From NCBI RefSeq assembly GCF_001570965.1, contig NZ_BCSR01000006.1, forward strand, positions 1 to 64,000: a stretch of DNA of 64,000 nucleotides, in the 5' to 3' direction. Numbering within the stretch: position 1 is the first letter of the stretch; every line of letters starts with the position of its first letter. The position numbers and the translations under genes are program-made. A model generated the notes under the pieces. The model saw only the letters and a program-made list of their open reading frames with translations, did no database searches and was not told the DNA's origin. Source of the stretch: Janibacter corallicola NBRC 107790. GTDB taxonomy: Bacteria > Actinomycetota > Actinomycetes > Actinomycetales > Dermatophilaceae. Below, piece after piece: positions 1 to 64,000 of the stretch.

Positions 1-555
1 CACCAGCGCCGCACCCGCCAACGTGGCGGGTGGCAGCCGCGGACGATCGTCGCGCTGGCGGTCGTGTGGGTGCTGCTCTGGGACAAGGTCACGCTCGGCA
101 ACATCGCGAGCGGCCTGATCATCGGGGCCGTCATCACGCAGTTCTTCCCGCTGCCCTCGATCCAGTACCACGGGCGCCTCCACCCCTGGGGGCTGCTCGT
201 GCTGGTCGCCCGCTTCCTCGGCGACCTCGTCGTCGCGGCCCTCGAGGTGGCCCGCGCGACTCTCGACCCGCACCCGCCGAAGGGCGGCTCCATCGTCTCG
301 GTGCAGCTGCGGGTGCGCTCGGAGTTCTACATGACGATCATCGGCGCCAACGTCTCCCTCGTGCCCGGCTCGATCGTCGTCGAGGCCCGCCGCGCCGCCA
401 ACATCCTCTACATCCACGGCTTCCACGTGACGACCGAGGAGGGGCGCGAGGACCTGCGCCGTGAGGTGCTCGGCATCGAGGACCGCGTCGTGCGCGCCTT
501 CGGCAGCGACGCGGAGATCGCCCAGCTCGACACCACCCCGGAGGTCACGTCATGA
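1..555 (+). CDS. mrpE: Mrp-type Na+/H+ antiporter subunit E (5'-truncated by window edge)
   Basis: The reading frame is open from base 1 and no start fits well, so the first codons lie upstream of the window. The product is an MnhE/MrpE subunit: a short N-terminal pair of hydrophobic segments (ALAVVWVLLW, then GNIASGLIIGAVITQFF), a third hydrophobic stretch near HPWGLLVLVARFLGDLVV, then a soluble tail containing SIVSVQLRVRSEFYMTI and PGSIVV, which are typical of this family. MrpE is an accessory subunit of the multi-subunit cation/proton antiporter that keeps Na+ and pH homeostasis at the cytoplasmic membrane. Its stop overlaps the mrpF start (552) and mrpG follows, the standard E-F-G order, so subunits A–D should lie just upstream. 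Confidence 0.9.
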   Translation, partial: HQRRTRQRGGWQPRTIVALAVVWVLLWDKVTLGNIASGLIIGAVITQFFPLPSIQYHGRLHPWGLLVLVARFLGDLVVAALEVARATLDPHPPKGGSIVSVQLRVRSEFYMTIIGANVSLVPGSIVVEARRAANILYIHGFHVTTEEGREDLRREVLGIEDRVVRAFGSDAEIAQLDTTPEVTS

Positions 556-821
556 CGGCCGTCATCGTCGACATCGCCCTCGTCCTCTTCATCGCCGCGG
601 CCGCGCTGGTCCTGGTCCGGGTCCTCCGCGGCCCGACCGGCCTGGACCGGGCGCTCAGCCTCGACGTCGCCGTGGTCATCATCACCGGGATCATGTCGGC
701 GCAGATCATGCACAGCGGCGACACCTCCGCGCTGCCGATCCTCGTCGTCTTCTCCATGACCGGCTTCGTCGGATCGGTCTCGGTGGCCCGGTTCATGGCA
801 CGGGAGGAGGATCCCAAGTGA
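552..821 (+). CDS. mrpF: Mrp-type Na+/H+ antiporter subunit F
   Basis: The 89-residue protein has three hydrophobic helices, as expected for MnhF/MrpF (family size about 85–100). The family signature is visible in the middle: RGPTGLDRALSLDVAVV, followed by the helix ending in LPILVVFSMTGFVGSV. It is a small membrane subunit of the Mrp antiporter complex. The ATG at 552 overlaps the mrpE stop and its own TGA overlaps the GTG of mrpG, so E, F and G are translationally coupled. Confidence 0.93.
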   Translation: MTAVIVDIALVLFIAAAALVLVRVLRGPTGLDRALSLDVAVVIITGIMSAQIMHSGDTSALPILVVFSMTGFVGSVSVARFMAREEDPK

Positions 822-1171
822 GCTGGTCCGCCGCCCTCGACCTCGCCGGTGCCGTCCTCCTGCTGCTTGGGGCGCTGCTGGCCTTCGTCGGCGCGCTCGG
901 GCTGGTGCGGCTCCCGGACATCTTCGCCCGGATGCACGCGGCCACGAAGCCCCAGATGCTCGGCCTGCTGCTCACCCTCGCCGGGCTCGCGCTGCACGTG
1001 CGCACCTGGGAGTCGGTGGCCACGATCATCGTCGTCGCCGGCGCCCAGGGCCTGACCGCCCCGGTGACCGCGCACCTGCTCGGGCGCGCCGGCTACCGGG
1101 CCGGAGTCGCGGTGCCCGAGCTGCTCCACCACGACGACCTCGGCGAGGACTACAAGCGGATGAAGCGGTAG
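818..1171 (+). CDS. mrpG: Mrp-type Na+/H+ antiporter subunit G
   Basis: The 117-residue MnhG/MrpG protein starts at GTG 818, which overlaps the mrpF stop (GTGA). It has three hydrophobic helices and the family core LVRLPDIFARMHAATKPQMLG, in which the LPD..ARMHA.TK motif is highly conserved. It is the last subunit of the Mrp complex and the last gene of this operon; a convergent gene (ideR) follows after 39 bp. The C-terminal tail (DDLGEDYKRMKR) is charged and cytosolic. A longer open frame upstream of 818 is only a shadow of mrpF. Confidence 0.92.
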   Translation: MSWSAALDLAGAVLLLLGALLAFVGALGLVRLPDIFARMHAATKPQMLGLLLTLAGLALHVRTWESVATIIVVAGAQGLTAPVTAHLLGRAGYRAGVAVPELLHHDDLGEDYKRMKR

Positions 1172-1210
1172 CCGCCTCCTCGCGGGCCGCGTCGGCCCCC
1201 TTCGCCCCGG

Positions 1211-1927
1211 TCAGGCCAGGGGCTCGACGAAGACGTGCTGGGCCACGTCCAGGGGCAGCGTGACTCCGTCGGCGGCCGCGGCGCCGGACCGGGTGACGAC
1301 CACCGAGCCCTCGGCCCCGGCCTCGGTCACCCACACGACCTCGCCCGGACGCAGCCGGGCACTGGTCAGCAGCGACAGCGCCTCGCGGTCGACCTGGGCC
1401 GGCTCGCCGATGCGCCGCACCCGGAAGTCCCCGCCCAGCTTCGCGTCGACGACCTCGACGAGGTTCATCAGCCCGGTGAGGTAGTCGTCGGAGGGCTCCT
1501 CGTCACCGCCGAGCAGCTCCTCGACGCCCGGGATCGGGGTCCCGTAGGGCGACTCCCGGTGCTCGGGCAGCATGGCCAGGATCTTGCGCTCCACGCGGTC
1601 GCTCATGACGTGCTCCCACCGGCACGCCTCGTCGTGGACGTACTCCCAGTCCAGGCCGATCACGTCGGAGAGCAGTCGTTCGGCGAGCCGGTGCTTGCGC
1701 ATGACCCGGGTCGCCTGGTGCTGCCCCTCCTCGGACAGCACGAGGTGGCGGTCACGGCTCAGGCTGACCAGCCCGTCCCGCTCCATCCGGGCGATCGTCT
1801 GGGACACGGTCGGGCCCGAGTGCCCCAGCCGCTCGGCGATCCGGGCACGCATGGGAGGGATCCCCTCCTCCTCGAGCTCGAAGATCGTGCGGAGGTACAT
1901 CTCCGTGGTATCGATGAGGTCCTTCAC
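1211..1927 (-). CDS. ideR: DtxR/IdeR-family iron-dependent transcriptional repressor
   Basis: This is an iron-sensing repressor of the DtxR/IdeR family, which binds Fe2+ and represses siderophore and uptake genes. GTG at 1927 is chosen as the start because it gives the canonical N-terminus (V/M)KDLIDTTEMYLRTI. With this numbering every DtxR metal ligand falls at its known place: Met10, His79, Glu83, His98, Cys102, Glu105 and His106. The winged helix (residues about 25–55, RIAERLGHSGPTVSQTIARM) and a C-terminal SH3-like/FeoA domain (about 150–238) are present. An ATG at 1939 in the same frame is possible but overlaps the upstream MFS stop. The protein (238 aa) is near the family length of about 230. 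Confidence 0.9.
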   Translation of the reverse strand: MKDLIDTTEMYLRTIFELEEEGIPPMRARIAERLGHSGPTVSQTIARMERDGLVSLSRDRHLVLSEEGQHQATRVMRKHRLAERLLSDVIGLDWEYVHDEACRWEHVMSDRVERKILAMLPEHRESPYGTPIPGVEELLGGDEEPSDDYLTGLMNLVEVVDAKLGGDFRVRRIGEPAQVDREALSLLTSARLRPGEVVWVTEAGAEGSVVVTRSGAAAADGVTLPLDVAQHVFVEPLA

Positions 1928-1935
1928 AGCCCCCA

Positions 1936-3174
1936 TCATGCCTTGTCCGTGGCGGATCGGCCTCCCCCGGAGACTCCCACCCGGCTACGGTCGGCCCGCC
2001 CCACCCACAGGGTGGTCCAGCCGAGGCCGAGCAGCCCGGCCACGCCCAGGCTCACGGCAGCGACGGGCAGCGAGACCAGCGCGGTGACCGCCGTGAGCCC
2101 GAGCGAGCCGCCGGTGTTGCCGACCTCACCGCACATGCGCCATGCGGCGAGGAACTGGGCCCGGTCCAGCGCGGGTGCCGCGTCCGCCCCCAGGGTCATC
2201 ACGATCCCGGAGCCGAGGCCGTTGCCGAGCGCCATGACGACGGCGACCAGGGTCAGGCTCGTCAGGGTCTGCGCGAAGGGCAGCAGCAGGAAGGCGACGG
2301 AGACCGTCGACATCACCGCCGCGACGATCCACACCCTCCCGAGCCGGTCCATGATCGCCCCACCCGGGTAGACGAGGCAGATCTCCCCGATCGCGGCCAT
2401 GAGGAAGACCTGCGAGGAGGCGACACCGTCGAGGCCGATGTGCAGCGCCCACAGCGGCAGCAGCACGACCCGGGCGGTGCGCAACGCCGAGATCATCGCG
2501 ACGCCGGCACCCTGGGTGAGCAGCAGCCGCAGGTTCCGTCCGGCGACGGAGGCGATACGGCCGGTGGGTTCGGCGGCGCGAGCCCGCTCGTTCTCCCTCG
2601 TCAGGTCCGGGCTGGCCACGACGAGGACGAAGGAGCCGAGGGCGAGCAGCACCGCCACGCCGTAGGCGCCCTGCAGCCCGAGCAGGGGGATCGCGAGGGA
2701 GCCGAGCGCAGGACCGAGCAGCATGCCGGTGCGCATCGACCCGCCGAGCAGGGACATCCCGCGGGCGAGCAGGTGCGAGGGCAGCACGTCGATCATGAAC
2801 CCCTGCCGCGCCAGGAAGAAGGCGCTCGTCGCCGCCCCGGAGAGCAGCAGCGCCAGCGCCATGAGCCACAGCGAGGGCGCCCAACCGGCGACGACGAAGG
2901 CGAGCGCCTCCAGCAGTCCGGCGCGGGCCAGGGTCGCCCGCTCCCCGATCCTCGCGACGAGCCACCCGGCCGGCAGGGTGCCGAGCAGCTGACCCACCTG
3001 GGTCAGCGAGACGATGAGGGCTACGGTGCCGATGCCCGCGCCGAGCTCGTCGGCGCGCAGCGCGGCGATGGGCACGACGGCCCCCTTCGCCGCCGCGGAG
3101 AGGAGGGAGGGCCCGTACGCGGGTACGACGATCCGCCGCCACCGGAAGTCCGCGTCCGCACCCACCCGCCCCAT
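1936..3174 (-). CDS. MFS transporter (drug-efflux-like)
   Basis: The 412-residue Major Facilitator protein has about 12 hydrophobic helices. The MFS loop 2-3 signature is seen as GWLVARIGERATLARAG, and the second half has AIMDRLGRVWIV. ATG at 3174 is preceded by GAGGGAGG at good spacing; the longer open frame upstream is a shadow. The substrate cannot be read from sequence, but the similarity is to drug/metabolite exporters. It lies immediately upstream of ideR on the same strand (8–9 bp apart), so the two may be co-transcribed. It is divergent from the HotDog-like gene at 3221, with 46 bp between them. Confidence 0.8.
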   Translation of the reverse strand: MGRVGADADFRWRRIVVPAYGPSLLSAAAKGAVVPIAALRADELGAGIGTVALIVSLTQVGQLLGTLPAGWLVARIGERATLARAGLLEALAFVVAGWAPSLWLMALALLLSGAATSAFFLARQGFMIDVLPSHLLARGMSLLGGSMRTGMLLGPALGSLAIPLLGLQGAYGVAVLLALGSFVLVVASPDLTRENERARAAEPTGRIASVAGRNLRLLLTQGAGVAMISALRTARVVLLPLWALHIGLDGVASSQVFLMAAIGEICLVYPGGAIMDRLGRVWIVAAVMSTVSVAFLLLPFAQTLTSLTLVAVVMALGNGLGSGIVMTLGADAAPALDRAQFLAAWRMCGEVGNTGGSLGLTAVTALVSLPVAAVSLGVAGLLGLGWTTLWVGRADRSRVGVSGGGRSATDKA

Positions 3175-3220
3175 CCTGCCTCCCTCGATCCGGTGCCGAC
3201 GACGTGATTGGGTGGGAGGC

Positions 3221-3964
3221 GTGAGCACCGTCACCGAGGAGACCGTCGTCAGTGCGAACCGCTCCGGGCCGCCCGGGTGCGGCAACGGGGGCTGGGTCGC
3301 CGGCCTCGTCGCCGAGCGACTGGACGACCTCACCGCGGGCGAAGGGGGTGGCCCCGCCACCCACATCCGCCTCACCGCCCCGACGCCGCTGGAGCGCCCC
3401 CTTCGCTGGGAGGTCGCCGGCACCGTCGGCGAGCCCGAGGACCTGGCCGTCCACCTGCTCGACGGTGACACCCTGCTCGCCACCGCCACACACGTCCCCG
3501 CACCCGACCTCGAGGTGCCCGCTCCGGTGACGCCGGAGCAGGCGGCCGCCGCGGTCGAGTCCTTCGACCCCTCCGGCAACCCCTTCCCCACCTGCTACGG
3601 CTGTGGGCACGAGGCGAGCGACGGGCTGCACGTCTACGCCGCGCCCGTCCCCGGGCGCGAGGAGGTGAACGCCGCCCCGGTCGTCCTCGACGAGGAGGGG
3701 CTGGCGCCGGTCTTCACCGCGCTGGACTGCCCGGGGGCCTTCGCGCTCGGCTTCGAGGAGTCCATCCTCACCGGCAGCTTCACCATCACCGTCCACGAGG
3801 AGGTCCCCCGCGGACGGGAGCTCGTCGTCATGTCCTGGGTGGTCGGCCGCGAGGGGCGCAAGCGCCACACCGGCACCGCGCTGCTGGACGGGGACACCGT
3901 CCTGGCGACCGCCGCGACGACGTGGATCGCCCTGCGACCCGAGAGCACTGGAGGCACCCCGTGA
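3221..3964 (+). CDS. HotDog/thioesterase-like hypothetical protein
   Basis: The 247-residue cytosolic protein starts at GTG 3221 after GGGAGGC. It appears to belong to an actinobacterial family with a double HotDog-like fold. Its middle carries the motif NPFPTCYGCGHEASDGLHV, followed by FTALDCPGAFALG and a C-terminal strand region ending TATTWIALR. The CxxCG...DGL motif and the second-half HotDog pattern resemble acyl-CoA thioesterase-like proteins, but no catalytic residue can be assigned. Its stop overlaps the GTG of the transhydrogenase gene, implying co-expression. Two copies of the CGAAGGGGG word (3350 plus, 3397 minus) lie inside it. Confidence 0.65.
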   Translation: MSTVTEETVVSANRSGPPGCGNGGWVAGLVAERLDDLTAGEGGGPATHIRLTAPTPLERPLRWEVAGTVGEPEDLAVHLLDGDTLLATATHVPAPDLEVPAPVTPEQAAAAVESFDPSGNPFPTCYGCGHEASDGLHVYAAPVPGREEVNAAPVVLDEEGLAPVFTALDCPGAFALGFEESILTGSFTITVHEEVPRGRELVVMSWVVGREGRKRHTGTALLDGDTVLATAATTWIALRPESTGGTP

Positions 3965-5259
3965 CGATCCCCACCCCGAACACCCCCGAGAGCGTCTTCA
4001 CCTACGCCGCCCCGCGCCTGAAGTTCGGCCCCGGCTCGATCGAGGAGATCGGGCACGACGTCGCCGGGCTCGGGGCCCGGTCCGTGCTGGTGGTCACCGA
4101 CCCGGTCCTCGCCGCGACGGGTCACCCCGAGCGGGTGGCGGAGGCCCTGCGCGCCGCGGGCCTGCAGGCGGAGGTCCACGACAGCGCCCACGTCGAGCCG
4201 ACCGACACCTCGCTCACCGCGGCCGTGGAGCGGGCCAGGAGTGGCGCCCGTCCCGACGTCGTGGTCGCCGTCGGCGGCGGGTCGAGCATGGACACCGCCA
4301 AGGCCGTCTCGCTGCTGCTCAGCAATCCCGGCGAGCTGATGGACTACGTCAACGCACCCGTCGGCGGTGGCCGTGCCCCCGAGCAGCCCGTCCTGCCGAT
4401 GGTCGCGGTGCCGACGACGACCGGCACCGGGGCGGAGTCGACGACGGTGTGCGTGCTCGACGTGCTCGCCGCGAAGGTCAAGACCGGCATCAGCCACGAG
4501 CGGCTGCGCCCGGTGCTCGCCGTCATCGACCCGGACCTGACCGCCACCCAGCCGGCGGGCGTGACCGCCTCGGCGGGGATGGACATCCTCTGCCACGCCC
4601 TCGAGTCCTGGACCGCGCGGCCCTACACCTCCCACGAGCACAAGCAGGCCCACGAGCGGGTGCCGTACTGCGGGGCGAACCCCATCGCCGACATGTTCGC
4701 CGAGCGGGCGATGCGGCTGCTCGCGGGGGCCTTCCGCCCCGCCGTCGCCGGGGATGACGCCGCGCGCACGGACATGGCCTTGGCGGCCACCTTCGCCGGG
4801 ATGGGCTTCGGCAACGCGGGGGTGCACCTGCCGCACGCCGGTGCCTACCCGATCGCCGGGCGAGTGCACGACCTGGACACCGACTTCCGGCCCGACGGGT
4901 ACGGGCAGGACCACCCGATGGTGCCGCACGGGATGTCGGTCGCGGCGACCGCGCCGGCCGTCTTCGCGCTGACCTTCGAGGCCGATCCCGAGCGCCACCT
5001 CGCCGCGGCCTCATGGCTCGACCCGCAGGGGCTGGACGCCGACGTTCCCGGTCCGGAGCGCCTCCCCGCCGTGCTGCGCCGGCTCATGCGCGACATCGGG
5101 CAACCCTCGGGCCTGGCCGAGATCGGCTACGGCGAGGCGGACGTCGACGCGCTCGTCGCCGGGACGATGCAGCAACAGCGCCTGCTCGCCAGCGTCCCGC
5201 GCCCCGTGACCGAGGAGGACGTCGCCGCGGTGATGCGCGCCTCGATGCACCACTGGTGA
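3961..5259 (+). CDS. Hydroxyacid-oxoacid transhydrogenase (iron-containing ADH family)
   Basis: The 432-residue group III (iron-dependent) alcohol dehydrogenase fold is most like ADHFE1/HOT, which couples oxidation of 4-hydroxybutyrate to reduction of 2-oxoglutarate without free cofactor. The nucleotide-binding VVAVGGGSSMDTAK and the TTTGTGAESTT block are clear. Metal ligands are suggested by DILCHALESW and the C-terminal PMVPHGMSVA. The GANPIADMFAERAM and AGMGFGNAGVHLPHA segments match ADHFE1-type enzymes rather than ordinary butanol dehydrogenases. The GTG at 3961 overlaps the upstream stop. A hairpin and the convergent pdxH follow. Confidence 0.82.
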   Translation: MTIPTPNTPESVFTYAAPRLKFGPGSIEEIGHDVAGLGARSVLVVTDPVLAATGHPERVAEALRAAGLQAEVHDSAHVEPTDTSLTAAVERARSGARPDVVVAVGGGSSMDTAKAVSLLLSNPGELMDYVNAPVGGGRAPEQPVLPMVAVPTTTGTGAESTTVCVLDVLAAKVKTGISHERLRPVLAVIDPDLTATQPAGVTASAGMDILCHALESWTARPYTSHEHKQAHERVPYCGANPIADMFAERAMRLLAGAFRPAVAGDDAARTDMALAATFAGMGFGNAGVHLPHAGAYPIAGRVHDLDTDFRPDGYGQDHPMVPHGMSVAATAPAVFALTFEADPERHLAAASWLDPQGLDADVPGPERLPAVLRRLMRDIGQPSGLAEIGYGEADVDALVAGTMQQQRLLASVPRPVTEEDVAAVMRASMHHW

Positions 5260-5311
5260 GGTGCGGGGGATGACAGGGAGCCGGTCCGGGGTGGGTGTCG
5301 GCCCGACTCAC

Positions 5312-5370
5312 GGAAAGGTCCGGACTCACTACGCGCCGCGAGATGCGGGGAGAGCGGTCCGGACTTTTCC
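5312..5370. terminator. Inverted repeat between convergent transhydrogenase and pdxH genes
   Basis: Arms GGAAAGGTCCGGAC (5312–5325) and GTCCGGACTTTTCC (5357–5370) pair over 14 bases with one G·U wobble. The loop is about 31 nt and contains a smaller GC-rich stem. The arms end in an A-run and a T-run, so the structure could terminate transcription from both sides. It is also a direct repeat of GGTCCGGACT. It lies between the stop at 5259 and the pdxH stop at 5413. Confidence 0.5.
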
Positions 5371-5412
5371 TTAGGGCCGCCCCCAGCCCCGGGCCGGCGA
5401 CCGGGACGGAGC

Positions 5413-6117
5413 TCACGGCTGAAGGCGCTCCCGGCGCCAGGCGGCGGGGTCGTCCAGGCCCCCTTCGTCCACCCTGGACCACCGGAAGCGGTCGTGCAGT
5501 CGGTTGCTCCGGCCCGCCCACGCCTCGACGGCATCGCAGACGATCCGCCAGCCGCCCCACGTCCCCGGCCGGGGCACCGCACGCCCCTCGAAGCGTTCCT
5601 CGGCCCTCGCCCAGGCCTGCTCCAGCTCCTCGCGGCCACCCACGGGCGCCGACTGGTGGGAGACCCAGGCGCTGATCTGCGAGCCCCGGGGCCGCCCCGC
5701 GAAGTACAGGTCCAGCTCCTCCTCCCCGATCGGCTCGGCCCTGCCGCGGAAGCGGATCGCCCGGAACATCGCCGGCCACGTCAGCGTCGCCGCGAGCGCG
5801 GGCACCTCGCGCAGCTGGGCACTCTTGGCCGACTCGAGACTGGTGACGAAGCCCGGCCCCCGCGGGTCGAGGAAGCGCAGCAACACCGTGCGCACGTCGG
5901 GTCGCCCCTCCCCGTCGACCGTCGCGACGGCGATGGAGAGCGGCTCGGGCACGTCGCCCCGGTCCAGCTGCCGGGTGCGCGCGGCGGCCACCCACTCGGT
6001 GACCAGCGCGAAGGGGGCCGCCGGCACCTCGGCCTCCGCGAGACCGCCGCCGGTGTAGTCCAGGTGCTCGACCCGGATCGGCGTGCGCGGGATCATCCCG
6101 TCCGAGGGCTCGCTCAT
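5413..6117 (-). CDS. pdxH: Pyridoxamine 5'-phosphate oxidase
   Basis: The 234-residue FMN-dependent oxidase converts pyridoxine/pyridoxamine 5'-phosphate to pyridoxal 5'-phosphate, the last step of vitamin B6 salvage. FMN-binding features include PDVRTVLLRFLDPRGPGFVT, SAKSAQL and FAGRPRGSQISAWVS. The C-terminal dimerisation/substrate signature WGGWRIVCDAVEAWAGRSNRLHDR (given here only as its landmark WGGW...RSNRLHDR) lies near residue 195. Length matches the family. TAGGCT sits exactly 6 nt before the ATG at 6117, so the mRNA is probably leaderless. It is divergent from the acyltransferase gene at 6227. Confidence 0.93.
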   Translation of the reverse strand: MSEPSDGMIPRTPIRVEHLDYTGGGLAEAEVPAAPFALVTEWVAAARTRQLDRGDVPEPLSIAVATVDGEGRPDVRTVLLRFLDPRGPGFVTSLESAKSAQLREVPALAATLTWPAMFRAIRFRGRAEPIGEEELDLYFAGRPRGSQISAWVSHQSAPVGGREELEQAWARAEERFEGRAVPRPGTWGGWRIVCDAVEAWAGRSNRLHDRFRWSRVDEGGLDDPAAWRRERLQP

Positions 6118-6226
6118 GCGGCCAGCCTACGACCGCGCGGGCGAAGCGCCCTACCCCTCGGTACGCTGCCGAGGTCACCGGGCAGGGCCTCTGCCCGGCA
6201 CCCGTCCCCGAGCCCCCAGGAGTGTC

Positions 6227-8254
6227 GTGCGCCCTGCCTCCCAGCGCCGCTCGCGCTCCTCCCGGCGCGGCTCGCCCCCCGTCCTCGCCCGGTGGCGCGA
6301 GCTCGTCAGCACGAACGTCGACCGGATGGGGCCCCGCTACCGGCCGGCGCTGGACGGCTACCGGGGGCTCTTCGTCGTCCTCGTGATGCTCTTCCACTTC
6401 GGCGTGACGGCCCTCGCCGGGGGCTGGGTCGGCATCAACCACTTCTTCACCTTCTCCGGCTTCCTCATCGGCGGGATCCTCATCCGGCAGGCGCAGCGCA
6501 AGGGACGCATCGACGCGGTGGGCTTCTACCTGCGCCGGGCCCGTCGGATCATCCCGCCGATCGCGGTCCTCGTCACGGGCGTGCTCGTGCACACGCTGCT
6601 CGTGGACCAGGGCGATCGGCCGCAGACGGCCGGCGACGCCTTCGCGACGATGACGCTGTGGCAGAACTGGCGGCTCGTCCAGCGCGACGACCAGTACTTC
6701 GACCTCCTCGGTGAACCAAGCCCCCTTCGCCACGTGTGGACGCTCGGCGTCGAGGAGCAGTTCTACGTCTTCGTGCCCTTCCTCATCACCGCGGTCCTGC
6801 TGCTGCGCAGGCGCTTCGCACGCACGGCCGCGGTCCTCGGCCTGGCGGTCCTCTCGGCGGTGTGGACCGCCTGGCTCTCCGGCGACGGCGCGACCGGGTC
6901 GCGGCTGTACTACGGCACCGACGTGCGCGCGCAGGCGCTGCTCGTCGGCGTCGCGGCCGCGATGTTCTTCACCCCCGACAGACGAGGGCGCGCGCCGCGG
7001 ATGGCCCGCTCCACCGCGGAGGCCATCGGCTGGGTGGGCACGATCGGGTCGGTCTGCGCCTTCTTCGTCCTCGACGAGACCGGCCGGTGGGTCTTCGAGA
7101 TGGGCGGGATGCTGCTCTTCGCGCTGCTGGCGGCGTGCATGGGCGCCTCCTCGCTCGACACCCGCCCGCTGCGCATCAACACGATCTTCAGCCTGCCGCC
7201 GCTGGTCCACCTGGGCCAGATCTCCTACGGCCTCTACCTCTACCACTGGCCGATCGCGGTCTGGCTGCCGCTGGACCAGCTGCCCCAGGTCCTCGCGATC
7301 CTCGTCAAGCTGGCGCTCACCTGGGTCTGCGCGGTCCTCAGCTACCGCTTCGTCGAGCTGCCGGTGATGATCGGCGGCTTCCGCGCCCTCGTGCCCCGCG
7401 GCGTCCCGGGGGTGGCCCGCCGGTGGGTGGCGCCCGGCGTCCTCGCGGCGCTGACCGCCTGCGCGCTGCTGCTGAGCACCGCGTGGAGCTCGGCCATCGA
7501 CGGTGACTGGAACGGCCGCCCCCTCCCCGGCGCCGCCACCTACCACCGCCCGGACACCGACCTGCACGTCGCCGTCGTCGGCAGCTCGATCGCCCAGTCG
7601 CTGCGGGACGGCTTCCACGGCGACGACTACCCCGGCCTGGACGTCAGCGGCCACACGCGGAGGGGGTCCTGCAACTCGATCCCGCTGACCTTCCGTTTCA
7701 TGGGTGGCGGTGAGGTCCCCGAGGACGAGACCTGTGCCTCCTGGCGGGAGCGCTGGCCCACCGAGGTCGAGCACGCTGGTGCGGACATCGTCCTCTCCCC
7801 CGTGGAGACGGCGCTCACCCAGCCCCTGGTCGTGGACGGCCGCACGGTGGCGCCGGGCAGCCGTCGCCACGACGCGCTCATCCGCAAGACCCTGGACGCT
7901 CTTCTGGAGCAGACCCGCGGGACCGGCGCCCGCCAGCTGCAGCTGGTCAACGCGACCTGCCACGACGACCCCGCCGGGATCCGCGAGGGCGAGAAGGTCG
8001 GCGCCGTGAAGATCGACCCGACGGACACCAACACCGTCCTGCGGGAGTGGGCGAAGCAGGCAGACTCCCCCGACCTCGACGTGACCGTCCTGGACCTGAA
8101 CAGCGTCGTGTGCCCGGACGGGAGATACCGCCCCGTCATCAACGGGGCCGAGCTCTACTCCGACCGGATCCACTTCTCCCGGCAGGGATCCGAGCTGGTC
8201 TGGACCTGGCTGGCGCCGCAGGTCGTCACGGCCTGGTCCTTCCGGGACGCGTGA
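6227..8254 (+). CDS. Acyltransferase-3/SGNH two-domain membrane protein (OafA-like)
   Basis: The 675-residue protein has an N-terminal acyltransferase-3 membrane domain of about 10 helices (residues about 40–400) and an extracytoplasmic SGNH-like domain. The membrane part shows RPALDGYRGLFVVLVMLFHF, the RRARRIIPP loop and WTLGVEEQFYVF, typical of OafA/YrhL O-acyltransferases that acetylate cell-wall polymers or glycans. The C-terminal domain has VAVVGSSIAQ in place of the GDS block and ends with DRIHFS, the Asp-x-x-His block. GTG 6227 is preceded by AGGAG. A basic Arg/Ser-rich leader precedes the first helix. It faces a paralogue tail-to-tail, with only 4 bp between the stops. Confidence 0.85.
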   Translation: MRPASQRRSRSSRRGSPPVLARWRELVSTNVDRMGPRYRPALDGYRGLFVVLVMLFHFGVTALAGGWVGINHFFTFSGFLIGGILIRQAQRKGRIDAVGFYLRRARRIIPPIAVLVTGVLVHTLLVDQGDRPQTAGDAFATMTLWQNWRLVQRDDQYFDLLGEPSPLRHVWTLGVEEQFYVFVPFLITAVLLLRRRFARTAAVLGLAVLSAVWTAWLSGDGATGSRLYYGTDVRAQALLVGVAAAMFFTPDRRGRAPRMARSTAEAIGWVGTIGSVCAFFVLDETGRWVFEMGGMLLFALLAACMGASSLDTRPLRINTIFSLPPLVHLGQISYGLYLYHWPIAVWLPLDQLPQVLAILVKLALTWVCAVLSYRFVELPVMIGGFRALVPRGVPGVARRWVAPGVLAALTACALLLSTAWSSAIDGDWNGRPLPGAATYHRPDTDLHVAVVGSSIAQSLRDGFHGDDYPGLDVSGHTRRGSCNSIPLTFRFMGGGEVPEDETCASWRERWPTEVEHAGADIVLSPVETALTQPLVVDGRTVAPGSRRHDALIRKTLDALLEQTRGTGARQLQLVNATCHDDPAGIREGEKVGAVKIDPTDTNTVLREWAKQADSPDLDVTVLDLNSVVCPDGRYRPVINGAELYSDRIHFSRQGSELVWTWLAPQVVTAWSFRDA

Positions 8255-8258
8255 GCGC

Positions 8259-10229
8259 TCAGTCCCGCTCGGCCCAGTTGGCACTGACCCGGCCGAGGAC
8301 CCACTTCCAGACCATCGGCGTCGCCTCCGGGGAGAAGTGCAGGTAGTCGTTGAAGAGCTGGATGTCGTTGATCTTCTTCCGGTACCCGTCGGGGCACAGC
8401 GCTCCGTGCAGGTCGACCAGCCGGACGTCCTCGTGCCGGTCCGCCCAGTCCTTGACGACGCCGTTGACGTGCCGCGGGTCCTTGAACTCCTCGACGACCT
8501 GCGGGCTGGACTCGATGACGACGCGGAACTCCTCCGGGATGGCCTCGGGGCTCGCCTCCCGGCAGGGGACGGTGACGATCTGGACCTGCTCCGCGCCGGC
8601 GTCCAGCGCCTGCTCGCGCACCGTGTCGAGGCGGTCGGTGATCAGCTCCGCGTAGGCCGGGTCGTCGAACCAGACCCGCTCACCGTCGACGATGTGCGGG
8701 ACGATGAGCAGCGGCGTGGCATAGATCAGCAGGACCTGGTCTCCGGACTCCTCGAAGCGCTGCGGCCACTCCTTCTTCGTGGCGGTGCACCCCGGCTTGT
8801 TCTCCATCCGGAAGCCGGGCGCCCAGCTCACCGGGGCCGAGAGCAGGTCGCACCCCTCCTCCGCGAGGTTGTCCACCTCGACCCCGGGGAAGCGGTCCTG
8901 CGGGAAGCGCTCGGCGAGGTAGTACGGCACGGAGTCGCCGTAGACCGCGATGCGCTCCGGGGAGCCCGGCTCGTAGGCCTGCTGGTCGGGGGTGATGTCC
9001 GGGGCGGGCGCCGTGGCGGCCGCGGCCACCTCGCTGTCGACATCGGCTGCGGGCGCGGTGCCGGCGACGGCCAGGCCGGTGGTGCCCAGCACGAGCACCG
9101 GCACGACGATCGCCGCGGCGGGGGCGCGCAGCCTCGGCAGCAGCCCCCGCACGCCGTGCTTGATCACCGGCCGCTCGAGGTAGCGGTAGGACAGGTGGGC
9201 CACGAGGATCGTCAGGGCCGAGTCGACGACGAGGGTGGCCGCCACGCTGCCGCCGAAACGCTCGGGGCCGAGCAGCAGCCGGATCGGCCAGTGCCACAGG
9301 TACAGCCCGTAGGAGAGGCGCCCGATGTAGGCGAGCGGGCGCCACCCGAAGGCGGTGACCACCCAGTTGGGGCGCGGGTCCACGCACGCGAGCACGAGCA
9401 GCGCCGAGCCGACCGCGAAGAGGAGCATCCCCCCGGCGTTGAACATCCACGCCGAGTAGGGCCCGACGAGGAGCATCGAGACCACGCTCGAGGCCACCCC
9501 GAGGGCCCCGGCGACGAGCGCGACCCGACGGGACGGGACGGGAGGCCGGCCACTGCGACCGGGCGCCAACCACACCCCGAGCGCGGCACCGACGAAGAGC
9601 GCCTGGGCCCGGGTGTCGGTGCCGTAGTACAGGCGCGGGTAGTCGCTGACGTCGTGGAAGCCCAACGTCGCGGTCCACGCGGCCGATGCGAGCGCCCCGA
9701 CGAGCAACGCGATGGTCATCGCCCGGCGGGTGCGCAGCACGGCCATGAGGACGAGGACGACGAGCGGGACGATGACGTAGAACTGCTCCTCGATGGCGAG
9801 GGTCCACGCGTGACGAAGGGGGGTGGCCCCACCCTGGTCACCGAAGTACTGGTCCCCCTCGAGCACCAACCGCCAGTTCATGACGTAACCGAGCGTGGCC
9901 AGCACGTCCCCGCCGATCGTGCGCCGCACGGCCTCGTCGGCGAGGAACCGCGCGTAGACGAGGACGAAGCCCAGCACGAGGAAGAGCGCCGGGAGCAGCC
10001 GCCGGGCGCGGCGGCCGTAGAAGGCGAGCGCGTCGACCGTCCCGGTGCGCACCCGCTCCTCCACCAGCTGGCGGGTGATGAGGAAGGCGGAGAGGACGAA
10101 GAAGAGGTTGATGCCCACCCAGGCACCGGTGAGCACCGTCAGGCCGAAGTGGAAGGCCATGAAGCAGAGCATGAAGGCGCCGCGGACGCCGTCCAGCGCC
10201 GGGCTGTACCCAAGACGTGAGCGTGCCAC
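8259..10229 (-). CDS. Acyltransferase-3/SGNH two-domain membrane protein (OafA-like), second copy
   Basis: The 656-residue paralogue of the preceding gene is convergent with it. The acyltransferase-3 membrane domain begins almost at the N-terminus (SPALDGVRGAFMLCFMAFHF) and contains the conserved WTLAIEEQFYVI. The C-terminal extracytoplasmic SGNH domain has a proper GDS motif (RIAVYGDSVPYY) and the terminal NDYLHFS Asp/His block. The enzyme probably transfers acetyl or other acyl groups to an exported glycan; the acceptor is unknown. The start is one of two adjacent GTG codons (10232 or 10229); 10229 lies at better distance from AGGAG. Confidence 0.85.
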   Translation of the reverse strand: MARSRLGYSPALDGVRGAFMLCFMAFHFGLTVLTGAWVGINLFFVLSAFLITRQLVEERVRTGTVDALAFYGRRARRLLPALFLVLGFVLVYARFLADEAVRRTIGGDVLATLGYVMNWRLVLEGDQYFGDQGGATPLRHAWTLAIEEQFYVIVPLVVLVLMAVLRTRRAMTIALLVGALASAAWTATLGFHDVSDYPRLYYGTDTRAQALFVGAALGVWLAPGRSGRPPVPSRRVALVAGALGVASSVVSMLLVGPYSAWMFNAGGMLLFAVGSALLVLACVDPRPNWVVTAFGWRPLAYIGRLSYGLYLWHWPIRLLLGPERFGGSVAATLVVDSALTILVAHLSYRYLERPVIKHGVRGLLPRLRAPAAAIVVPVLVLGTTGLAVAGTAPAADVDSEVAAAATAPAPDITPDQQAYEPGSPERIAVYGDSVPYYLAERFPQDRFPGVEVDNLAEEGCDLLSAPVSWAPGFRMENKPGCTATKKEWPQRFEESGDQVLLIYATPLLIVPHIVDGERVWFDDPAYAELITDRLDTVREQALDAGAEQVQIVTVPCREASPEAIPEEFRVVIESSPQVVEEFKDPRHVNGVVKDWADRHEDVRLVDLHGALCPDGYRKKINDIQLFNDYLHFSPEATPMVWKWVLGRVSANWAERD

Positions 10230-10375
10230 CACCGCTCCTGTCCGGTCTGCCTGTCGTGCGCGGTCTGCTCCCTCGGTGGATGGTAGTGGCCGATCCCCCG
10301 AGGGGCAGTCGGACGTTCATCACATTCTCAGTGAGTGCACAATGGACGCTGGACCGTCGCTGATCAGGAGGCACC

Positions 10376-11485
10376 ATGTCCGACACGGACGTCAAGCACG
10401 GACTCGAGGGAGTCATCGCCTTCGAGTCGGAGATCGCCGAGCCCGACAAGGCCGGGGGCGCCCTGCGCTACCGCGGCGTCGACATCAACGACCTCGTCGG
10501 CAAGGTCTCCTTCGGGCGCGTCTGGGGGCTGCTCGTCGACAACTCCTTCGACCCGGGCCTGCCGCCCGCCGAGCCCTTCCCGTTGCCGGTGCACACCGGC
10601 GACATCCGGGTCGACGTCCAGTCGGCCCTGGCGCAGCTCGCGCCGGTGTGGGGCTTCCGTCCCCTGCTGGACGTCGACGACGCGCAGGTCCGCGACGACC
10701 TGGCCCGCGCATCCGTCATGGCGCTGTCCTTCATCGCCCAGTCCGCCCACGGCCAGGACTCCCCGATGGTCCCCCAGAGCCGGGTGGACGAGGGCAAGAA
10801 CATCGTCGAGCGCTTCATGATCCGCTGGCGCGGCGAGCCGGACCCCAAGCACGTCGAGGCGATCGACGCCTACTTCACCTCCGCCGCGGAGCACGGCATG
10901 AACGCCTCCACGTTCACCGCCCGGGTCATCGCCTCCACCGGCGCCGACGCCGCAGCCTGCCTCTCCGGCGCCGTCGGTGCCATGTCCGGGCCGCTGCACG
11001 GCGGGGCACCCTCCCGCGCCCAGCACATGATCTCCGGGGTCGAGCAGATGGGCGACGCCACGAAGTACGTCAAGGACGCGCTGGACCGCAAGGAGCGCCT
11101 CATGGGCTTCGGGCACCGCGTCTACCGGGCCTACGACCCGCGCGCGGCGGTGCTGCGCGAGACCTGCCGTCGGCTCGGAGCACCCCGCTACGAGGTCGCC
11201 CTCGAGCTGGAGAAGGCCGCCATCGCCGAGCTCGCGGAGCGCTACCCGGACCGGAAGATGGAGACCAACGTCGACTATTGGGCGGCGGTGCTGCTCGATT
11301 TCGCCGAGGTCCCCGGCGAGATGATGACCCCGCTCTTCGTGTGTGCCCGCAGCGCCGGCTGGTCCGCGCACGTGCTGGAGCAGAAGCGCACCGGCCGGCT
11401 CATCCGGCCGAGCAGTCGGTACGTCGGCCCCGGCAGCCGATCGATCACCGACGTCGACGGGTACGACGCGCTGCCGCGGGGCTGA
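10376..11485 (+). CDS. Citrate synthase (type 2, short form)
   Basis: The 369-residue citrate synthase condenses acetyl-CoA and oxaloacetate at entry to the TCA cycle. It is a short actinobacterial form like the mycobacterial citA/gltA2 family. The catalytic His is in AMSGPLHGGAP, the second His in LMGFGHRVYRAYDPR, and the Asp in METNVDYWAA. The start ATG has a strong CAGGAGG ribosome site. The N-terminal KHGLEGVIAFESEIAEPD is typical of this clade. It is followed 5 bp later by the lipoprotein gene on the same strand. Methylcitrate synthase activity cannot be excluded from sequence. Confidence 0.9.
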   Translation: MSDTDVKHGLEGVIAFESEIAEPDKAGGALRYRGVDINDLVGKVSFGRVWGLLVDNSFDPGLPPAEPFPLPVHTGDIRVDVQSALAQLAPVWGFRPLLDVDDAQVRDDLARASVMALSFIAQSAHGQDSPMVPQSRVDEGKNIVERFMIRWRGEPDPKHVEAIDAYFTSAAEHGMNASTFTARVIASTGADAAACLSGAVGAMSGPLHGGAPSRAQHMISGVEQMGDATKYVKDALDRKERLMGFGHRVYRAYDPRAAVLRETCRRLGAPRYEVALELEKAAIAELAERYPDRKMETNVDYWAAVLLDFAEVPGEMMTPLFVCARSAGWSAHVLEQKRTGRLIRPSSRYVGPGSRSITDVDGYDALPRG

Positions 11486-11490
11486 GGACC

Positions 11491-13534
<2,044 letters not shown>

Positions 13535-13535
13535 G

Positions 13536-13616
13536 TCACAGCGCGGCGATCACCGCGACGACGAGGACGACGGCGAGCACGAGCAGCGTCATCCGCCGGC
13601 GGAAGCCGGGCGTCAC
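13536..13616 (-). CDS. 26-residue single-pass membrane peptide, coupled to MFS gene
   Basis: A GTG at 13616 overlaps the stop of the MFS gene (GTGA). It opens a 26-codon frame with a basic start (VTPGFRRR) and a hydrophobic helix MTLLVLAVVLVVAVIAAL that runs to the stop. It is too short for confident prediction. The tight coupling, the positive-inside leader and the perfect hydrophobic helix argue for a translated small membrane peptide, perhaps a partner of the transporter. No homologue is recognised. Confidence 0.45.
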   Translation of the reverse strand: MTPGFRRRMTLLVLAVVLVVAVIAAL

Positions 13617-14923
13617 CGCGCTGCCGCCCGGGCGACGTCCGGCACCGGCCGGGGCGGGACGGGCGGCCCCTCGTGGATCACCTGGAGGTGGGGGCGGCTG
13701 CTGCGGGAGTAGGTCACCCGGACATTCTCGTGCCTGATGAGCCAGCGGGAGACGGCGGCCACCGTGACCCCGACCGCGATCGCCCCGACGGCGACCGTCC
13801 AGCGGGCGCCGAGGGCGTCGGCGATGACGCCGAGGAGGGGCGCGCCCAGCGGCTTGCCGCCGACGAAGAGGGCCATGTAGAGCGCCATGACCCGGCCGCG
13901 CATCGAGGGTTCGCTGCGCATCTGCACCATCGCGTTGGCGGTCGTCGTCGCGGTCAACGCGGCGAGCCCGCACACGGCCAGGGCGATCGCGAAGGCCCAG
14001 TAGGTGGGGGCGAGGGCCGCCGCGGTCGCGGCGACGGTGAAGCCGACGAGCGAGATCAGCAGCACCCGCATCCGCGGCTGGTTGCGCCGGGCGGCCAGCA
14101 GCGCCCCGCTGAGCGAGCCGACGGCGAGGATGGTGCCGAGCAGCCCGTAGCCCTCGGCGCTCTTGTCGAAGACCTCTGTGGCCATGAGCGCGATCGTCAT
14201 CTGGAAGTTCAGCCCGAAGGTGCCGAGGATGAAGACGAGGACGAGCACGGTGAGGATGTCCGGGCGGCTGCGCACGTACCGCAGGCCGTCGATGGCCGAG
14301 CCCCGGCCTCCCTTCGCCCGCGGCGCGGGGCTCAGCTCGCTCCCGTTCATCAGGGCGAGCGCGATGATCACCGCGCCGAAGGAGGCGCCGTTGACGAGCA
14401 GCGCCGGGCCGGAGCCGAAGGCGGCGATGACCAGGCCGGCGACGCCGGGGCCGGCGAGGCGTCCGAAGTTGAACGAGGCGCTGTTGAGGGCGACCGCGTT
14501 GGCCAGGCGCCCCCTCGGGACCATCTCGGAGACGAAGGACTGCCGGGCCGGGTTGTCGAAGGCGGTGGCCAGGCCGGTCGCGAGCGCGATGAGGTAGAAG
14601 TGCCACAGCTCGGCGGTGCCGGTCACGACGAGCACCCCGCCGACGATCGCCGCGAGCCCGAGCATCGCCTGGCTGACCATGAGCAGGGCGCGCTTGGGCA
14701 CGCGGTCGATGACCGCGCCGGTCCACGGGGCGAGCACGAGCATCGGGATGAACTGCAGGCCGGTGACGATGCCCAGGGCGGTGCCGGAGTTCTGCGTCAG
14801 GACGGTCAGGACCACCCAGTCCTGGGCGGCCCGCCCCATCCACGTGCCGACGTTGGAGACGATCGCGCCGGTGGCGTAGGTGCGGTAGTTGGGGACGGAG
14901 AGGGAGGCGAAGGTCGAGCTCAT
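13613..14923 (-). CDS. MFS transporter (MarR-linked exporter)
   Basis: The 436-residue transporter has 12 predicted helices and a cytosolic C-terminal tail ending with Pro/Arg-rich sequence. The N-terminus MSSTFASLSVPNYRTYATG and the motif AVIDRVPKRALLMVSQ resemble enterobactin-exporter-like (EntS/DHA3) MFS proteins. The ATG at 14923 overlaps the marR stop (ATGA), so regulator and pump form one operon and the pump is probably MarR-controlled. Substrate is unknown. The gene is followed by the 26-residue peptide above, again by overlap. Confidence 0.85.
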   Translation of the reverse strand: MSSTFASLSVPNYRTYATGAIVSNVGTWMGRAAQDWVVLTVLTQNSGTALGIVTGLQFIPMLVLAPWTGAVIDRVPKRALLMVSQAMLGLAAIVGGVLVVTGTAELWHFYLIALATGLATAFDNPARQSFVSEMVPRGRLANAVALNSASFNFGRLAGPGVAGLVIAAFGSGPALLVNGASFGAVIIALALMNGSELSPAPRAKGGRGSAIDGLRYVRSRPDILTVLVLVFILGTFGLNFQMTIALMATEVFDKSAEGYGLLGTILAVGSLSGALLAARRNQPRMRVLLISLVGFTVAATAAALAPTYWAFAIALAVCGLAALTATTTANAMVQMRSEPSMRGRVMALYMALFVGGKPLGAPLLGVIADALGARWTVAVGAIAVGVTVAAVSRWLIRHENVRVTYSRSSRPHLQVIHEGPPVPPRPVPDVARAAAR

Positions 14924-15360
14924 CGGGCCGCGATCCGCGCCAGGACCTCGCTGGCCGCCGCGAGGGCGCGCCGGTCCTGCTCGCCCAGCTCGAGGATCCG
15001 CTCGTGCATCCACCGGTTGCGACCCTGCCGGGTGCGGCGCAGGGCCGCCCGCCCCTCGTCGGTCAGCTCGACGATGATCCGGCGGCCGTCATCGGGGTCG
15101 TCGTGACGGGCCACGAGGCCCTGGTCGGCGAGGCAGCCGACGGTGCGGGTCATGCTCGGGGCGGAGACCTTCTCCACGTCGGCGAGGGCGCGGGGGCTCG
15201 CCGGCCCGCGCTCGAGGCGGGCGAGCACGCTGAACTGGTGCGGGGCGATCTCCCCGGCGCTCTCGAAGCGGACCCGCCGGCTGATGCGCATGCACGCCAG
15301 CCGCAGGTCCTCGCTCAGGGCGCCGACCTCCCGCTCCGTGGCGACGGCCGTCTGGGGCAC
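14920..15360 (-). CDS. MarR-family transcriptional regulator
   Basis: The 146-residue winged-helix regulator has its DNA-binding region at SPRALADVEKVSAPSMTRTVGCLADQGLV and the typical wing DDPDDGRRIIVELTDEG. The start GTG at 15360 is preceded by GAGAGGAG; an upstream GTG at 15384 has no ribosome site. It overlaps the downstream exporter gene, a classic repressor–pump pair in which a small ligand relieves repression. A candidate operator lies upstream (15400–15412). Confidence 0.88.
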   Translation of the reverse strand: MPQTAVATEREVGALSEDLRLACMRISRRVRFESAGEIAPHQFSVLARLERGPASPRALADVEKVSAPSMTRTVGCLADQGLVARHDDPDDGRRIIVELTDEGRAALRRTRQGRNRWMHERILELGEQDRRALAAASEVLARIAAR

Positions 15361-15399
15361 GGGGACTCCTCTCGTGGTGGACACGTGGAGGAGAACTCA

Positions 15400-15412
15400 T
15401 TGCGTCGGCTAA
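15400..15412 (-). promoter_or_regulatory. Candidate MarR operator upstream of marR
   Basis: Read on the minus strand, TTAGCCGACGCAA has imperfect dyad symmetry (TTAGC...GCAA). It lies about 40 bp before the marR start in an otherwise featureless stretch. Size, symmetry and position suit autoregulation by MarR, but the symmetry is weak. Confidence 0.3.
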
Positions 15413-15424
15413 CTATTCCGCCGG

Positions 15425-15481
15425 CCCCCTTCGCCCAACGATGATCGGGTGACCCGATCATCGTCGCGGGGGCGAAGGGGG
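15425..15481. terminator. Long composite hairpin with CGAAGGGGG outer stem
   Basis: The inner part is a perfect 13-bp inverted repeat, ACGATGATCGGGT (15438–15450) and its complement (15452–15464), with one base between. It is enclosed by a second perfect 12-bp inverted repeat, CCCCCTTCGCCC (15425–15436) and GGGCGAAGGGGG (15470–15481). Together they can form a stem of about 25 bp. It starts 10 bp after the purine permease stop (15491, minus strand) and precedes the marR operon, so it is the likely terminator of the permease gene. The outer arms are two copies of the genome-wide word. Confidence 0.7.
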
Positions 15482-15490
15482 AGGAGGAGG

Positions 15491-16960
15491 TCAGCTGACG
15501 CCGAGCAGCCCCTTGATCGGGTCGATCGCGAAGTAGAGCACGAAGAGCACCGCGACGAGCCACATGAGCGGGTGCACGGTGCGGGCCCGGCCGCGCACGA
15601 CCCGGATGAAGACGTACGTGACGAAGCCGGCCCCGATACCCGCGGTGATCGAGTACGTGAAGGGCATGAGGATGATCGTCAGGAAGGCCGGTATCGCGAT
15701 GCCCAGGTCGTCCCAGTCGATCTCCTTGACCTGCTGCATCATCAGGAAGCCGACGAGCACGAGTGCCGGGGTCGCGGCCTCGTAGGGCACGACCGAGACC
15801 AGCGGCGAGAGGAAGGTCGCGAGCAGGAACATCACCCCGGTGACGACCGAGGCGAGCCCGGTGCGGGCCCCCTCGCCGACACCCGAGGCGGACTCGATGT
15901 AGCTGGTGTTCGAGCTGACCGAGGCGGCACCACCGGCCGCGGCCGCGAGGGAGTCGACGACGAGGATCTTCTGCGACTCCGGCGGGTTGCCGTCCTCGTC
16001 GAGCAGGTCACCCTCGGCGCCAACCGCGACCATCGTGCCCATGGTGTCGAAGAAGTCCGCGAGCAGGATCGTGAAGACGAGCAGGCTCGCCGAGACGATG
16101 CCGATCTTGTCGAAGGACCCGAGCAGGTTGAAGTTGCCGAGCAGCCCGAAGTCCGGGGCGGCGAAGAGGGTGTCCGGCAGGGTCGGGACGTTCAGGCCCC
16201 ACCCGGTCGGGTTGACCATCTTGCCCGAGGCATCGGTCTGGGAGCCGACGTGGAAGATCGCCTCGACGACGATCGCGAGCACCGTGGTCCCGAGGATGCC
16301 GTAGAGGATCGCGCCGCGCACCCGCCGCACGTGCAGCGTGATGATGACGAAGAGGCCGACGACGAAGACGAGCAGCGGCCAGCCGGCGAGGAAGCCGCCG
16401 ACCCCGAGCTCGCCGAGCGGGCCCCCTTCGGCCTGGCGCACGAAGCCCGCGTCGACCATGCCGACGACGGTGATGAAGAGGCCGATGCCGACGCTGATCG
16501 CGGTCTTGAGCTGCGGCGGGACGGCGAGGAGCACCGCCTTGCGGAAGCCGGTGAGCACGAGCACCAGGATGATCAGGCCCTCGATGACGATCAGGCCCAT
16601 CGCGTCCGCCCAGGTCATCTCCGGGAGCGAGGCGATGCCGAAGGCGACGAAGGCATTCAGGCCCAGGCCCGCGGCCAGGGCGAGCGGGTAGTTCGCGACC
16701 ACGCCCATGAGCACGGTCATCACGCCGGCGACGAGGGCGGTGCCTGCGGCGACCATCGCGAGGTTCGGCGCATCCCCTCCGCCGAGGAAGGTGCCCGTGG
16801 AGTCCGGCTGGGTCCCGATGATCAGCGGGTTGAGGACCACGATGTAGGCCATCGTGAAGAAGGTCGCGAGACCACCACGGATCTCACGCCCGACGGTCGA
16901 ACCACGCTCGGAGATGCGGAAGTGGCGCTCGAGGAGCCCCTCCCGGGCCGGTGCGCTCAC
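15491..16960 (-). CDS. NCS2-family purine (guanine/hypoxanthine) permease
   Basis: The 489-residue permease has about 13–14 membrane segments and is of the AzgA-like branch of NCS2 transporters, which import guanine/hypoxanthine/adenine with protons. Landmarks are GGLATFFTMAYIVVLNPLI near residue 28, GLGLNAFVAFG, the helix-10 region FDTMGTMVAVG and SNTSYIESASGVGEGARTG. GTG 16960 overlaps the DUF3027 stop (GTGA), so it belongs to the Csp–DUF3027–permease operon. A strong hairpin follows the stop. Confidence 0.9.
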   Translation of the reverse strand: MSAPAREGLLERHFRISERGSTVGREIRGGLATFFTMAYIVVLNPLIIGTQPDSTGTFLGGGDAPNLAMVAAGTALVAGVMTVLMGVVANYPLALAAGLGLNAFVAFGIASLPEMTWADAMGLIVIEGLIILVLVLTGFRKAVLLAVPPQLKTAISVGIGLFITVVGMVDAGFVRQAEGGPLGELGVGGFLAGWPLLVFVVGLFVIITLHVRRVRGAILYGILGTTVLAIVVEAIFHVGSQTDASGKMVNPTGWGLNVPTLPDTLFAAPDFGLLGNFNLLGSFDKIGIVSASLLVFTILLADFFDTMGTMVAVGAEGDLLDEDGNPPESQKILVVDSLAAAAGGAASVSSNTSYIESASGVGEGARTGLASVVTGVMFLLATFLSPLVSVVPYEAATPALVLVGFLMMQQVKEIDWDDLGIAIPAFLTIILMPFTYSITAGIGAGFVTYVFIRVVRGRARTVHPLMWLVAVLFVLYFAIDPIKGLLGVS

Positions 16961-17694
16961 AGGGCCTCGACGGCCTCGTCGTCGAGGATCGGGTCGCCGA
17001 CCCGCTCCGGCTCCGGTGCCTTGACGTCGACCTCGGAGTGCGCGCCGCAGCCGTGGTCCCGGCTGACGACGGTGCCGTCGCTCGGGCTCCACTCGTTGGC
17101 GCAGACGCCGAAGGTGCGCCGCAGGATCCCGGCCATCGGCAGGAAGTAGCCGCAGCTCTCGCAGCGCGCCGGCGCCTTGGTCGCGACCTCGGCGGTCGGC
17201 CCGTGGGACCCGTCGTACCAGCGCTGCGCGGCGCGCTCGCGCCCCTCGGCGGAGAGCACGCGCGGGCGGCCGAGGCCGAGCTCCCACAGCGCGACCGCGT
17301 CGACGTCCTCCTCACCGGTGGCCTCGAAGCCGGCCTCGAGGTTGGGGTCGTCCTCGACCTTCGGGGTGACGTCGCCCGGCCGCACGTCGCCTGGGGCCAG
17401 GCGGTCGGCCCACGGCACCCACTCCGGGGAGAGCAGCGCGCCGTCGCCCGGCAGCAGCTGGGACTCGCAGACGGTGGCGTTCTTCGAGCGCGGTGCGCGG
17501 GTGACCACGACGCCCCAGTACCACCCGCGGTAGCCGGGGAAGGTCGCCTCGAACCAGTGCGTCCCGAGCCGGTCGTCCTCCAGGGTGAAGCCGACGTGCT
17601 CGCCGACACCCGTGCCGCCGGTCGCGACGAGCAGCTCGCGCCGGGCCGGCTCGATCGCCGCCTCGAGGACGGCATCGGTCTTCTTGCGAGGCAT
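16957..17694 (-). CDS. DUF3027 protein
   Basis: The 245-residue actinobacterial protein is of the DUF3027 family, with unknown function. The N-terminal part (MPRKKTDAVLEAAIEPARREL) is helical. The middle has HWFEATFPGYRGWYWGVVVTRAPR, where a Trp-rich strand block is conserved. The C-terminus has a Cys-rich, zinc-ribbon-like part with CESCGYFLP, FGVCANEWSPSDG and DHGCGAHSEV. The gene starts one base after the cold-shock gene and overlaps the purine permease, an arrangement suggesting a linked stress/growth role. Confidence 0.85.
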   Translation of the reverse strand: MPRKKTDAVLEAAIEPARRELLVATGGTGVGEHVGFTLEDDRLGTHWFEATFPGYRGWYWGVVVTRAPRSKNATVCESQLLPGDGALLSPEWVPWADRLAPGDVRPGDVTPKVEDDPNLEAGFEATGEEDVDAVALWELGLGRPRVLSAEGRERAAQRWYDGSHGPTAEVATKAPARCESCGYFLPMAGILRRTFGVCANEWSPSDGTVVSRDHGCGAHSEVDVKAPEPERVGDPILDDEAVEAL

Positions 17695-17695
17695 C

Positions 17696-18091
17696 TCAGC
17701 CCTCCAGGTCGTCGGCGACGCGGCGGAGCACCTGGGCGATCTTGGTGCCCTGGCCCTTCTCCGGGTAGCGCCCGCGGCGCAGCCCGTTGGAGACCCCGTC
17801 GAGGAGCTGGATGAGGTCCTCGACGATCCCCACCATGTCCTCGGGCTCCTTGCGGTCACGCTTGCGCAGGTTGGAGCGGACGCTCGGGGTCGGCTCGAGG
17901 ACCTGCACCGACAGCGCCTGCGCGCCGCGACGGCCCTCGACCACGCCGTAGTCCACCCGGGTGCCGCCCTTGATGGTCTTCGTGCCCTCCGGCAGTGCGC
18001 CCGCGTGGAGGAAGACGTCCTCCCCGTCGTCGCCGGAGATGAAGCCGAAGCCCTTCTCCGCGTCGTACCACTTGACCTTGCCAGTCGGCAC
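17696..18091 (-). CDS. Cold-shock domain protein with C-terminal extension
   Basis: The 131-residue protein has an N-terminal cold-shock domain (residues 1–67): TGKVKWYDAEKGFGFI contains the RNP1-like KGFGFI, and DVFLH is RNP2. A basic 60-residue tail (SNLRKRDRKEPEDMVGIVEDL...) is typical of long actinobacterial Csp proteins. It binds single-stranded RNA/DNA and acts as an RNA chaperone. GTG 18091 follows AAGAGGTG. The leader upstream (18092–18170) has a GC-rich imperfect stem (GGACGGG...CCCGTGCGTCC) that might be temperature-sensitive. It is the first gene of the Csp–DUF3027–permease operon. Confidence 0.9.
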   Translation of the reverse strand: MPTGKVKWYDAEKGFGFISGDDGEDVFLHAGALPEGTKTIKGGTRVDYGVVEGRRGAQALSVQVLEPTPSVRSNLRKRDRKEPEDMVGIVEDLIQLLDGVSNGLRRGRYPEKGQGTKIAQVLRRVADDLEG

Positions 18092-18230
18092 CGTGCACCT
18101 CTTGCTCGCCACAGTTCGATGGACGCACGGGTCCGCGCGCCCGTCCAAGGTTAACCCGTGCTTCCCGGCCGACCCCAATGCGCGAAAACCGCTCGTTGAC
18201 GCGGCCTCCCGTAGGGCACGATGGTGCCTC

Positions 18231-19559
18231 GTGACCTCCCTCCCTCGCGACGTGCCGGCCCACGAGATCGGCTCCGGCTTCGGCGGCTTCTGGCGGGCCC
18301 TGCCGCGCGAAGGGAGATTCCTCCTCTCCACCGTGGCGCTCCAGCACCTCGGGCGGGGGATGACCCTGCCCTTCACCGTGATCTACCTGCACGAGGTGCG
18401 CCACTTCTCCCTCGACACCGCGGGCACGGTCATGGCGCTGCTCGCGCTCGTCGCCGCGGTCATGGCCGGCCCGATGGGAGCGCTCACCGACCGGGTCGGG
18501 GCGCGCTGGATGCTCATCGGCGCCGGCGTGGTGCAGAGCCTCGGGGCCGTGGCGCTGGCCTTCGCCGTCTCGCTCCCGCTCGCGGTCCTCGGCGCGATCC
18601 TCATGGGCCTCTCGCAGAGCATCGGCTGGTCCGGGTCGAACACCTTCATCTCCGCGCTCGTGCGGGGCCCGCTGCGGCAGCGCTACTTCGGGGTGAACTT
18701 CGCCCTGCTCAACCTCGGCATCGGGGCGGGCGGCCTCATCGCGGGGGCCTTCGTCGACGTGACGCGGCCGGTGACCTTCGAGACGATCTTCCTCGTCGAC
18801 GCGGTGCTCATCCTCATCCCCGGGATCTGGCTGCTCGGCCCCCTTCGCCACGTGCACGCGCGCGCCGAGCGGCCCGCGGCTGGGGCCGGCCGGGCGGGCT
18901 ACTCCGCCGTGCTCCGGCTGCCGGGGATGCGCTGCGTGCTGCTCCTCGCGCTCGTGACGAGCTTCGTCGGCTACGGGCAGCTCGAGGCGGGCATCCCGGC
19001 CTTCGCCCGCGGCGTCTCCCAGGTGGGCACCGAGGTCATCGGCGTCGCGTTCGCCGTCAACACCGGCGTCATCGTGCTGCTGCAGTTCTGGGTCCTGCAG
19101 CGGATCGAGGGGCACCGCCGCACCCGGGTCGGCCTGATCATGGTGGGCATCTGGACCCTCGCCTGGCTGGCCATCGGTGCGAGCGGGCTGCTCCCCGCGG
19201 GGGTGACGGCCGCAGTGCTCGTCATCGCCTTCCTCGGCCTCTTCGGCCTCGGTGAGACCCTGCTGCAGCCGACGCTGCCGGCGATCACCAACGACATGGC
19301 GCCGAACCACCTGCGCGGCCGGGTCAACGCGGTCCAGTCCGCGGCCTTCATGTCCGGCGGGGTCCTCGGGCCGCTCGTGGCCGGGGCGCTGCTGGACCGG
19401 CACCTCCCGGCGGTCTTCCTCGCCGTCATCGGGCTCGGGCTGGTGGCGGTCGTCTGGCTGCTGCTGCGGCTGGAGCGGCTCATCAGCCCGGAGGTCAACG
19501 GCCTCGAGGCACCTCGATCCCCCACTGCGCAGACCACGTCCCGCCCGGCGGCAGGCTGA
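18231..19559 (+). CDS. MFS transporter (MDR-like)
   Basis: The 442-residue Major Facilitator protein has 12 hydrophobic helices. It has the loop motif GALTDRVGARWMLIGAG and the multidrug-type FISALVRGPLRQRYFGVNFALLNLGIG region (residues about 135–160). GTG 18231 is the likely start, giving VTSLPRDVPAHEIGSGFG; no strong ribosome site is seen. The last 65 bp, encoding the hydrophilic tail after LERLISPEVNG, overlap the 3' end of the convergent aldose epimerase gene. Substrate unknown. Confidence 0.82.
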   Translation: MTSLPRDVPAHEIGSGFGGFWRALPREGRFLLSTVALQHLGRGMTLPFTVIYLHEVRHFSLDTAGTVMALLALVAAVMAGPMGALTDRVGARWMLIGAGVVQSLGAVALAFAVSLPLAVLGAILMGLSQSIGWSGSNTFISALVRGPLRQRYFGVNFALLNLGIGAGGLIAGAFVDVTRPVTFETIFLVDAVLILIPGIWLLGPLRHVHARAERPAAGAGRAGYSAVLRLPGMRCVLLLALVTSFVGYGQLEAGIPAFARGVSQVGTEVIGVAFAVNTGVIVLLQFWVLQRIEGHRRTRVGLIMVGIWTLAWLAIGASGLLPAGVTAAVLVIAFLGLFGLGETLLQPTLPAITNDMAPNHLRGRVNAVQSAAFMSGGVLGPLVAGALLDRHLPAVFLAVIGLGLVAVVWLLLRLERLISPEVNGLEAPRSPTAQTTSRPAAG

Positions 19560-20424
19560 CCAGGCCCTCGCCGGAGTTGAAGGCGTCCGGCGGGCACGAC
19601 AGCGGCTCCACGGCGATGCCGGCCGGCTGCCCGGCCGGGAGCTGCGCGGGGTCGGCGCGCCCGGTGAAGACCTGGACCCAGTCCAGCCCCGGCCCGCCCC
19701 AGAGGCCCACGGCTCCGGCGTCGGTGTCGAGGGTGACCGTCCAGCAGCCGTCGGCTCCCCGCGCCAGGTCGGTGTAGGCGTTGTCGATGGTCCGCTCCCC
19801 GAGCGGGTCGCCACCGCGCAGGTCGAAGGGCGTGCCCGTCACGTCGCGGGTCCCGGTCGGCAGCTGCCGCTGCCCGTCGACGAGCACGACCCGCTCCGCC
19901 GGCACGGTCAGGCGCGCCCGCGGGGCCGGCGTGCCGCCGAGGGCCAGGTAGGGGTGGGCGCCGTAGCCGACGGGCGCGGTATCGGCGCCGAGGTTCGTCA
20001 GCCGGGTGCTGCAGGTCAGGCCGCGAGCGTCGACCTGCCAGGTGATGCGCACCTCCAGCGCGAAGGGGTAGCCCGGGTGCGGGTGCAGGGTGTGCACGAG
20101 GACGACCCGGTCGGGGTCCCGCTCGGTCGGGCGGAAGGACTCCCACCGGACCAACCCGTGGATCGCGTTGCCGGTCTCGCGCTCGGTGAGCGGCAGCTCG
20201 TGCCGCTCACCGCCGAAGTCGTAGCGACCGTCACGGATCCGGTTCGGCCAGGGGACGAGCACCTGACCCCGGCCCGACGGGGCCATGACGTCCGGCGGGT
20301 AGTCGGCGACGACGTCGAGGTCGCCGATCGTCAGGCTGCGCAGCCCGCCGCCGACCTCGACGACGTGGGCCCGCACGTCCCCGCTGCTCAGCTGCCACTC
20401 GTCTCCGTGGGGGAAGATCGCCAT
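19495..20424 (-). CDS. Aldose 1-epimerase family protein
   Basis: The 309-residue galactose-mutarotase-like (GalM/YeaD) beta-sandwich enzyme interconverts sugar anomers. Recognisable parts are QVLVPWPNRIRDGRYDFGG, GNAIHGLVRWESF with the catalytic-region His, PHPGYPFALEVRITW, YGAHPYLALGG and the C-terminal IAVEPLSCPPDAFN with the catalytic Glu. TAGGTT lies 7 nt before the ATG (20424), consistent with a leaderless mRNA. The 3' end overlaps the convergent MFS gene by 65 bp. Confidence 0.86.
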   Translation of the reverse strand: MAIFPHGDEWQLSSGDVRAHVVEVGGGLRSLTIGDLDVVADYPPDVMAPSGRGQVLVPWPNRIRDGRYDFGGERHELPLTERETGNAIHGLVRWESFRPTERDPDRVVLVHTLHPHPGYPFALEVRITWQVDARGLTCSTRLTNLGADTAPVGYGAHPYLALGGTPAPRARLTVPAERVVLVDGQRQLPTGTRDVTGTPFDLRGGDPLGERTIDNAYTDLARGADGCWTVTLDTDAGAVGLWGGPGLDWVQVFTGRADPAQLPAGQPAGIAVEPLSCPPDAFNSGEGLVSLPPGGTWSAQWGIEVPRGR

Positions 20425-20481
20425 GGCACCGAACCTACCGGGGCACCGGGCCCACCACGGCGCGTGATCTACCGTGGATCG

Positions 20482-22686
20482 GTGCGCTCCCTCGCCGAGG
20501 ACATCCGCCACCGCACCGATGAGGAGCTCGTGGCGCTGCTCGGTGTGCGCCCGGACCTGGCCCGCCCCCAGCCGGCCGACCTGACCGCGCTCGCCGCGCG
20601 GGCGAGCACCCGGGCCAGCACGACCCGGGCCATCGACCACCTCGATCTGCCGCACCTGGCCGCGCTGCAGGCCTGCGTCGTGGTGGGTGAGGCATCACCG
20701 GGGGCGATCACCCCGCTGCTCGGTTGCGACGCGGCCACGGCCGCGGGACTGCTCGAGGACCTCACGACCGCCGCCCTGCTGTGGCGCACCTCCGACGGTC
20801 CCGCGGTCTCGCGCACCGTCGTCGAGGTGCTCGGGCCGACGCCGACCGGCCTGGGACCACGGGCCGCCGAGCTGCACCACGACCTGCCCGAGGACGTGGA
20901 CGCGGCCGTCGCCGAGCTCTCCTCCGGCTCCCGCAGGGTCCTGGACCGCATCGCCCGGCACGGCCCGACCGCCGCCCGCCCACGGGACCCCGCGAGCTCG
21001 GCCGCCGCGGCGGTCGAGGACCTGCTGGCACGCCGCCTGCTGACCGCCACCGACGACGACCGGCTCGTGATCGCGCCGCTCGAGGTCGGGCTCGCCGCCC
21101 GGGGCGGGCGCCTGCTGTCCGACCCACTCGACGGACCCGACACGAGCGAGGTCCGCCGGCTGGAGCCCCGGGACGTGGACGAGGCGGCGACGGCGGCCGC
21201 GACCGAGACGGTCTCGCTCGTCGACGAGCTGATGGACCACCTCGAGGAGCTCGCGCCCCGCGTACTGCGCAGCGGCGGCCTGGCGGTGCGAGACCTGCGC
21301 TCCCTCGCCTCGGCGCTGGACCTGCAGGAGAGCACGGCGACGATCCTGCTGGAGCTGGCCCTGACCGCCGGGCTCATCGCCGACGACCGGGCCCCCGAAC
21401 CGGCGTGGCGGCCGACGACGGAGCTGGACTCGTGGCGCGAGACGGACCCGGCCGTCCGGTGGGGCGCCCTCGCGGAGGCGTGGCTGGTCTCCCTTCGCTC
21501 CACCGCCGCGCCGGCGCCGGAGGACGGCAGCCGGGTCAACGCACTCTCGGACGGCCACGTCTGGCCGCCCGTGCGGGCGCTGCGCCGGGAGGTGCTCGAG
21601 GTCCTCGCCGGCCTGCCGGAGGGCAGCGCGCCGAGCGCGGAGCTGGTCCTGGACCTGCTGCACCACCGCCGACCCCGGCGGATGCCCCGCGACGCGGCCG
21701 GGGTGGTCGCGAGGCTGCTCGGCGAGACGGAGGTCCTCGGGGTGACCGGACGCTCGGCCCTGGGCAGCGTCGGCCGGGCACTGCTGTATCGGGGGGGCGC
21801 CGCTGCCCAACGGCTCGCCGGCCTCGTGCCCGAGCCCGTCGACCGGCTGCTGCTGCAGGCCGACCTCACCGCGATCGTGCCCGGCACCGCGGTGCCCGAG
21901 CTGGCCTCGCTGCTGCGCCGCACCGCCCAGGTCGAGTCACGCGGGGGCGCGGTCGTGCACCGCTTCACCGAGCGGACGCTGCGCGGCGCCCTCGATGCCG
22001 GGTGGAGCGCCGAGGAGCTGCTCGACGCGCTGGCCCGGTTCAGCGCCACCGAGGTGCCCCAGCCGCTGGAGTACCTCGTGCGCGACGTGGCCCGTCGGCA
22101 CGGCCGGCTGCGGGTGGGTGACGCGGGCAGCTACCTGCGCAGCGACGACCCCGCGCACCTGGAGACGCTGCTCGCACACCGCGAGCTGGGCCACCTGCAG
22201 CTGCGGCAGATCGCGCCGACCGTGCTCGTCTCCCCGGTGGGCCCGACCGTCCTGCTGGAGTCGCTGCGCCAGGTGGGCAGCTCACCGGCCCTCGAGGGCG
22301 CCGGCGGGGTCGTCACCGCCGGCACGTCCCGTCGTCGGGCGACGCCGCACCGGGACCGCCCGGTGACGGAGGTCCCCCACGAGCCGGCCGAGCAGGTCCT
22401 CGCCCGGCTGCGGGTCGCGGAGGAGCAGGCCGCGTCGCGACCGGTGCTGGGCGGTGAGGGCCCGAGCATCCCGTCGCTGGACCCGGCGAGCGCCTCGGCG
22501 CTGCTGCGCGAGGCCGCCGCTGACCGGCTCCCGGTCTGGCTGGGCGTGAGCGACGGTGTCGGCGCGACCCGTCGGGTGTTCTTCCACCCCCGCCGCGTCG
22601 ACGGCGGGCGGGTCGTCGGCGAGGTCGACGCGGCCCCGCAGGTCTACTCGCTGCACCGGATCACCGGTGTCGTGATCGACGGCTGA
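20482..22686 (+). CDS. Helicase-associated (XPB partner) domain protein
   Basis: The 734-residue protein of the 'helicase-associated' family contains winged-helix repeats and a C-terminal XPB/Ssl2-type helicase-associated domain (about residues 430–560, VDRLLLQADLTAIVPGTAVPELASLL). Its mycobacterial counterpart lies beside the ercc3/XPB helicase gene (Rv0862c–Rv0861c), so it is probably a partner in DNA repair. GTG 20482 is chosen because TACCGT lies exactly 6 nt before it (leaderless signature) and because VRSLAEDIRHRTDEELVALL matches the family start. A GTG at 20464 is also in frame. Here the XPB gene is 1.5 kb downstream rather than adjacent. Confidence 0.8.
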   Translation: MRSLAEDIRHRTDEELVALLGVRPDLARPQPADLTALAARASTRASTTRAIDHLDLPHLAALQACVVVGEASPGAITPLLGCDAATAAGLLEDLTTAALLWRTSDGPAVSRTVVEVLGPTPTGLGPRAAELHHDLPEDVDAAVAELSSGSRRVLDRIARHGPTAARPRDPASSAAAAVEDLLARRLLTATDDDRLVIAPLEVGLAARGGRLLSDPLDGPDTSEVRRLEPRDVDEAATAAATETVSLVDELMDHLEELAPRVLRSGGLAVRDLRSLASALDLQESTATILLELALTAGLIADDRAPEPAWRPTTELDSWRETDPAVRWGALAEAWLVSLRSTAAPAPEDGSRVNALSDGHVWPPVRALRREVLEVLAGLPEGSAPSAELVLDLLHHRRPRRMPRDAAGVVARLLGETEVLGVTGRSALGSVGRALLYRGGAAAQRLAGLVPEPVDRLLLQADLTAIVPGTAVPELASLLRRTAQVESRGGAVVHRFTERTLRGALDAGWSAEELLDALARFSATEVPQPLEYLVRDVARRHGRLRVGDAGSYLRSDDPAHLETLLAHRELGHLQLRQIAPTVLVSPVGPTVLLESLRQVGSSPALEGAGGVVTAGTSRRRATPHRDRPVTEVPHEPAEQVLARLRVAEEQAASRPVLGGEGPSIPSLDPASASALLREAAADRLPVWLGVSDGVGATRRVFFHPRRVDGGRVVGEVDAAPQVYSLHRITGVVIDG

Positions 22687-22708
22687 GGAGCGGGCCGGGA
22701 CCCGCCGC

Positions 22709-23647
22709 TCAGGCCCCCGCGAGCGCCTTGACCACCCGGGAGGGTGAGGGGCGCCCCAGCTGCTCGGCCATCCAGGTGCTCGTCGCGACGAGGACATCCA
22801 GGTCGACACCGGTCTCGACGCCGGCACCGTCGAGCATCCACACCAGGTCCTCGGTCGCGAGGTTGCCGGTGGCCGACTTGGCGTAGGGGCACCCGCCGAG
22901 GCCGCCGGTCGAGGCATCGACGACGCTGACGCCGGCGCGCAGGGCGGTGAGGGTGTTGCTGAGGGCCTGGCCGTAGGTGTCGTGGAAGTGCACCCCGATC
23001 CTGTCGGTGCCCAGGCCCCGCCGGTCCAGCTCGGCCAGCAGCGCCTCGACGTGCCCTGGCGTCCCGGTCCCGATCGTGTCGCCGAGCGAGAGCTGGTCGC
23101 AGCCGAGCTCCATGAGCGAGACGCACGCGTCGGCGACCCGGGTCACCGGCACCGGCCCCTCCCACGGGTCCCCGAAGCACATCGAGACATAGGCCCGCAC
23201 CCACATCCCGGCCTCCCGGGAGCGGCGGACGACGGGACGGAACATCTCGACCGACTCCGCCAGGGAGCGGCCGAGGTTCTTCTGCGCGAAGGTCTCGGTG
23301 GCGCTGCCGAAGATCGCCACGGCATCGACCCCGGACTCCATCGCCCGGTCCAGGCCACGCTCGTTGGGCACGAGCACGGGGCGGCGCGGGCCCTTCCCCG
23401 CCTCGCCGAGCTCGCTGAGCAGGTCGCTCGCGTCGGCCAGCTGGGGGACCCACTTCGGCGAGACGAAGCTCGTGGTCTCCACGGTCTCCAGACCTGCCGC
23501 GAGCAGCCGGGTGATGAACTCGGCCTTGACCTGGGCCGGCACGACGGACTTCTCGTTCTGCAGGCCGTCCCGGGCCCCGACCTCGTAGATGGTCACCCGC
23601 GGAGGCAGGCCGGGCAGGGGTTCACGCTGGGGCAGTGCACGGGTCAT
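22709..23647 (-). CDS. Hydroxymethylglutaryl-CoA lyase
   Basis: The 312-residue TIM-barrel enzyme of leucine/ketone catabolism splits HMG-CoA into acetyl-CoA and acetoacetate. Hallmarks: VTIYEVGARDGLQNEK near the start (metal-binding Asp and Arg), the SLGDTIGTGTP segment, HFHDTYGQALSN and GGLGGCPYAKSATGNLATED containing the catalytic Cys loop. The start at 23647 (MTRALPQRE) follows TGGAGG; upstream ATG codons at 23656 and 23659 have no site. It lies convergent with the helicase-associated gene (22-bp gap) and divergent from the membrane-protein gene. Confidence 0.9.
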   Translation of the reverse strand: MTRALPQREPLPGLPPRVTIYEVGARDGLQNEKSVVPAQVKAEFITRLLAAGLETVETTSFVSPKWVPQLADASDLLSELGEAGKGPRRPVLVPNERGLDRAMESGVDAVAIFGSATETFAQKNLGRSLAESVEMFRPVVRRSREAGMWVRAYVSMCFGDPWEGPVPVTRVADACVSLMELGCDQLSLGDTIGTGTPGHVEALLAELDRRGLGTDRIGVHFHDTYGQALSNTLTALRAGVSVVDASTGGLGGCPYAKSATGNLATEDLVWMLDGAGVETGVDLDVLVATSTWMAEQLGRPSPSRVVKALAGA

Positions 23648-23716
23648 GTCCTCCATCATGGCTGATCGCGTAGCGTTGGCCGAGGTCCGTGCAGGGCGGA
23701 TCAGGAGGACACAGGC

Positions 23717-24205
23717 ATGAGCAGCAGCACGAACCCCGGCGAGCAGCCGGGAGGCCCGGAGGGGCAGAACGCCGGCGGGCACCACACCGAGCCGATCCAA
23801 CCCGGCGCGGACCCGACGACCCCCTACCCGGTCCAGCACCCGCCGCAGCAGGCGCAGCAGCCGTACCCGCAGCCGCCCTCGCCGTACACCCCGTACCCGC
23901 AGGGCCCCGACGGGCAGCCGCCGGTCGCACCGGGCTACTACCGACCGCCGACACCGCCGAACACCTCGGCGATCGTGCTCACCGTGGTCTCCGGCCTGCT
24001 CGTCATCACCGTCTACTGCTGCCCGATCGGCGCGATCCCGCTCGTCCTGGGCGTCCTCGGCATGGCCCAGCAGGCCAGTGACCCGGAGAGCGCCCGACGG
24101 ATGACCACGATCGGCTGGGTGGTGCTCATCGGGCTGACCATCCTGGCTCTGGCGGCCATCATCGCCATCACCGCCATCGCCGTCGGCGCGGAGTCGACGG
24201 CGTGA
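23717..24205 (+). CDS. Proline-rich small membrane protein (DUF4190-like)
   Basis: The 162-residue protein has a disordered Pro/Gln/Tyr-rich N-terminal half (residues about 30–80). Two hydrophobic helices follow: TSAIVLTVVSGLLVITVYCCPIG and the terminal TIGWVVLIGLTILALAAIIAI. The layout is that of DUF4190/dispanin-like small membrane proteins; function unknown. AGGA upstream gives a reasonable ribosome site, and a TAGCGT −10-like box lies further upstream. The stop overlaps the XPB helicase GTG, so the two are co-translated. Confidence 0.75.
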   Translation: MSSSTNPGEQPGGPEGQNAGGHHTEPIQPGADPTTPYPVQHPPQQAQQPYPQPPSPYTPYPQGPDGQPPVAPGYYRPPTPPNTSAIVLTVVSGLLVITVYCCPIGAIPLVLGVLGMAQQASDPESARRMTTIGWVVLIGLTILALAAIIAITAIAVGAESTA

Positions 24206-25833
24206 ACGACGGAGCCCTGATCGTCCAGAGCGACAAGACCCTGCTGCTGGAGGTGGACCACGTGGGGGCCGCCGACGCACGCCGGGCCATCGCCCCCTTC
24301 GCCGAGCTGGAGCGGGCGCCGGAGCACATCCACACCTACCGCGTCACCCCGCTCGGGCTGTGGAACGCCCGGGCGGCCGGCCACGACGCCGAGCAGGTCG
24401 TCGACGCCCTGGTCACCCACTCCCGCTACCCGGTGCCGCAGGCGCTGCTCGTCGACATCGCCGACACGATGGACCGCTACGGGCGCCTCGTGCTGGAGAA
24501 GGACGGCGAGCAGCTGCTCCTCCGGGCGACCGACCGGGCGGTGCTCACCGAGGTCATGCGGCACAAGAAGATCAAGCCGCTGCTGGGTGAGCAGCTCTCC
24601 CCGGACGAGGTGGTCGTGCACCCCTCCGAGCGGGGCAGCCTGAAGCAGGAGCTGCTCAAGGTGGGCTGGCCCGCCGACGACCGGGCCGGCTACGTCGACG
24701 GCGAGGCGCACCCCATCGAGCTGGACCAGGACGGCTGGAGCCTGCGTCCCTACCAGCAGCAGGCGGTCGACGGCTTCTGGGACGGCGGCTCCGGGGTGAT
24801 CGTCCTCCCCTGCGGCGCCGGCAAGACGCTCGTCGGCGCCGGCGCCATGGCCGAGGCGAAGGCGACCACGCTCGTGCTCGTCACCAACACCGTCAGCGCC
24901 CGGCAGTGGAAGGAGGAGCTGCTCGCCCGCACCACCCTCACCGAGGACGAGATCGGTGAGTACTCCGGTGCCCGCAAGGAGATCCGGCCGGTGACGATCG
25001 CGACCTACCAGGTGCTCACCCTCAAGCGGAAGGGCGCCTACCCCCACCTGGACCTGCTCGACGCCCGCGACTGGGGCCTCATCGTCTACGACGAGGTGCA
25101 CCTGCTGCCGGCGCCGATCTTCCGGATGACCGCCGACCTGCAGGCACGCCGCCGGCTCGGCCTGACCGCGACCCTCGTGCGCGAGGACGGGCGCGAGGCG
25201 GATGTCTTCTCGCTCATCGGGCCCAAGCGCTTCGACGCCCCGTGGAAGGACATCGAGTCCCAGGGCTACATCGCCCCCGCGGACTGCGTGGAGGTGCGGG
25301 TGGCCCTCACCGAGTCCGAACGGATGGCCTATGCCACCGCCGAGGCCGAGGACCGCTACCGGCTCGCCGCCTGCTCCCCCGTCAAGCTCGACGTGGTCCA
25401 GCGGGTCGTCGACCAGCACGAGGGCGAGCAGACCCTCGTCATCGGCCAGTACCTGGACCAGCTGCACGAGCTCTCCGAACGGCTCGGCGCGGACCTGATC
25501 ACCGGCGAGACCCCGGTCAAGGCACGACAGGCGCTCTTCGCGGACTTCCGCGAGGGACGGACCAACCTGCTCGTGGTCTCCAAGGTCGCCAACTTCTCGG
25601 TCGACCTCCCGGAGGCGACCGTGGCCATCCAGGTCAGCGGCACCTTCGGCTCACGGCAGGAGGAGGCCCAGCGTCTCGGTCGTCTGCTCCGGCCGAAGGG
25701 GGACGGCCGCGCCGCGCACTTCTACACCGTGGTCGCCCGGGACACCGTCGACTCGGAGTTCGCCGCGCACCGGCAGCGCTTCCTCGCCGAGCAGGGCTAC
25801 GCCTACCGGATCATCGACTCCTCCGACCTGTGA
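24202..25833 (+). CDS. XPB/Rad25-type DNA repair helicase
   Basis: The 543-residue superfamily 2 helicase is homologous to archaeal/mycobacterial XPB (ercc3). The N-terminal damage-recognition-like domain (residues 1–170) precedes two RecA-like domains. Motif I is LPCGAGKTLVGA, motif II is YDEVH, motif III/RED is LTATLVREDGREAD and motif VI is QEEAQRLGRLLRPKG. Family members unwind DNA 3'→5' and act in nucleotide-excision repair or transcription-linked repair. GTG 24202 overlaps the preceding stop. Two CGAAGGGGG words lie at its 3' end (25694 and 25842, the latter just after the stop) and one inverse copy near the start (24293). Confidence 0.92.
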   Translation: MNDGALIVQSDKTLLLEVDHVGAADARRAIAPFAELERAPEHIHTYRVTPLGLWNARAAGHDAEQVVDALVTHSRYPVPQALLVDIADTMDRYGRLVLEKDGEQLLLRATDRAVLTEVMRHKKIKPLLGEQLSPDEVVVHPSERGSLKQELLKVGWPADDRAGYVDGEAHPIELDQDGWSLRPYQQQAVDGFWDGGSGVIVLPCGAGKTLVGAGAMAEAKATTLVLVTNTVSARQWKEELLARTTLTEDEIGEYSGARKEIRPVTIATYQVLTLKRKGAYPHLDLLDARDWGLIVYDEVHLLPAPIFRMTADLQARRRLGLTATLVREDGREADVFSLIGPKRFDAPWKDIESQGYIAPADCVEVRVALTESERMAYATAEAEDRYRLAACSPVKLDVVQRVVDQHEGEQTLVIGQYLDQLHELSERLGADLITGETPVKARQALFADFREGRTNLLVVSKVANFSVDLPEATVAIQVSGTFGSRQEEAQRLGRLLRPKGDGRAAHFYTVVARDTVDSEFAAHRQRFLAEQGYAYRIIDSSDL

Positions 25834-25989
25834 GCACATGGCGAAGGGGGCATCCCCTGCGGACGGGCAGCGGATGGGTGCGGCACGGCTCAGGGAGCGC
25901 CCTTCGAGGCTCCTTCGTCGCACCTCAGGACCCGGGACGAGCGACCAAGTGCCGTAGCCATCCGTCGCCCGGTAGCGAGGAACGTGGCG
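25834..25989. other. 156-bp convergent intergenic region
   Basis: It lies between the XPB helicase stop and the ehuA-like stop. It holds one CGAAGGGGG copy (25842) and a short stem GGAGC(25894–25898)/GCTCC(25909–25913) followed by TT that may aid termination. No gene-like frame is seen. Confidence 0.4.
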
Positions 25990-26802
25990 TCAGAGGATCG
26001 AGGTCAGGAAGCGCTGGGTGCGCTCGTGCTGCGGGTTGCCCAGGATGTCGTCGGGCTTGCCCTGCTCGATGACCTGACCACCGTCGAACATCATCACCTT
26101 GTGCGAGACGTCACGGGCGAACTGCATCTCGTGGGTGACGATGAGCATCGAGATGTCGGTCTCCTCCGCGACCTGGCGCAGCACGCCGAGCACGTCGCCG
26201 ACGAGCTCGGGGTCCAGTGCCGAGGTGACCTCGTCCAGCAGCAGGATCTCCGGGTCCATGGCCAGCGCCCGGGCGATCGCCACCCGCTGCTTCTGACCGC
26301 CGGAGAGCTGGGTGGGGTGGGCATCGCCGCGATCGCCGAGCCCCACCTGGTCGAGCAGCTCCAGGCCCCGCTTCTTCGCAGCCGCCTTGTCCCGCCCGAG
26401 GACGTGGACCGGGGCCTCGATGATGTTCTCGATGACCGACATGTTCGGGAAGAGGTTGAAGTGCTGGAAGACCATGCCGATCTTCTTGCGGGTCTGCGCG
26501 ATCTCCTTGGTGCGCAGCTTCACCCGCTTCCCGCCCCGCTTGTCGTGGGTCAGCGGCGCACCGTTGATCCAGATGTAGCCGCCGGTCAGCTCCTCGAGCG
26601 TCATGACGAGCCGCAGGATCGTCGTCTTGCCGGACCCGCTCGGCCCGATGAGGGTGACTCGCTCACCGTGGGCCACGTCGAAGTTCAGCCCGGACAGCAC
26701 GGTGTTCTGGCCGAACTTCTTCTCCACGTCCTCGAACCGGATGACCGGTTCACCGCTGTTCACGGCATCGGGCGACGGGCTGGTCTGGGGTTCAGTAGAC
26801 AA
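25990..26802 (-). CDS. ehuA: Amino-acid/ectoine ABC transporter ATP-binding protein
   Basis: The 270-residue ATPase is of the polar amino-acid importer family. Walker A is GPSGSGKTT, the Q-loop is in FQHFNLFPNMSVIENI, the signature is LSGGQKQRVAIARAL and Walker B is EILLLDEVTSALDP. The segment KVKLRTKEIAQTRKKIG, an insertion before the Q-loop, resembles EhuA of the ectoine/hydroxyectoine importer. It powers the two permeases encoded upstream; the start lies 11 bp inside the ehuD-like gene. It is the last gene of a B-C-D-A operon. Substrate by homology only; another amino acid is possible. Confidence 0.82.
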   Translation of the reverse strand: MSTEPQTSPSPDAVNSGEPVIRFEDVEKKFGQNTVLSGLNFDVAHGERVTLIGPSGSGKTTILRLVMTLEELTGGYIWINGAPLTHDKRGGKRVKLRTKEIAQTRKKIGMVFQHFNLFPNMSVIENIIEAPVHVLGRDKAAAKKRGLELLDQVGLGDRGDAHPTQLSGGQKQRVAIARALAMDPEILLLDEVTSALDPELVGDVLGVLRQVAEETDISMLIVTHEMQFARDVSHKVMMFDGGQVIEQGKPDDILGNPQHERTQRFLTSIL

Positions 26803-27472
26803 GTGCTTTCTCCAGTCTCCGGACGGCGAAGGCGGTCACGAGACTCGCCACGAGGAAGATGAGGCCGGCGATCGTGAAGGCCTCGTTGTACCGGAAGGTC
26901 GCGGCACCGTACTGCTGGGCCTCCGTCACCATCTCGATCACCCCGATGCCGAAGAGGAAGGGGGTGTCCTTGAACATCGCGATCGCCCAGTTGCCGAGCG
27001 AGGGGAGCGTGGCCCGGATCCCCTGGGGGATCACCACGTCCCGCCAGGTGCGTCCCTGCGACAGGCTGAGCGCCCGCGCTGCCTCCCACTGCCCCTTGTC
27101 CACCGAGGCGATGCCGGCGATGTAGGACTCGGCCATGTAGGTCGAGTAGTGGACGCCGATGACGACCGTGCCGACCCACAGCAGCGGCCACGAGACCGGC
27201 ACGAGGTAGCTGACGAAGATCAGCTGGACGATCAGCGGGGTCATCCGGATGAAGTCCATGACGAAGCGCAGCGGCTTGGTCACGATGCCCGGCAGTGCCT
27301 CGACGAGCACCGCGAGGAGCAGGCCCAGGGTCACGGCGATGAGGGTTCCCACGACCGTGATGAGCAGCGTCGTCTCGACGAAGGTGCTCAGCAGCTGGGG
27401 CAGCGCCTCGGCGGCGGAGTCCCAGTTCCAGAACTCCTCGAAGGTGATCGCTGGTTGCATGGTCGGCTGCAT
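26792..27472 (-). CDS. ehuD: Amino-acid/ectoine ABC transporter permease (EhuD-like)
   Basis: The 226-residue inner-membrane permease belongs to the polar amino-acid (HisM) family with five or six helices. The N-terminal half has FWNWDSAAEALPQLLSTFVETTLL. The EAA loop, which contacts the ATPase, is seen as EAARALSLSQGRTWRDVVIPQG. Its start overlaps the preceding permease stop as TGATG, and its own end overlaps the ehuA-like start by 11 bp. Together with the other permease it forms the translocation pore. Confidence 0.82.
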   Translation of the reverse strand: MQPTMQPAITFEEFWNWDSAAEALPQLLSTFVETTLLITVVGTLIAVTLGLLLAVLVEALPGIVTKPLRFVMDFIRMTPLIVQLIFVSYLVPVSWPLLWVGTVVIGVHYSTYMAESYIAGIASVDKGQWEAARALSLSQGRTWRDVVIPQGIRATLPSLGNWAIAMFKDTPFLFGIGVIEMVTEAQQYGAATFRYNEAFTIAGLIFLVASLVTAFAVRRLEKALVY

Positions 27473-28170
27473 CAGATCGTCTCCCCGGTCCCGGAGTGGG
27501 CCCCACCGGTCGCCATGCCGAGGCGGCGTCGGGCGTGGTTCTCCATCAGGCGCAGGCCCTGGGAGAGGATCCACGCGATGACGAAGTAGGCCACCAGTCC
27601 GATGGAGAAGGCGAAGATCGTGTCCGTCTGGATGCGCAGCTGGTCGATCTTGTTGGTCAGGTCCTGCAGGCCGATGAAGAGGGCGACCGCGGTGCCCTTG
27701 ACGAGCATGACGAGCAGGTTGTTGTAGCCGGAGAGCATGAGCACCCACGCCTGCGGCCAGATGACCCGACGCATCCGGGTCAAGGGCGACATGTTCAGCG
27801 CGGTCGCGCCCTCCCACTGACCCTTGTCGACGGCGTTGATCGAACCGCGCACGACCTCGGCGCCGTAGGCACCGTAGTTCAGCCCGAGGGCGACGACCCC
27901 GGTCAGGACCGCGTCCCAGCTGAGGCCGAAGAGCGGCATCACGTAGTAGAACCAGAAGAGCTGGACGACCAGGGAGGTGCCCCGGAAGACCTCGACGACG
28001 ATCGTCGATCCCCAGCGCAGCGGCGGCACCGGGCTGATGCTCAGCAGCCCGAGGACCACCGAGACCACGAGCGCCAGGACGGCCCCGCCGAGGGTCAGCT
28101 GCAGCGTGACGGTGACGCCGTCAAGCAGCCCCGGCAGGGCGTCCTGGAGCGCTTCGAGGTTCTCGTTCAC
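27472..28170 (-). CDS. ehuC: Amino-acid/ectoine ABC transporter permease (EhuC-like)
   Basis: The 232-residue permease of the same family shows the N-terminal helix LLDGVTVTLQLTLGGAVLALVVSVV, the conserved FRGTSLVVQLFWFYY loop and the EAA-like GATALNMSPLTRMRRVIWPQA. The start overlaps the stop of the binding-protein gene. It forms a heterodimer with the EhuD-like subunit. The tail (residues about 205–232) is cytosolic and basic. Confidence 0.82.
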   Translation of the reverse strand: MNENLEALQDALPGLLDGVTVTLQLTLGGAVLALVVSVVLGLLSISPVPPLRWGSTIVVEVFRGTSLVVQLFWFYYVMPLFGLSWDAVLTGVVALGLNYGAYGAEVVRGSINAVDKGQWEGATALNMSPLTRMRRVIWPQAWVLMLSGYNNLLVMLVKGTAVALFIGLQDLTNKIDQLRIQTDTIFAFSIGLVAYFVIAWILSQGLRLMENHARRRLGMATGGAHSGTGETI

Positions 28171-29069
28171 TCGCTGGCAGTCGCGTCGGGCAGCTCACCC
28201 TTGCAGAGCTGCTCGGTGGTCAGCTCCCCCTTCGGGCGCTCCGCGTCGGTGAACCCGTACTTGCCGATGACGTCGAGGTAGGCCTGCTTGTCGCCGGTGA
28301 TCTTGTCGATCTCCTTGTTGTAGGCCTTGCGCAGCTTGTCGTCGTCCTTGCGGAAGACCGTCGCACCCGCCCCGACCTGCTTCTTGCCGTCGACGACGGC
28401 GACGAAGGGCTTGGTCACGGAGACGTCCGCGTCCTTGTTGTCCTTGGCCAGGGTGCGCAGCGAGATGCCGGTCAGCGCGAAGGCGTCGACCCGCCCGCGG
28501 GTGACGGCCTCCATGCCGTCCTGCGGGCTGCCGACCTCGAGCTTGTCGATGCCGAGCTTGTCCGCGTAGCCGGACTCGATCGCCCCGCTCATGACGGCGA
28601 TCTTCAGCTTCTTGTCGGCGACGTCCTGGAGGTCCTGGACACCCTCGGGGTTGCCCTTCTTCGTCATCAGGGCCGTGGTGTACATGATCTCGGGGTGGCC
28701 GAAGTCGGCCTGCTTGCACCGGTCCGGCAGGATCGACATCCCGGCGGAGACGACGTCGTAGCGCCCGGCGTTCAGACCCGGGATCAGCGAGCCCCACTCG
28801 GTCTGGACGCCCTCGACCTTGTCGACGCCCATCTCCTTGAAGACCTTCTTGTGGATGGCGATCGTCGCGCCCTTGAGCTCGCCGTCCTCCATGAAGGAGT
28901 AGGGCTTCTCACCCGCGATGCCGACCTTGATGACCCCGTCCTCCTTGATCTTGGCCAGGGTGTCACCGCCGCCGCCACCGCCGCCGGAGTCGCCTGAGTC
29001 ACCACAGGCCGCCATCGTCAGGGCCATGGCGGCAGCAGCCGCCCCGGCCAGCACTCGCGTCGTGCGCAT
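28167..29069 (-). CDS. ehuB: Ectoine/hydroxyectoine-type ABC transporter substrate-binding lipoprotein
   Basis: The 300-residue solute-binding lipoprotein has signal peptide MRTTRVLAGAAAAAMALTM and a lipobox ending at Cys22, then a Gly-rich linker. The domain begins LAKIKEDGVIKVGIAGEKPYSF. The segments ILPDRCKQADFGHPEIM and VAVVDGKKQVGAGATVFRKDDD resemble EhuB, the binding protein for the compatible solutes ectoine/hydroxyectoine. A strong GAGGGAG site precedes the ATG. It heads the ehuBCDA-like operon and is divergent from the response-regulator gene (236 bp between). Binding specificity needs the aromatic box to be modelled, so the ectoine assignment is tentative. Confidence 0.8.
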   Translation of the reverse strand: MRTTRVLAGAAAAAMALTMAACGDSGDSGGGGGGGDTLAKIKEDGVIKVGIAGEKPYSFMEDGELKGATIAIHKKVFKEMGVDKVEGVQTEWGSLIPGLNAGRYDVVSAGMSILPDRCKQADFGHPEIMYTTALMTKKGNPEGVQDLQDVADKKLKIAVMSGAIESGYADKLGIDKLEVGSPQDGMEAVTRGRVDAFALTGISLRTLAKDNKDADVSVTKPFVAVVDGKKQVGAGATVFRKDDDKLRKAYNKEIDKITGDKQAYLDVIGKYGFTDAERPKGELTTEQLCKGELPDATASE

Positions 29070-29257
29070 ATCGCTCCCTCCGTCCGGGGGAGGGTGACGA
29101 TGGCCGACACGGCCTACCGCCGGCGTGGCGCCCTGCAGGTCACCCGCCCCGTGATGCCATGACTTCAACAGGTCAGAGGCACCCCGGACAAGGATTGGGC
29201 GGCGGCGTGACTCCTTCGTTACCACACCGCAACATGCGTCACACCCGCCTCATCGCC

Positions 29258-29283
29258 CAGCACACATCCAGCGAATGCACAGG
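29258..29283 (+). promoter_or_regulatory. Phased CAG direct repeats upstream of the response-regulator gene
   Basis: CAG triplets occur at 29258, 29269 and 29280, exactly 11 bp apart, within CCCAG-N7-CCAG-N7-ACAGG. The 19-nt box at 29265–29283 matches 15 of 19 bases with 31505–31523 in front of the HtrA gene. Direct repeats at one helical turn are the usual binding pattern of OmpR-family regulators, so this is a likely autoregulatory site 23 bp before the GTG. Confidence 0.5.
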
Positions 29284-29305
29284 AACTGCTCCCACACTGG
29301 GGACC

Positions 29306-30025
29306 GTGAGCACCCACCAGACGCCGGACGAGCTCGCCCCCTGCCTCCTCGTGGTCGAGGACGAGCCGAACATCCGCGAGCTCCTCGCGACCTCGCTGCG
29401 CTTCGCGGGCTTCCAGGTCGAGGTCGCCGGCGACGGCGGCTCGGCCCTGGACATGGTCCACCGCCTCGAGCCCGACCTGATCGTGCTGGACATCATGCTC
29501 CCGGACATCGACGGCTTCGAGGTCGCCTCGCAGCTGCGTGCCGCCGAGCGCCACCAGCCGATCCTCTTCCTCACCGCCCGCGACTCCCTCGACGACAAGC
29601 TCAAGGGCCTCACGGTCGGCGGCGACGACTACGTGACGAAGCCCTTCTCGCTCGAGGAGGTCATCGCCCGGATCCGGGTCATCCTGCGCCGCAGCCTGCA
29701 CTCCCCCTCCGCCGACGCCGTGCTGCGCTTCGCCGACCTGGAGCTGGACGACGACGCCCACGAGGTGCGCCGGGACGGCCGCGCCGTGGACGTGTCGCCG
29801 ACTGAGTTCAAGCTGCTGCGCTACCTCATGCTCAACCCCAACCGGGTGCTCTCCAAGGCCCAGATCCTCGACCACGTCTGGGACTACGACTTCCGTGGCG
29901 AGATGGGCATCGTCGAGTCCTACATCTCCTACCTGCGCCGCAAGATCGACACCGAGGGCCACCCACCGCTGATCCACACCAAGCGCGGATTCGGGTACGT
30001 CCTGCGGCTCCCGCCCGAGGGGTGA
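29306..30025 (+). CDS. OmpR-family response regulator (MprA-like)
   Basis: The 239-residue regulator has a receiver domain (residues about 14–128) and a winged-helix domain (about 140–235). The phosphoacceptor is Asp62 in LIVLDIMLPD; the acidic pair is VVEDEPN and the switch residues are in LTARDS and VTKPFS. The output domain shows SPTEFKLLRYLMLNPNRVLSK and the wing HTKRGFGYVLR. The GTG at 29306 begins VSTHQTPDEL. The following order, kinase then HtrA protease, equals mprA–mprB–pepD of mycobacteria, an envelope-stress module. The gene overlaps the kinase start (GTGA). Confidence 0.9.
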   Translation: MSTHQTPDELAPCLLVVEDEPNIRELLATSLRFAGFQVEVAGDGGSALDMVHRLEPDLIVLDIMLPDIDGFEVASQLRAAERHQPILFLTARDSLDDKLKGLTVGGDDYVTKPFSLEEVIARIRVILRRSLHSPSADAVLRFADLELDDDAHEVRRDGRAVDVSPTEFKLLRYLMLNPNRVLSKAQILDHVWDYDFRGEMGIVESYISYLRRKIDTEGHPPLIHTKRGFGYVLRLPPEG

Positions 30026-31485
30026 TCGTGCGACGGCTCTCCGAGTCGGTCGTCAGGCGCCTGGAGGCGGTCCCGCTCACCTGGCGCCTGATCGTCATCC
30101 TGCTGAGCCTGCTGCTCGCGGCGCTGACGATCACCTCGACGGTGACCGCCTACCTGCTCCAGCGGGACCTCGTGGCCAACATCGACGACCAGCTCGTCGC
30201 GGTCGCCGAGCCGGTCGCCCAGACCAGCCTCGACGAGGGCTTCACCAACACGCGGGGAGGCTCGGAGCTCCCGAGCAACTACGCCTTCGTCTACATGCCG
30301 GTCGACTCCGACCACGGCTGGACCCGCAACCCCACCGGAGAACCACTCCAGCCCGCGCTCCCGAAGATCCTGCCCGACGACAAGCGCGTGCGCACCGGCA
30401 AGCCCTTCACCGTCTCCTCGGCCAACGGCGACATGAAGTGGCGCTTCGTCGCCGGCGCGGTCGACGACGGGTCCGCGACCGTCGCCGTCGGGGTCCCGCT
30501 GCGCGGGGTGCAGAGCACGGTGCACCGGATGGCCATCGCCGCCACGAGCATGGGTCTCCTGGCGGTCATCGCCTGCGGCGTGCTCGGGTGGTTCGCCACC
30601 CGGCGGGCCTTCCGCCCCCTTCGCCGCATCGAGGACACCGCCGCCGCCATCGCCGCCGGCGACCTGGCCAGGCGCGTCCCGGTCCGGCACAGCCGTGACG
30701 AGGTCGCGAGCCTGAGCGAGTCGATCAACTCCATGCTCGGCCAGGTGGAGCGCAGCTTCCGGGTGCAGGAGGCCTCCGAGGTCAAGATGCGCCAGTTCGT
30801 CGCCGACGCCAGCCACGAGCTGCGCACCCCGCTGGCGACGGTGCGCGGGTACGCCGAGCTCTACCGCCAGGGCGCCGCCGGCGACCTGGAGCAGATCGGG
30901 CAGATCATGGGGCGCATCGAGGGCGAGGCCGCCCGGATGAGCGGCCTCGTCGAGGACCTGCTCACCCTGGCCCGACTGGACGACGAGCGCCCCCTGGAGA
31001 TCACCACCGTCGACCTGCTCGTCCTCGCCGGCGACGCCGTGCACGATGCCCGCGTGCGGGTCCCCGAGCGCGACATCCACCTCGTGCCGCTGGAGGAGGA
31101 GCTGACCCCGGAGACCGTGCGGGGCGACGACGCACGGCTGCGGCAGGTGCTGAGCAATCTCATCGGCAACGCCCTGATGCACACGACCCAGGACGTCCCC
31201 ATCGAGGTCGCGGCCGGCCGGGTCGGTGACGAGGCGGTGCTCGAGGTGCGCGACCACGGCCCCGGCGTCGACCCGAGGATCGCCGAGCGGGTCTTCGAGC
31301 GCTTCTACCGGGCGGACAAGGCCCGCTCCCGAGCCCGCGGTGGCAGCGGGCTCGGCCTCGCGATCGTGACCGCGATCGTCGAGCAGCACCAGGGCACGGT
31401 CTCGCTGCACCCGACCCCCGGGGGCGGGGCCACCTTCCGCGTCTCGCTGCCGGCGATCGACGTGGACTCCTCCCGCGACGGCTGA
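30022..31485 (+). CDS. Sensor histidine kinase (MprB-like)
   Basis: The 487-residue membrane kinase has a first helix at about residues 20–42 (WRLIVILLSLLLAALTI) and an extracytoplasmic sensor domain at about 45–165. A second helix is at about 172–192, followed by HAMP, HisKA with His265 in FVADASHELRTPLATVRGY, and a HATPase domain (N box LSNLIGNALMHT, DHGPGVD and GGSGLGLAIV). It should phosphorylate the adjacent regulator. The start GTG overlaps the regulator stop; an in-frame GTG at 30028 is an alternative. One CCCCCTTCG word (30615) encodes Pro-Leu-Arg just after the second helix. Confidence 0.9.
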   Translation: MIVRRLSESVVRRLEAVPLTWRLIVILLSLLLAALTITSTVTAYLLQRDLVANIDDQLVAVAEPVAQTSLDEGFTNTRGGSELPSNYAFVYMPVDSDHGWTRNPTGEPLQPALPKILPDDKRVRTGKPFTVSSANGDMKWRFVAGAVDDGSATVAVGVPLRGVQSTVHRMAIAATSMGLLAVIACGVLGWFATRRAFRPLRRIEDTAAAIAAGDLARRVPVRHSRDEVASLSESINSMLGQVERSFRVQEASEVKMRQFVADASHELRTPLATVRGYAELYRQGAAGDLEQIGQIMGRIEGEAARMSGLVEDLLTLARLDDERPLEITTVDLLVLAGDAVHDARVRVPERDIHLVPLEEELTPETVRGDDARLRQVLSNLIGNALMHTTQDVPIEVAAGRVGDEAVLEVRDHGPGVDPRIAERVFERFYRADKARSRARGGSGLGLAIVTAIVEQHQGTVSLHPTPGGGATFRVSLPAIDVDSSRDG

Positions 31486-31504
31486 CCCGTGCACACACAC
31501 CTGA

Positions 31505-31523
31505 CGTCCAGCCGACGCACAGG
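31505..31523 (+). promoter_or_regulatory. Copy of the response-regulator box upstream of the HtrA gene
   Basis: The sequence CGTCCAGCCGACGCACAGG aligns with 29265–29283 at 15 of 19 positions. It keeps CAG triplets 11 bp apart (31509 and 31520). It lies 52 bp before the HtrA ATG, so the protease gene probably has its own promoter controlled by the adjacent two-component system. Confidence 0.45.
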
Positions 31524-31574
31524 TGGGGCCTAACCAGGGGGAGCACTGTGGAGGTCAGAGAGAAGGAGACCCCC

Positions 31575-32801
31575 ATGGAACAGGGAAACGGAACCATCAC
31601 ACCGCCACAGCAGGACCCCACCCCGGACCGCTCCGGCCGCGGTCGCCGCCTCGCAGAGCTGGGCACCGTCGCCGTGCTCAGTGCGGCGCTGGCCGCCGGC
31701 GGGACGTGGGGGATCGCCTCGGCCACCGACGACGGCACCGGCGGTGGCGCCACGACGACGGCCACGGCCTCCCCCTCCTCCTCCGGGTCCACGCAGACCG
31801 TCCCGGTCAAGAACGGCTCGGACTCCCCGGACTGGAACGCCGTGACCGACGCGGTCGCCCCGAGCGTGGTCTCGCTCACCGTGCGCACCGGCAGCTCCGG
31901 CGCGCAGGGCTCCGGCGTCGTCATCGACGACAAGGGCCACGTCCTGACCAACCACCACGTCGTCGCCGGCGCGGCCGAAGGGGGCCGGATCACCGTCTCG
32001 CTCGCGGACGGCTCCACCTACCGGGCGACCATCGCGGGCACCGACGAGTCCACCGACCTCGCCGTCGTGACCATCAAGGACCCGCCGAAGGACCTCAAGC
32101 CCGTCACCCTCGGCTCCAGCAAGGACCTGCAGGTCGGTGACCCCGTCATGGCGGTCGGCAACCCGCTCGGCCTCGCGGGGACCGTGACCACCGGTGTGGT
32201 CAGCGCCCTCAACCGTCCGGTGAGCACGAGCAGCGCCGACGAAGGGGGCGGCCAGGGCCTCTTCTCCCCGCAGCAGTCCGAGCCGGTCGTCACCTCGGCG
32301 ATCCAGACCTCCGCGGCGATCAACCCCGGCAACTCCGGCGGTGCACTCGTCGACGCCTCCGGCCGGCTGATCGGGATCAACTCCTCGATCGCCTCGGTGG
32401 GGCAGTCCTCCGGGTCCTCGGGCAACATCGGGATCGGCTTCGCCATCCCGGTCGACGAGGCGTCGTGGATCGCCGACCAGCTCATCGAGAACGGCCATGC
32501 CGAGCACGCCTTCCTCGGGGTGCGCCCCACCGACGGCACGGCACAGCTCGGGTCCGCGAGCCGCACCGGGGCCAAGCTCGTCGACGTCATCGACGGCACC
32601 CCCGCGCAGGAGGCGGGACTGCAGCGCGGCGACCTGATCGTCTCCCTCGACGGCACCCCGGTGAAGTCGGCCGAGTCCCTCGTCGGGCTCGTCCACGCCC
32701 GCAAGATCGGCTCCACGGTCCCGGTGACCTACATCCGTGACGGGTCGGAGAAGACGGTCCAGCTGACCCTGGCCACCGCCCCCGAGGGCCAGGCCGGCTG
32801 A
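31575..32801 (+). CDS. HtrA/DegP-family serine protease (PepD-like) with PDZ domain
   Basis: The 408-residue membrane-anchored protease has one N-terminal helix (about residues 28–50) and a Ser/Thr-rich linker. The trypsin-like domain has the catalytic triad His128 (TNHHVV), Asp161 (ESTDLAVV) and Ser254 (NPGNSGG). One C-terminal PDZ domain (about 310–400, AGLQRGDLIVSLDGTPV) follows. It degrades or refolds damaged envelope proteins. ATG 31575 follows AAGGAGA; a GTG at 31548 in frame lacks a site. It sits downstream of the response regulator and kinase, as pepD does in mycobacteria. Two CGAAGGGGG words encode Ala-Glu-Gly-Gly and Asp-Glu-Gly-Gly. Confidence 0.92.
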   Translation: MEQGNGTITPPQQDPTPDRSGRGRRLAELGTVAVLSAALAAGGTWGIASATDDGTGGGATTTATASPSSSGSTQTVPVKNGSDSPDWNAVTDAVAPSVVSLTVRTGSSGAQGSGVVIDDKGHVLTNHHVVAGAAEGGRITVSLADGSTYRATIAGTDESTDLAVVTIKDPPKDLKPVTLGSSKDLQVGDPVMAVGNPLGLAGTVTTGVVSALNRPVSTSSADEGGGQGLFSPQQSEPVVTSAIQTSAAINPGNSGGALVDASGRLIGINSSIASVGQSSGSSGNIGIGFAIPVDEASWIADQLIENGHAEHAFLGVRPTDGTAQLGSASRTGAKLVDVIDGTPAQEAGLQRGDLIVSLDGTPVKSAESLVGLVHARKIGSTVPVTYIRDGSEKTVQLTLATAPEGQAG

Positions 32802-32951
32802 TCCAGCGGACTCACAGGTTCGTGCCAGCCCCATCCAAGGACGATGCCCCAGACTCGTGTCAGGAGCCGAGGTCGAGGAAGCAACGGTCCAACCGTCGTT
32901 CCCCTCCCCCGACGCAGACCGACTTCCTCCGGCTCCCCAGGGGTGCTACCC

Positions 32952-32980
32952 CCGCCTTCGGGTGTGGCGTTCGAAGGCGG
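32952..32980. terminator. Stem-loop after HtrA gene
   Basis: Perfect 9-bp arms CCGCCTTCG (32952–32960) and CGAAGGCGG (32972–32980) enclose an 11-nt loop, about 150 bp after the HtrA stop. There is no T-run, so termination would depend on the stem alone. Confidence 0.35.
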
Positions 32981-32994
32981 CGCTGAGTAGCAGG

Positions 32995-33039
32995 ACTCAT
33001 GCCCCCGGCGGGCTTTCCGAGCACGCTGGGGGCATGAGT
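32995..33039 (+). promoter_or_regulatory. Inverted repeat covering the DUF2339 start codon, with 12-codon leader ORF
   Basis: ACTCATGCCCCC (32995–33006) and GGGGGCATGAGT (33028–33039) are perfect 12-bp inverted arms separated by 21 nt. The second arm contains the ATG (33034) of the DUF2339 gene and the first contains another ATG (32999). That upstream ATG opens a 12-codon frame (MPPAGFPSTLGA) whose TGA overlaps the DUF2339 ATG (ATGA). A stem here could hide the start, or the dyad could be a protein site. Confidence 0.45.
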
Positions 33040-34923
33040 TTCCCTGGCGGTCCGACCCTCGATGAGATCCGCAGGCTCGAGGACGACTTCGCGGCGGCGA
33101 TGACCCGCATGCACTCCTTCGGCAACGATCTGGCCCGGCTGCGCTCCCGACTCGCGAGTGAGGCGGCCGCCGCACCGCCCACGACCACTCCCCCGGCTCC
33201 CGCCACGGCGACGACGGCCCCGCCGACGCCCGTGCCCCCGCCTCCTCCCGGCCCCGGTGTGGTCTCCCCACCACCCCCGCCGGCATCGGGCCCGGCACCG
33301 GGAACGGAGCCGTCCCGTACCCCGGCCGCGCCGTCGGTCCCGCTCTGGCAGCGGGAGGGGTTCGTCGTGCGCACCCTCGCCGTCGTCGGGGCGGCCATCA
33401 CCCTCATCGGCGTGGCCTTCCTCCTGGCCATCGCCATCTCGATCGGGATCTTCGGCCCGCTCCCGCGCGTCCTCAGCGGGGCGCTGCTGGCCGTCGGCCT
33501 CGTCGCCGCCGCGGAACGGGTCCGCCGCCGCCAGCAGGGCACGGCCGGGGCGATCGGCCTGGCCGCGACCGGCTTCGCGACCGCCTACCTCGACGTGCTC
33601 GCCGTGAGCCGCATCTACGAGCGGATCCCCGCCGGCCCGGGTCTCGTCCTCGCCGGCGGGATCGCGCTCGTCGGCGTGCTCATCGCCCGCTCCTGGGGCA
33701 GTGAGCTCCTCGCCTCCCTCACCGTCCTCGGGGTGGCGCTGCTCGCCCCCTTCGTCGGCTCCGGCGAGGTGATCCTCACCGGTTCCTTCCTCCTCGTCCT
33801 CACCACCGCCTCCTGGGCCGCCCAGATCGGACCCCGCTGGCACCTCTTCGAGGTCGCCCGGGTGCTCCCGAGCACGCTGTACCTCATGGGCGTCAGCGCC
33901 TTCGGGCACGACACCGGCGCCGCCGCGCTGCTCGGGCTGCTGCTGGCTCTCGTCGTCCTGGGCGTCACCCTCGCCGGGGAGCTCGCTGAGGCGCTGCCGC
34001 GCCAGCTGAACGTGCTCGTCCCGGTGGCCGCAGTGCCGGTCGTCCTCGCCGCGGTGCTCCTCGAGCACCGGGTGCAGGGCACCGCCCTGCTGGTCGTGCT
34101 GGCCCTGGGCCTGATCCTGCTCTCGTCCCTGGCGGACCGGTCCGCCGACCTCCCGGCGCACCTACGGCACCGGGAGGTGGCCCTGCCCGCGGCCGGGCTG
34201 GCCTCGCTGCTGGCCGCGCTCACCCTCGCCGAGGGCGGCGGGTGGGCCGGCCCGACGACGGTGCTCGTGGCCCTCTGCTGGGCGCTGGCGGCGCTCGCGC
34301 TGCGGGACGGGAGCACCCACGTCGTCGCCCTGGGCGTCGCCGGGCTGTGCGTCCTGGGCTCGCTCGTGCTCCTCCCCTACGTGCTGCTCTCCTCGTGGGC
34401 CTACCGGGTCCAGCTGACCGACCTGCTCACCGTGCTCGGCATCGTGCTCACCGCGCTGGTCCTCACCGGGGCCTCGCGCGCCGACGTCCTGCCCCACGAG
34501 GGCATCGCCGGGCGGGCCGCCGCCGCCCTGGCAGTGCTGTGGGGCGGCGGCCTCGCGGTCCTCGCCGGGGCGCTTATCGGGCAGCTCGCGGATGCGCCGG
34601 ACACCGGCGTCATCGCCGGTCAGGCCGCGGCGACCGTGCTGTGGCTCGTCATCGCCGCGGCGTTGATCCGGCACGGTCTGCGGCACGCCTCGGTCGGCCG
34701 CACCGCAGGCCTGGCCCTCGCCGCCCTGGGAGTCGCGAAGCTGCTCATCTTCGACCTGGCCTTCCTCGACGGGATCGCCCGGGTGCTCAGCTTCATCGTC
34801 GGTGGGCTCCTCCTGTTGGCCATGGGCGCCGGGTACGCCCGGGCCGTCGACCGCTCCCAGCGGCCGCCGACCCCGCCTGTGGACAACTCCGGGCGCGTGA
34901 CGTCGGCACCTCCTACCGTCTGA
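33034..34923 (+). CDS. DUF2339 multi-pass membrane protein
   Basis: The 629-residue DUF2339 membrane protein begins with a short helical/coiled segment (LDEIRRLEDDFAAAMTRM...LARLRSRL, residues 8–42) and a Pro-rich linker (about 45–105). A hydrophobic domain of about 16–18 helices follows (110–610), with the family-typical WQREGFVVRTLAVVGAAITLIGVAFLL block at its start and VGRTAGLALAALGVAKLLIFDLAFLD near the end. No function is established; suggestions include cell-envelope or transport roles. The WXG100 gene follows after 45 bp. No good ribosome site is visible other than the GGGGG in the start hairpin. Confidence 0.82.
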   Translation: MSFPGGPTLDEIRRLEDDFAAAMTRMHSFGNDLARLRSRLASEAAAAPPTTTPPAPATATTAPPTPVPPPPPGPGVVSPPPPPASGPAPGTEPSRTPAAPSVPLWQREGFVVRTLAVVGAAITLIGVAFLLAIAISIGIFGPLPRVLSGALLAVGLVAAAERVRRRQQGTAGAIGLAATGFATAYLDVLAVSRIYERIPAGPGLVLAGGIALVGVLIARSWGSELLASLTVLGVALLAPFVGSGEVILTGSFLLVLTTASWAAQIGPRWHLFEVARVLPSTLYLMGVSAFGHDTGAAALLGLLLALVVLGVTLAGELAEALPRQLNVLVPVAAVPVVLAAVLLEHRVQGTALLVVLALGLILLSSLADRSADLPAHLRHREVALPAAGLASLLAALTLAEGGGWAGPTTVLVALCWALAALALRDGSTHVVALGVAGLCVLGSLVLLPYVLLSSWAYRVQLTDLLTVLGIVLTALVLTGASRADVLPHEGIAGRAAAALAVLWGGGLAVLAGALIGQLADAPDTGVIAGQAAATVLWLVIAAALIRHGLRHASVGRTAGLALAALGVAKLLIFDLAFLDGIARVLSFIVGGLLLLAMGAGYARAVDRSQRPPTPPVDNSGRVTSAPPTV

Positions 34924-34968
34924 GGTGGGCCGGGAGCGTCCCGGCCGCGCACCGAAGGGGAGGACACC

Positions 34969-35265
34969 ATGAGCACCTTTTCCGTCAGCACCGACAGCAT
35001 CGCGAGCAGCTCCGCCGACGTCTCGCGGATCTCCGAGGACGTCGAGAGCACCGTCGCGGCGATGATGAGCCGCCTGGTCTCGTTGCAGAACGAGTGGACC
35101 GGCAGCGCCTCCGGATCCTTCCAGGACCTGGTCACCGAGTGGCGTGCCACCCAGCGGCAGGTCAAGGACAGCCTGGACGACATCGCCCGGGTGCTCGGCG
35201 AGGCCGGCGAGACCTACGCCAGCACCGAGTCCAGCGTCCGCTCGAGCATGCTCGGCGGACGCTGA
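34969..35265 (+). CDS. WXG100-family (ESAT-6-like) secreted protein
   Basis: The 98-residue protein has the helix–turn–helix layout of WXG100 proteins. The central WxG motif is Trp43-Thr-Gly45 in LQNEWTGSASG, and a C-terminal YxxxE (Tyr83–Glu87, YASTE) resembles the type VII secretion signal. Length (about 100) is typical. GGGGAGG precedes the ATG. No EccC or other T7SS gene and no second WXG partner are in the window, so secretion machinery must be elsewhere. The adjacent DUF2339 membrane protein is a possible functional neighbour. Confidence 0.88.
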   Translation: MSTFSVSTDSIASSSADVSRISEDVESTVAAMMSRLVSLQNEWTGSASGSFQDLVTEWRATQRQVKDSLDDIARVLGEAGETYASTESSVRSSMLGGR

Positions 35266-35299
35266 GCCCCGGCCCGACCACGTGGTGGCGTGGGCCCGG

Positions 35300-37834
35300 C
35301 TACTCCGCGGCGATCGCGGAGAGGATGTCCATCCTCGCGGCCCGGCGGGCCGGCAGCAGCGCCGCCAGCACACCGACGACGCCGGCGAGCACCACGAAGA
35401 CCAGGAGCGAGACCCACGGGATCGCCAGCTCGGTGAAGCCGTCGTCGGCCAGTGAGCGCTGGATCGCGATCCCGGAGACGACGCCGAGGACGATGCCGAG
35501 CACCGCGCCCAGCAGGGCGATGGCGATCGACTCCAGGCGGATCATCCGGCGCAGCTGGCCCCGACCGAGGCCGACCGCCCGCAGCAGCCCGATCTCTCGG
35601 GTGCGCTCCATCACCGACAGCCCGAGGGTGTTGACGATGCCGAGGACGGCGATGATGATCGCCAGCCCGAGCAGGGCGTAGATCAGGTACAGCAGCTGGT
35701 CGACCTGGGCGCTCTGCTCGGCCGCGTACCCGGCCTGGTCCTTGACGGTCACGAGCGGCTGGTCGGCGACGAGGGACTCGAGGTCCTTCTTCACCGCCGA
35801 CGTGTCCGCGCCGTCGGCGAGGAAGATGAAGTCCCAGTTGTCGGCGGCCGCTCCGCCCATGTCGGAGACGGTGTCGACCGACATGAGCACGTCCGGGGTG
35901 CCGATCGCCTGGATCTCGTCGTAGAAGCCGACCACGGTCAGCTCGCGGGTGCTCGAGCCCATCTCCACCGTGACGGTGTCGCCGACCTGGCGACCCTCCT
36001 CGTGCTTGCTGGACATCAGCACCGAGTCCTCGTCCAGGTCGGCGCTGCCCGAGGTCACGTCGATCTGCTCCACGTCACGGAAGCTGTCCGGGTCGATCGC
36101 GGTGGTGAAGATCTGGCCGCCGTCGACCCGGGCGGAGACGAAGCGCACGGGCGAGACCTCACGCACCCCGTCGATCTTCCCGGCCTGCTTCGCGACCGAG
36201 GAGGAGAAGGGCTGGCCGACGGCATTGCTGAGGATGAAGTCCGCGCGGAAGGTCTCCTCGATCTGCTTGTCGATGCTCGCCTTGGCGCTCGATGCCACGA
36301 CCCCCATGAGGGCGACGAGGGTCATCCCGATCATCAGGGCCGAGGCCGTGGCGGCCGTCCTGCCGGGGTTGCGCACGGTGTTCTGCTGCGCCATCCGGCC
36401 GACGCTGCCGAAGATGCCTCGGTACACCGCGCCGAGGGCGGCGATGAGTGGCCGGCCGACGAGAGGTGCCAGGAAGGCGGTGCCGAGGACGAGCCCGACG
36501 ATGCCGATGCCGATCCACCAGATCTCGCGGCTGTCGATGACGAAGAGCCCGGCCAGGAAGGCGGCCAGCCCGGCGAGGAGCACGAGCACCTCGAGCGCGC
36601 GGCGCACCGGGTGGTGGCCCGAGCCGGTCGCCACGCTCTCGCGCATGGCCTCGACGGGGGCGACCCGGCCCGCCCGCCGGGCGGGGAGCCAGGCAGCGAG
36701 CATCGTGACGAGGATGCCGACCGCGTAGACGGCGACGACGGTGCGGGGGGCGAAGACGAGGTCGCTCCCGCTGAGGTCCAGGCCGAGCTGGGCGAAGAGG
36801 CCCTGGATGCCGAGTGCGAGCAGGACACCGAGCCCGAGGCCCAGCGTGGACCCGACGACACCGACGACGAAGGCCTCGACCAGCACCGAGCGGGTCACCT
36901 GCCCCCGTGAGGCGCCCATGGCGCGCAGCAGGGCCAGCTCCCGGCCGCGCTGGGCGACGAGGATCCCGAAGGTGTTGATGATGAGGAAGGAACCGACGAA
37001 GAGGGCGATGCCGGCGAAGACGAGCAGGAAGGTCGTGATGAAGCCGAGCGCCTGCTCGACGTCACTGGCGTTCTCCTCGGCCAGGTCCTTGCCGGTCCAG
37101 GCCTTGTAGCCGTCCGGGACGAGCGGCGTGGTCTGCTCGAGCAGCTCCTGCTGGCTGACCCCGTCCTTCGCCGTGACCCAGACGGAGGAGTACTCGTCCT
37201 TGCCGTCCATGAAGTACTTCTGCATCGTCTTCGTGTCGAAGACGGAGATGGAGGACCCGGCCGTGCTCCCCCCGCCGAAGGTCATCACGCCCACGAGCTC
37301 CGCGGAGATCTTCGGGGTGTCACCGGTGGTGACGAAGGGGACCTCGTCCCCGATCTCGTAGCCGGCCCGCTCGGCGGTCGCCTCGTCGATGACGACCTCG
37401 TCGGCCCCCTTCGGCGCATGCCCCTCGATGATGTCCATCGGCTGCTCGCCGAGCTGGTTCGGGGCGCTGCTGTGGTTGAAGGCGAGGGCCGGGGCCCCCT
37501 GGCCGCCGACGACCTTGCCGTCCTCACCGACGACGAAGACCCCGGTCGCGTCCACGGAGCCGTCGGCCCGTGCCGCCCCCGGCAGGTCAGCGAACTCCCG
37601 GACGTCGGAGGCCGGGATGTGGCCACCCCCGGAACCGCCGTAGTCGTCGGTCTGCTCCGGCTGGACCACGACGTCACCGACGGCGCCGTCCATGATCCCG
37701 TCGAAGGTCCGACCGAGGGTGTCGGTGAAGATCAGCGAACCGGCGACGAAGGCGGTGCCGAGGATGATCGCCATGGCGCTCATCAGGAGGCGCAGCTTGC
37801 GCGCCAGCAGGTTCTTGAAGGTGGTGCGCAGCAC
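35300..37834 (-). CDS. FtsX/MacB-type ABC transporter permease
   Basis: The 844-residue permease has two FtsX-like halves. Helix 1 (residues about 15–37) is followed by a large extracytoplasmic MacB-PCD-like domain (about 40–250) and three helices of the first FtsX domain (LGFITTFLLVFAGIALFVGSFLI). The second half repeats the plan from about residue 480 with the three final helices near LLYLIYALLGLAIIIAVLGIVNTLGLSV. Such permeases with a MacB/LolD-type ATPase export lipoproteins, peptides or drugs, or signal mechanically. The ATPase gene is one base upstream, so they form one operon. Substrate unknown. Confidence 0.88.
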   Translation of the reverse strand: MLRTTFKNLLARKLRLLMSAMAIILGTAFVAGSLIFTDTLGRTFDGIMDGAVGDVVVQPEQTDDYGGSGGGHIPASDVREFADLPGAARADGSVDATGVFVVGEDGKVVGGQGAPALAFNHSSAPNQLGEQPMDIIEGHAPKGADEVVIDEATAERAGYEIGDEVPFVTTGDTPKISAELVGVMTFGGGSTAGSSISVFDTKTMQKYFMDGKDEYSSVWVTAKDGVSQQELLEQTTPLVPDGYKAWTGKDLAEENASDVEQALGFITTFLLVFAGIALFVGSFLIINTFGILVAQRGRELALLRAMGASRGQVTRSVLVEAFVVGVVGSTLGLGLGVLLALGIQGLFAQLGLDLSGSDLVFAPRTVVAVYAVGILVTMLAAWLPARRAGRVAPVEAMRESVATGSGHHPVRRALEVLVLLAGLAAFLAGLFVIDSREIWWIGIGIVGLVLGTAFLAPLVGRPLIAALGAVYRGIFGSVGRMAQQNTVRNPGRTAATASALMIGMTLVALMGVVASSAKASIDKQIEETFRADFILSNAVGQPFSSSVAKQAGKIDGVREVSPVRFVSARVDGGQIFTTAIDPDSFRDVEQIDVTSGSADLDEDSVLMSSKHEEGRQVGDTVTVEMGSSTRELTVVGFYDEIQAIGTPDVLMSVDTVSDMGGAAADNWDFIFLADGADTSAVKKDLESLVADQPLVTVKDQAGYAAEQSAQVDQLLYLIYALLGLAIIIAVLGIVNTLGLSVMERTREIGLLRAVGLGRGQLRRMIRLESIAIALLGAVLGIVLGVVSGIAIQRSLADDGFTELAIPWVSLLVFVVLAGVVGVLAALLPARRAARMDILSAIAAE

Positions 37835-37835
37835 G

Positions 37836-38579
37836 TCAGGCCGCCCCGAGGCTGCTCAGGGCGAGCATCCGCTCCAGCACGCTCTCCCGGTCCGGCTCCC
37901 ACAGCTCGTCGACGATCTGCCCGTCGGCGAGGAAGAGGACCCGGTCGGTGTGGCTGGCGGCCACCGCGTCGTGGGTGACCATGACGATCGTCTGCTCGAA
38001 CTCGTCGACGCTGCGGCGCAGGAAGTTCAGCACCTCCGCGCCCGAGGTGGAGTCCAGGTTGCCGGTCGGCTCGTCCGCGAAGACGATCTCCGGCTTGCTG
38101 ACGAGCGCGCGGGCGCAGGCGACGCGCTGCTGCTGGCCCCCGGAGAGCTCCGACGGGTGGTGCTCGAGACGGTCGCGCAGCCCGACGGTGTCGATGACGT
38201 GGTCGAACCAGCCCTGCTCCGGCTTCCGGCCGGCGATGGCGAGCGGCAGCAGGACGTTCTCCCGGGCGGTCAGCGTCGGGATGAGGTTGAAGGCCTGGAA
38301 GACGAAGCCGATCCGGTCCCGTCGCAGTCGGGTCAGCTGTTTCTCCTTCAGCCGGGTGATGTCGACGTCGCCGACGCGTACCCGGCCCTCGCTGACCGAG
38401 TCCAGCCCGGCGAGGCAGTGCATGAGCGTGGACTTCCCGGAGCCCGAGGGCCCCATGATGGCGGTGAACTGGCCGGTGCCGATCTCCAGGTCGATGCCGT
38501 CGAGCGCGCTGACGCTCGCCTGCCCCCTGCCGTAGACCTTGCGCAGTCCCTCGGTGCTCGCGGCCACGGGTGTACCCAT
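37836..38579 (-). CDS. MacB/LolD-type ABC transporter ATP-binding protein
   Basis: The 247-residue ATPase shows Walker A (GPSGSGKSTLMH), Q-loop (FVFQAFNLIPTLTARENV), signature (LSGGQQQRVACARAL), Walker B (EIVFADEPTGNLD) and the H-loop His in MVTHDAV. It is typical of the MacB/LolD/FtsE branch and pairs with the downstream FtsX-type permease. GAGGGG precedes the ATG at good distance, and a TAGGTT −10-like box lies upstream (about 38620). Confidence 0.9.
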   Translation of the reverse strand: MGTPVAASTEGLRKVYGRGQASVSALDGIDLEIGTGQFTAIMGPSGSGKSTLMHCLAGLDSVSEGRVRVGDVDITRLKEKQLTRLRRDRIGFVFQAFNLIPTLTARENVLLPLAIAGRKPEQGWFDHVIDTVGLRDRLEHHPSELSGGQQQRVACARALVSKPEIVFADEPTGNLDSTSGAEVLNFLRRSVDEFEQTIVMVTHDAVAASHTDRVLFLADGQIVDELWEPDRESVLERMLALSSLGAA

Positions 38580-38642
38580 GAGTGTCCCCTCGGATGTCTG
38601 TGGATGTTCGACACCGAACCTATGCGCTGGGGAGGTTCCGCG

Positions 38643-40350
38643 TCACTGGGGTTTGCCCCCGGAGGGTCGGGCGGGGGTTCCCCCGGACTCCACGGCCGCA
38701 TCGAGCTCGACGAGCGCCACCCGGCGCAGGCGGGGGTGGTCGTGGTCGCGGTCGCGGACGTCACCGGTCAGCCAGCTCAGTCGCAGCGAGTCGGGCTCCA
38801 CCTGCGCCAGGGCGAGGTTGTTCTCGAACCACGGGCCGTGGGAGATCGACCACGGCCGCACGAGGGCGGGGACCCCCTTCGTGCGGCGACGCAGCCAGGC
38901 CATCGGCGCGACGAGCCGGGCCGCCAGGAGGGACATCAGGCTGCGCAGCGCCGGCGGCATCGGGTTCCGGATGGGGCTGCACACCGCCTGGATGATCCGG
39001 CTGCTGCCGTGCTCGCCCCCGACCTCGGCGACGTAGGAGTGGTGCACGTCGCCGGAGAGGAAGGTGATCGTGGCGGGCGCCGGGCCGCGCTCGCCCCGGG
39101 AGACGCGGAGCACGAGCTCGAAGACGTCGCCGAAGCCGGACTGGAAGGCGGCCCAGTGCTCCAGGTCCACCAGCTGCCGCAGCGCTTCGGTGCCCCTGCG
39201 CAGCAGGCGGTGTCGTCCCGGCCCGGCGAAGGACTCGCTGATCGCCTCCAGGTCGTGCAGGCCCGGGGGCAGGAGGAAGGGCACCGAGGTCGCGATGAAC
39301 AGGTGCTCCACGTCCCCGGTGAGGTTCTCCGCGAGCCAGGCCAGCTCGCCCCGGTCGAGCATGGACCGACGGTCCGGCTCGAGCACCCGCGCGGCGCGGG
39401 AGTCCAGCACGACCAGCCGGCTCTCCCCCACCTGCCGCGTGTAGCTCCACCGGTAGGTCTCGGGGTCGTGGTCGACCTCCTCGGCGAGCCGGCGCAGCGC
39501 GTCGGTGAGGTCGACCTCCTCCCCCTCCTCGGGCGTCAGCAGCTGCCAGACCGGGTCCTGGGCCAGCTCCTCGGGCGCGAGGTTGCCCACGTGCTGGTAC
39601 ACCCAGTACGAGCTCAGTCCGGCGACGAGCCGTTCGTGCCACCACGGCGTGCGGTTGATCTCCCGGTGCCAGGACCACGAGGTGTTCCAGTCGTCGCGGA
39701 TGTCGTGGTCGTCGAAGATCATCGCGCTCGGCACGGTCGAGAGCACCCACCGGATCGCCGGCTCGCTCCAGGCCAGCCGGTAGAGGTGGGCGTATTCGGC
39801 GTAGTCCTTGATCTCCTCCCCGGGAGGCTCCTCGAGGTCACGTCGGGAGGCGATGAAGTCCCGCATCTGCGGGCTCGTCTCGTCGGCGTACACCTGGTCA
39901 CCGAGGAGCGCCAGCACCCCCGGGCGCTCCGCCTCGCCGGCTGCGAGCGCGAGGGCGAAGGTGCGCAGCGCGTCGACGCCGTGACTGGCGTGGTGCTCGG
40001 CGTCGTGGGGGACGCTGGTGCGGCAGGACCCGAAGGCGAGCGTGGTCCGCCGCGCGGGGGCCGCCGTCGTCACGCTCGAGGGCGGGAAGGGCGAGTCCGG
40101 CAGCGGCCAGACGAGCTCGTCATCGATGCGGACCGTGTACTCGTGGGTCGCCCCCCGGCTCGAGGTCGGTGGCCGTCACGAGCGCGTAGTGGTGGCCCTC
40201 CACCCGGAAGGTGGGCGCCGACCACTCCCTGCCGGCGAGTGCGAGGGTGACCCTCGCCGCGTCACGGGTCTCGACCCAGACGCTCGCCTCGTGACGGCCG
40301 ACGAAGCGCAGCAGCGGGCCGAGGACGAGGGGTGTGCTGGTGGGGCTCAT
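38643..40350 (-). pseudogene. PhoD-like alkaline phosphatase, split by a one-base frameshift
   Basis: Two frames together encode one PhoD-family protein of about 568 residues. The first (40350 to about 40150) gives the Fn3-like N-terminal domain, MSPTSTPLVLGPLLRFVGRH... to ATDLEPGG. Removing one G from the six-G run at 40151–40156 continues it as GATHEYTVRIDDELVWPLPD and on into RRTTLAFGSCRTSVPHD. The metallophosphatase domain is intact: ALLGDQVYADE, SAMIFDDHDIRDDWN and FLSGDVHHSYVAEVGG. Unshifted, the first frame stops at 40120. Either a sequencing/assembly indel or a real mutation/phase switch explains it; all other residues look selected. Confidence 0.85.
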
Positions 40351-40380
40351 CCGGGCATCCTCACGGATCTTCCTGTGACA

Positions 40381-40426
40381 CGGCCGAAGGGCGGCTCCCC
40401 GTCGTCGGGGAACCGCCCTTCGGCCG
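40381..40426 (-). terminator. Rho-independent-like terminator of groL
   Basis: Arms of 20 bp, CGGCCGAAGGGCGGCTCCCC (40381–40400) and its complement with one wobble (40407–40426), enclose a 6-nt loop. It lies 21 bp after the groL stop (40447, minus strand) and before the phosphatase gene. It is one of the strongest hairpins in the window. Confidence 0.8.
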
Positions 40427-40446
40427 TACTGCTGGGCCGGGCAGGA

Positions 40447-42180
<1,734 letters not shown>

Positions 42181-42209
42181 TCACGGGCCCCTCACCTGAC
42201 CGGTCAGGA

Positions 42210-42236
42210 CTGTCACTCCCCGATGGAGAGTGCTAA
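42210..42236 (-). promoter_or_regulatory. CIRCE operator (proximal) of groL
   Basis: Minus strand: TTAGCACTC-N9-GAGTGACAG. The left half is identical to the CIRCE consensus TTAGCACTC and the right half matches GAGTG, then differs from GAGTGCTAA. It lies just downstream of the −10 box, where HrcA repressor would block transcription and release on heat shock. Confidence 0.85.
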
Positions 42237-42245
42237 CGCACATTA

Positions 42246-42272
42246 TTGGCACTCTCGATGGTCGAGTGCAAA
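42246..42272 (-). promoter_or_regulatory. CIRCE operator (distal) of groL
   Basis: Minus strand: TTTGCACTC-N9-GAGTGCCAA, seven or eight of nine bases per half matching the HrcA consensus. It covers the −35 element and the edge of the −10 box. The two CIRCE elements are 9 bp apart. Confidence 0.85.
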
Positions 42273-42403
42273 CGCCCGGCGACGGAGAAGGCGACTCCGG
42301 CACCCCCTGCGCGCCGGAGCCGCCCTCGGCCCTCCACATCCGCAGACGCGGCTCGTCAGGGGCGGGTTCGCCGCACGGGTGATCCGTTATCGTTCCGTGA
42401 CAT

Positions 42404-42423
42404 CCGGCCCGCCGGCGGGCCGG
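42404..42423 (-). terminator. 20-bp perfect palindrome after the GNAT gene
   Basis: CCGGCCCGCC followed by its complement GGCGGGCCGG, with no loop, starts 6 bp after the GNAT stop (42429, minus strand). It can form a strong GC stem and is the likely end of the transcript. Confidence 0.5.
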
Positions 42424-42428
42424 CACCC

Positions 42429-42875
42429 TCAGAGGAGCTTCTCGTGCACCTCGGCGGCGGGGGCGAAGCCCACCGCCTCGCAGAACTCCTCGGCACCGGG
42501 CGTGCAGCGCAGCCCCACGACCCGGACGCCGGCCCCCTTCGCCCAGCTCTCGCAGGCGGTGAGCAGGGCGGTGGCGATGCCGCGGCGGCGGTGGTCCGGG
42601 GCGACGAAGAGCGCATCGACCCAGAGCCGGCCGCGGGTGCCCACCGGCTGCCCGGGTCGGGTCGTCTCGGGGACGGTCACCGCCTGGAGGTACCCGGCGT
42701 GCGCGCCCTCGTGCTCGGCGATCCACGACGGCAGCCGGTCATGGTGCCGCAGCCAGTGGTCCGCGGCCCGGTCCAGGTAGCCCTCCTCGCGCTCGGCGCC
42801 CGCGGCCCGGGCGCGCTGCAGCGACAGAGCGGCGAGGACGACGGCGTCCTCCGGCCGGGCGCGGACGGTGCGCAC
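42429..42875 (-). CDS. GNAT-family N-acetyltransferase
   Basis: The 148-residue acetyltransferase has the acetyl-CoA motif A, LWVDALFVAPDHRRRGIATALLTACESWA (its core RRRGIA is the pyrophosphate loop), and motif B GLRCTPGAEEFCEAVGF. It transfers acetyl from acetyl-CoA to an unknown amine. The start is a GTG at 42875, 15 bp after the DUF3263 stop, with no strong site, so translational coupling is likely. One CCCCCTTCG copy (42533) falls in its middle. Confidence 0.8.
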   Translation of the reverse strand: MRTVRARPEDAVVLAALSLQRARAAGAEREEGYLDRAADHWLRHHDRLPSWIAEHEGAHAGYLQAVTVPETTRPGQPVGTRGRLWVDALFVAPDHRRRGIATALLTACESWAKGAGVRVVGLRCTPGAEEFCEAVGFAPAAEVHEKLL

Positions 42876-42890
42876 GCGGACCGCCGGGCC

Positions 42891-43181
42891 TCAGAGCTCG
42901 ATGCCCAGGCGGCGCGCGCTGCGGGTGCGCTGGCGCTGGTCGCGCAGCCGGCGCAGCCGCTTGATGAGCATGGGGTCCTCGGAGAGCGCGGCCGGGTTGT
43001 TGATCAGCCCGTTGAGCACCTGGTAGTACCGCGTGGAGCTCATGTCGAAGAGCTCCTTGATCGCCTGCTCCTTGGAGCCGGCGTACTTCCACCACTGGCG
43101 CTCGAAGGCGAGGATCTCCCGATCCCGGTCCGTGAGCGGGACCGAGGGGGTCGGCTGTGCGGACTGGTTCGCGAGGTTCAC
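42891..43181 (-). CDS. DUF3263 protein
   Basis: The 96-residue actinobacterial DUF3263 protein contains TDRDREILAFERQWWKYAG, KEQAIKELFDMSSTRYYQVLN and a basic C-terminus. The helical pattern (helix, STRYYQVLN recognition-like helix) suggests a small helix-turn-helix DNA-binding protein. GTG 43181 (VNLANQSAQP) is preferred because TAGAGT lies 7 nt upstream (leaderless-like); a GTG at 43199 would add six residues. Function is not established. The GNAT gene follows on the same strand. Confidence 0.82.
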   Translation of the reverse strand: MNLANQSAQPTPSVPLTDRDREILAFERQWWKYAGSKEQAIKELFDMSSTRYYQVLNGLINNPAALSEDPMLIKRLRRLRDQRQRTRSARRLGIEL

Positions 43182-43292
43182 GACCGGAACTCTACCCACG
43201 AAATGACACGCGTGTCATTCGCATCGGCGCGTCGGCTGGACACGGCAGCCACGAGAGGCGACGCACGCCCCCTTCGTCCCATCCGTCACGCC

Positions 43293-44651
43293 TCAGCGCA
43301 TCGAGTCCAGCAGGGTGAGGACGTCCTCGGGAGTGGTCTGCGGGTTGACGATGGCGAAGCGGGCGAGGGTCTCCCCCTCGTGCGAGGTCGGCACGACGAA
43401 GCCCACCTGCTGCTCCAGGAGCCGGTCGGACCAGCGCTTGTAGTCCTCCGGCGACCAGCCCCGGCGCCGGAAGACCACGACGGTCAGCTCCCGGGGGCGC
43501 ACCAGCTCCAGCTCCTCGCGCCGCTCGATCTCCTCGGCCGCGAAGGCCGCCACCGACAGGGTCCGCTCGACCGCGTCGGCGTAGGCCTGCGTGCCGTGCG
43601 TCGCGAGGGAGAACCACAGCGGGAGGCCGCGGGCGCGTCGGGTCAGCCCGACCGAGTAGTCGGTCGGGTTCCACTCGGGCGCCTCGGTGAGCACGTCGAG
43701 GTACCCGGCGTGCTGGGTGTGCGCCGCCCGGGCGATCGCGGGCGTGCGGTAGAGCAGCGCGCAGCAGTCGAAGGGGGCGAAGAGCCACTTGTGCGGGTCG
43801 ACGATGAAGGAGTCGCAATGCTCGATGCCGTCGTAGAGCCGGCGCACCGACGGCGCGGCGAGACCGGCGCCGCCGTAGGCACCGTCGACGTGGAACCAGA
43901 TGCCGAACTCGCGGCACACCTCGCCGACCCCGGCGAGGTCGTCGACGGTCCCGAAGTTCGTCGTCCCGGCGGTCGCGACGACGGCGAAGAAGTTCTCCGG
44001 CCCGTGCTCCAGGACCACCTCGCGCAGCCGGGATCCGGTGAGGCGTCCCCCGTCGTCGGTGGGGACGGGCGTGAACTCGGCGTCCATGACCTCGCACGCG
44101 GAGCCGATGGAGCTGTGCGCCCCGGAGCTGGCAGCGACCCGGAAGGGCCGGGCCCCCTCGGTCGCCTCCCGCCGGGCGGACCAGCGGGCCGCGACGAGCG
44201 CGGAGAGGTTGCCGATCGTCCCGCCCGGCACGAAGACCCCGCCGGCCTCCGCCGGCATACCGGCGAGGTCGGCGAGCCAGCGCAGCGCCTGGTTCTCGGC
44301 GTAGACCGCCCCCGAGCCCTCCAGCCAGGAGCCGCCGTAGATCGAGCTGGCCCCGACGACGAGGTCGAACATGGCCGCGGCCTCGGTCGGCGCGCACGGG
44401 ATGAAGGAGAGGTAGCGCGGGTGGTCCACCGAGAGGCAGGCCGGCGCGAGCACCTCGGCGAAGAGGTCCATCGCGCGGTGCCCGCCGAGCCCGTGGGGCG
44501 TGATCGTCTCGCCGGCCTGCTGCCCCAGCTCCTCGGGACTCAGCGGTCGGTCCAGCGGGACCGGGTCCAGCTCGAGGCGCTCCTTGGAGTAGTCGAGCAC
44601 GATCCGGGCGAGGTCGCCCAGGGAGGTGTTGTCATCGGGGAAGCCATGCAC
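43293..44651 (-). CDS. Pyridoxal-dependent decarboxylase (group II)
   Basis: The 452-residue PLP decarboxylase is of the aromatic-L-amino-acid/glutamate (group II) family. The PLP-lysine lies in FIVDPHKWLFAPFDC. Other marks are HPRYLSFIPCAPTEAAAMFD, VFVPGGTIGNLSAL, AHSSIGSACEVM and WFHVDGAYGGAGL (the PLP-Asp). It decarboxylates an amino acid to an amine; the substrate (aromatic amino acid or diaminobutyrate) is not decidable here. The Cys-rich FDCCALL after the Lys is typical. The gene is divergent from ung (37 bp between). Confidence 0.85.
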   Translation of the reverse strand: MHGFPDDNTSLGDLARIVLDYSKERLELDPVPLDRPLSPEELGQQAGETITPHGLGGHRAMDLFAEVLAPACLSVDHPRYLSFIPCAPTEAAAMFDLVVGASSIYGGSWLEGSGAVYAENQALRWLADLAGMPAEAGGVFVPGGTIGNLSALVAARWSARREATEGARPFRVAASSGAHSSIGSACEVMDAEFTPVPTDDGGRLTGSRLREVVLEHGPENFFAVVATAGTTNFGTVDDLAGVGEVCREFGIWFHVDGAYGGAGLAAPSVRRLYDGIEHCDSFIVDPHKWLFAPFDCCALLYRTPAIARAAHTQHAGYLDVLTEAPEWNPTDYSVGLTRRARGLPLWFSLATHGTQAYADAVERTLSVAAFAAEEIERREELELVRPRELTVVVFRRRGWSPEDYKRWSDRLLEQQVGFVVPTSHEGETLARFAIVNPQTTPEDVLTLLDSMR

Positions 44652-44688
44652 GGGAGGTCACTCTAGAGCCGGTGGGTAGCGTGTGGGC

Positions 44689-45366
44689 GTGCCCGCGCGA
44701 CCTCTGACGGAACTGATCCACCCCTCCTGGGCCGACGCGCTGGCGCCGGTGGCCGAGGACATCTCGGCGATGGGGGACTTCCTGCGCGAGGAGCTCGCCG
44801 AGGGGCGTGGCTACCTCCCGTCCGGCGAGCGCGTGCTGCGCGCCTTCACCATCCCGATCGAGGAGGTGCGGGTGCTCGTCGTCGGGCAGGACCCCTACCC
44901 CACGCCCGGTCACGCGGTCGGCCTGTCGTTCGCGGTCGCGCCGGAGGTGCGGCCGCTGCCGAAGTCGCTGCTGAACATCCACCGCGAGCTCGTCGACGAC
45001 CTCGGCCTGCCCCCGCCGAGCAACGGCGACCTCACCCCGTGGGCCGAGCAGGGCGTCATGCTGCTCAACCGCTGCCTCACCGTGCAGCCCGGCGCCCCGA
45101 ACAGCCACCGCGGCAAGGGTTGGGAGGCGGTGACCGACCGGGCCATCGAGGTGCTCGCCTCCCGCGGCGGCCCGCTCGTGGCCATCCTCTGGGGCCGCAA
45201 CGCCCGCGACCTGGCGCCCGCCCTCGGCGACGTGCCCAAGGTCGAGAGCACCCACCCCTCGCCGCTGTCCGCGCGCAACGGCTTCTTCGGCTCGCGCCCG
45301 TTCAGCCGCACCAACGACCTGCTCGCCCGCCAGGGCGCCACCCCGATCGACTGGAGACTGCCATGA
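44689..45366 (+). CDS. ung: Uracil-DNA glycosylase
   Basis: The 225-residue family 1 UNG removes uracil from DNA as the first step of base-excision repair. The water-activating motif is [18 protein letters not shown] and the minor-groove loop is [26 protein letters not shown] and [14 protein letters not shown] complete the fold. GTG 44689 is chosen because TAGCGT lies exactly 6 nt before it (leaderless) and the N-terminus [18 protein letters not shown] aligns with the mycobacterial protein. The stop overlaps the SGNH gene (ATGA). Confidence 0.95.
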
Positions 45367-46166
45367 CCGCTGCCCATCCCTGGCGTCGCTACGTCGCCAT
45401 CGGCGACTCCTTCTCCGAGGGCATGGTCGATGCCGACCCACGGCGCGAAGGGAGCTTCGTCGGGTGGGCGGACCGGCTCGCCGCCGAGCTCTCGGCCACC
45501 GCCGGGGGTGAGGAGTTCCGCTACGCCAACCTGGCCATCCGCGGCCGCAAGCTCGACGACGTCGTCGACCGCCAGCTGGCGCTGGCCCTCGAGCTCGAAC
45601 CGGACCTGGTCTCGCTCATCGGGGGCGGCAACGACATCCTGCGCCCCCGGGTCGACCTGGACGGGATCGCCGCCCGGCTCGAGGAGGCGGTCGCCGCCGT
45701 CCGCGCGAGCGGTGCGGACGTGCTGCTCGCGACCCCGACGGACCCGCGCGGGGCCGGGCTCTTCGGCACGCTGCTGGTCCGGCACGCGGTCCACACCGCC
45801 AACCTGCACTCGATCGCCGCGCGGCACGGCGCCCACGTGCTCGACCTGTGGGGCATGCGCTCCATGCGCGACCCGCGCATGTGGGGCGAGGACCGCATCC
45901 ACCCGAGCACGGAGGGCCACCGCCGGCTGCACTGGGCGGCGATGCGCTCGCTCGGGCTCGAGGTGCCCGAGGACTGGGACGAGCCACTGGTCGCGGCACC
46001 GCCCCGGCCGCGTGCCGAGCTGCGCACCGAGCGGCTGCGGTGGACCCGCACCCACGCGGTGCCGTGGGTGCAGCGCCGCCTCACCGGCCGCTCCTCGGGT
46101 GACTCGGTGACGGCCAAGCTGCCGGAGCTGACCCCCTTCGGCCCGGGGGACCTGCCCGCCCCCTGA
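45363..46166 (+). CDS. SGNH/GDSL-family hydrolase
   Basis: The 267-residue cytosolic-looking hydrolase has block [13 protein letters not shown] (catalytic Ser), block [16 protein letters not shown] (Asn) and block [14 protein letters not shown] (Asp/His), the full SGNH set. There is no signal peptide. It is co-translated with ung. Substrate (ester, acetyl-glycan or lipid) cannot be predicted. The C-terminal 60 residues ([16 protein letters not shown]...) form a basic extension also common in this actinobacterial subgroup. Confidence 0.85.
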
Positions 46167-46188
46167 TCACGTCACGGACCGGGATCGG

Positions 46189-46212
46189 AGCCGCAGTTGC
46201 GGCTGATACCGT
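46189..46212 (+). promoter_or_regulatory. Dyad and −10 box before the molybdate-operon regulator
   Basis: AGCCGC-AGTT-GCGGCT (46189–46204) is a perfect 6-bp dyad abutting the TACCGT −10 box (46207–46212). That box lies exactly 6 nt before the ATG at 46219. A repressor bound here would cover the promoter; the first gene of the operon encodes a DNA-binding molybdate sensor, so autoregulation is plausible. Confidence 0.45.
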
Positions 46213-46218
46213 CCATCC

Positions 46219-46623
46219 ATGGCGCAGATGCGTGTATCCGATGCGGCTGAGCTGCTCGCGGTCTCCCCGGACACGATCCGTCGGTGGATCGATGGCGGCC
46301 GCCTCGAGGCGGGCAGGGACGAGCGGGGAGTCACCGTCATCGACGGGGCCGGGCTGGCCCGGGTGGCCCAGGACGTCGCCCACCCGCCGACGGTCGGGCC
46401 GGTGCACGACGAGTCCGCGCGCAACCGGATGCGCGGCATCGTCACCGAGGTCGTGCGCGACACGGTGATGGCCCAGGTGAGTCTCCAGGCCGGGCCCTTC
46501 CGCATCGTCTCCCTCATGTCCCGCGAGGCCGCCGACGACCTGGGCCTCGAACCCGGCTCCGTCGCGGTCGCGTCCATCAAGTCGACCAATGTCATCATCG
46601 GCACCCCCGGAGGCTCCCCGTGA
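46219..46623 (+). CDS. HTH–TOBE molybdate-responsive regulator/molbindin
   Basis: The 134-residue two-domain protein has an N-terminal excisionase/MerR-like helix-turn-helix (residues about 1–50, [26 protein letters not shown]). A TOBE/Mop domain (about 66–130) follows, with [23 protein letters not shown] and [18 protein letters not shown], which binds molybdate or tungstate. It is a compact alternative to ModE. Start ATG 46219 is leaderless (TACCGT-N6-ATG). The stop overlaps modA. It probably senses oxyanion and controls modABC. Confidence 0.88.
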
Positions 46624-47375
46624 AGCGACCCCTGGCCGTCACCACCCTGACCGCAGCCGTCCTCGCCCTCGCCGCGTGCGGTGGCTCCGACGACGGGTCC
46701 GGGGACGGGACCACCACCCTCCGCGTGGCGGCAGCGGCCTCGCTGACCGACTCCTTCGAGGAGCTCGCGAAGACCTACGAGAAGCAGCACGACGACGTCG
46801 AGGTCGAGCTCCAGTTCGCCGGCTCCTCCGACCTGGCCTCGCAGATCAAGGGCGGCTCGGACGTCGACGTCTTCGCCTCCGCCGACGAGCCGAACATGGA
46901 CAAGGTCTCCTCGATGGTGAAGGATCCGACGATCTTCGCCACGAACACCCTCACGATCGTCACCGAGCCGGGCAACCCCGAGGACATCACGGGGATGAAG
47001 GACCTGGCCGACCCCGATCTGGCCGTCGTGGTCTGCGCCCCGGAGGTCCCCTGCGGCAACGCCACCGGGCGCCTCGCCAAGAAGGAGCACGTGACCCTCG
47101 ACCCCGCGAGCGAGGAGGCCAAGGTCACCGACGTGCTCGCCAAGGTCACCTCCGGCGAGGCCGACGCGGGTCTGGTCTACGTCACCGACGCGACCGGCGC
47201 CGGCGACGACGTCACGACCGTGGAGCCGAAGGGGGCCGACGCGGTGGTCAACGACTACCCCATCGCCACCCTGGAGGAGAGCGCCTCCCCGGAGGACGCG
47301 CAGGCCTTCGTCGACCTCGTCACCGGCAAGGAGGGGCAGAAGGTGCTGCGGGCGGACGGCTTCGGCGCGCCGTGA
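46620..47375 (+). CDS. modA: Molybdate ABC transporter substrate-binding lipoprotein
   Basis: The 251-residue binding protein has lipobox LAAC with Cys20. The mature domain shows [17 protein letters not shown] (oxyanion Ser), [29 protein letters not shown], and [18 protein letters not shown]. The pattern AAASL and GSS is the signature of ModA. It delivers MoO4 2− to ModB. The GTG at 46620 overlaps the regulator stop and its own stop overlaps modB. Confidence 0.92.
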
Positions 47376-48154
47376 CGCCGCCCCGCTGGCTGTGGGTCCC
47401 GGCGGCCGGCGCGGTCGTCCTCGTCGTCGTCCCGCTCGCCGGACTCCTCGCCCAGGTCCCCGTCGGCCAGCTGTGGCCGCTGCTGACCTCCGAGACCTCG
47501 CTCGATGCGCTGCTGCTCTCGCTGCGCACCGCGACGGCCGCGACCGTGATCTGCGTGCTCCTCGGGACGCCGCTGGCGCTGCTGCTGGCCCGCGGCCGCT
47601 GGCCGGGCCAGGCGGTGCTGCGGGCCCTCGTGCTCGTCCCGCTCGTCCTGCCGCCGGTCGTCGGCGGCCTCGCGCTGCTCTACACCTTCGGCCGGCGGGG
47701 CCTGCTCGGGCGCTACCTCGAGGCGGCTGGGGTCTCGATCTCCTTCAGCACCACGGCCGTCGTGCTCGCGCAGACCTTCGTCGCCCTGCCCTTCCTCGTC
47801 CTCTCCCTCGAGGGGGCGGTGCGCGGGCTCGGCCGCCGGCACGAGGAGGTCGCCGCCACCCTCGGCGCAGGTCCGTGGCGCCGACTCACCCGCGTGACCC
47901 TCCCCCTCGTCGCGCCCGGCCTGCTCTCGGGGTGCGTGCTCGCCTTCGCCCGGGCGCTCGGCGAGTTCGGGGCGACCCTGACCTTCGCCGGGTCCGCGCA
48001 GGGGCGGACCCGGACGCTGCCGCTGGAGATCTACCTGCAGCGCGAGACCGACCCGGACGCCGCGGTCACCCTCGCGCTGCTGCTCGTCGTCCTCGCCACG
48101 GTCATCGTCGGCACGGTCTACGCCCGCACCATCCGACCGGAGCGGGCCCGGTGA
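47372..48154 (+). CDS. modB: Molybdate ABC transporter permease
   Basis: The 260-residue permease has six helices. The core contains [48 protein letters not shown] (typical ModB), and the EAA loop [23 protein letters not shown]. It forms the channel with ModC. GTG 47372 and 48151 junctions overlap on both sides (GTGA), so modA-B-C are translationally coupled. Confidence 0.92.
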
Positions 48155-49221
48155 GCCTGCGCGCCGGGGTGCGGTGGCGGGAGCGCGGTCTGGCCGTCGA
48201 CCTCGACCTGCCGGCCGGGCGGCACGCGATCACCGGGCCGAACGGCGCCGGCAAGTCCTCGCTGCTCTCGGTCATCGCGGGACTGACGCGTCCGGACTCG
48301 GCGCACATCGCGCTCTCCGGGCGCGACCTGACCGGGGTCCCACCGCACCAGCGACGGGTGGCCCTGCTCAGCCAGGCGCCGACGCTCTTCCCCCACCTGG
48401 ACGCCCGGGACAACGTCGCCTTCGGGCCCCGCAGCCGGGGACGGCGGCGAAGGGAGGCCCGCGCCACCGCGGAGCACTGGCTCGGCGTCGTGGGGATGGG
48501 TGACTTCGCCGACCGGCGGCCCAGCCAGCTCTCCGGGGGGCAGGCCGCCCGGGTGGCGCTCGCCCGGGCGCTCGCCGCCGAGCCGGACGCGCTGCTGCTC
48601 GACGAGCCGCTCGCCGCCCTCGACGTCGAGGCCACGCCGGCGATGCGGGCGGTGCTCTCGGACGTCACCCACGCCCGCGAGGACCTCGTGGTGCTGCTCG
48701 TCACCCACGACGTGCTCGACGTGCTCACCGTCGCCGACGGCGGGCAGGACACGATGACGGTGCTCGGCGAGCAGGTCGAGCACGGGCCGGTCCGGGAGGT
48801 GCTCGAGCACCCCCGGAGCGCCTTCACCGCCGGCCTGGCCGGGGTCAACCTCGTGCGGGCCGAGGCGCTGCCCGGGGCGGGTGCCCGCGCCGGGACGCCC
48901 GACGGCCCGCTGGAGATCGCCACGACCGGTCACGACGTGACCGGCGCCTGCTGGGTGACCTTCACCCCCGATGCGGTCTCGCTGCACCTGGACCACCCCG
49001 AGGGCTCACCCCGCAACGTCTGGCCGGGTCGGGTCTCCCGGGTCGAGGCCCACGCCGGGCGGGCGCGGGTGTGGGTCGACTCCCGGGTCCCGGTGAGCGC
49101 CGAGGTGACCCCCGCGGCGCTGGCGGCACTCCCCCTTCGTCCCGGGGACCGGGTGTGGGCCTCGGTCAAGGCCAGTCAGGTGCGGGTCCACCCCGCACAC
49201 ACGGAGGCGGCGGGCCCGTAG
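48151..49221 (+). CDS. modC: Molybdate ABC transporter ATP-binding protein with TOBE domain
   Basis: The 356-residue ATPase shows Walker A ([12 protein letters not shown]), Q-loop ([21 protein letters not shown]), signature ([15 protein letters not shown]), Walker B ([12 protein letters not shown]) and the H-loop His (VTHDVLD). The C-terminal TOBE-type domain (about residues 285–350, [21 protein letters not shown]) binds or senses molybdate. It drives import with ModB and ends the regulator–modABC operon. One CCCCCTTCG word (49131) encodes Pro-Leu-Arg near the C-terminus. It is convergent with the PepSY lipoprotein gene. Confidence 0.92.
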
Positions 49222-49247
49222 GCCCACCGCCTGCGACGTGGCGACAC

Positions 49248-49889
49248 TCAGTCGTCGCTGTCGTCGTCCTGGTCGTCGGAGTCCTGGTGCACGGCGGCCT
49301 CGCCGGTCTGCACGTCGACGCGGACCTCGATGTCCTTGCCTGAGGGCCCGTCCAGGGAGACCTCCCAGAAGTGCTCGCCGCCCTCGGTCTCGAGCTCGAC
49401 GTCGTCGAAGGTGCCGTCGGCCTCCTTCATCCCGGCCTCGAGGGCTTCGAGGACGGTGATCTTCGCGGCGTCCAGCGCGCGACGGTCCTCGGAGTCCATC
49501 TGCTCCTCGGAGTCCGAGCGCACGACCTTGCTGCCGTCGGCCGCGACGTCGACCTCGACGGAGGTCCCGCCGTCCCGGGCCACGTCGACCTCCCAGGTGC
49601 CGTCGCGGTCCTGGTCGTCGATCTCGTAGGCGGTCCCGCCGGCCTCGTCCTCGGCGGTGGCGACGACCTTCTCCAGGTCCTTGATGTCCACGTCGCCGGC
49701 CGACGACGCCGAGCCCTCGGAGGCGGAGTCGTCGGGCGACCCCTCGGAGGACTCCGAGGTCTGCGAGGTCGCCGTGCTGCTCGTGTCCGAGGCGGAGCCT
49801 GCGGAACCGGCGTCGTCGGACCCGCAGGCGGCCAGGGCCAGGGCGGTGGCAGCGGTCAGGGAAGCGAGGGCGGTGCGTGGGATGTCCAT
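49248..49889 (-). CDS. PepSY-domain lipoprotein
   Basis: The 213-residue lipoprotein has signal peptide and lipobox LAAC with Cys22, then a Ser/Asp/Glu-rich linker (residues 25–65) and two PepSY-like repeats (about 67–135 and 138–205). Each repeat contains the pattern of a helix followed by WEVDVARDGG or HFWEVSLDGPSG. It is very acidic, ending in a poly-Asp tail. PepSY domains are linked to protease inhibition or signalling at the envelope. GTGGAGCC precedes the ATG. Upstream, three direct repeats at 11-bp steps suggest control by an OmpR-type regulator. Confidence 0.8.
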   Translation of the reverse strand: MDIPRTALASLTAATALALAACGSDDAGSAGSASDTSSTATSQTSESSEGSPDDSASEGSASSAGDVDIKDLEKVVATAEDEAGGTAYEIDDQDRDGTWEVDVARDGGTSVEVDVAADGSKVVRSDSEEQMDSEDRRALDAAKITVLEALEAGMKEADGTFDDVELETEGGEHFWEVSLDGPSGKDIEVRVDVQTGEAAVHQDSDDQDDDSDD

Positions 49890-49950
49890 GGCTCCACCAT
49901 GGCCCGCCCGGCCCACCGGACCAAGCCAGGAGGGCGATTCTGAAGGACCT

Positions 49951-49978
49951 CTCATCGACTCCTCACCCGTCCCTCACC
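49951..49978. promoter_or_regulatory. Three phased CTCAYC direct repeats
   Basis: CTCATC (49951), CTCACC (49962) and CTCACC (49973) are exactly 11 bp apart between the divergent PepSY lipoprotein and acyl-CoA dehydrogenase genes. The period of one helical turn in a direct orientation fits an OmpR/PhoB-family regulator. It lies 62–89 bp before the PepSY start and 50–77 bp before the dehydrogenase ATG. Confidence 0.45.
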
Positions 49979-50027
49979 AAGGCCCCTGCCGGGGCCCCTC
50001 CGGTGTGACCCGAACTACAGTGAGGCC

Positions 50028-51188
50028 ATGCCCGCGACCAGACTCATGCCCACGGAGATCGGTGACGACCTCATCGAGCTCACCCGCTCCATCTGCGAGA
50101 AGTCGCTGCGTCCGGTGGTCGACGACGTCGAGGCCCGGGCGGAGCACGAGGAGGTCTTCCCACGGGAGGTCTTCCGGACCCTCGGGCGCGCGGGCCTGCT
50201 CTCGCTGCCCTACCCGGAGGAGCTCGGCGGCGGCGCCCAGCCCTACGAGGTGTACCTGCAGGTCGTCGAGGAGATCGCCTCGGCGTGGGCCGCGGTCGGC
50301 GTCGGGGTGTCGGTCCACTCCCTCACCGCCTACGCGGTGCACACCTTCGGCTCCCCGGAGCAGCAGGAGGCGCTGCTGCCGGACATGCTCTCCGGTGAGC
50401 AGCTGGGCGCCTATGCCCTCTCGGAGCCGCTCGCCGGCTCCGACATCGCGGCGATGACCACCCGCGCGGTCCCCGACGGCGAGGACTGGCTGATCCGCGG
50501 CCGGAAGGCCTGGATCTCGCACGCCGGGCACGCCGACTACTACACGACCTTCGCCCGCACGAGCGACGACGGGGGCCGCGGGGTCAGCTGCTTCGTCGTG
50601 CCCGGCGACGCTCCCGGCCTGTCCTTCGCCGCCCCCGAGAAGAAGATGGGGCTGCACGGCGACACCGTCCGCGAGGTGATCTTCGAGGACGTGCCCGTCA
50701 CCGGCGACCGGCAGGTGGGCGAGCTGGGACGTGGGGTGCCGATGGCGCTGGCCGGGCTGGACGCCGGTCGCCTCGGGATCGCCGCCGTCGCCACCGGCCT
50801 GGCCCAGGCCGCCCTCGACGTGGCCGCCCGCTACGCGGGCGAGCGCGAGCAGTTCGGCCGGACCATCGCCAGCAACCAGGGCCTGGCCTTCCTCCTGGCC
50901 GACATGCAGGCCGCTGTGATGAGCGCCCGGGCGACCTACCTGCAGGCGGCGAGGCTGCGGGACGCCGGCCGCCCCTTCGGGACCGAGGCCGCCGCCGCGA
51001 AGCTCGTGGCCACCGATGCCGCCATGCAGGTGACGACCGACGCGATCCAGGTGCTCGGCGGCGCCGGCTTCACCGAGGACTTCCCGGTCGCGCGCTACTT
51101 CCGCGAGGCCAAGGTCACCCAGATCTTCGAGGGCACCAACCAGATCCAGCGTCTGGTCATCTCCCGGAACCTCCTCCCCTCCCTCTGA
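50028..51188 (+). CDS. Acyl-CoA dehydrogenase
   Basis: The 386-residue flavoprotein catalyses alpha,beta-dehydrogenation of acyl-CoA in fatty-acid or branched-chain amino-acid oxidation. Landmarks: FAD-binding YALSEPLAGSDIAAM and GRKAWISHAGHAD, the REQFGRTIASNQGLAF block, QVLGGAGFTEDFPVARYFREAK and the catalytic Glu in TQIFEGTNQIQRLVI. Family-sized. TACAGT lies 6 nt before the ATG, so the transcript is probably leaderless. The chain-length specificity is not predicted. Confidence 0.92.
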   Translation: MPATRLMPTEIGDDLIELTRSICEKSLRPVVDDVEARAEHEEVFPREVFRTLGRAGLLSLPYPEELGGGAQPYEVYLQVVEEIASAWAAVGVGVSVHSLTAYAVHTFGSPEQQEALLPDMLSGEQLGAYALSEPLAGSDIAAMTTRAVPDGEDWLIRGRKAWISHAGHADYYTTFARTSDDGGRGVSCFVVPGDAPGLSFAAPEKKMGLHGDTVREVIFEDVPVTGDRQVGELGRGVPMALAGLDAGRLGIAAVATGLAQAALDVAARYAGEREQFGRTIASNQGLAFLLADMQAAVMSARATYLQAARLRDAGRPFGTEAAAAKLVATDAAMQVTTDAIQVLGGAGFTEDFPVARYFREAKVTQIFEGTNQIQRLVISRNLLPSL

Positions 51189-51266
51189 CCCCGTCCCTCC
51201 CCGAACGAGGTGCGGCTGGCTCCGGCGGCACGTGGGGCCGGCGAGCAGGGCCGGGGGGTCTCCGCG

Positions 51267-52607
51267 TCAGTCGTCGCGGTCCCGCGAGATCCCCGGCAGC
51301 AGGGTCTCCCCGCGACGCAACGCGGCCAGGGCGCCGGGCGTGCCCGCCACCCGGGCCAGCGAGCGCCGCCGGTAGCGCCGCAGCATGAGCGCGCCGACGC
51401 CCCAGATGAGGAACTGCGAGCTCATCGCGACCCGGAAGTCATCGAGGGTGTAGGTCGCCGGCCCTCCGGGCGCGCGCAGGTCGAGCAGGATCCCCACGAG
51501 CGCCATCGTCAGCAGCGAGGCGGTGAAGCCGCCCATGTTCACGAAGCCCGAGGCCCGCCCGAGACGCTCGCTGCGGTGGAAGCTGCGCGCCAGGTCGAAG
51601 GCGACCATCGACGTGGGCATGCCGATCGCGGTGACCGCGATGAAGAGCACGAGCAGCCACATCGGCGCGGGGAAGGGCAGCGCGAGGACGATCGCCCACA
51701 CCAGCGCGATCGCCCCGACCACCGACAGCGCGAAGACGGACCGGTGGTAAGGGTGCCGGCCGCTCCAGCGGCCGATGACCGGCCCGGCGACGAGCGCGAC
51801 GAAGGTCATCAGCGTCAGCAGCGCCGAGGCCTCCGTCGGCGCGCGCCCCTGGCCCTGGACGAGGAAGGGGAAGCCCCACAGCAGAGCGAAGACCGTGGGC
51901 GCGAACTGCGTGGTGAAGTGCAGCGAGAAGCCCAGCTTCGTGCCCGGCTCGCGGAAGACCTGCACGAGGCTGCGGCCCATCGCACGGACCTGGATCCGCT
52001 CGACCTCACCGCGCTCGTACGGGGAGTCCTTGACGAGCACGATGACGCCGAGCGTGAAGATCACACCCAGCGACGCGGTCGTCGCGTAGGTCATCGTCCA
52101 GCCCCACCGGTGCAGGGCGGCGCTCAACGGCACGGCGGCGATGACCGCGCCCAGCTGGCCGACGATGCCGGTCAGCTGGTTCAGGACGGGCACCTGCCGC
52201 GCGTTGAACCACAGGGCGATGAGGCGCAGCACCGACGTGAAGATCATGGCGTCGCCCGCGCCCACGAGGGCCCGCGCGGCCAGCCCCACCCCGAAGGACC
52301 CCGCCACCGAGAACCACAGCTGTCCCACGGTCATGGCCAGCAGCCCGCCGAGGATCATCGCCTTGGACCCGAAGCGGTCCAGCATCACCCCGACGGGGAT
52401 CTGCATGCCCGCGTAGACGAGCAGCTGCAGGACGGTGAAGGTCGCCAGCTGGCTGCCGCTGATGTCGAAGCGGTCCGCCGCGATGAGGCCGGCCACGCCG
52501 AGCGAGGTGCGGTGGAAGATGGCCAGGACGTAGACGCCGAGGCCGGTCAGCCAGATCGCCCACGCGCGACGGCGACCGATGTCGTGCAGCTGTCGCACGG
52601 CGGTCAC
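51267..52607 (-). CDS. MFS transporter
   Basis: The 446-residue MFS protein has 12 helices, with GVMLDRFGSKAMILGGLLAM as the conserved loop and FTSVLRLIALWFNARQVPVLNQLTG typical of the NNP/ACS-like branch. GTG 52607 overlaps the stop of the preceding gene (GTGA). It is the last gene of the gpgS–folP2–52604 operon. Substrate unknown; the neighbours do not decide it. Confidence 0.82.
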   Translation of the reverse strand: MTAVRQLHDIGRRRAWAIWLTGLGVYVLAIFHRTSLGVAGLIAADRFDISGSQLATFTVLQLLVYAGMQIPVGVMLDRFGSKAMILGGLLAMTVGQLWFSVAGSFGVGLAARALVGAGDAMIFTSVLRLIALWFNARQVPVLNQLTGIVGQLGAVIAAVPLSAALHRWGWTMTYATTASLGVIFTLGVIVLVKDSPYERGEVERIQVRAMGRSLVQVFREPGTKLGFSLHFTTQFAPTVFALLWGFPFLVQGQGRAPTEASALLTLMTFVALVAGPVIGRWSGRHPYHRSVFALSVVGAIALVWAIVLALPFPAPMWLLVLFIAVTAIGMPTSMVAFDLARSFHRSERLGRASGFVNMGGFTASLLTMALVGILLDLRAPGGPATYTLDDFRVAMSSQFLIWGVGALMLRRYRRRSLARVAGTPGALAALRRGETLLPGISRDRDD

Positions 52608-53263
52608 CACTCCCAGCGCGCCAGCAGGTACTGCACGCCGAAGGGAGCCTCCTCCAGGAGCAGGTGCGCGGCCGGCGAGGCACCGGCGGCGGCGCCGGCG
52701 AGCACCTGCAGCGCGGGCCGTCCCCGCATCCACACCCGGTCGCACTCGGCCGGGTCCAGGCCGGCGAGCGCGACGACGTCACCGACGGCCAGTGCCTGCG
52801 CGAGCTCCCCGGCGAAGGGGGCGGCGTCGGGTTGCAGGTGGCCGGGTGCCTTCTCCGTCAGCGTGGCGGGGCCGTCGGCGACGACGACGAGGAGTCCGCC
52901 GGGAGCGACGGTCAGCCCGTGGCCGAGGTCGGCGCACTCCTGCGGCGTCGCGTCGGCGGCGACCGACTGCAGCACCAGCCGGTCCCCGACGTCGGGGAGC
53001 AGCCCGCGGCCGATCCCCGGGTCCGTCGGCAGGGCGCCCTCGGGCACCCGACCGGTGGTGAAGCGCGCCCCACCGGAGGGGGCGTCGACCGGCCAGGTGC
53101 GGGTGCTCTCCCCCGCGCCGATGACCACGACCGGGCCCTCCCCCTTCGCCACGGTCTCGGTGAGGAGCCCACGTGCCCGCTCGCGCAGCTCCGCGAGCGG
53201 GTCGGCGGTGCCGCCGACGCCGGGGATCAGCGCGGGCGCGGCCGGGAGGACCACGGCCCTCAT
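52604..53263 (-). CDS. Class III extradiol dioxygenase subunit B-like protein (function unknown)
   Basis: The 219-residue actinobacterial conserved protein starts VVLPAAPALIPGVGGTADPLAELRERA, where PALIPG is a recurring family motif. The later part contains APFAGELAQALAVGDVVALAGL and a C-terminal GVQYLLARWEW. It resembles the LigB-like fold (class III extradiol dioxygenase subunit B-like), but I can see no convincing metal-ligand set, so enzyme activity is doubtful. It overlaps folP2 and the MFS gene on either side (ATGA and GTGA). Confidence 0.7.
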   Translation of the reverse strand: MRAVVLPAAPALIPGVGGTADPLAELRERARGLLTETVAKGEGPVVVIGAGESTRTWPVDAPSGGARFTTGRVPEGALPTDPGIGRGLLPDVGDRLVLQSVAADATPQECADLGHGLTVAPGGLLVVVADGPATLTEKAPGHLQPDAAPFAGELAQALAVGDVVALAGLDPAECDRVWMRGRPALQVLAGAAAGASPAAHLLLEEAPFGVQYLLARWEW

Positions 53264-54120
53264 GCCAGGCCCCGGATCGTGCGGGCGGGCGGGCGTTCGC
53301 CGCGCAGCGTGGCGACCATGTCGAGGACCTGGCGGGTCTCGGCGACCTCGTGGACCCGGTAGATCCGGGCGCCGAGCCAGGCGGAGACCGCAGTGGTGGC
53401 CAGGGTGCCGACGAGTCGCTGGTCCACGGGCCGGTCGAGGGTCTCCCCGACGAAGTCCTTGTTGGACAACGAGACCAGCACCGGCCAGTCGGTCGCGACC
53501 ATCTCCTCGAGCCGACGGGTGACCTCGAGGGTGTGGTGGGTGTTCTTGCCGAAGTCGTGCGCGGGGTCGATGACGACGGACTCCTTCGCGACCCCGGCCG
53601 CCAGGGCCCGCTCGGCGTAGCCGACCGCCCCGTCGACGACCTCGGCGACGACGTCCCGCTCGTATCCCGTGCGGAAGGGCCGGGTCCGCGGGGTCACCCC
53701 GCCGGTGTGGGTGCAGATGATCCCGACGTCGTGGCGCGCGGCGACGTCGACGAGGCCGGGGTCCGCACCGCCCCACGCGTCGTTGAGCACGTCGGCGCCG
53801 GCGCGGCAGACCTCCTCGGCGACCTCCGAGCGCCACGTGTCCACCGAGATGACGAGCTCCGGGTGCTGCTCGCGCACCCGCGCGACGAGGCCGACGACCC
53901 GCTCGATCTCCTCCGCGACGTCCACGTCACCGCCGGGAGCCGCCTTGACCCCGCCGATGTCGACGATGTCCGCGCCCTGCCCGGCGACGAGGTCGACGCG
54001 CTCCATCGCCTTGTCCTCGGCGAAGGTGGCCCCCTTGTCGTAGAAGGAGTCCGGGGTGCGGTTCACGATCGCCATGACGAGCATCGCGGTGTCCTCGAAG
54101 CGGTGCCGACCGAGTCTCAT
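53260..54120 (-). CDS. folP2: FolP2-type dihydropteroate synthase homologue
   Basis: The 286-residue TIM-barrel protein is related to dihydropteroate synthase but has MLVMAIVNRTPDSFYDKGATFAED where canonical DHPS has NVTPDSFSDGG. This is the FolP2 pattern of mycobacteria, where FolP2 is not a working folate enzyme. DIVDIGGVKAAPGGDVD and SVDTWRSEVAEEVCRAGADVLND keep the pterin-pocket skeleton. The gene sits beside gpgS, as Rv1207 sits beside Rv1208. Start ATG 54120 has GGGAGGAG and overlaps the gpgS stop. A role with glucosyl-3-phosphoglycerate or methylglucose lipopolysaccharide synthesis is suspected. Confidence 0.85.
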   Translation of the reverse strand: MRLGRHRFEDTAMLVMAIVNRTPDSFYDKGATFAEDKAMERVDLVAGQGADIVDIGGVKAAPGGDVDVAEEIERVVGLVARVREQHPELVISVDTWRSEVAEEVCRAGADVLNDAWGGADPGLVDVAARHDVGIICTHTGGVTPRTRPFRTGYERDVVAEVVDGAVGYAERALAAGVAKESVVIDPAHDFGKNTHHTLEVTRRLEEMVATDWPVLVSLSNKDFVGETLDRPVDQRLVGTLATTAVSAWLGARIYRVHEVAETRQVLDMVATLRGERPPARTIRGLA

Positions 54121-55067
54121 GACGCTCCTCCCGGGTATCCCACCGCGTCCACGGCCGGCGGTCGCTGGGCGAGCGGGACCGGCCGGGCCCGCCAGCCCCC
54201 TTCGCGCGTGAACTGGTGCAGCTCCTGCGCCGCCGGCACGCCCGCGGTCTCGCCCCCGCAGCGGGCGCGCACGACGGCGAGCAGCTCGGCGGCCATGACG
54301 GCCAGGTCGTGGTCCTGCTGGTGGCGGTGGGCCCGCGCGCCGAGGTCGACCTGGGCGATGGCGCCCAGCCCGTGGGCGGTGAAGGTGTCGACGAGGGAGG
54401 CGATCTCCACGCCGTAGCCGGTGGGCACCGTGAGGGCCTCCATGAGGGAGCGGCGGGCGGCCCACTCCCCGGCCAAGGGCTGCACGACACCGGCGAGCTC
54501 GGGCCACCACAGGTCGAGCACCGGGCGGGCGACGAGCTCGGTGACCCGACCACCCTCGGTGCTGCGGCGCCCGTCGAGATCGAGGACCCGGTCGTACCAC
54601 CCCTTGACCAGCCGGGTGGCCGGGTCGGCCGTCAGGGTGCCGACGAGCCCGGTGACGAAGTGCGGCCCCCACTCGGTCAGGTCCGCGTCGACGAAGACGA
54701 GCAGCTCTCCGGTCGTGACGAAGAGGGACTTCCACAGCGCCTCGCCCTTGCCGGGGTTGCTGCCCAGGTGCGGTGCGATCTCGGCGCTCCTGTGGACCAC
54801 GGCGCCGGCCCCGCGGGCCACCGCGGCGGTCTCGTCGGTGGAGTCGGAGTCGATGACGACGAGCTCGTCGACGAGGGGGACCTCCTCCATCAGCGCGCCG
54901 CGCAGCAGCGAGACGACACCGCCGACGGTGCGGGCCTCGTTGCGGGCGGGGATGACGACGCTGACGCGCTCCCCCGTCTCCCGCAGGTGCTCGGCCACCC
55001 CGGCGGCGGTGAACTCCTCGTGGGCACGGCTGTGCACTGCCAACCAGTCACGGGTGGACGTGCGCAT
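54117..55067 (-). CDS. gpgS: Glucosyl-3-phosphoglycerate synthase
   Basis: The 316-residue GT81 glycosyltransferase makes glucosyl-3-phosphoglycerate from UDP-glucose and 3-phosphoglycerate. This is the first step to methylglucose lipopolysaccharides or glucosylglycerate. GT-A motifs: VSVVIPARNEARTVGGVV, ELVVIDSDSTDETA, NPGKGEALWKSLFVTTGELLVFVDADLTEW (DAD-type metal site) and VPTGYGVEIASLVDTF. The C-terminal GAIAQVDLGARAHRHQQ matches the family. AGGAG precedes the ATG. It is the first gene of a four-gene overlapping operon with folP2. Confidence 0.92.
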   Translation of the reverse strand: MRTSTRDWLAVHSRAHEEFTAAGVAEHLRETGERVSVVIPARNEARTVGGVVSLLRGALMEEVPLVDELVVIDSDSTDETAAVARGAGAVVHRSAEIAPHLGSNPGKGEALWKSLFVTTGELLVFVDADLTEWGPHFVTGLVGTLTADPATRLVKGWYDRVLDLDGRRSTEGGRVTELVARPVLDLWWPELAGVVQPLAGEWAARRSLMEALTVPTGYGVEIASLVDTFTAHGLGAIAQVDLGARAHRHQQDHDLAVMAAELLAVVRARCGGETAGVPAAQELHQFTREGGWRARPVPLAQRPPAVDAVGYPGGAS

Positions 55068-55174
55068 GCTCCTGGCCTCTCCGGGGGGATGGGCCCAGCC
55101 GGCCCCGCTCCATCGTATGCAGCGGGCGAAGGGGGCCTGCCGGCACCCGGCGGAGGCGGGCACCCGAGTGGCGG

Positions 55175-55247
55175 AGCTGGCGGGGGGACTCGAACCCCCA
55201 ACCACCTGTTTACAAGACAGGTGCGCTACCGATTGCGCCACGCCAGC
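55175..55247 (-). tRNA. tRNA-Thr (anticodon UGU)
   Basis: The minus strand folds into a cloverleaf: acceptor GCTGGCG/CGCCAGC, D-arm GCGC-aatcggta-GCGC, anticodon stem CCTGT/ACAGG with loop CTTGTAA (anticodon TGT, reading ACA). The T-arm is GGGGG-TTCGAGT-CCCCC, with discriminator T. CCA is not encoded. Length 73 nt. It lies alone between gpgS and the first rpf gene. Confidence 0.95.
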
Positions 55248-55322
55248 GGGCCCGGAACGAGGAAGGACCGGGGCCGCGGGCATCCTAGCCGCGGTCCCGG
55301 TCCGTCACCGAGTCCGGTCCCC

Positions 55323-56063
55323 TCAGAGGACGTTGCGGTTGAGGTAACCCTGCAGCTCGGAGGTGGTGCGCGGGCCCCAGATCCCGTCGACGGTGGCTCC
55401 GACGCGGCGCTGGAGGGCGGAGGTGGTCACCGGGCCGATGATGCCGTCCTGGGCGGTGCCGACCTCGCCCTGCAGGGCCTGACGGTCACCGCGGTCCAGG
55501 GAGCCGTCGACCGGCCGGTTCACCCAGGTCTCGATACCCGAGTTCGTCTTGGGGCCGCGGATGCCGTCGACGACGAGCTCACCGGCGGAGGCCGTGCTGG
55601 AGCTGGAGCTCGTGCTCGTGCGGGTCTCCGAGCGGGAGGCACGCTCCGTGCCCGAGTACGGGTCGACCCCGAGGCCGTTGGAGACGGTCAGGCCCGCCTC
55701 CTTGGAGCAGACCGGCCAGGCGCCGGGGCCCTGGACCTTCAGCACCTCCTGGGCGATGTCGATCTGCTGGGCCTTCGTCGCCTGGTCGGCGGTGGTGGCG
55801 TACTGCTGGCCACCGAAGCCCTTCCAGGTGTCGTAGGTGAACTGCAGGCCGCCGTAGAACGGGTTGTCGGTGTTGATGTCCCAGTCCCCGGAGGACTCGC
55901 ACATCGCGACGCGGTCCCAGACCGTGTCGGACGCACCGGCCCCGGTGGCCACGGCGACACCACCGGCCGCGAGGGCGGTGACGGTCAGGGCCCCACCGGC
56001 GAGGCGCAGACGGGTGCCGCGCCGGGAGGCGGGCTGATCGGGGAAGTCGGTGGTGTTCAGCAT
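55323..56063 (-). CDS. Resuscitation-promoting factor-like transglycosylase with peptidoglycan-binding repeats
   Basis: The 246-residue secreted Rpf-like muralytic protein has a signal peptide and helix (residues about 18–45, LRLAGGALTVTALAAGGVAVA). The Rpf catalytic domain (about 45–125) is VWDRVAMCESSGDWDINT, with the catalytic Glu in CESSG and [20 protein letters not shown] Ser/Thr linker follows, then three DGIxGPxT peptidoglycan-binding repeats (DGIRGPKT, DGIIGPVT, DGIWGPRT; residues about 165–245). It cleaves peptidoglycan and promotes exit from dormancy. It is tandem to a second Rpf gene. Confidence 0.9.
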   Translation of the reverse strand: MLNTTDFPDQPASRRGTRLRLAGGALTVTALAAGGVAVATGAGASDTVWDRVAMCESSGDWDINTDNPFYGGLQFTYDTWKGFGGQQYATTADQATKAQQIDIAQEVLKVQGPGAWPVCSKEAGLTVSNGLGVDPYSGTERASRSETRTSTSSSSSTASAGELVVDGIRGPKTNSGIETWVNRPVDGSLDRGDRQALQGEVGTAQDGIIGPVTTSALQRRVGATVDGIWGPRTTSELQGYLNRNVL

Positions 56064-56210
56064 GTACTCAATACCCTTTCGGTCGACACGGGCAGGGGCC
56101 CCGTGCTGGTCCGAGAAGGACGCTAGAGGCACACGAGTCACACAAACAACATCTGCCCCGTAAATACATCCCTGTAACTTACTCCCCAGTCACATCATCC
56201 GGGCACAGAA

Positions 56211-56243
56211 GAAGGGCCCCGCACCAGTGGTGCGGGGCCCTTC
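56211..56243 (-). terminator. Perfect 15-bp hairpin after the upstream rpf gene
   Basis: GAAGGGCCCCGCACC (56211–56225) and its exact complement (56229–56243) flank a 3-nt loop. It lies 24 bp after the stop of the second rpf gene (56268, minus strand), so the two rpf genes are separate transcripts. Confidence 0.75.
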
Positions 56244-56267
56244 GTCAGCTCAGTGCAGCGGTGCTGC

Positions 56268-57140
56268 TCAGAGGGCCTCGTTGAGGTGCTGCTGCAGCGC
56301 GCTGGTGGTCTGCGGACCCCAGATGCCGTCGGTGTTGGCACCGACGAGCTCCTGCAGCGCGGTGGTGGTCTCCGGGCCGACGACGCCGTCCTGGGTGACG
56401 CCGAGCTTGGCCTGCAGCTTCTGGATGTCGGAGCTGCTCAGCCAGTCGTCACCGTCGACGGATCCGCCGACCCACTGCTCGATGGCAGCAGCAGTGTTCG
56501 GGCCGACGATGCCGTCGACGGCGATGTCACTGGTGCTCGGGGCGGGGGCGGTGCGCTCGGTGCTCCGGGAGGGGGCCTCCTCGGTGGAGCGCTCGGTCGG
56601 GGTGGACTCGGTGGACTCGGTCGACTCGCTGGAGTCGGTCGACTCGGAGGAGTCGGTCGAGTCGGTGGACTCGGTCGAGTCGCTGGACTCGGTCGAGTCG
56701 GTGGACTCGGAGGAGTCGTAGGACTCGGTGGAGTCGCTCGTGTCGTAGCTGCCGCCACCGTTGCTGGAGGTCAGGCCGGCCTCCTGCGAGCAGACGGGCC
56801 AGGCGCCCGGGCCCTGCGCCTCCAGGACCTTCTGCGCGATGGTGATCTGCTGCTCACGGGTGGCGTCGTCGGCGTTGTAGCCGTAGGCGCCGCCACCGAA
56901 GGCCTGCCAGGTCTGGTGGGTGAACTGCAGACCACCGTAGAAACCGTTGCCGGTGCTGGTGGACCAGTTGCCGCCGCTCTCACACTGGGCGACTGCGTCC
57001 CAGACGCTGCTGGCCGAGGCGCTCTGCGCGGCGGCGACGGAGCCCACGGCTGCGGTCGCGCCTGCCACGGCGACACCGGCGATGCGGCGGCGGGCGGGCG
57101 AACCCTTCAGGACCTGGGCGTGCTTGGGCGAGTAGAACAT
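56268..57140 (-). CDS. Resuscitation-promoting factor-like transglycosylase, acidic-linker copy
   Basis: The 290-residue secreted Rpf-like protein has an N-terminal signal segment (residues about 20–44), then the catalytic domain [29 protein letters not shown] with the catalytic Glu in CESGG. The linker (about residues 135–190) is a long Ser/Thr/Asp/Glu repeat ([13 protein letters not shown] type). The C-terminus has three peptidoglycan-binding repeats [16 protein letters not shown] and DGIWGPQT. A long leader of more than 150 nt lies upstream; I could not match it to a known riboswitch. The linker distinguishes it from its neighbour. Confidence 0.9.
56596..56740. repeat. Hexanucleotide-like repeat encoding Ser-Thr-Glu/Asp linker
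   Basis: The stretch is built of degenerate GTCGAC/GTGGAC/TCGGTG units (for example GGTGGACTCGGTCGACTC) that encode alternating Ser-Thr-Glu and Ser-Asp in the rpf linker. Simple-sequence repeats of this kind can change length by slippage, giving variable linker length between strains. Confidence 0.7.
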
Positions 57141-57351
57141 GGGGATTGGGGTTTCCTTCCACGGAGTTTCAGGGGCTTCGTGGTTGAAGCTGCCAGACGG
57201 TCTGGCTGGCACCTCGTGGGTGCCGTTCTGATGTGTGTGAACTGCCAGAACTGACTGGCTTCGTTCGCGGACGTTTCGGAACGTTACCTTCCCGTGATCT
57301 GGCAATGCAACCTGACTCGCCCGTGACGTGGAACTCACCGCCCGCTTACGT

Positions 57352-59022
57352 TCAGGTCTCCTCCCGCTCATCACTGTTGCGTCGTTCGGCCTCGCGAGCC
57401 GAGGTTTCCCGGCGCCGTTGTGCCACAGGCGAATCGAAGGGGGCCGCCAGTCGGTCACCGAGCGTGGCACCGGTCGCGATCGCCATGATGATGCCCAGAG
57501 CAGTCAGGACCTCGACGATGCCCTGCTGGACCATCGACCCTTCGGTGACGTCCGCGGGACCGACCATGTGGTACAGCCCGAGGAAGATCGCCAGACCGGG
57601 CAGCAGGCCGAAGGTGGCCGGTACCTGGATGGTCAGCGCGGGGGCGTCCTTGCGCAGGGCCACCACGCGGGAGAAGAAGCCGATGACCACGGCCGCGAGG
57701 CCGGTCGCGGTGACCCGCCCGACGCCCAGGTCGGACATGAAGGAGGCTGCGGCGACCCCGACGGCGGAGAGGCCGCCCGACCACAGGAGCAACCGCTCGT
57801 GGCCCAGCATGGTCATGGCTCCGGTCAGGCCGATGAAGCCGGCCCCGAGGAGGACCAGGGGGAAGGGGGCCGTGGCCCACTCCAGCTGCTCCAGCGGCGG
57901 CGGCCGCAGGCCGATGTGGAGGACCGTCACGGCCTGCAGGCTCAGGCCCAGCCCGCCGGCGACACCGATGATCAGGCCGAAGGTGTGCAGCATCACCTCG
58001 AAGAGCCGGGCCGTCCCCGTCACGGGGAACCCGGAGAGCACGTCCTCCATCGCCGAGGTCAGCGTCAGCGAGGGCAGCAGGAAGACGATGCCACCGGCCA
58101 TCGCGAAGACGAAGTCGCTGGGATTGAGCGGCACCGCGTCCTTGACGCTCAGCAGGTACCCGCAGAAGGCGACGATCGTCGCCGCGGCACCGCCGAGCGC
58201 ACTGAGGTAGAAGTCGGGCAGGTTCAGCCCCGAGACGAGCTTCGCGGCCCCGCTGACGGCGGTGACCGCCAGGAACGCGAGCACGAGGCCGCCCGGGCTC
58301 GCCCCGAGCATGAGCGCGACGCCGGCGGCGACGCTGCCCTCCGCGCAGGTGACGACCCACCGCGACCAGGTCCGGGGGGAGGTGTTGATCTCCTTGAGGC
58401 GCTGCTGGGCCTGCTCGATGTCGACGTCGCCGTCGACGAGGTCGTCGACGAGGGAGTGGACCTGGGACAGCCGTCCGAAGTCCCGCCGCGGCTGACGCAC
58501 CACCCGCAGCCGGGAGATGGTCTGGCCGGACGGGGTGCGGCACTGCATGTGCATCGACTGCATCGTCAGGTCGACGTCCATGTCCTCCAGCCCCGCCACG
58601 ACGCCCACCGCGGTCGTCGCCGCCTCGACGGCGCTCGCGCTCGAGCCGCAGCGCAGCATGACCTCGGCGACGCGCAGCGCGAGGTCCATCGCGCTCGCGG
58701 CGGCCTGCTCCTCCGCGACCGCACGCGTGACACGCGGGTCACGGTAGGGAGTGCCGCGCAGCGAACCCCGCAGCGGGATGGTCTCGGTCGGGTTCTCCCC
58801 GCGCAGCGAGGGCCGACGTCGCGGCTTCGGCTGCGGCCCCTGCGGCGGCGTGGGCTCCGACGTCGCGAAGGGCCGTGCCCGCCGACGGACAGGACGCTGC
58901 TGCTGCACCGGGATGGCCTGCGCCCCCGGCTCCTGCTTCCGCGGGGGCCGCTGCTTCGGCTGGTCGTCCTGCGGCCGCGCGCGGCGGGGCCTGCGTGGTT
59001 CCGGTGGCGGCGGTGTCGTCAT
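57352..59022 (-). CDS. ThrE-family threonine/serine exporter
   Basis: The 556-residue membrane protein of the ThrE family exports L-threonine/L-serine. It has a disordered Pro/Arg/Gln-rich N-terminus (residues about 1–110) and a cytosolic DUF1212 part (about 120–220, [15 protein letters not shown]). Ten helices follow in two groups (DUF1212 and DUF3815), including [37 protein letters not shown] and [18 protein letters not shown]. Fused two-domain architecture is the actinobacterial form. The start overlaps the kinase stop (ATGA). A CGAAGGGGG word lies near the 3' end (57435). Confidence 0.88.
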
Positions 59023-60701
59023 AGGCCGGGCAGCTGCGGCGGGTCAGGCACGGGCGATTCCAGCATGGGCCACCACGAGACGTCCAGCGAGCCCAGCACG
59101 AGACCACCGAGGACGATGAGCCCGACGGCCAGCAGCGCCAGCACGGCCACGACCCGGAAGGGGGTCGGCGTCGTCACCCCTCGGACCATGCTGCGGCTGC
59201 CCCGGCGCAGGCTCGGCCCGCCGGGCCCCCACCAGCCGATGACGATCGCGAGCAGCGCGCCGACGGCGATGGGGGCAGGGTCGTCCAGGCGCACCTCGTG
59301 GCCGCCCGTGGAGGCGAGTGCGACCGCCGTCGCGAGGAGCCCCGCGGCGCCGACGAGCAGGGGCAACAGGGCCGTCGTGATCGTGGCGAGCAGCGCGCCC
59401 AGCAGGTGCAGCGGGCTCGATGCCACCGCGACCGGCGTGTCGCTGCGTCGGTACCCGCGGCGGTAGCGGCGACGCACCGTGGCCGTCATCGACTTGTCCA
59501 CGGTCCGGGCGACCAGGGACCACAGCAGCACGACTGCCACCCCGACCCACGGCAGGGCGGCGGTCAGCGCCACGAGCGCCACGAGCAGCGAGGCGAGCAC
59601 GTCGCTGCGCTGCGGCTTGCCGATCCGGGGGTCCCCCGGCCGGTCCGAGAGGCCGGGCGCGACTCCGGGCCACGGCCTGCGGCCGTCGCTCGGCTGCGGC
59701 GCGGGCGCCACGGGTTCGGGCTGCGGGTTCGGGTCCTCCCAGGCCCCGCTCCCCCACGGGGGCGGCGGCTGCTGCGGCTGCGCCGGCAGCTGCCGGGTGC
59801 GGTCCGGCTCGAGGGTCCGGGTGCGCTGCGGCAGCACGTCGGTGACGGGCCGGCCGTGGGCACGGGCCTCCAACGCCGCGATCACCTCGTCGGCGTCGGG
59901 GCGCAGCTCGGGGTCGGGGGTCAGCGCGGCGTGCAGCAGCGGCGCCAGGTCCGGGTCGACGTCCCGCAGGTCCGCCTCGCCGCGCGCGACCCGGGAGAGG
60001 ATCGCCTCCATACCGCCACGGCCGAAGGGGGACCGGCCGGTCGAGGCGAAGACGAGCGTGGCCGCCCATCCCCACCAGTCGGTCGCGGGGGTGACGTGAC
60101 CCCCTTCGACCAGCTCCGGGGACAGATAGCCCGGGGTGCCCATGACCAGCCCGGTCATCGTCATCCGGGAGGTGTCGGCGATGTGGGCGATCCCGAAGTC
60201 GATGACGACCGGCTCGCCGTCGAGCATGAGCACGTTGCCCGGCTTGAGGTCACGGTGGATGACCCCGACGCCGTGGATGGCCCGCAGCGCCTCCGCGAGA
60301 CCGCGGGCGAGGGAGAGCAGCTGCTGGGCGTCGAGGGGGCCCTGCTCGTGGACGTACTGCTCGAGGCTCGGCCCCGGCACGTACCGGGTGACGATGTAGG
60401 GCTGCTCGGCCTCCAGATCGGCGTCGAAGACCGGCGCGATCCGCCTCGAGCGCACCCTGGCCAGCGTGTCGACCTCGCGCGAGAGGCGGGCGCGGGCGTC
60501 CTCGTCGTGCGCGACGTGGGCACGCAGCACCTTGATGGCCACCGCCCGACCGCGCTCGTCGAGCGCCAGGTGGACGATGCCCATGCCCCCTTGGCCGAGC
60601 TGCTGGAGCACCCGGTAGGGGCCGATCCGTTCGAAGTCCGCCACTGGCACGCTCCCACGCTCGTCCGGGGCGGGGTCCTCCCCGATGAGCTCAGTCGTCA
60701 T
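59019..60701 (-). CDS. Serine/threonine protein kinase with membrane region
   Basis: The 560-residue protein has an N-terminal Hanks-type kinase domain (residues about 25–280). The P-loop is LGQGGMGIVHLAL, the catalytic Lys is in AVAIKVLRAH, the loop is VIHRDLKPGNVLM, the DFG is VIDFGIAHI and the activation segment is MGTPGYLSPE. A Pro-rich linker (about 285–350) precedes a C-terminal membrane region with about six hydrophobic segments (from residue about 366), so it is not a single-pass PASTA kinase. TAGTCT lies 6 nt before the ATG (leaderless). It is coupled to ThrE, so the exporter may be a target. Confidence 0.92.
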   Translation of the reverse strand: MTTELIGEDPAPDERGSVPVADFERIGPYRVLQQLGQGGMGIVHLALDERGRAVAIKVLRAHVAHDEDARARLSREVDTLARVRSRRIAPVFDADLEAEQPYIVTRYVPGPSLEQYVHEQGPLDAQQLLSLARGLAEALRAIHGVGVIHRDLKPGNVLMLDGEPVVIDFGIAHIADTSRMTMTGLVMGTPGYLSPELVEGGHVTPATDWWGWAATLVFASTGRSPFGRGGMEAILSRVARGEADLRDVDPDLAPLLHAALTPDPELRPDADEVIAALEARAHGRPVTDVLPQRTRTLEPDRTRQLPAQPQQPPPPWGSGAWEDPNPQPEPVAPAPQPSDGRRPWPGVAPGLSDRPGDPRIGKPQRSDVLASLLVALVALTAALPWVGVAVVLLWSLVARTVDKSMTATVRRRYRRGYRRSDTPVAVASSPLHLLGALLATITTALLPLLVGAAGLLATAVALASTGGHEVRLDDPAPIAVGALLAIVIGWWGPGGPSLRRGSRSMVRGVTTPTPFRVVAVLALLAVGLIVLGGLVLGSLDVSWWPMLESPVPDPPQLPGL

Positions 60702-60765
60702 GGGTCCAGACTAGGGCGACACGGGTGTGAGTTGTCGCAGCGCTACCTGAGTGCCTGCTGATGCC

Positions 60766-61194
60766 TCACTGCTGGATGTAGGCCTCGAGGTGGTCCCGCT
60801 CGGCCGCCAGCGCGTCGATCCGGTGCTTGACGATGTCGCCGATGCTCACCACGGCCTGCAGCTTGCCGTCGCGCAGCACGGGCACGTGGCGGATGCGTCG
60901 CTCCGTCATCCGGGCGGCGAGGTCGGCGACCTGGTCGTCCTCCTCACAGGTCTGCACCTGGCGCGTCATGATCGCGCTCACCGGCCCCTCGAGGACGCCC
61001 ACCCCGTCCCGGTGCAGCCGTCGCACGACGTCCCGCTCCGAGACGATGCCGACGACGACACCGTCCCCGGAGGTGACGACGACGGCGCCGATGCCGTGCT
61101 CGTCCAACGCGGCGAGCAGCTCGGTGACGGTCGAGTCGGGCGACACCGTGAACACATCGGTGCCCTTGTTCCGCAGCACGTCCGAGATCTTCAT
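60766..61194 (-). CDS. Tandem CBS-domain protein
   Basis: The 142-residue protein is made of two CBS motifs (residues about 1–65 and 72–135): MKISDVLRNKGTDVFTVSPDSTVTELL and VSAIMTRQVQTCEEDDQVADLAARM, RIRHVPVLRDGKLQAVVSIGDIVK. CBS pairs bind adenosine nucleotides such as AMP, ATP or SAM and sense energy state. No catalytic domain is attached. TAGCGT lies 6 nt before the ATG, indicating a leaderless mRNA. It is divergent from otsA. Confidence 0.92.
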   Translation of the reverse strand: MKISDVLRNKGTDVFTVSPDSTVTELLAALDEHGIGAVVVTSGDGVVVGIVSERDVVRRLHRDGVGVLEGPVSAIMTRQVQTCEEDDQVADLAARMTERRIRHVPVLRDGKLQAVVSIGDIVKHRIDALAAERDHLEAYIQQ

Positions 61195-61280
61195 GTATCG
61201 ACGCTACCGGGCCGCCGATCCCAGCGGTAGCCCTTGCGCGGTACATAGGCTGGTCACCACCGACCGTCAGGAGCACTGCC

Positions 61281-62729
61281 GTGGCCACTCGCAAGTTCGA
61301 CCTCGTCATCGCCGCCAACCGCCTGCCCGTCGACCGTGTCGTGGGTCCGGACGGCAGGAACGAGTGGCACCGCTCCCCCGGGGGCCTGGTGACCGCGATG
61401 GACTCGGTGATGCGACATCGCGACGGGGCCTGGGTCGGCTGGGCCGGTGAGGCGGGTGAGGCTCCGGCCCCCTTCGCCGAGGCGGGCATGTGGCTGCACC
61501 CGGTGCCGGTCTCGCGGGAGGAGATCACCTCCTACTACGAGGGCTTCAGCAACGAGACGCTGTGGCCGATCTACCACGACGTCATCGTGCCGGCCCACTT
61601 CCACCGGGAGTGGTGGGCGGACTACCGGGCGGTCAACGAGCGCTTCGCCGAGGCCGTGTGCGACGTCGCCGCGCCGGGCGCGAAGGTGTGGATCCACGAC
61701 TACCAGCTGCAGCTCGTGCCCGCTCTGGTGCGCGAGCGGCGCTCCGACGTGCGGATCGGCTGGTTCAACCACATCCCCTTCCCGCCGGTCGAGCTCTTCG
61801 CCCAGCTGCCGTGGCGCTCACGCATCATCGAGGGCCTCCTCGGCGCCGACTACCTCGGCTTCCAGCGCCAGGCCGACGCCCAGAACTTCCTGCGCGCGGC
61901 CCGGCAGCTCGACGGGCGCACGACGAAGGGGGAGACCGTCACCACCACGGACCCGGACGGCTCCGTCCGCGTGGTGCGGGCCTCCGCGGTGCCGATCAGC
62001 GTGGACTACGAGGGCCTCGACGAGCTGGCCCGCACCCCGGCGGTGGAGCAGCGGGCGGAGCAGATCCGGGCCTCGCTCGGCGATCCCGAGGTCGTCATGC
62101 TCGGCGTCGACCGCCTCGACTACACCAAGGGCATCCGGCACCGCCTCAAGGCCTACGAGGAGCTCCTCGTCGATGGCACCCTGCGCTCGCCGGAGGTGAC
62201 CTTCGTGCAGGTCGCGACGCCCAGTCGGGAACGGGTCGCGGCCTACCGGCAGCTGCGCAGCGAGGTGGAGACGACCGTCGGGCGGATCAACGGGACCTAC
62301 TCGGCGATCGGCCGGCCGGCCCTGCACTACCTGCACCGCAGCTACCCGCGCGAGGAGATGGCCGCGCTCTTCCAGATGGCCGACGTCATGCTCGTCACGC
62401 CGCTGCGGGACGGGATGAACCTCGTCGCCAAGGAGTACGTCACGTGCCGCCACGACGACGGCGGCGCCCTCGTGCTCAGCGAGTTCACCGGCGCCTGGCA
62501 CCACATGAAGCAGGCCTTCGTGTGCAACCCGCACGACATCGAGGGGCTGAAGCTGACGATGATGCGCGCGATCGAGACCGACCCCCGGCAGAAGCGGCGC
62601 CAGATGCGTGCGCTGCGGCGCCAGGTCAGCGAGAACGACGTGCAGACCTGGGCCGACCGGTTCCTCACGAACCTGGAGCTGGCCCCGGAGCGGCCGGACC
62701 GCACCGGGGCGAAGGGGGCCCGGCCGTGA
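61281..62729 (+). CDS. otsA: Trehalose-6-phosphate synthase
   Basis: The 482-residue GT20 enzyme makes trehalose-6-phosphate from UDP/ADP-glucose and glucose-6-phosphate. Landmarks: LVIAANRLPVDRV, WVGWAG, VWIHDYQLQLVP, RIGWFNHIPFPP, MLGVDRLDYTKGI and the nucleotide-sugar site LRDGMNLVAKEYV. It starts at GTG 61281 after CAGGAG. It overlaps otsB (GTGA). Trehalose is an osmoprotectant and storage sugar, in keeping with a nearby compatible-solute importer. Two CGAAGGGGG words (61924 and 62710) are inside and a CCCCCTTCG one at 61468. Confidence 0.93.
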   Translation: MATRKFDLVIAANRLPVDRVVGPDGRNEWHRSPGGLVTAMDSVMRHRDGAWVGWAGEAGEAPAPFAEAGMWLHPVPVSREEITSYYEGFSNETLWPIYHDVIVPAHFHREWWADYRAVNERFAEAVCDVAAPGAKVWIHDYQLQLVPALVRERRSDVRIGWFNHIPFPPVELFAQLPWRSRIIEGLLGADYLGFQRQADAQNFLRAARQLDGRTTKGETVTTTDPDGSVRVVRASAVPISVDYEGLDELARTPAVEQRAEQIRASLGDPEVVMLGVDRLDYTKGIRHRLKAYEELLVDGTLRSPEVTFVQVATPSRERVAAYRQLRSEVETTVGRINGTYSAIGRPALHYLHRSYPREEMAALFQMADVMLVTPLRDGMNLVAKEYVTCRHDDGGALVLSEFTGAWHHMKQAFVCNPHDIEGLKLTMMRAIETDPRQKRRQMRALRRQVSENDVQTWADRFLTNLELAPERPDRTGAKGARP

Positions 62730-63511
62730 CCGGGGAGGGGGCCGCCGGAGCCCTCGAGCGGGTCGCCGGGGCCGGACGACTGCTCGTGGCAAGTGACTTC
62801 GACGGGGTGCTGGCCCCCTTCGTCATGGACCCGATGGATGCCCGGGCGCAGGAGGGCACGACCGAGACGCTACGGGCCCTGGCCGCCCTCCCCCGGACCT
62901 GGTCCGCCGTCGTCTCCGGCCGCGACCTGGCCACGCTGGAGGCGCTGACCGGGCTCGCCGGGTCCGCGGTCGTGCGGATCGGCAGCCACGGCGCCGAGAC
63001 CACCCGGGAGAGCGGGACCGGGCCCACCGCGGAGGTGGCCGATCGGCTGCGGCGGCTGCGGGAGGCCGTCCACGCCGCCGTGGCGGAGCGCGACCCGGCC
63101 ATCCGCGTGGAGGAGAAGCCGACCGCCGTGGTCCTGCACACCCGTGGCCTGGCGCAGGAGAGCGTCGCGGTCGCCGACGAGATCGCCGCGGAGGCGGCCA
63201 CGGCGGAGGGCGTCGGGCTCCTCACCGGCAAGGCGGTGCACGAGCTGAGCGTCGTGCGGGCCGACAAGGGCACCGCGCTGCAGGGCCTGGCCGGGGAGCT
63301 CGGAGCCGACGCGATCGTCTACCTCGGTGACGACGTGACCGACGAGCACGTCTTCGCGGTGCTGGGCCCGCACGACCTCGGCATCAAGGTCGGGGACGGC
63401 GAGACCGCGGCGACGGTGCGGCTCACCGACGCCACCGAGGTCCCGGGCCTGCTCACCCGGCTGCGGGAGCAGCGCGCGGAGCGCGTGGCCCGCTCGGGGT
63501 CGGGACGGTAG
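62726..63511 (+). CDS. otsB: Trehalose-6-phosphate phosphatase
   Basis: The 261-residue HAD phosphatase dephosphorylates trehalose-6-phosphate to trehalose. HAD motif I is LVASDFDGVLAP (nucleophile Asp in DFDGV; a Val replaces the usual Thr, as in other actinobacterial OtsB). Motif II is AVVSGRDLATLE, and motif IV is IVYLGDDVTDEHVF. GTG 62726 overlaps the otsA stop. It is co-translated with otsA. A CCCCCTTCG copy (62814) lies 5' in the gene, encoding Ala-Pro-Phe-Val right after motif I. Confidence 0.9.
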   Translation: MTGEGAAGALERVAGAGRLLVASDFDGVLAPFVMDPMDARAQEGTTETLRALAALPRTWSAVVSGRDLATLEALTGLAGSAVVRIGSHGAETTRESGTGPTAEVADRLRRLREAVHAAVAERDPAIRVEEKPTAVVLHTRGLAQESVAVADEIAAEAATAEGVGLLTGKAVHELSVVRADKGTALQGLAGELGADAIVYLGDDVTDEHVFAVLGPHDLGIKVGDGETAATVRLTDATEVPGLLTRLREQRAERVARSGSGR

Positions 63512-63521
63512 GCGAGAGGCC

Positions 63522-64000
63522 ATGTCCCTGGACATCTTCGCCGCCCGGCCGGACCCGGCGCTGCTCGACCTGCCCTGGTCGGTCCCGCTCGCGCAGTGGC
63601 CCGAGGACCTCCTCGCGGCGCTGCCCCGGGGCATCTCCCGGCACGTGGTCCGCTTCGCCCGGCTCTCCGGCGGGATCGTCGCGGTCAAGGAGATCAAGGA
63701 GTCGCTCGCCCGCGAGGAGTACCACCTGCTGCGCAACCTGCGCCGGCTGGACCTGCCCTGCGTCGAGCCGATCGCCGTCGTCGCGGGACGCACCGACGAG
63801 GAGGGTGCCCCACTCGATGCCTGCCTCGTCACCCGGCACCTGCAGTTCTCCCTCCCGTACCGGGCCCTCTTCAGCCAGCAGCTGCGCGAGGACACCGCCG
63901 ACCGGCTCGTCGACGCACTCGCGGTGCTGCTGGCCCGGCTGCACCTCGTGGGCTTCTTCTGGGGGGACGTCTCGCTGTCGAACACCCTCTTCCGCCGCTC
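63522..64000 (+). CDS. DUF4032/lipopolysaccharide-kinase-like protein (3'-truncated)
   Basis: The ATG at 63522 (after GAGAGG) opens a frame that runs off the window (160 codons seen). The product MSLDIFAARPDPALLDLPWS... shows a kinase-like N-lobe (GGIVAVKEIKESLAREEYHLL, Lys in VAVKEIK) and the start of a catalytic loop VGFFWGDVSLSNTLFR. This is the pattern of actinobacterial DUF4032 proteins with a lipopolysaccharide-kinase-like fold. It lies 10 bp after otsB on the same strand. The DUF4032 C-terminal part is outside. Confidence 0.85.
   Translation, partial: MSLDIFAARPDPALLDLPWSVPLAQWPEDLLAALPRGISRHVVRFARLSGGIVAVKEIKESLAREEYHLLRNLRRLDLPCVEPIAVVAGRTDEEGAPLDACLVTRHLQFSLPYRALFSQQLREDTADRLVDALAVLLARLHLVGFFWGDVSLSNTLFRR

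Follow-up and report, generated by a model that had tools for sequence, protein, structure and literature searches.

The window, a 64-kb stretch of Janibacter DNA, contains 43 exact copies of the 9-mer CGAAGGGGG, 18 on the plus strand and 25 on the minus strand (Table 1). Four of these copies form two hairpin pairs. The first lies 130 bp downstream of a citrate synthase gene (10376-11485) in a terminator-like position and is the clearest such pair in the window, with neither arm conserved at the six loci aligned for each, and the second lies within a called ORF.

Table 1. Copies of CGAAGGGGG in the window; conservation is given as the number of aligned Janibacter loci that keep the word
Feature	Position	Strand	Conserved	Remark
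word copy	1196..1204	-		exact match
word copy	3081..3089	-	0/4	
word copy	3340..3348	+	0/3	inverted +- pair with 3397, spacing 48 bp
word copy	3397..3405	-	0/3	second arm of +- pair with 3340
word copy	5459..5467	-	2/4	J. terrae, J. limosus
word copy	6009..6017	+	1/6	J. hoylei
word copy	6721..6729	-	0/6	
word copy	9814..9822	+	4/7	
hairpin pair	11616..11640		0/6 each	+ arm 11616-11624, 7-bp loop, - arm 11632-11640
hairpin pair	13281..13307		4/7 (+), 1/7 (-)	+ arm 13281-13289, 9-bp loop, - arm 13299-13307
word copy	15425..15433	-	0/7	intergenic -+ pair with 15473, spacing 39 bp
word copy	15473..15481	+	4/7	second arm of -+ pair with 15425
word copy	16422..16430	-	3/7	
word copy	18839..18847	-	4/6	
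word copy	24293..24301	-		exact match
word copy	25694..25702	+		exact match
word copy	25842..25850	+		exact match
word copy	28226..28234	-		exact match
word copy	30615..30623	-		exact match
word copy	31976..31984	+		exact match
word copy	32240..32248	+		exact match
word copy	33746..33754	-		exact match
word copy	37405..37413	-		exact match
word copy	38873..38881	-		exact match
word copy	42533..42541	-		exact match
word copy	43268..43276	-		exact match
word copy	43769..43777	+		exact match
word copy	46132..46140	-		exact match
word copy	47227..47235	+		exact match
word copy	49131..49139	-		exact match
word copy	52813..52821	+		exact match
word copy	53140..53148	-		exact match
word copy	54196..54204	-		exact match
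word copy	55127..55135	+		exact match
word copy	57435..57443	+		exact match
word copy	60023..60031	+		exact match
word copy	60100..60108	-		exact match
word copy	61468..61476	-		exact match
word copy	61924..61932	+		exact match
word copy	62710..62718	+		exact match
word copy	62814..62822	-		exact match

Abundance in Janibacter and its relatives

Dinucleotide shuffles of the window (n = 100) gave a mean of 1.07 copies and at most 4. By likelihood score under a third-order model, no other 7- to 12-mer in the window is as over-represented as CGAAGGGGG (43 vs 2.13). Both results bear out the original prediction, which had counted 43 copies at an approximately 20-fold excess and proposed a Markov-model count of over-represented words. 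Across the 3.1-Mb Janibacter genome the word occurs 1,666 times, 833 times on each strand or once per 1.87 kb, compared with 22 occurrences (14 + 8) of the reversed word used as a control. These counts confirm that the excess of CGAAGGGGG in Janibacter is real, genome-wide and strong on both strands. A density equal to that of the Neisseria and Haemophilus uptake sequences had also been claimed; it is of the same order as that of the Neisseria word, however, equality does not hold, as the latter reaches about 1,900 copies in 2.2-2.3 Mb according to the available part of PMC3630211. The fuller form of the word is G-R-CGAAGGG(G/a)(G/a). Word discovery was confined to fragments longer than 3 kb or 5 kb.

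All 16 Janibacter genomes searched carry between 797 and 1,860 copies. Beyond Janibacter, only one further genus among 53 sampled genera of the family has CGAAGGGGG, and this genus is the sister of Janibacter in the ComEC tree. Relatives carry different words of like density. CGGCATAC is present at 500 copies or more in 66 of the 129 family genomes, covering 30 of the 53 genera, although the reversed control, too, is high in some CGGCATAC-rich genomes (lowest ratio 2.5). Variants of CGGCATAC occur too, and their loci were taken from genomes chosen as low in CGGCATAC, plus controls. In a second family (f19), 16 of 17 genomes have CGNGGCATCC. Hence CGAAGGGGG, CGGCATAC with its variants and CGNGGCATCC are taxon-specific words with dialects in relatives.

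Placement in genes, pairing and conservation

Among 325 sampled Janibacter copies, 195 lie within called ORFs and the majority are unpaired; intergenic DNA has 1.04 copies per kb and ORFs have 0.47. Copies within genes fall in each of the three frames, as had been noted for the window, and in both orientations to the gene. The most common coding placement (116 of 195 copies) has xCG-AAG-GGG or xCC-CCC-TTC and so uses codons ending in G or C, whereas CTT, GAA and CCT are confined to minority placements. The earlier argument from the use of these rare codons thus applies only to the minority placements. Its conclusion, that selection acts on DNA rather than on protein, is supported by synonymous shuffles of the same ORFs (n = 30), which gave 27.9 copies with a maximum of 37 against 196 observed. 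Over three samples the ratios of coding copies to shuffled copies were 196/27.9, 233/18.4 and 250/20.7, a 7- to 13-fold excess.

Inverted +- pairs within 30 bp number 18 in Janibacter, compared with 4 -+ and 1 ++ pairs and an expectation of 1.5 per class. CGAAGGGGG is the commonest 9-bp inverted-repeat stem across 544 kb of Janibacter DNA and its pairs are often found near gene ends, as is the case for the uptake sequences of Neisseria and Haemophilus. The two other words show little or no such pairing: a CGGCATAC genome shows -+ 6, +- 3 and ++ 1 (1.8 expected) and an f19 genome shows -+ 5, +- 2, -- 5 and ++ 5 (2.1 expected). Aligning positions between species, which the original prediction had proposed, showed that Janibacter keeps the word in 148 of 353 comparisons vs 19.4% for 9-mers of equal GC, a conservation twice the background.

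Competence genes and foreign DNA

The competence pili that the original prediction had suggested looking for have counterparts among the genes. Janibacter has comEA and comEC together with a Tad/Flp cluster in the order ssd-tadA-tadB-tadC-flp-tadE, partly named by eye and including a TadE match of 22.4 bits, just below the Pfam cut-off of 22.9. ComEC is nearly universal in the family (125 of 129 genomes), therefore it does not separate genomes with words from those without. In 2 x 2 tests of CGGCATAC-rich against CGGCATAC-poor genomes, with 15 middle-count genomes set aside, RcpC-type Tad genes occur in 41 of 66 rich and 19 of 39 poor genomes and likewise do not separate them, while RecC occurs in 19 of 66 rich and 18 of 39 poor genomes and was rejected as a determinant of CGGCATAC abundance. 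Two candidate machines were also set aside, namely type IV PilT, which passes the cut-off in just 2 of the 129 family genomes, and an RcpC-type Flp locus (G000 contig C1, 57.8-65 kb). The latter is largely inside an 8.1-kb wordless stretch and is not needed, as RcpC was unmatched in three of the six word-rich Janibacter tested.

Phage TJE1, whose host bears CGGCATAC, has 2 copies of CGGCATAC in 49 kb where the host density predicts about 45, and one IS-bearing island of 14.65 kb in P. elongatus is free of the word. Depletion in foreign DNA is indicated only by this island and this phage. It is not supported by codon-atypical ORFs: from the most atypical to the most typical codon quintile, words per kb are 0.60, 0.61, 0.48, 0.44 and 0.37 in Janibacter, where words are commoner in atypical ORFs, 0.49, 0.78, 0.87, 0.77 and 0.51 in P. 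elongatus, and 0.69, 0.94, 0.97, 0.80 and 0.65 in f19. Among 80 (of at least 120) stretches of viral contigs scanned for the 14-base extended word, one had at least three copies of the 9-mer. The taxonomy contains no Janibacter phage name.

Candidate roles and known systems

Collectively the restriction to two of the sampled genera, the different words of the relatives, the hairpin pairs and the kept positions argue for the genome-wide uptake-type word originally proposed, and we consider CGAAGGGGG to be probably the Janibacter dialect of a candidate DNA-uptake or self-recognition word. The excess over synonymous shuffles and the scarcity of CGGCATAC in phage TJE1 also favour the uptake reading. 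Weighing against it are the failure of ComEC and RcpC-type Tad genes to separate genomes by word content, a strong hairpin excess seen for CGAAGGGGG only, the lack of conservation of the pair at 11616-11640 and the presence of RecC in all nine CGAAGGGGG genomes of the family sample. The data narrow the three roles first put forward but do not settle them.

The main rival, which we regard as rather unlikely, is a Chi-like recombination word, read in one orientation by RecBCD or AdnAB so as to shift the enzyme from degradation to RecA loading. CGAAGGGGG is non-palindromic and G-rich as is E. coli Chi, it is abundant in the chromosome while a single phage examined has few copies of CGGCATAC, and RecC is present in all nine CGAAGGGGG genomes of the family sample. 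However, RecC is found in so few of the CGGCATAC-rich genomes that CGGCATAC is not a RecBCD Chi in general; a RecBCD Chi is thus disfavoured for CGGCATAC and still conceivable for CGAAGGGGG in Janibacter. The excess of +- hairpins is not predicted by a Chi role either. E. coli Chi lies mostly on the leading strand, whereas no replication-linked orientation bias above chance was seen in three genomes, each sampled at 240-329 copies, a number at which a bias of a few per cent could go unnoticed. In Janibacter genome G008 the strands hold 133 and 107 copies and the best split of the circle is 57.5%, equalled by 24% of 1,000 random-strand sets; for G121 and G055 the best splits of 55.3% and 54.1% are reached by 52% and 80% of such sets. 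The available part of PMC13309787 describes the handling of a Chi-like step by AdnAB as unclear.

A site for a chromosome-organising or segregation protein (a nucleoid protein, a condensin loader or an FtsK-type translocase) is very unlikely. The word is present in all 20 sampled stretches of one complete chromosome, with between 6 and 19 copies in each 20 kb, as such a site would be. Hairpin pairing is not predicted, and polarity of the KOPS type expected for FtsK is absent, with both strands used in 20/20 sampled stretches of G008 and G055 and in 19/20 of G121, where the one single-strand stretch has only 2 copies. Together with the lack of polarity above chance in the three genomes, this supports the earlier doubt about a polar FtsK-type function. 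Apparent polar blocks, taken from runs of 20 consecutive plus-strand copies in G000 contig C1, proved to be a listing artefact, as the same stretch is mixed (4 + 4, 7 + 7 and 6 + 5). To our knowledge, the sites of nucleoid proteins do not resemble a rigid 9-mer in about 1,700 copies that is replaced genus by genus.

Other bacteria also have highly iterated words whose cause is unclear, such as HIP1 of cyanobacteria, and a by-product of biased mutation or repair, of restriction-modification or of a dispersed repeat family could be imagined here; we find it highly improbable. The flanks of the two best-sampled words in the family are similar, mostly C/G at -2 and A/G at -1, which counts in favour of an uptake word. 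No flanking sequence is shared past about two bases, therefore CGAAGGGGG is not a transposed repeat. Its non-palindromic form, the conservation of its positions above background and the near absence of the host word from phage TJE1 also speak against a by-product. That the word is mainly a transcription-terminator stem, with single copies as relics, fits its rank among inverted-repeat stems, the position of pairs near gene ends and its higher intergenic density, but is hardly credible given that most copies lie unpaired and within ORFs and that CGGCATAC and CGNGGCATCC are equally dense with little pairing.

For an uptake word, we envisage that a putative surface or pilus DNA-binding protein would favour duplex fragments with the word, and that such fragments would enter by way of the Tad/Flp pilus and ComEA/ComEC before recombining. 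Word-bearing alleles would be copied more often than wordless ones, such that the word accumulates and is maintained. A shift in receptor specificity in the ancestor that Janibacter shares with the sister genus may have replaced a CGGCATAC-type word with CGAAGGGGG, CGGCATAC being presumably the older word. The wider proposal stands at about even chances, namely that order-level uptake dialects read by Tad/Flp pili exist in Actinomycetota independently of Neisseria and Haemophilus, and that the exchange of the ancestral CGGCATAC-type word for a nearly unrelated one in Janibacter and its sister set up a sexual barrier between genera.

If these are uptake words, high-GC Gram-positives evolved the specific recognition of kin DNA independently and with another type of pilus, roughly thirty genera or more within a single family make use of competence, and the natural switch of word among related lineages can serve to test for joint change in receptor and word. 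If they are Chi-like, they would bear on the regulation of actinobacterial end-resection enzymes. On either reading the word provides an inexpensive test and a practical aid to the transformation of these organisms.

The accessible literature describes uptake words for Neisseriaceae and Pasteurellaceae, and these are the families named in the available part of TerminatorNet, which deals with uptake words in the terminators of many genomes. A Veillonella study that sought such words reports, in its available part, no word of at least 10 bp that reaches 100 copies (PMC5397411). The Janibacter word was not described before in the literature searched, which covered few subscription papers and no bioRxiv preprints. 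No paper on bacterial genome words was evident by title among the matches listed for CGAAGGGGG or its complement, and whole-word matches to CGGCATAC or its complement were unrelated. Within the literature searched, Janibacter and natural transformation were not mentioned together, and uptake sequence and Micrococcus luteus were joined only in a review; the term 'uptake sequence' is absent from the M. luteus transformation paper (PMC4322843). None of the matches listed joined the family names to uptake or Chi words.

The Neisseriaceae DUS, as described in the available parts of PMC3630211 and PMC1852404, is likewise a non-palindromic word of about 10 bp with about two thousand or more copies in coding and intergenic DNA, inverted pairs in hairpins and clade-wise dialects, eight in Neisseriaceae. 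In contrast, the host here belongs to Actinomycetota, type IV PilT rarely passes the cut-off in the family, and the Janibacter word has little in common with the words of its relatives whereas the Neisseriaceae dialects share CTG. The Pasteurellaceae USS also combines a short core with flank preferences and favours one orientation in reading frames (available parts of PMC2346458 and PMC1852404), but its sequence and machinery are unrelated. With Chi of RecBCD/AddAB the words share their short, non-palindromic, over-represented and species-variable nature (available part of PMC3630211), and differ in polarity within chance, in the abundance of CGGCATAC without RecC and in hairpin pairing. Transformation by the Flp/Tad pilus of M. 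luteus offers a parallel in machinery, with comEA, comEC, tad genes and a Flp-like prepilin, which in Janibacter are known from the genes.

Abundance and selection of the word at the DNA level

The 9-bp Janibacter word CGAAGGGGG occurs 43 times in the window (18 plus, 25 minus), against a mean of 1.07 and a maximum of 4 in dinucleotide shuffles, and has the top likelihood score among all 7- to 12-base words of the window (third-order model; 2.13 expected). The genome containing the window (3,107,415 bases in 92 contigs) carries 833 copies per strand, while the reversed word (the same letters read backwards) is found in 14 and 8 copies on the two strands. Chance is excluded as the cause of the word, and the excess on both strands claimed in the original prediction is confirmed by these counts. 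In the Janibacter sample used below for flanks, two single-change forms are also in excess (CGAAGGGAG, 116 versus 14.7; CGAAGGGGA, 59 versus 9.6). The density of the word had been put equal to that of uptake sequences; at one copy per 1.87 kb genome-wide, it is of the same order as that of the Neisseria uptake word, reported at about 1,900 copies in 2.2-2.3 Mb (PMC3630211), and not equal to it.

Two other words were seen alongside. AAGGAGAT lies at 11 places in the window (0.4 expected), probably as ribosome-binding sites. In the complete Janibacter genome G008, 400 kb (L043-L062) contain 16 copies of the palindrome ACCCTAGGGT, with about 0.02 expected; 400 kb of Phycicoccus elongatus contain one, and neither the window nor 80 kb of contig C1 from a further Janibacter genome, G000, has any.

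Synonymous codons were permuted with every protein left unchanged (ORFs from a simple purpose-made caller, making coding fractions approximate). Janibacter ORFs hold 196 copies of CGAAGGGGG against 27.9 in the shuffles (maximum 37, 30 shuffles), P. elongatus ORFs 233 copies of CGGCATAC, the main word of relatives in the same family, against 18.4 (maximum 26), and ORFs of a genome from f19, a second family of the order, 250 copies of its word CGNGGCATCC against 20.7 (maximum 27, 20 shuffles). The proposed selection on DNA rather than protein is thus upheld. Coding copies do use all three frames, as predicted, on both strands, with one placement favoured (116/195 in Janibacter). Positions aligned between species are also conserved: when eight Janibacter regions surrounding citrate synthase, with a mean identity of 79%, are compared pair by pair in both directions, an aligned copy is retained 148 times out of 353, and other 9-mers matched for GC content 47,202 times out of 243,123 (19.4%). 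Each window copy persists at between 0 and 4 of the up to seven other loci.

Taxonomic range and the different words of relatives

CGAAGGGGG, a genus-level and DNA-level word, belongs to a set of words that differ between related genera and extend to one further family. The genome containing the window is assigned to Janibacter by a citrate synthase search. Whole genomes carry 1,850 copies in J. anophelis, 1,797 in J. terrae, 1,715 in J. indicus, 1,580 in Janibacter sp. Soil728, 1,439 in J. hoylei, 1,344 in Ca. J. merdipullorum and 1,311 in J. limosus, and the 15 Janibacter genomes searched in addition to that of the window all have 797 to 1,860. Counts are 19 to 53 in ten other family members, including Knoellia, Nostocoides and Phycicoccus, 13 to 72 in 20 genomes of 20 other family genera, and 5 to 67 in 22 other genomes of the order. 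In a sample of 129 family genomes from 53 genera, taken from a larger group, counts are high in Janibacter (6/6) and genus g59 (1,939, 1,317 and 1,854 copies) only, the others having 11 to 80. A tree of 24 ComEC proteins, with one member of each of these two genera (G091 for g59), makes them sisters with support of 100/99, and hence one origin of the word suffices.

Some records stand apart. Only 24 copies are present in Janibacter sp. HTCC2649, which groups with Knoellia in a citrate synthase tree; its genus name looks wrong. A MAG named Streptomyces sp. UBA8490, with citrate synthase 83% identical to that of Janibacter and five copies in 17.5 kb, is probably misnamed and perhaps belongs near the Janibacter/g59 branch. 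The fewest copies within the genus (797) are found in G001, whose genome is 99% complete, perhaps reflecting a sub-dialect. In one locus each of J. hoylei (5 versus 2) and Soil728 (8 versus 8), CGAAGGGAG outnumbers or equals CGAAGGGGG, a hint of sub-dialects inside Janibacter.

When stretches of other genera, mostly no longer than about 20 kb, were scanned with no preset word, CGGCATAC ranked first in many; Knoellia koreensis, for instance, has 27 copies in 21 kb where 1.3 are expected. It reaches at least 500 copies (625 to 4,724) in 66 of the 129 family genomes, from 30 genera, with a forward-strand share of 47 to 52%; the reversed word is common too in some of these, the lowest ratio being 2.5. 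Across 229 genomes from the rest of the order, CGGCATAC peaks at 177 copies. The variants CGGCATCC, CGGCATTC, CGTCATAC and CGGCGTAC come top in small samples of other genera, and no clear word was found in 20-40 kb of several genera. In f19, the count of CGNGGCATCC ranges from 362 to 2,998 in 16 of 17 genomes, where the reversed control stays at 23 to 65; the seventeenth has 111 (reversed 27), and none of the 231 further genomes searched for this word exceeds 253.

Genera g47 and g57 each include one genome nearly without CGGCATAC (G122 and G175; 19 and 37 copies), their genus mates having 1,062-3,681 and 1,251-1,660; loss or change of the word within a genus is possible, and in 40 kb of G122 CCGTACGGCG is enriched in its place. 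In 20 kb from other families of the order (L188, L195), further words are enriched, such as CCGAGGCGG (15 versus 1.6) and the palindrome GCGATCGC (30 versus 7, both strands counted).

The words also have preferred flanks. Position -2 is G in 73% and position -1 is A or G in 81% of 324 Janibacter copies with full flanks; 303 P. elongatus copies of CGGCATAC have C at -2 in 79% and a purine at -1 in 83%. Other dialects show similar but weaker preferences, absent in some. Aligned by eye, these two best-sampled family words appear to share a scheme S-R-CG and to differ in the other half, a likeness partly explained by the GC-rich background.

Candidate function

The whole pattern best fits a DNA-uptake or self-recognition word as the candidate function. 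A check for competence genes found, as genes only, comEA (SLBB and helix-hairpin-helix) immediately upstream of comEC, and a putative tad cluster whose members were assigned, in order, to ssd, tadA, tadB, tadC, a small protein bearing the site EAG-MTTAEY, and tadE; the ATPase is backed by a profile search, TadE scores 22.4 bits, just below the Pfam cut-off of 22.9, and the other names are our reading. In Micrococcus luteus, which has comEA and comEC homologues (PMC6370729), transformation is reported to require two tad clusters (PMC4322843). ComEC is present in 125 of the 129 family genomes, so the presence of the machine alone does not separate word carriers. An additional RcpC-type Flp locus is accessory. 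Two ORFs in L144 (see table), one with a GDSL lipase as its large domain, are possible pilin-enzyme fusions in or beside this accessory Tad locus.

A Chi-like recombination word comes second. Of the 129 family genomes, 53 have a RecC match (PF04257). Matches occur in 19 of 66 CGGCATAC-rich against 18 of 39 poor genomes (p = 0.09, in the wrong direction), a comparison that leaves out Janibacter, g59 and the 15 genomes with middle counts. These figures imply that CGGCATAC is not in general a RecBCD Chi. All nine CGAAGGGGG genomes of the sample have RecC, however, so the test does not count against a RecBCD Chi for the Janibacter word alone; AdnAB is a possible reader of a Chi-like word.

A polar FtsK-type function had been thought unlikely, and polarity is indeed not above that of random strands in three genomes. 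Of 240 copies in G008, 133 are oriented with replication and 107 oppose it (origin from parS near a contig end, terminus assumed opposite); by halves, P. elongatus Lp2 gives 154 to 150 and the f19 genome 155 to 174, the origins of both being not located. The best two-arm split at any placing is 57.5%, 55.3% and 54.1%, respectively, matched by random strands in 24%, 52% and 80% of 1,000 sets. Plus-only runs in the place listings, considered as polar blocks, were rejected as a listing effect.

For self versus foreign DNA, two copies of CGGCATAC were counted in the 49.0 kb of Tetrasphaera phage TJE1 (host T. jenkinsii, 57.7% GC), as many as of the reversed word, with about 45 expected from 0.92 per kb in two host-group loci. 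A 14.65-kb word-free stretch of P. elongatus holds glycosyltransferase-like and transposase-like ORFs, named by eye; ribosomal protein genes are also among long word-free stretches. Consistent scarcity of words in codon-atypical ORFs was not found, and in Janibacter they are commoner there.

Arrangement, paired copies and known uptake words

In 544 kb of Janibacter DNA (the window, 20 stretches of G008 and four of G000), CGAAGGGGG has a density of 1.04 per kb between called genes against 0.47 inside called ORFs; the values are 0.84 and 0.72 for CGGCATAC in P. elongatus and 0.95 and 0.78 for CGNGGCATCC in the f19 genome. Pairs within 30 bp number 18 for +-, four for -+ and one in the same direction (1.5 expected per class), and CGAAGGGGG is the commonest 9-bp inverted-repeat stem (18/830). 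Of the +- pairs, six are flanked by converging gene ends and three by diverging starts; four fall inside called ORFs and five are placed elsewhere. A strong +- excess was not found for CGGCATAC in P. elongatus (-+ 6, +- 3, ++ 1; 1.8 expected) or CGNGGCATCC in the f19 genome (-+ 5, +- 2, -- 5, ++ 5; 2.1 expected), and conservation of the window pair in the table was not found in the aligned Janibacter species.

Coordinates of individual features
Stretch	Position (strand)	Feature
Window	11616-11640	CGAAGGGGG pair
L144	4542-6008 and 17380-18474 (-)	Two ORFs whose first segment resembles Flp pilin by eye (APEYVG, ALEYVG), then large domains

The favoured placement in the reading frame is like that of known uptake words, for which one orientation is reported to be commoner (PMC2346458). 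The +- pairing in Janibacter likewise resembles that of Neisseria and Pasteurellaceae, where +- paired uptake words are described as forming terminators, in Neisseria mostly tail to tail (PMC1852404).

Follow-up and report, generated by a model that had tools for sequence, protein, structure and literature searches.

A hairpin past a purine permease gene of Janibacter corallicola carries at its base two inverted copies of an abundant genome word that resembles a DNA uptake sequence

To our knowledge, uptake words have been described only in the Neisseriaceae and Pasteurellaceae, and we know of no account of how such words start or change. The neisserial DNA uptake sequence (DUS) is a short exact word that occurs on both strands, about a thousand times or more, restricted to its lineage, conserved above its surroundings and denser between genes than within them, and it forms close inverted pairs past stop codons, with a preference for the word followed by its inverted copy (+-) over the reverse arrangement (-+) (PMC1852404, PMC2397512, PMC3630211). 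As described below, the Janibacter word CGAAGGGGG is like the DUS in all of these respects. Terminators built from uptake sequences in Neisseria and the Pasteurellaceae share the preference for +- pairs and show peaks of spacing near 8 and 19-22 nt (PMC1852404). A second group of structures that is relevant here is formed by the U-less hairpins, which terminate in vivo in an operon of Mycobacterium tuberculosis (PMC5335608), and by the mapped terminators of Streptomyces, which are long stable hairpins with few Us or weak U tracts (PMC12207403).

The stretch of DNA that we analyzed, called here the window, comprises 64,000 nucleotides of Janibacter corallicola NBRC 107790 (contig NZ_BCSR01000006.1), a species whose closest named genomes are those of Janibacter indicus and J. 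terrae. It contains a long hairpin (Table 1) which, as the preliminary description had it, is situated past the stop of a purine permease and before a marR operon. The permease is of the xanthine/uracil type, its stop codon is located at 15491-15493, and the permease, marR, and major facilitator superfamily (MFS) genes are all on the minus strand, with about 40 nt between the hairpin and the start of marR. The complete element reads CCCCCTTCGCCC-A-ACGATGATCGGGT-G-ACCCGATCATCGT-CGCGG-GGGCGAAGGGGG, in which outer arms of 12 bp, both perfect, are joined to a perfect 13+1+13 inner palindrome through an asymmetric interruption of 1 and 5 nt. The preliminary description of perfect 12-bp arms made of the word around such a palindrome was correct to the base, and its stem of about 25 bp corresponds to the 25 pairs that we counted in all. 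Each of the arms consists of the 9 bp of CGAAGGGGG plus 3 bp of flank, a commonly preferred one.

Table 1. Coordinates of the hairpin, its parts, and the neighboring genes in the window
Feature	Position	Strand	Basis or remark
Whole hairpin, probable U-less terminator or 3'-end hairpin of the purine permease mRNA (predicted)	15425..15481	-	Sequence, RNA fold, hairpins of relatives at the same place
Stop-proximal arm GGGCGAAGGGGG	15470..15481	+	Holds the word CGAAGGGGG at 15473-15481
Stop-distal arm CCCCCTTCGCCC, only in this species	15425..15436	-	Second, inverted word at 15425-15433
Inner perfect palindrome ACGATGATCGGGT-G-ACCCGATCATCGT, upper stem	15438..15464	.	Unique in 864 kb of the genome
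Purine/xanthine permease gene	15491..16960	-	Xan_ur_permease PF00860, E 1.5e-29; gene call
marR-family regulator gene	14920..15384	-	PF12802 and PF01047; own gene call starts at 15360
MFS transporter gene, overlaps the end of marR (marR operon)	13613..14923	-	PF05977/PF07690
Conserved marR promoter/operator region (predicted)	15388..15415	-	Alignment: ATAGTTAGC...AATGAG(TT), TTAGCACA..TGTGCTAA symmetry in relatives

The proposed stem also holds up when folded: as RNA of the permease strand, the region forms a single hairpin of -55.2 kcal/mol, while its dinucleotide shuffles reach -31.8 +/- 3.3 (z = -7.1), and none of 200 shuffles folded equally well. Like a canonical intrinsic terminator, the hairpin is GC-rich, strongly folded (z of -7) and close to the end of the gene, its near word (which on the permease strand reads CCCCCTTCG) lying 9 nt past the stop codon, but the second hallmark of that class, a U-tract directly past the stem, is missing. 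The stem is followed by CCGGCGGAATAG; we found neither a U-tract nor any terminator-like site, and the reading as a canonical U-tract terminator was dropped for lack of a U-run. What we see is the long stable stem without a U-tract that is typical of the U-less (I-shaped) terminators of Actinobacteria, with which the hairpin shares the GC-rich stem, the short loop and the absence of a U run; it is unlike the known examples in that part of its stem is a word repeated throughout the genome. The reading as a U-less terminator is weakened because, in vitro, a mycobacterial polymerase failed to terminate at such hairpins and needed a U-tract (Czyz 2014, as reported in PMC5335608). The only resemblances in Rfam were to eukaryotic microRNAs and snoRNAs, all below threshold, and these are chance matches to a hairpin, and the inner palindrome was ruled out as a repeated element, as no other copy occurs in 864 kb of the same genome. 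Taken alone, the hairpin is an ordinary, well-formed gene-end element.

We consider it fairly probable that this hairpin, at whose base CGAAGGGGG stands in two inverted copies, is a 3'-end element of the permease transcript. The word shows the properties known from DNA uptake sequences; we infer both that the hairpin terminates transcription and that the word exists for DNA uptake. The long, GC-rich and U-less stem would most likely stop transcription or help to stop it, either alone or by pausing the polymerase for Rho or NusG, one of which may contribute. It would also protect the end of the permease mRNA and keep the permease transcript from entering the marR operon. The base of the stem would have been assembled from the two inverted copies in steps: the stop-side copy is presumably old and was retained for its own sequence, and the distal copy would have arisen later in this lineage, turning a separate word and hairpin into one longer stem.

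The word itself is frequent throughout the genome. The window contains 43 copies of CGAAGGGGG, 40 times the expectation from shuffles (mean of 1.07), and the 3.1-Mb assembly contains 1,666, divided into 833 per strand, compared with 22 for the reversed control. It is also sharply defined, as a 464-kb sample had 263 exact copies and mostly under 50 of each one-mismatch neighbor, and in 864 kb of the same genome it was the sharpest of all 9-mers (478 copies, with 107 for the best one-mismatch neighbor). The copies are preceded by GG or GA and followed by a base other than G, with G at position -2 in 71% of them, at -1 in 47% and at -3 in 45%. Both strands are used equally in three regions of the complete genome G063 (76/77, 35/30, and 30/32 copies), and a polar site of the Chi or KOPS type was discarded with these counts; a Shine-Dalgarno function was rejected too, with few intergenic copies found in sense just upstream of starts. 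In a second species with 79% nucleotide identity, the word was intact at 32 of 62 aligned places, and permuted words were so at 143 of 1,032. For the statistics of placement we used 864 kb of the same genome and 400 kb from each of two relatives, in which genes were predicted with a simple script of our own and not with a published gene finder; on these gene calls, the density was 1.25 copies per kb in intergenic DNA versus 0.47 in coding DNA. Bins of 5 kb sorted by GC content alone contained 0.9 words when below 68% GC and 2.4 to 3.1 elsewhere. A segment of 8 kb lacks the word (contig C1 of G000, 54497-62611, L039-L040) and has a TadB/C-type gene pair at 59026-60374.

In scans of the family and the order, CGAAGGGGG was confined to Janibacter and one sister genus. 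It was found in about 800 to 1,860 copies per genome in all 16 Janibacter genomes and in 1,317 to 1,939 copies in the three genomes of the sister genus, and it was at background level in the other 51 genera of the family scan and in the additional genera of the order that were sampled. A tree of the permease groups both genera that have the word in a single clade (support of 100/99). A search of the literature for the letters of the word gave only unrelated sequence strings among the matches listed. In Janibacter genome G063 (L077-L096) we also observed a second sharp word, the palindrome ACCCTAGGGT, with about 23 sites in 400 kb located inside long intergenic hairpins; the J. corallicola sample did not have it among its sharp words.

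Inverted pairs of the word recur at gene ends through the genome, and the finding that would have refuted the preliminary description, a lack of further inverted pairs near stops, was not made. Among intergenic pairs within 60 bp, we counted 23 inverted and 1 direct in the J. corallicola sample and, pooling the three genomes, 43 inverted versus 5 direct (p = 7e-9), the inverted ones being 35 +- (CGAAGGGGG...CCCCCTTCG) and 8 -+ (CCCCCTTCG...CGAAGGGGG). The nearest stop codon is mostly 5-30 nt away, many of the pairs form perfect stems of 13-21 bp, and 17 of 44 are located in convergent spacers, the scarcer kind. As these inverted pairs cluster just past stops, the likeness to Neisseria that had been claimed for the use of a genome word as a terminator stem holds for the genome, where the gene-end pairs, the +- bias and the spacer peaks (near 8 and 20-25) are all found. 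For the hairpin under study it holds less well, with its minority -+ orientation, its missing U-tract and a near word that is unpaired in relatives. Other differences from the neisserial DUS are the actinobacterial host with 72% GC, the unrelated word, the little or no U-tract that follows the pairs in general, and the fact that no ComP-type receptor was identified in Janibacter. With the uptake signal sequences (USS) of the Pasteurellaceae the word shares the spacing of the pairs, the spacers of Janibacter +- pairs clustering at 6-9 and 20-28 nt (USS, near 8 and 19-22 nt), and the small proportion of copies that are part of terminators, but it lacks the AT-rich extended flank of the USS.

We compared the locus in ten Janibacter genomes in which permease and marR are linked and three genomes of the sister genus. 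The region past the permease stop folds better than its shuffles in all ten linked Janibacter loci (z from -2.1 to -7.7), with hairpin sequences that are unrelated among them. The word CCCCCTTCG is found within 10 nt of the stop in seven of these ten genomes, and within about 15 nt in two of the three sister-genus species. The second, inverted copy was found only in the species of the window; the near copy of the relatives is usually single and unpaired, so a stem is not what preserves it there. Judging by these alignments, the near copy appears to be old and kept as a sequence, and the hairpin to be kept as a shape. With a near copy that is conserved, hairpins that change and a second copy restricted to one species, the long stem would be a recent joining of both. 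At one locus past the permease stop (L138 of G092), we found a long G run that is probably an assembly artifact.

The same comparison supplies part of the case for a serious alternative, in which termination is due to the inner palindrome only and the two words flank it by coincidence, the near one being ancestral and the distal one having landed across the stem by chance. The relatives manage with one word and a separate hairpin, Neisseria also prefers the +- form, and in the J. corallicola sample pairs of the rarer -+ form to which ours belongs do not clearly exceed chance, with 4 observed and about 1.4 expected from random placement, so that chance joining remains a rival to be taken seriously. 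On the other hand, the words form precisely the base of the stem and are accompanied by three more complementary bases, for which we estimate from the flank frequencies a chance probability of about 0.06, and together they bring the stem to 25 pairs from 13. We regard a coincidence as rather unlikely.

An alternative that we find similarly doubtful accepts the hairpin as a terminator but assigns to the word some genome-wide role other than uptake, such as a Chi-like recombination site, a site for a nucleoid or chromosome-organizing protein, or an RNA processing signal. The competence genes give it some room. ComEA and ComEC are encoded side by side on contig C25, both scoring below curated cut-offs, and TadB/C-type genes are also present; however, ComEA/ComEC were found in all 20 family genomes tested, with the word or without it, so they explain nothing by themselves and are not specific to the word-bearing genera. 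We found no report of natural transformation in Janibacter in the literature searched. Against such other roles, the absence of strand bias is contrary to the polarity of Chi or KOPS, and the presence of the word on both strands of genes and in spacers is contrary to an RNA signal; moreover, the pattern of inverted pairs at gene ends matches that of known uptake sequences, and sister lineages have a different word of the same habit. The reading of CGAAGGGGG as an uptake sequence draws on several features seen in DUS and USS: a high copy number on both strands, a sharp and lineage-restricted word conserved above its surroundings, close inverted gene-end pairs with an orientation bias and, with the restriction just given, genes for competence machinery. 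Taken together, its abundance, sharpness, conservation, restricted lineage, unbiased strands and gene-end inverted pairs make up the profile of a DNA uptake sequence, and the CGAAGGGGG system looks like an undescribed actinobacterial counterpart of the known ones.

The inner palindrome had also been proposed as an operator. That its 27 bp are the operator of the MarR regulator is very improbable: a perfect palindrome does sit upstream of marR, but it is specific to this species and unique in the sample, and it is missing from all relatives with an orthologous marR, which share TTAGCACA..TGTGCTAA beside the start, so that the conservation upstream of orthologous marR genes expected of such an operator is not found. 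The conserved MarR-type box sits elsewhere, between the hairpin and marR, and, going by the alignment of the marR upstream region, in which TAGTTAGC and AATGAG are invariant across six species, this box is the likely operator. In the species of the window, the right half of the box of its relatives is eroded and marR is intact. Finally, the idea that such arms are an artifact to be expected in a genome with 72% GC is hardly tenable: perfect hairpins with arms of at least 12 bp are common in this genome (47 in 864 kb or 54 per Mb, 39 of the 47 intergenic), but a shuffled 200 kb contained only one, and neither the fold of the hairpin nor the excess of the word over shuffles in the window agrees with it.

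The different word of the sister lineages came from a scan for sharp words in 40-kb samples of ten other genera, several of which had a word with the core CGGCATAC that was then counted over 188 genomes of the family. In about 30 genera of the family each genome has roughly 400 to 4,700 copies of it, and it stays at background in Janibacter (9-38 copies), in the sister genus (7-41) and in the other families sampled; some genera of the family show neither CGAAGGGGG nor CGGCATAC. Like CGAAGGGGG, it occurs in hundreds to thousands of copies per genome and is denser between genes, but its sequence is unrelated and its -+ pairs are at least as common as the +- ones. In genome G166 (L183-L192) it is a compact, scattered word (189 copies in 200 kb, 0.95 per kb), and in G041 (L179-L180, L193-L202) it is part of a longer motif. 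Past the stop of the orthologous permease, GTATGCCG was found in four genomes (G041, G045, G139, and G171), and the word-in-hairpin pattern was seen at this putative permease terminator in both lineages. At locus L143 (G139), an inverted pair GTATGCCG ... CGGCATAC flanks a hairpin stem past the orthologous permease stop.

Other repeats were noticed in the same samples. The G041 sample (L179-L180, L193-L202) contains CAACACACCCG, a sharp word with 18 copies in 240 kb that is apparently unrelated to CGGCATAC. In genome G014 (genus g6), ACGAAATGCGG is repeated at a spacing of about 63 bp (L173, about 1838-1990) and occurs also as pairs GCATTTCGT..ACGAAATGC; this is a repeat of another type.

The occurrence in one family of two unrelated words that behave alike suggests dialects and a single complete replacement. 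It is quite possible, and we propose it tentatively, that this actinobacterial family has uptake-sequence dialects, with CGGCATAC in about 30 genera and the unrelated CGAAGGGGG in the Janibacter clade, each built into gene-end hairpins. The hairpin past the permease gene shows, on a modest scale but clearly, a genome word that has become part of a gene-end structure. If the dialects are true, they would mean that sequence-specific uptake of DNA also exists outside the Proteobacteria and that a word was completely replaced, presumably together with its receptor. A family with one abundant word shared by most genera and one clade with a wholly different one would make the receptor findable by genome comparison, and the origin and replacement of uptake words directly testable.
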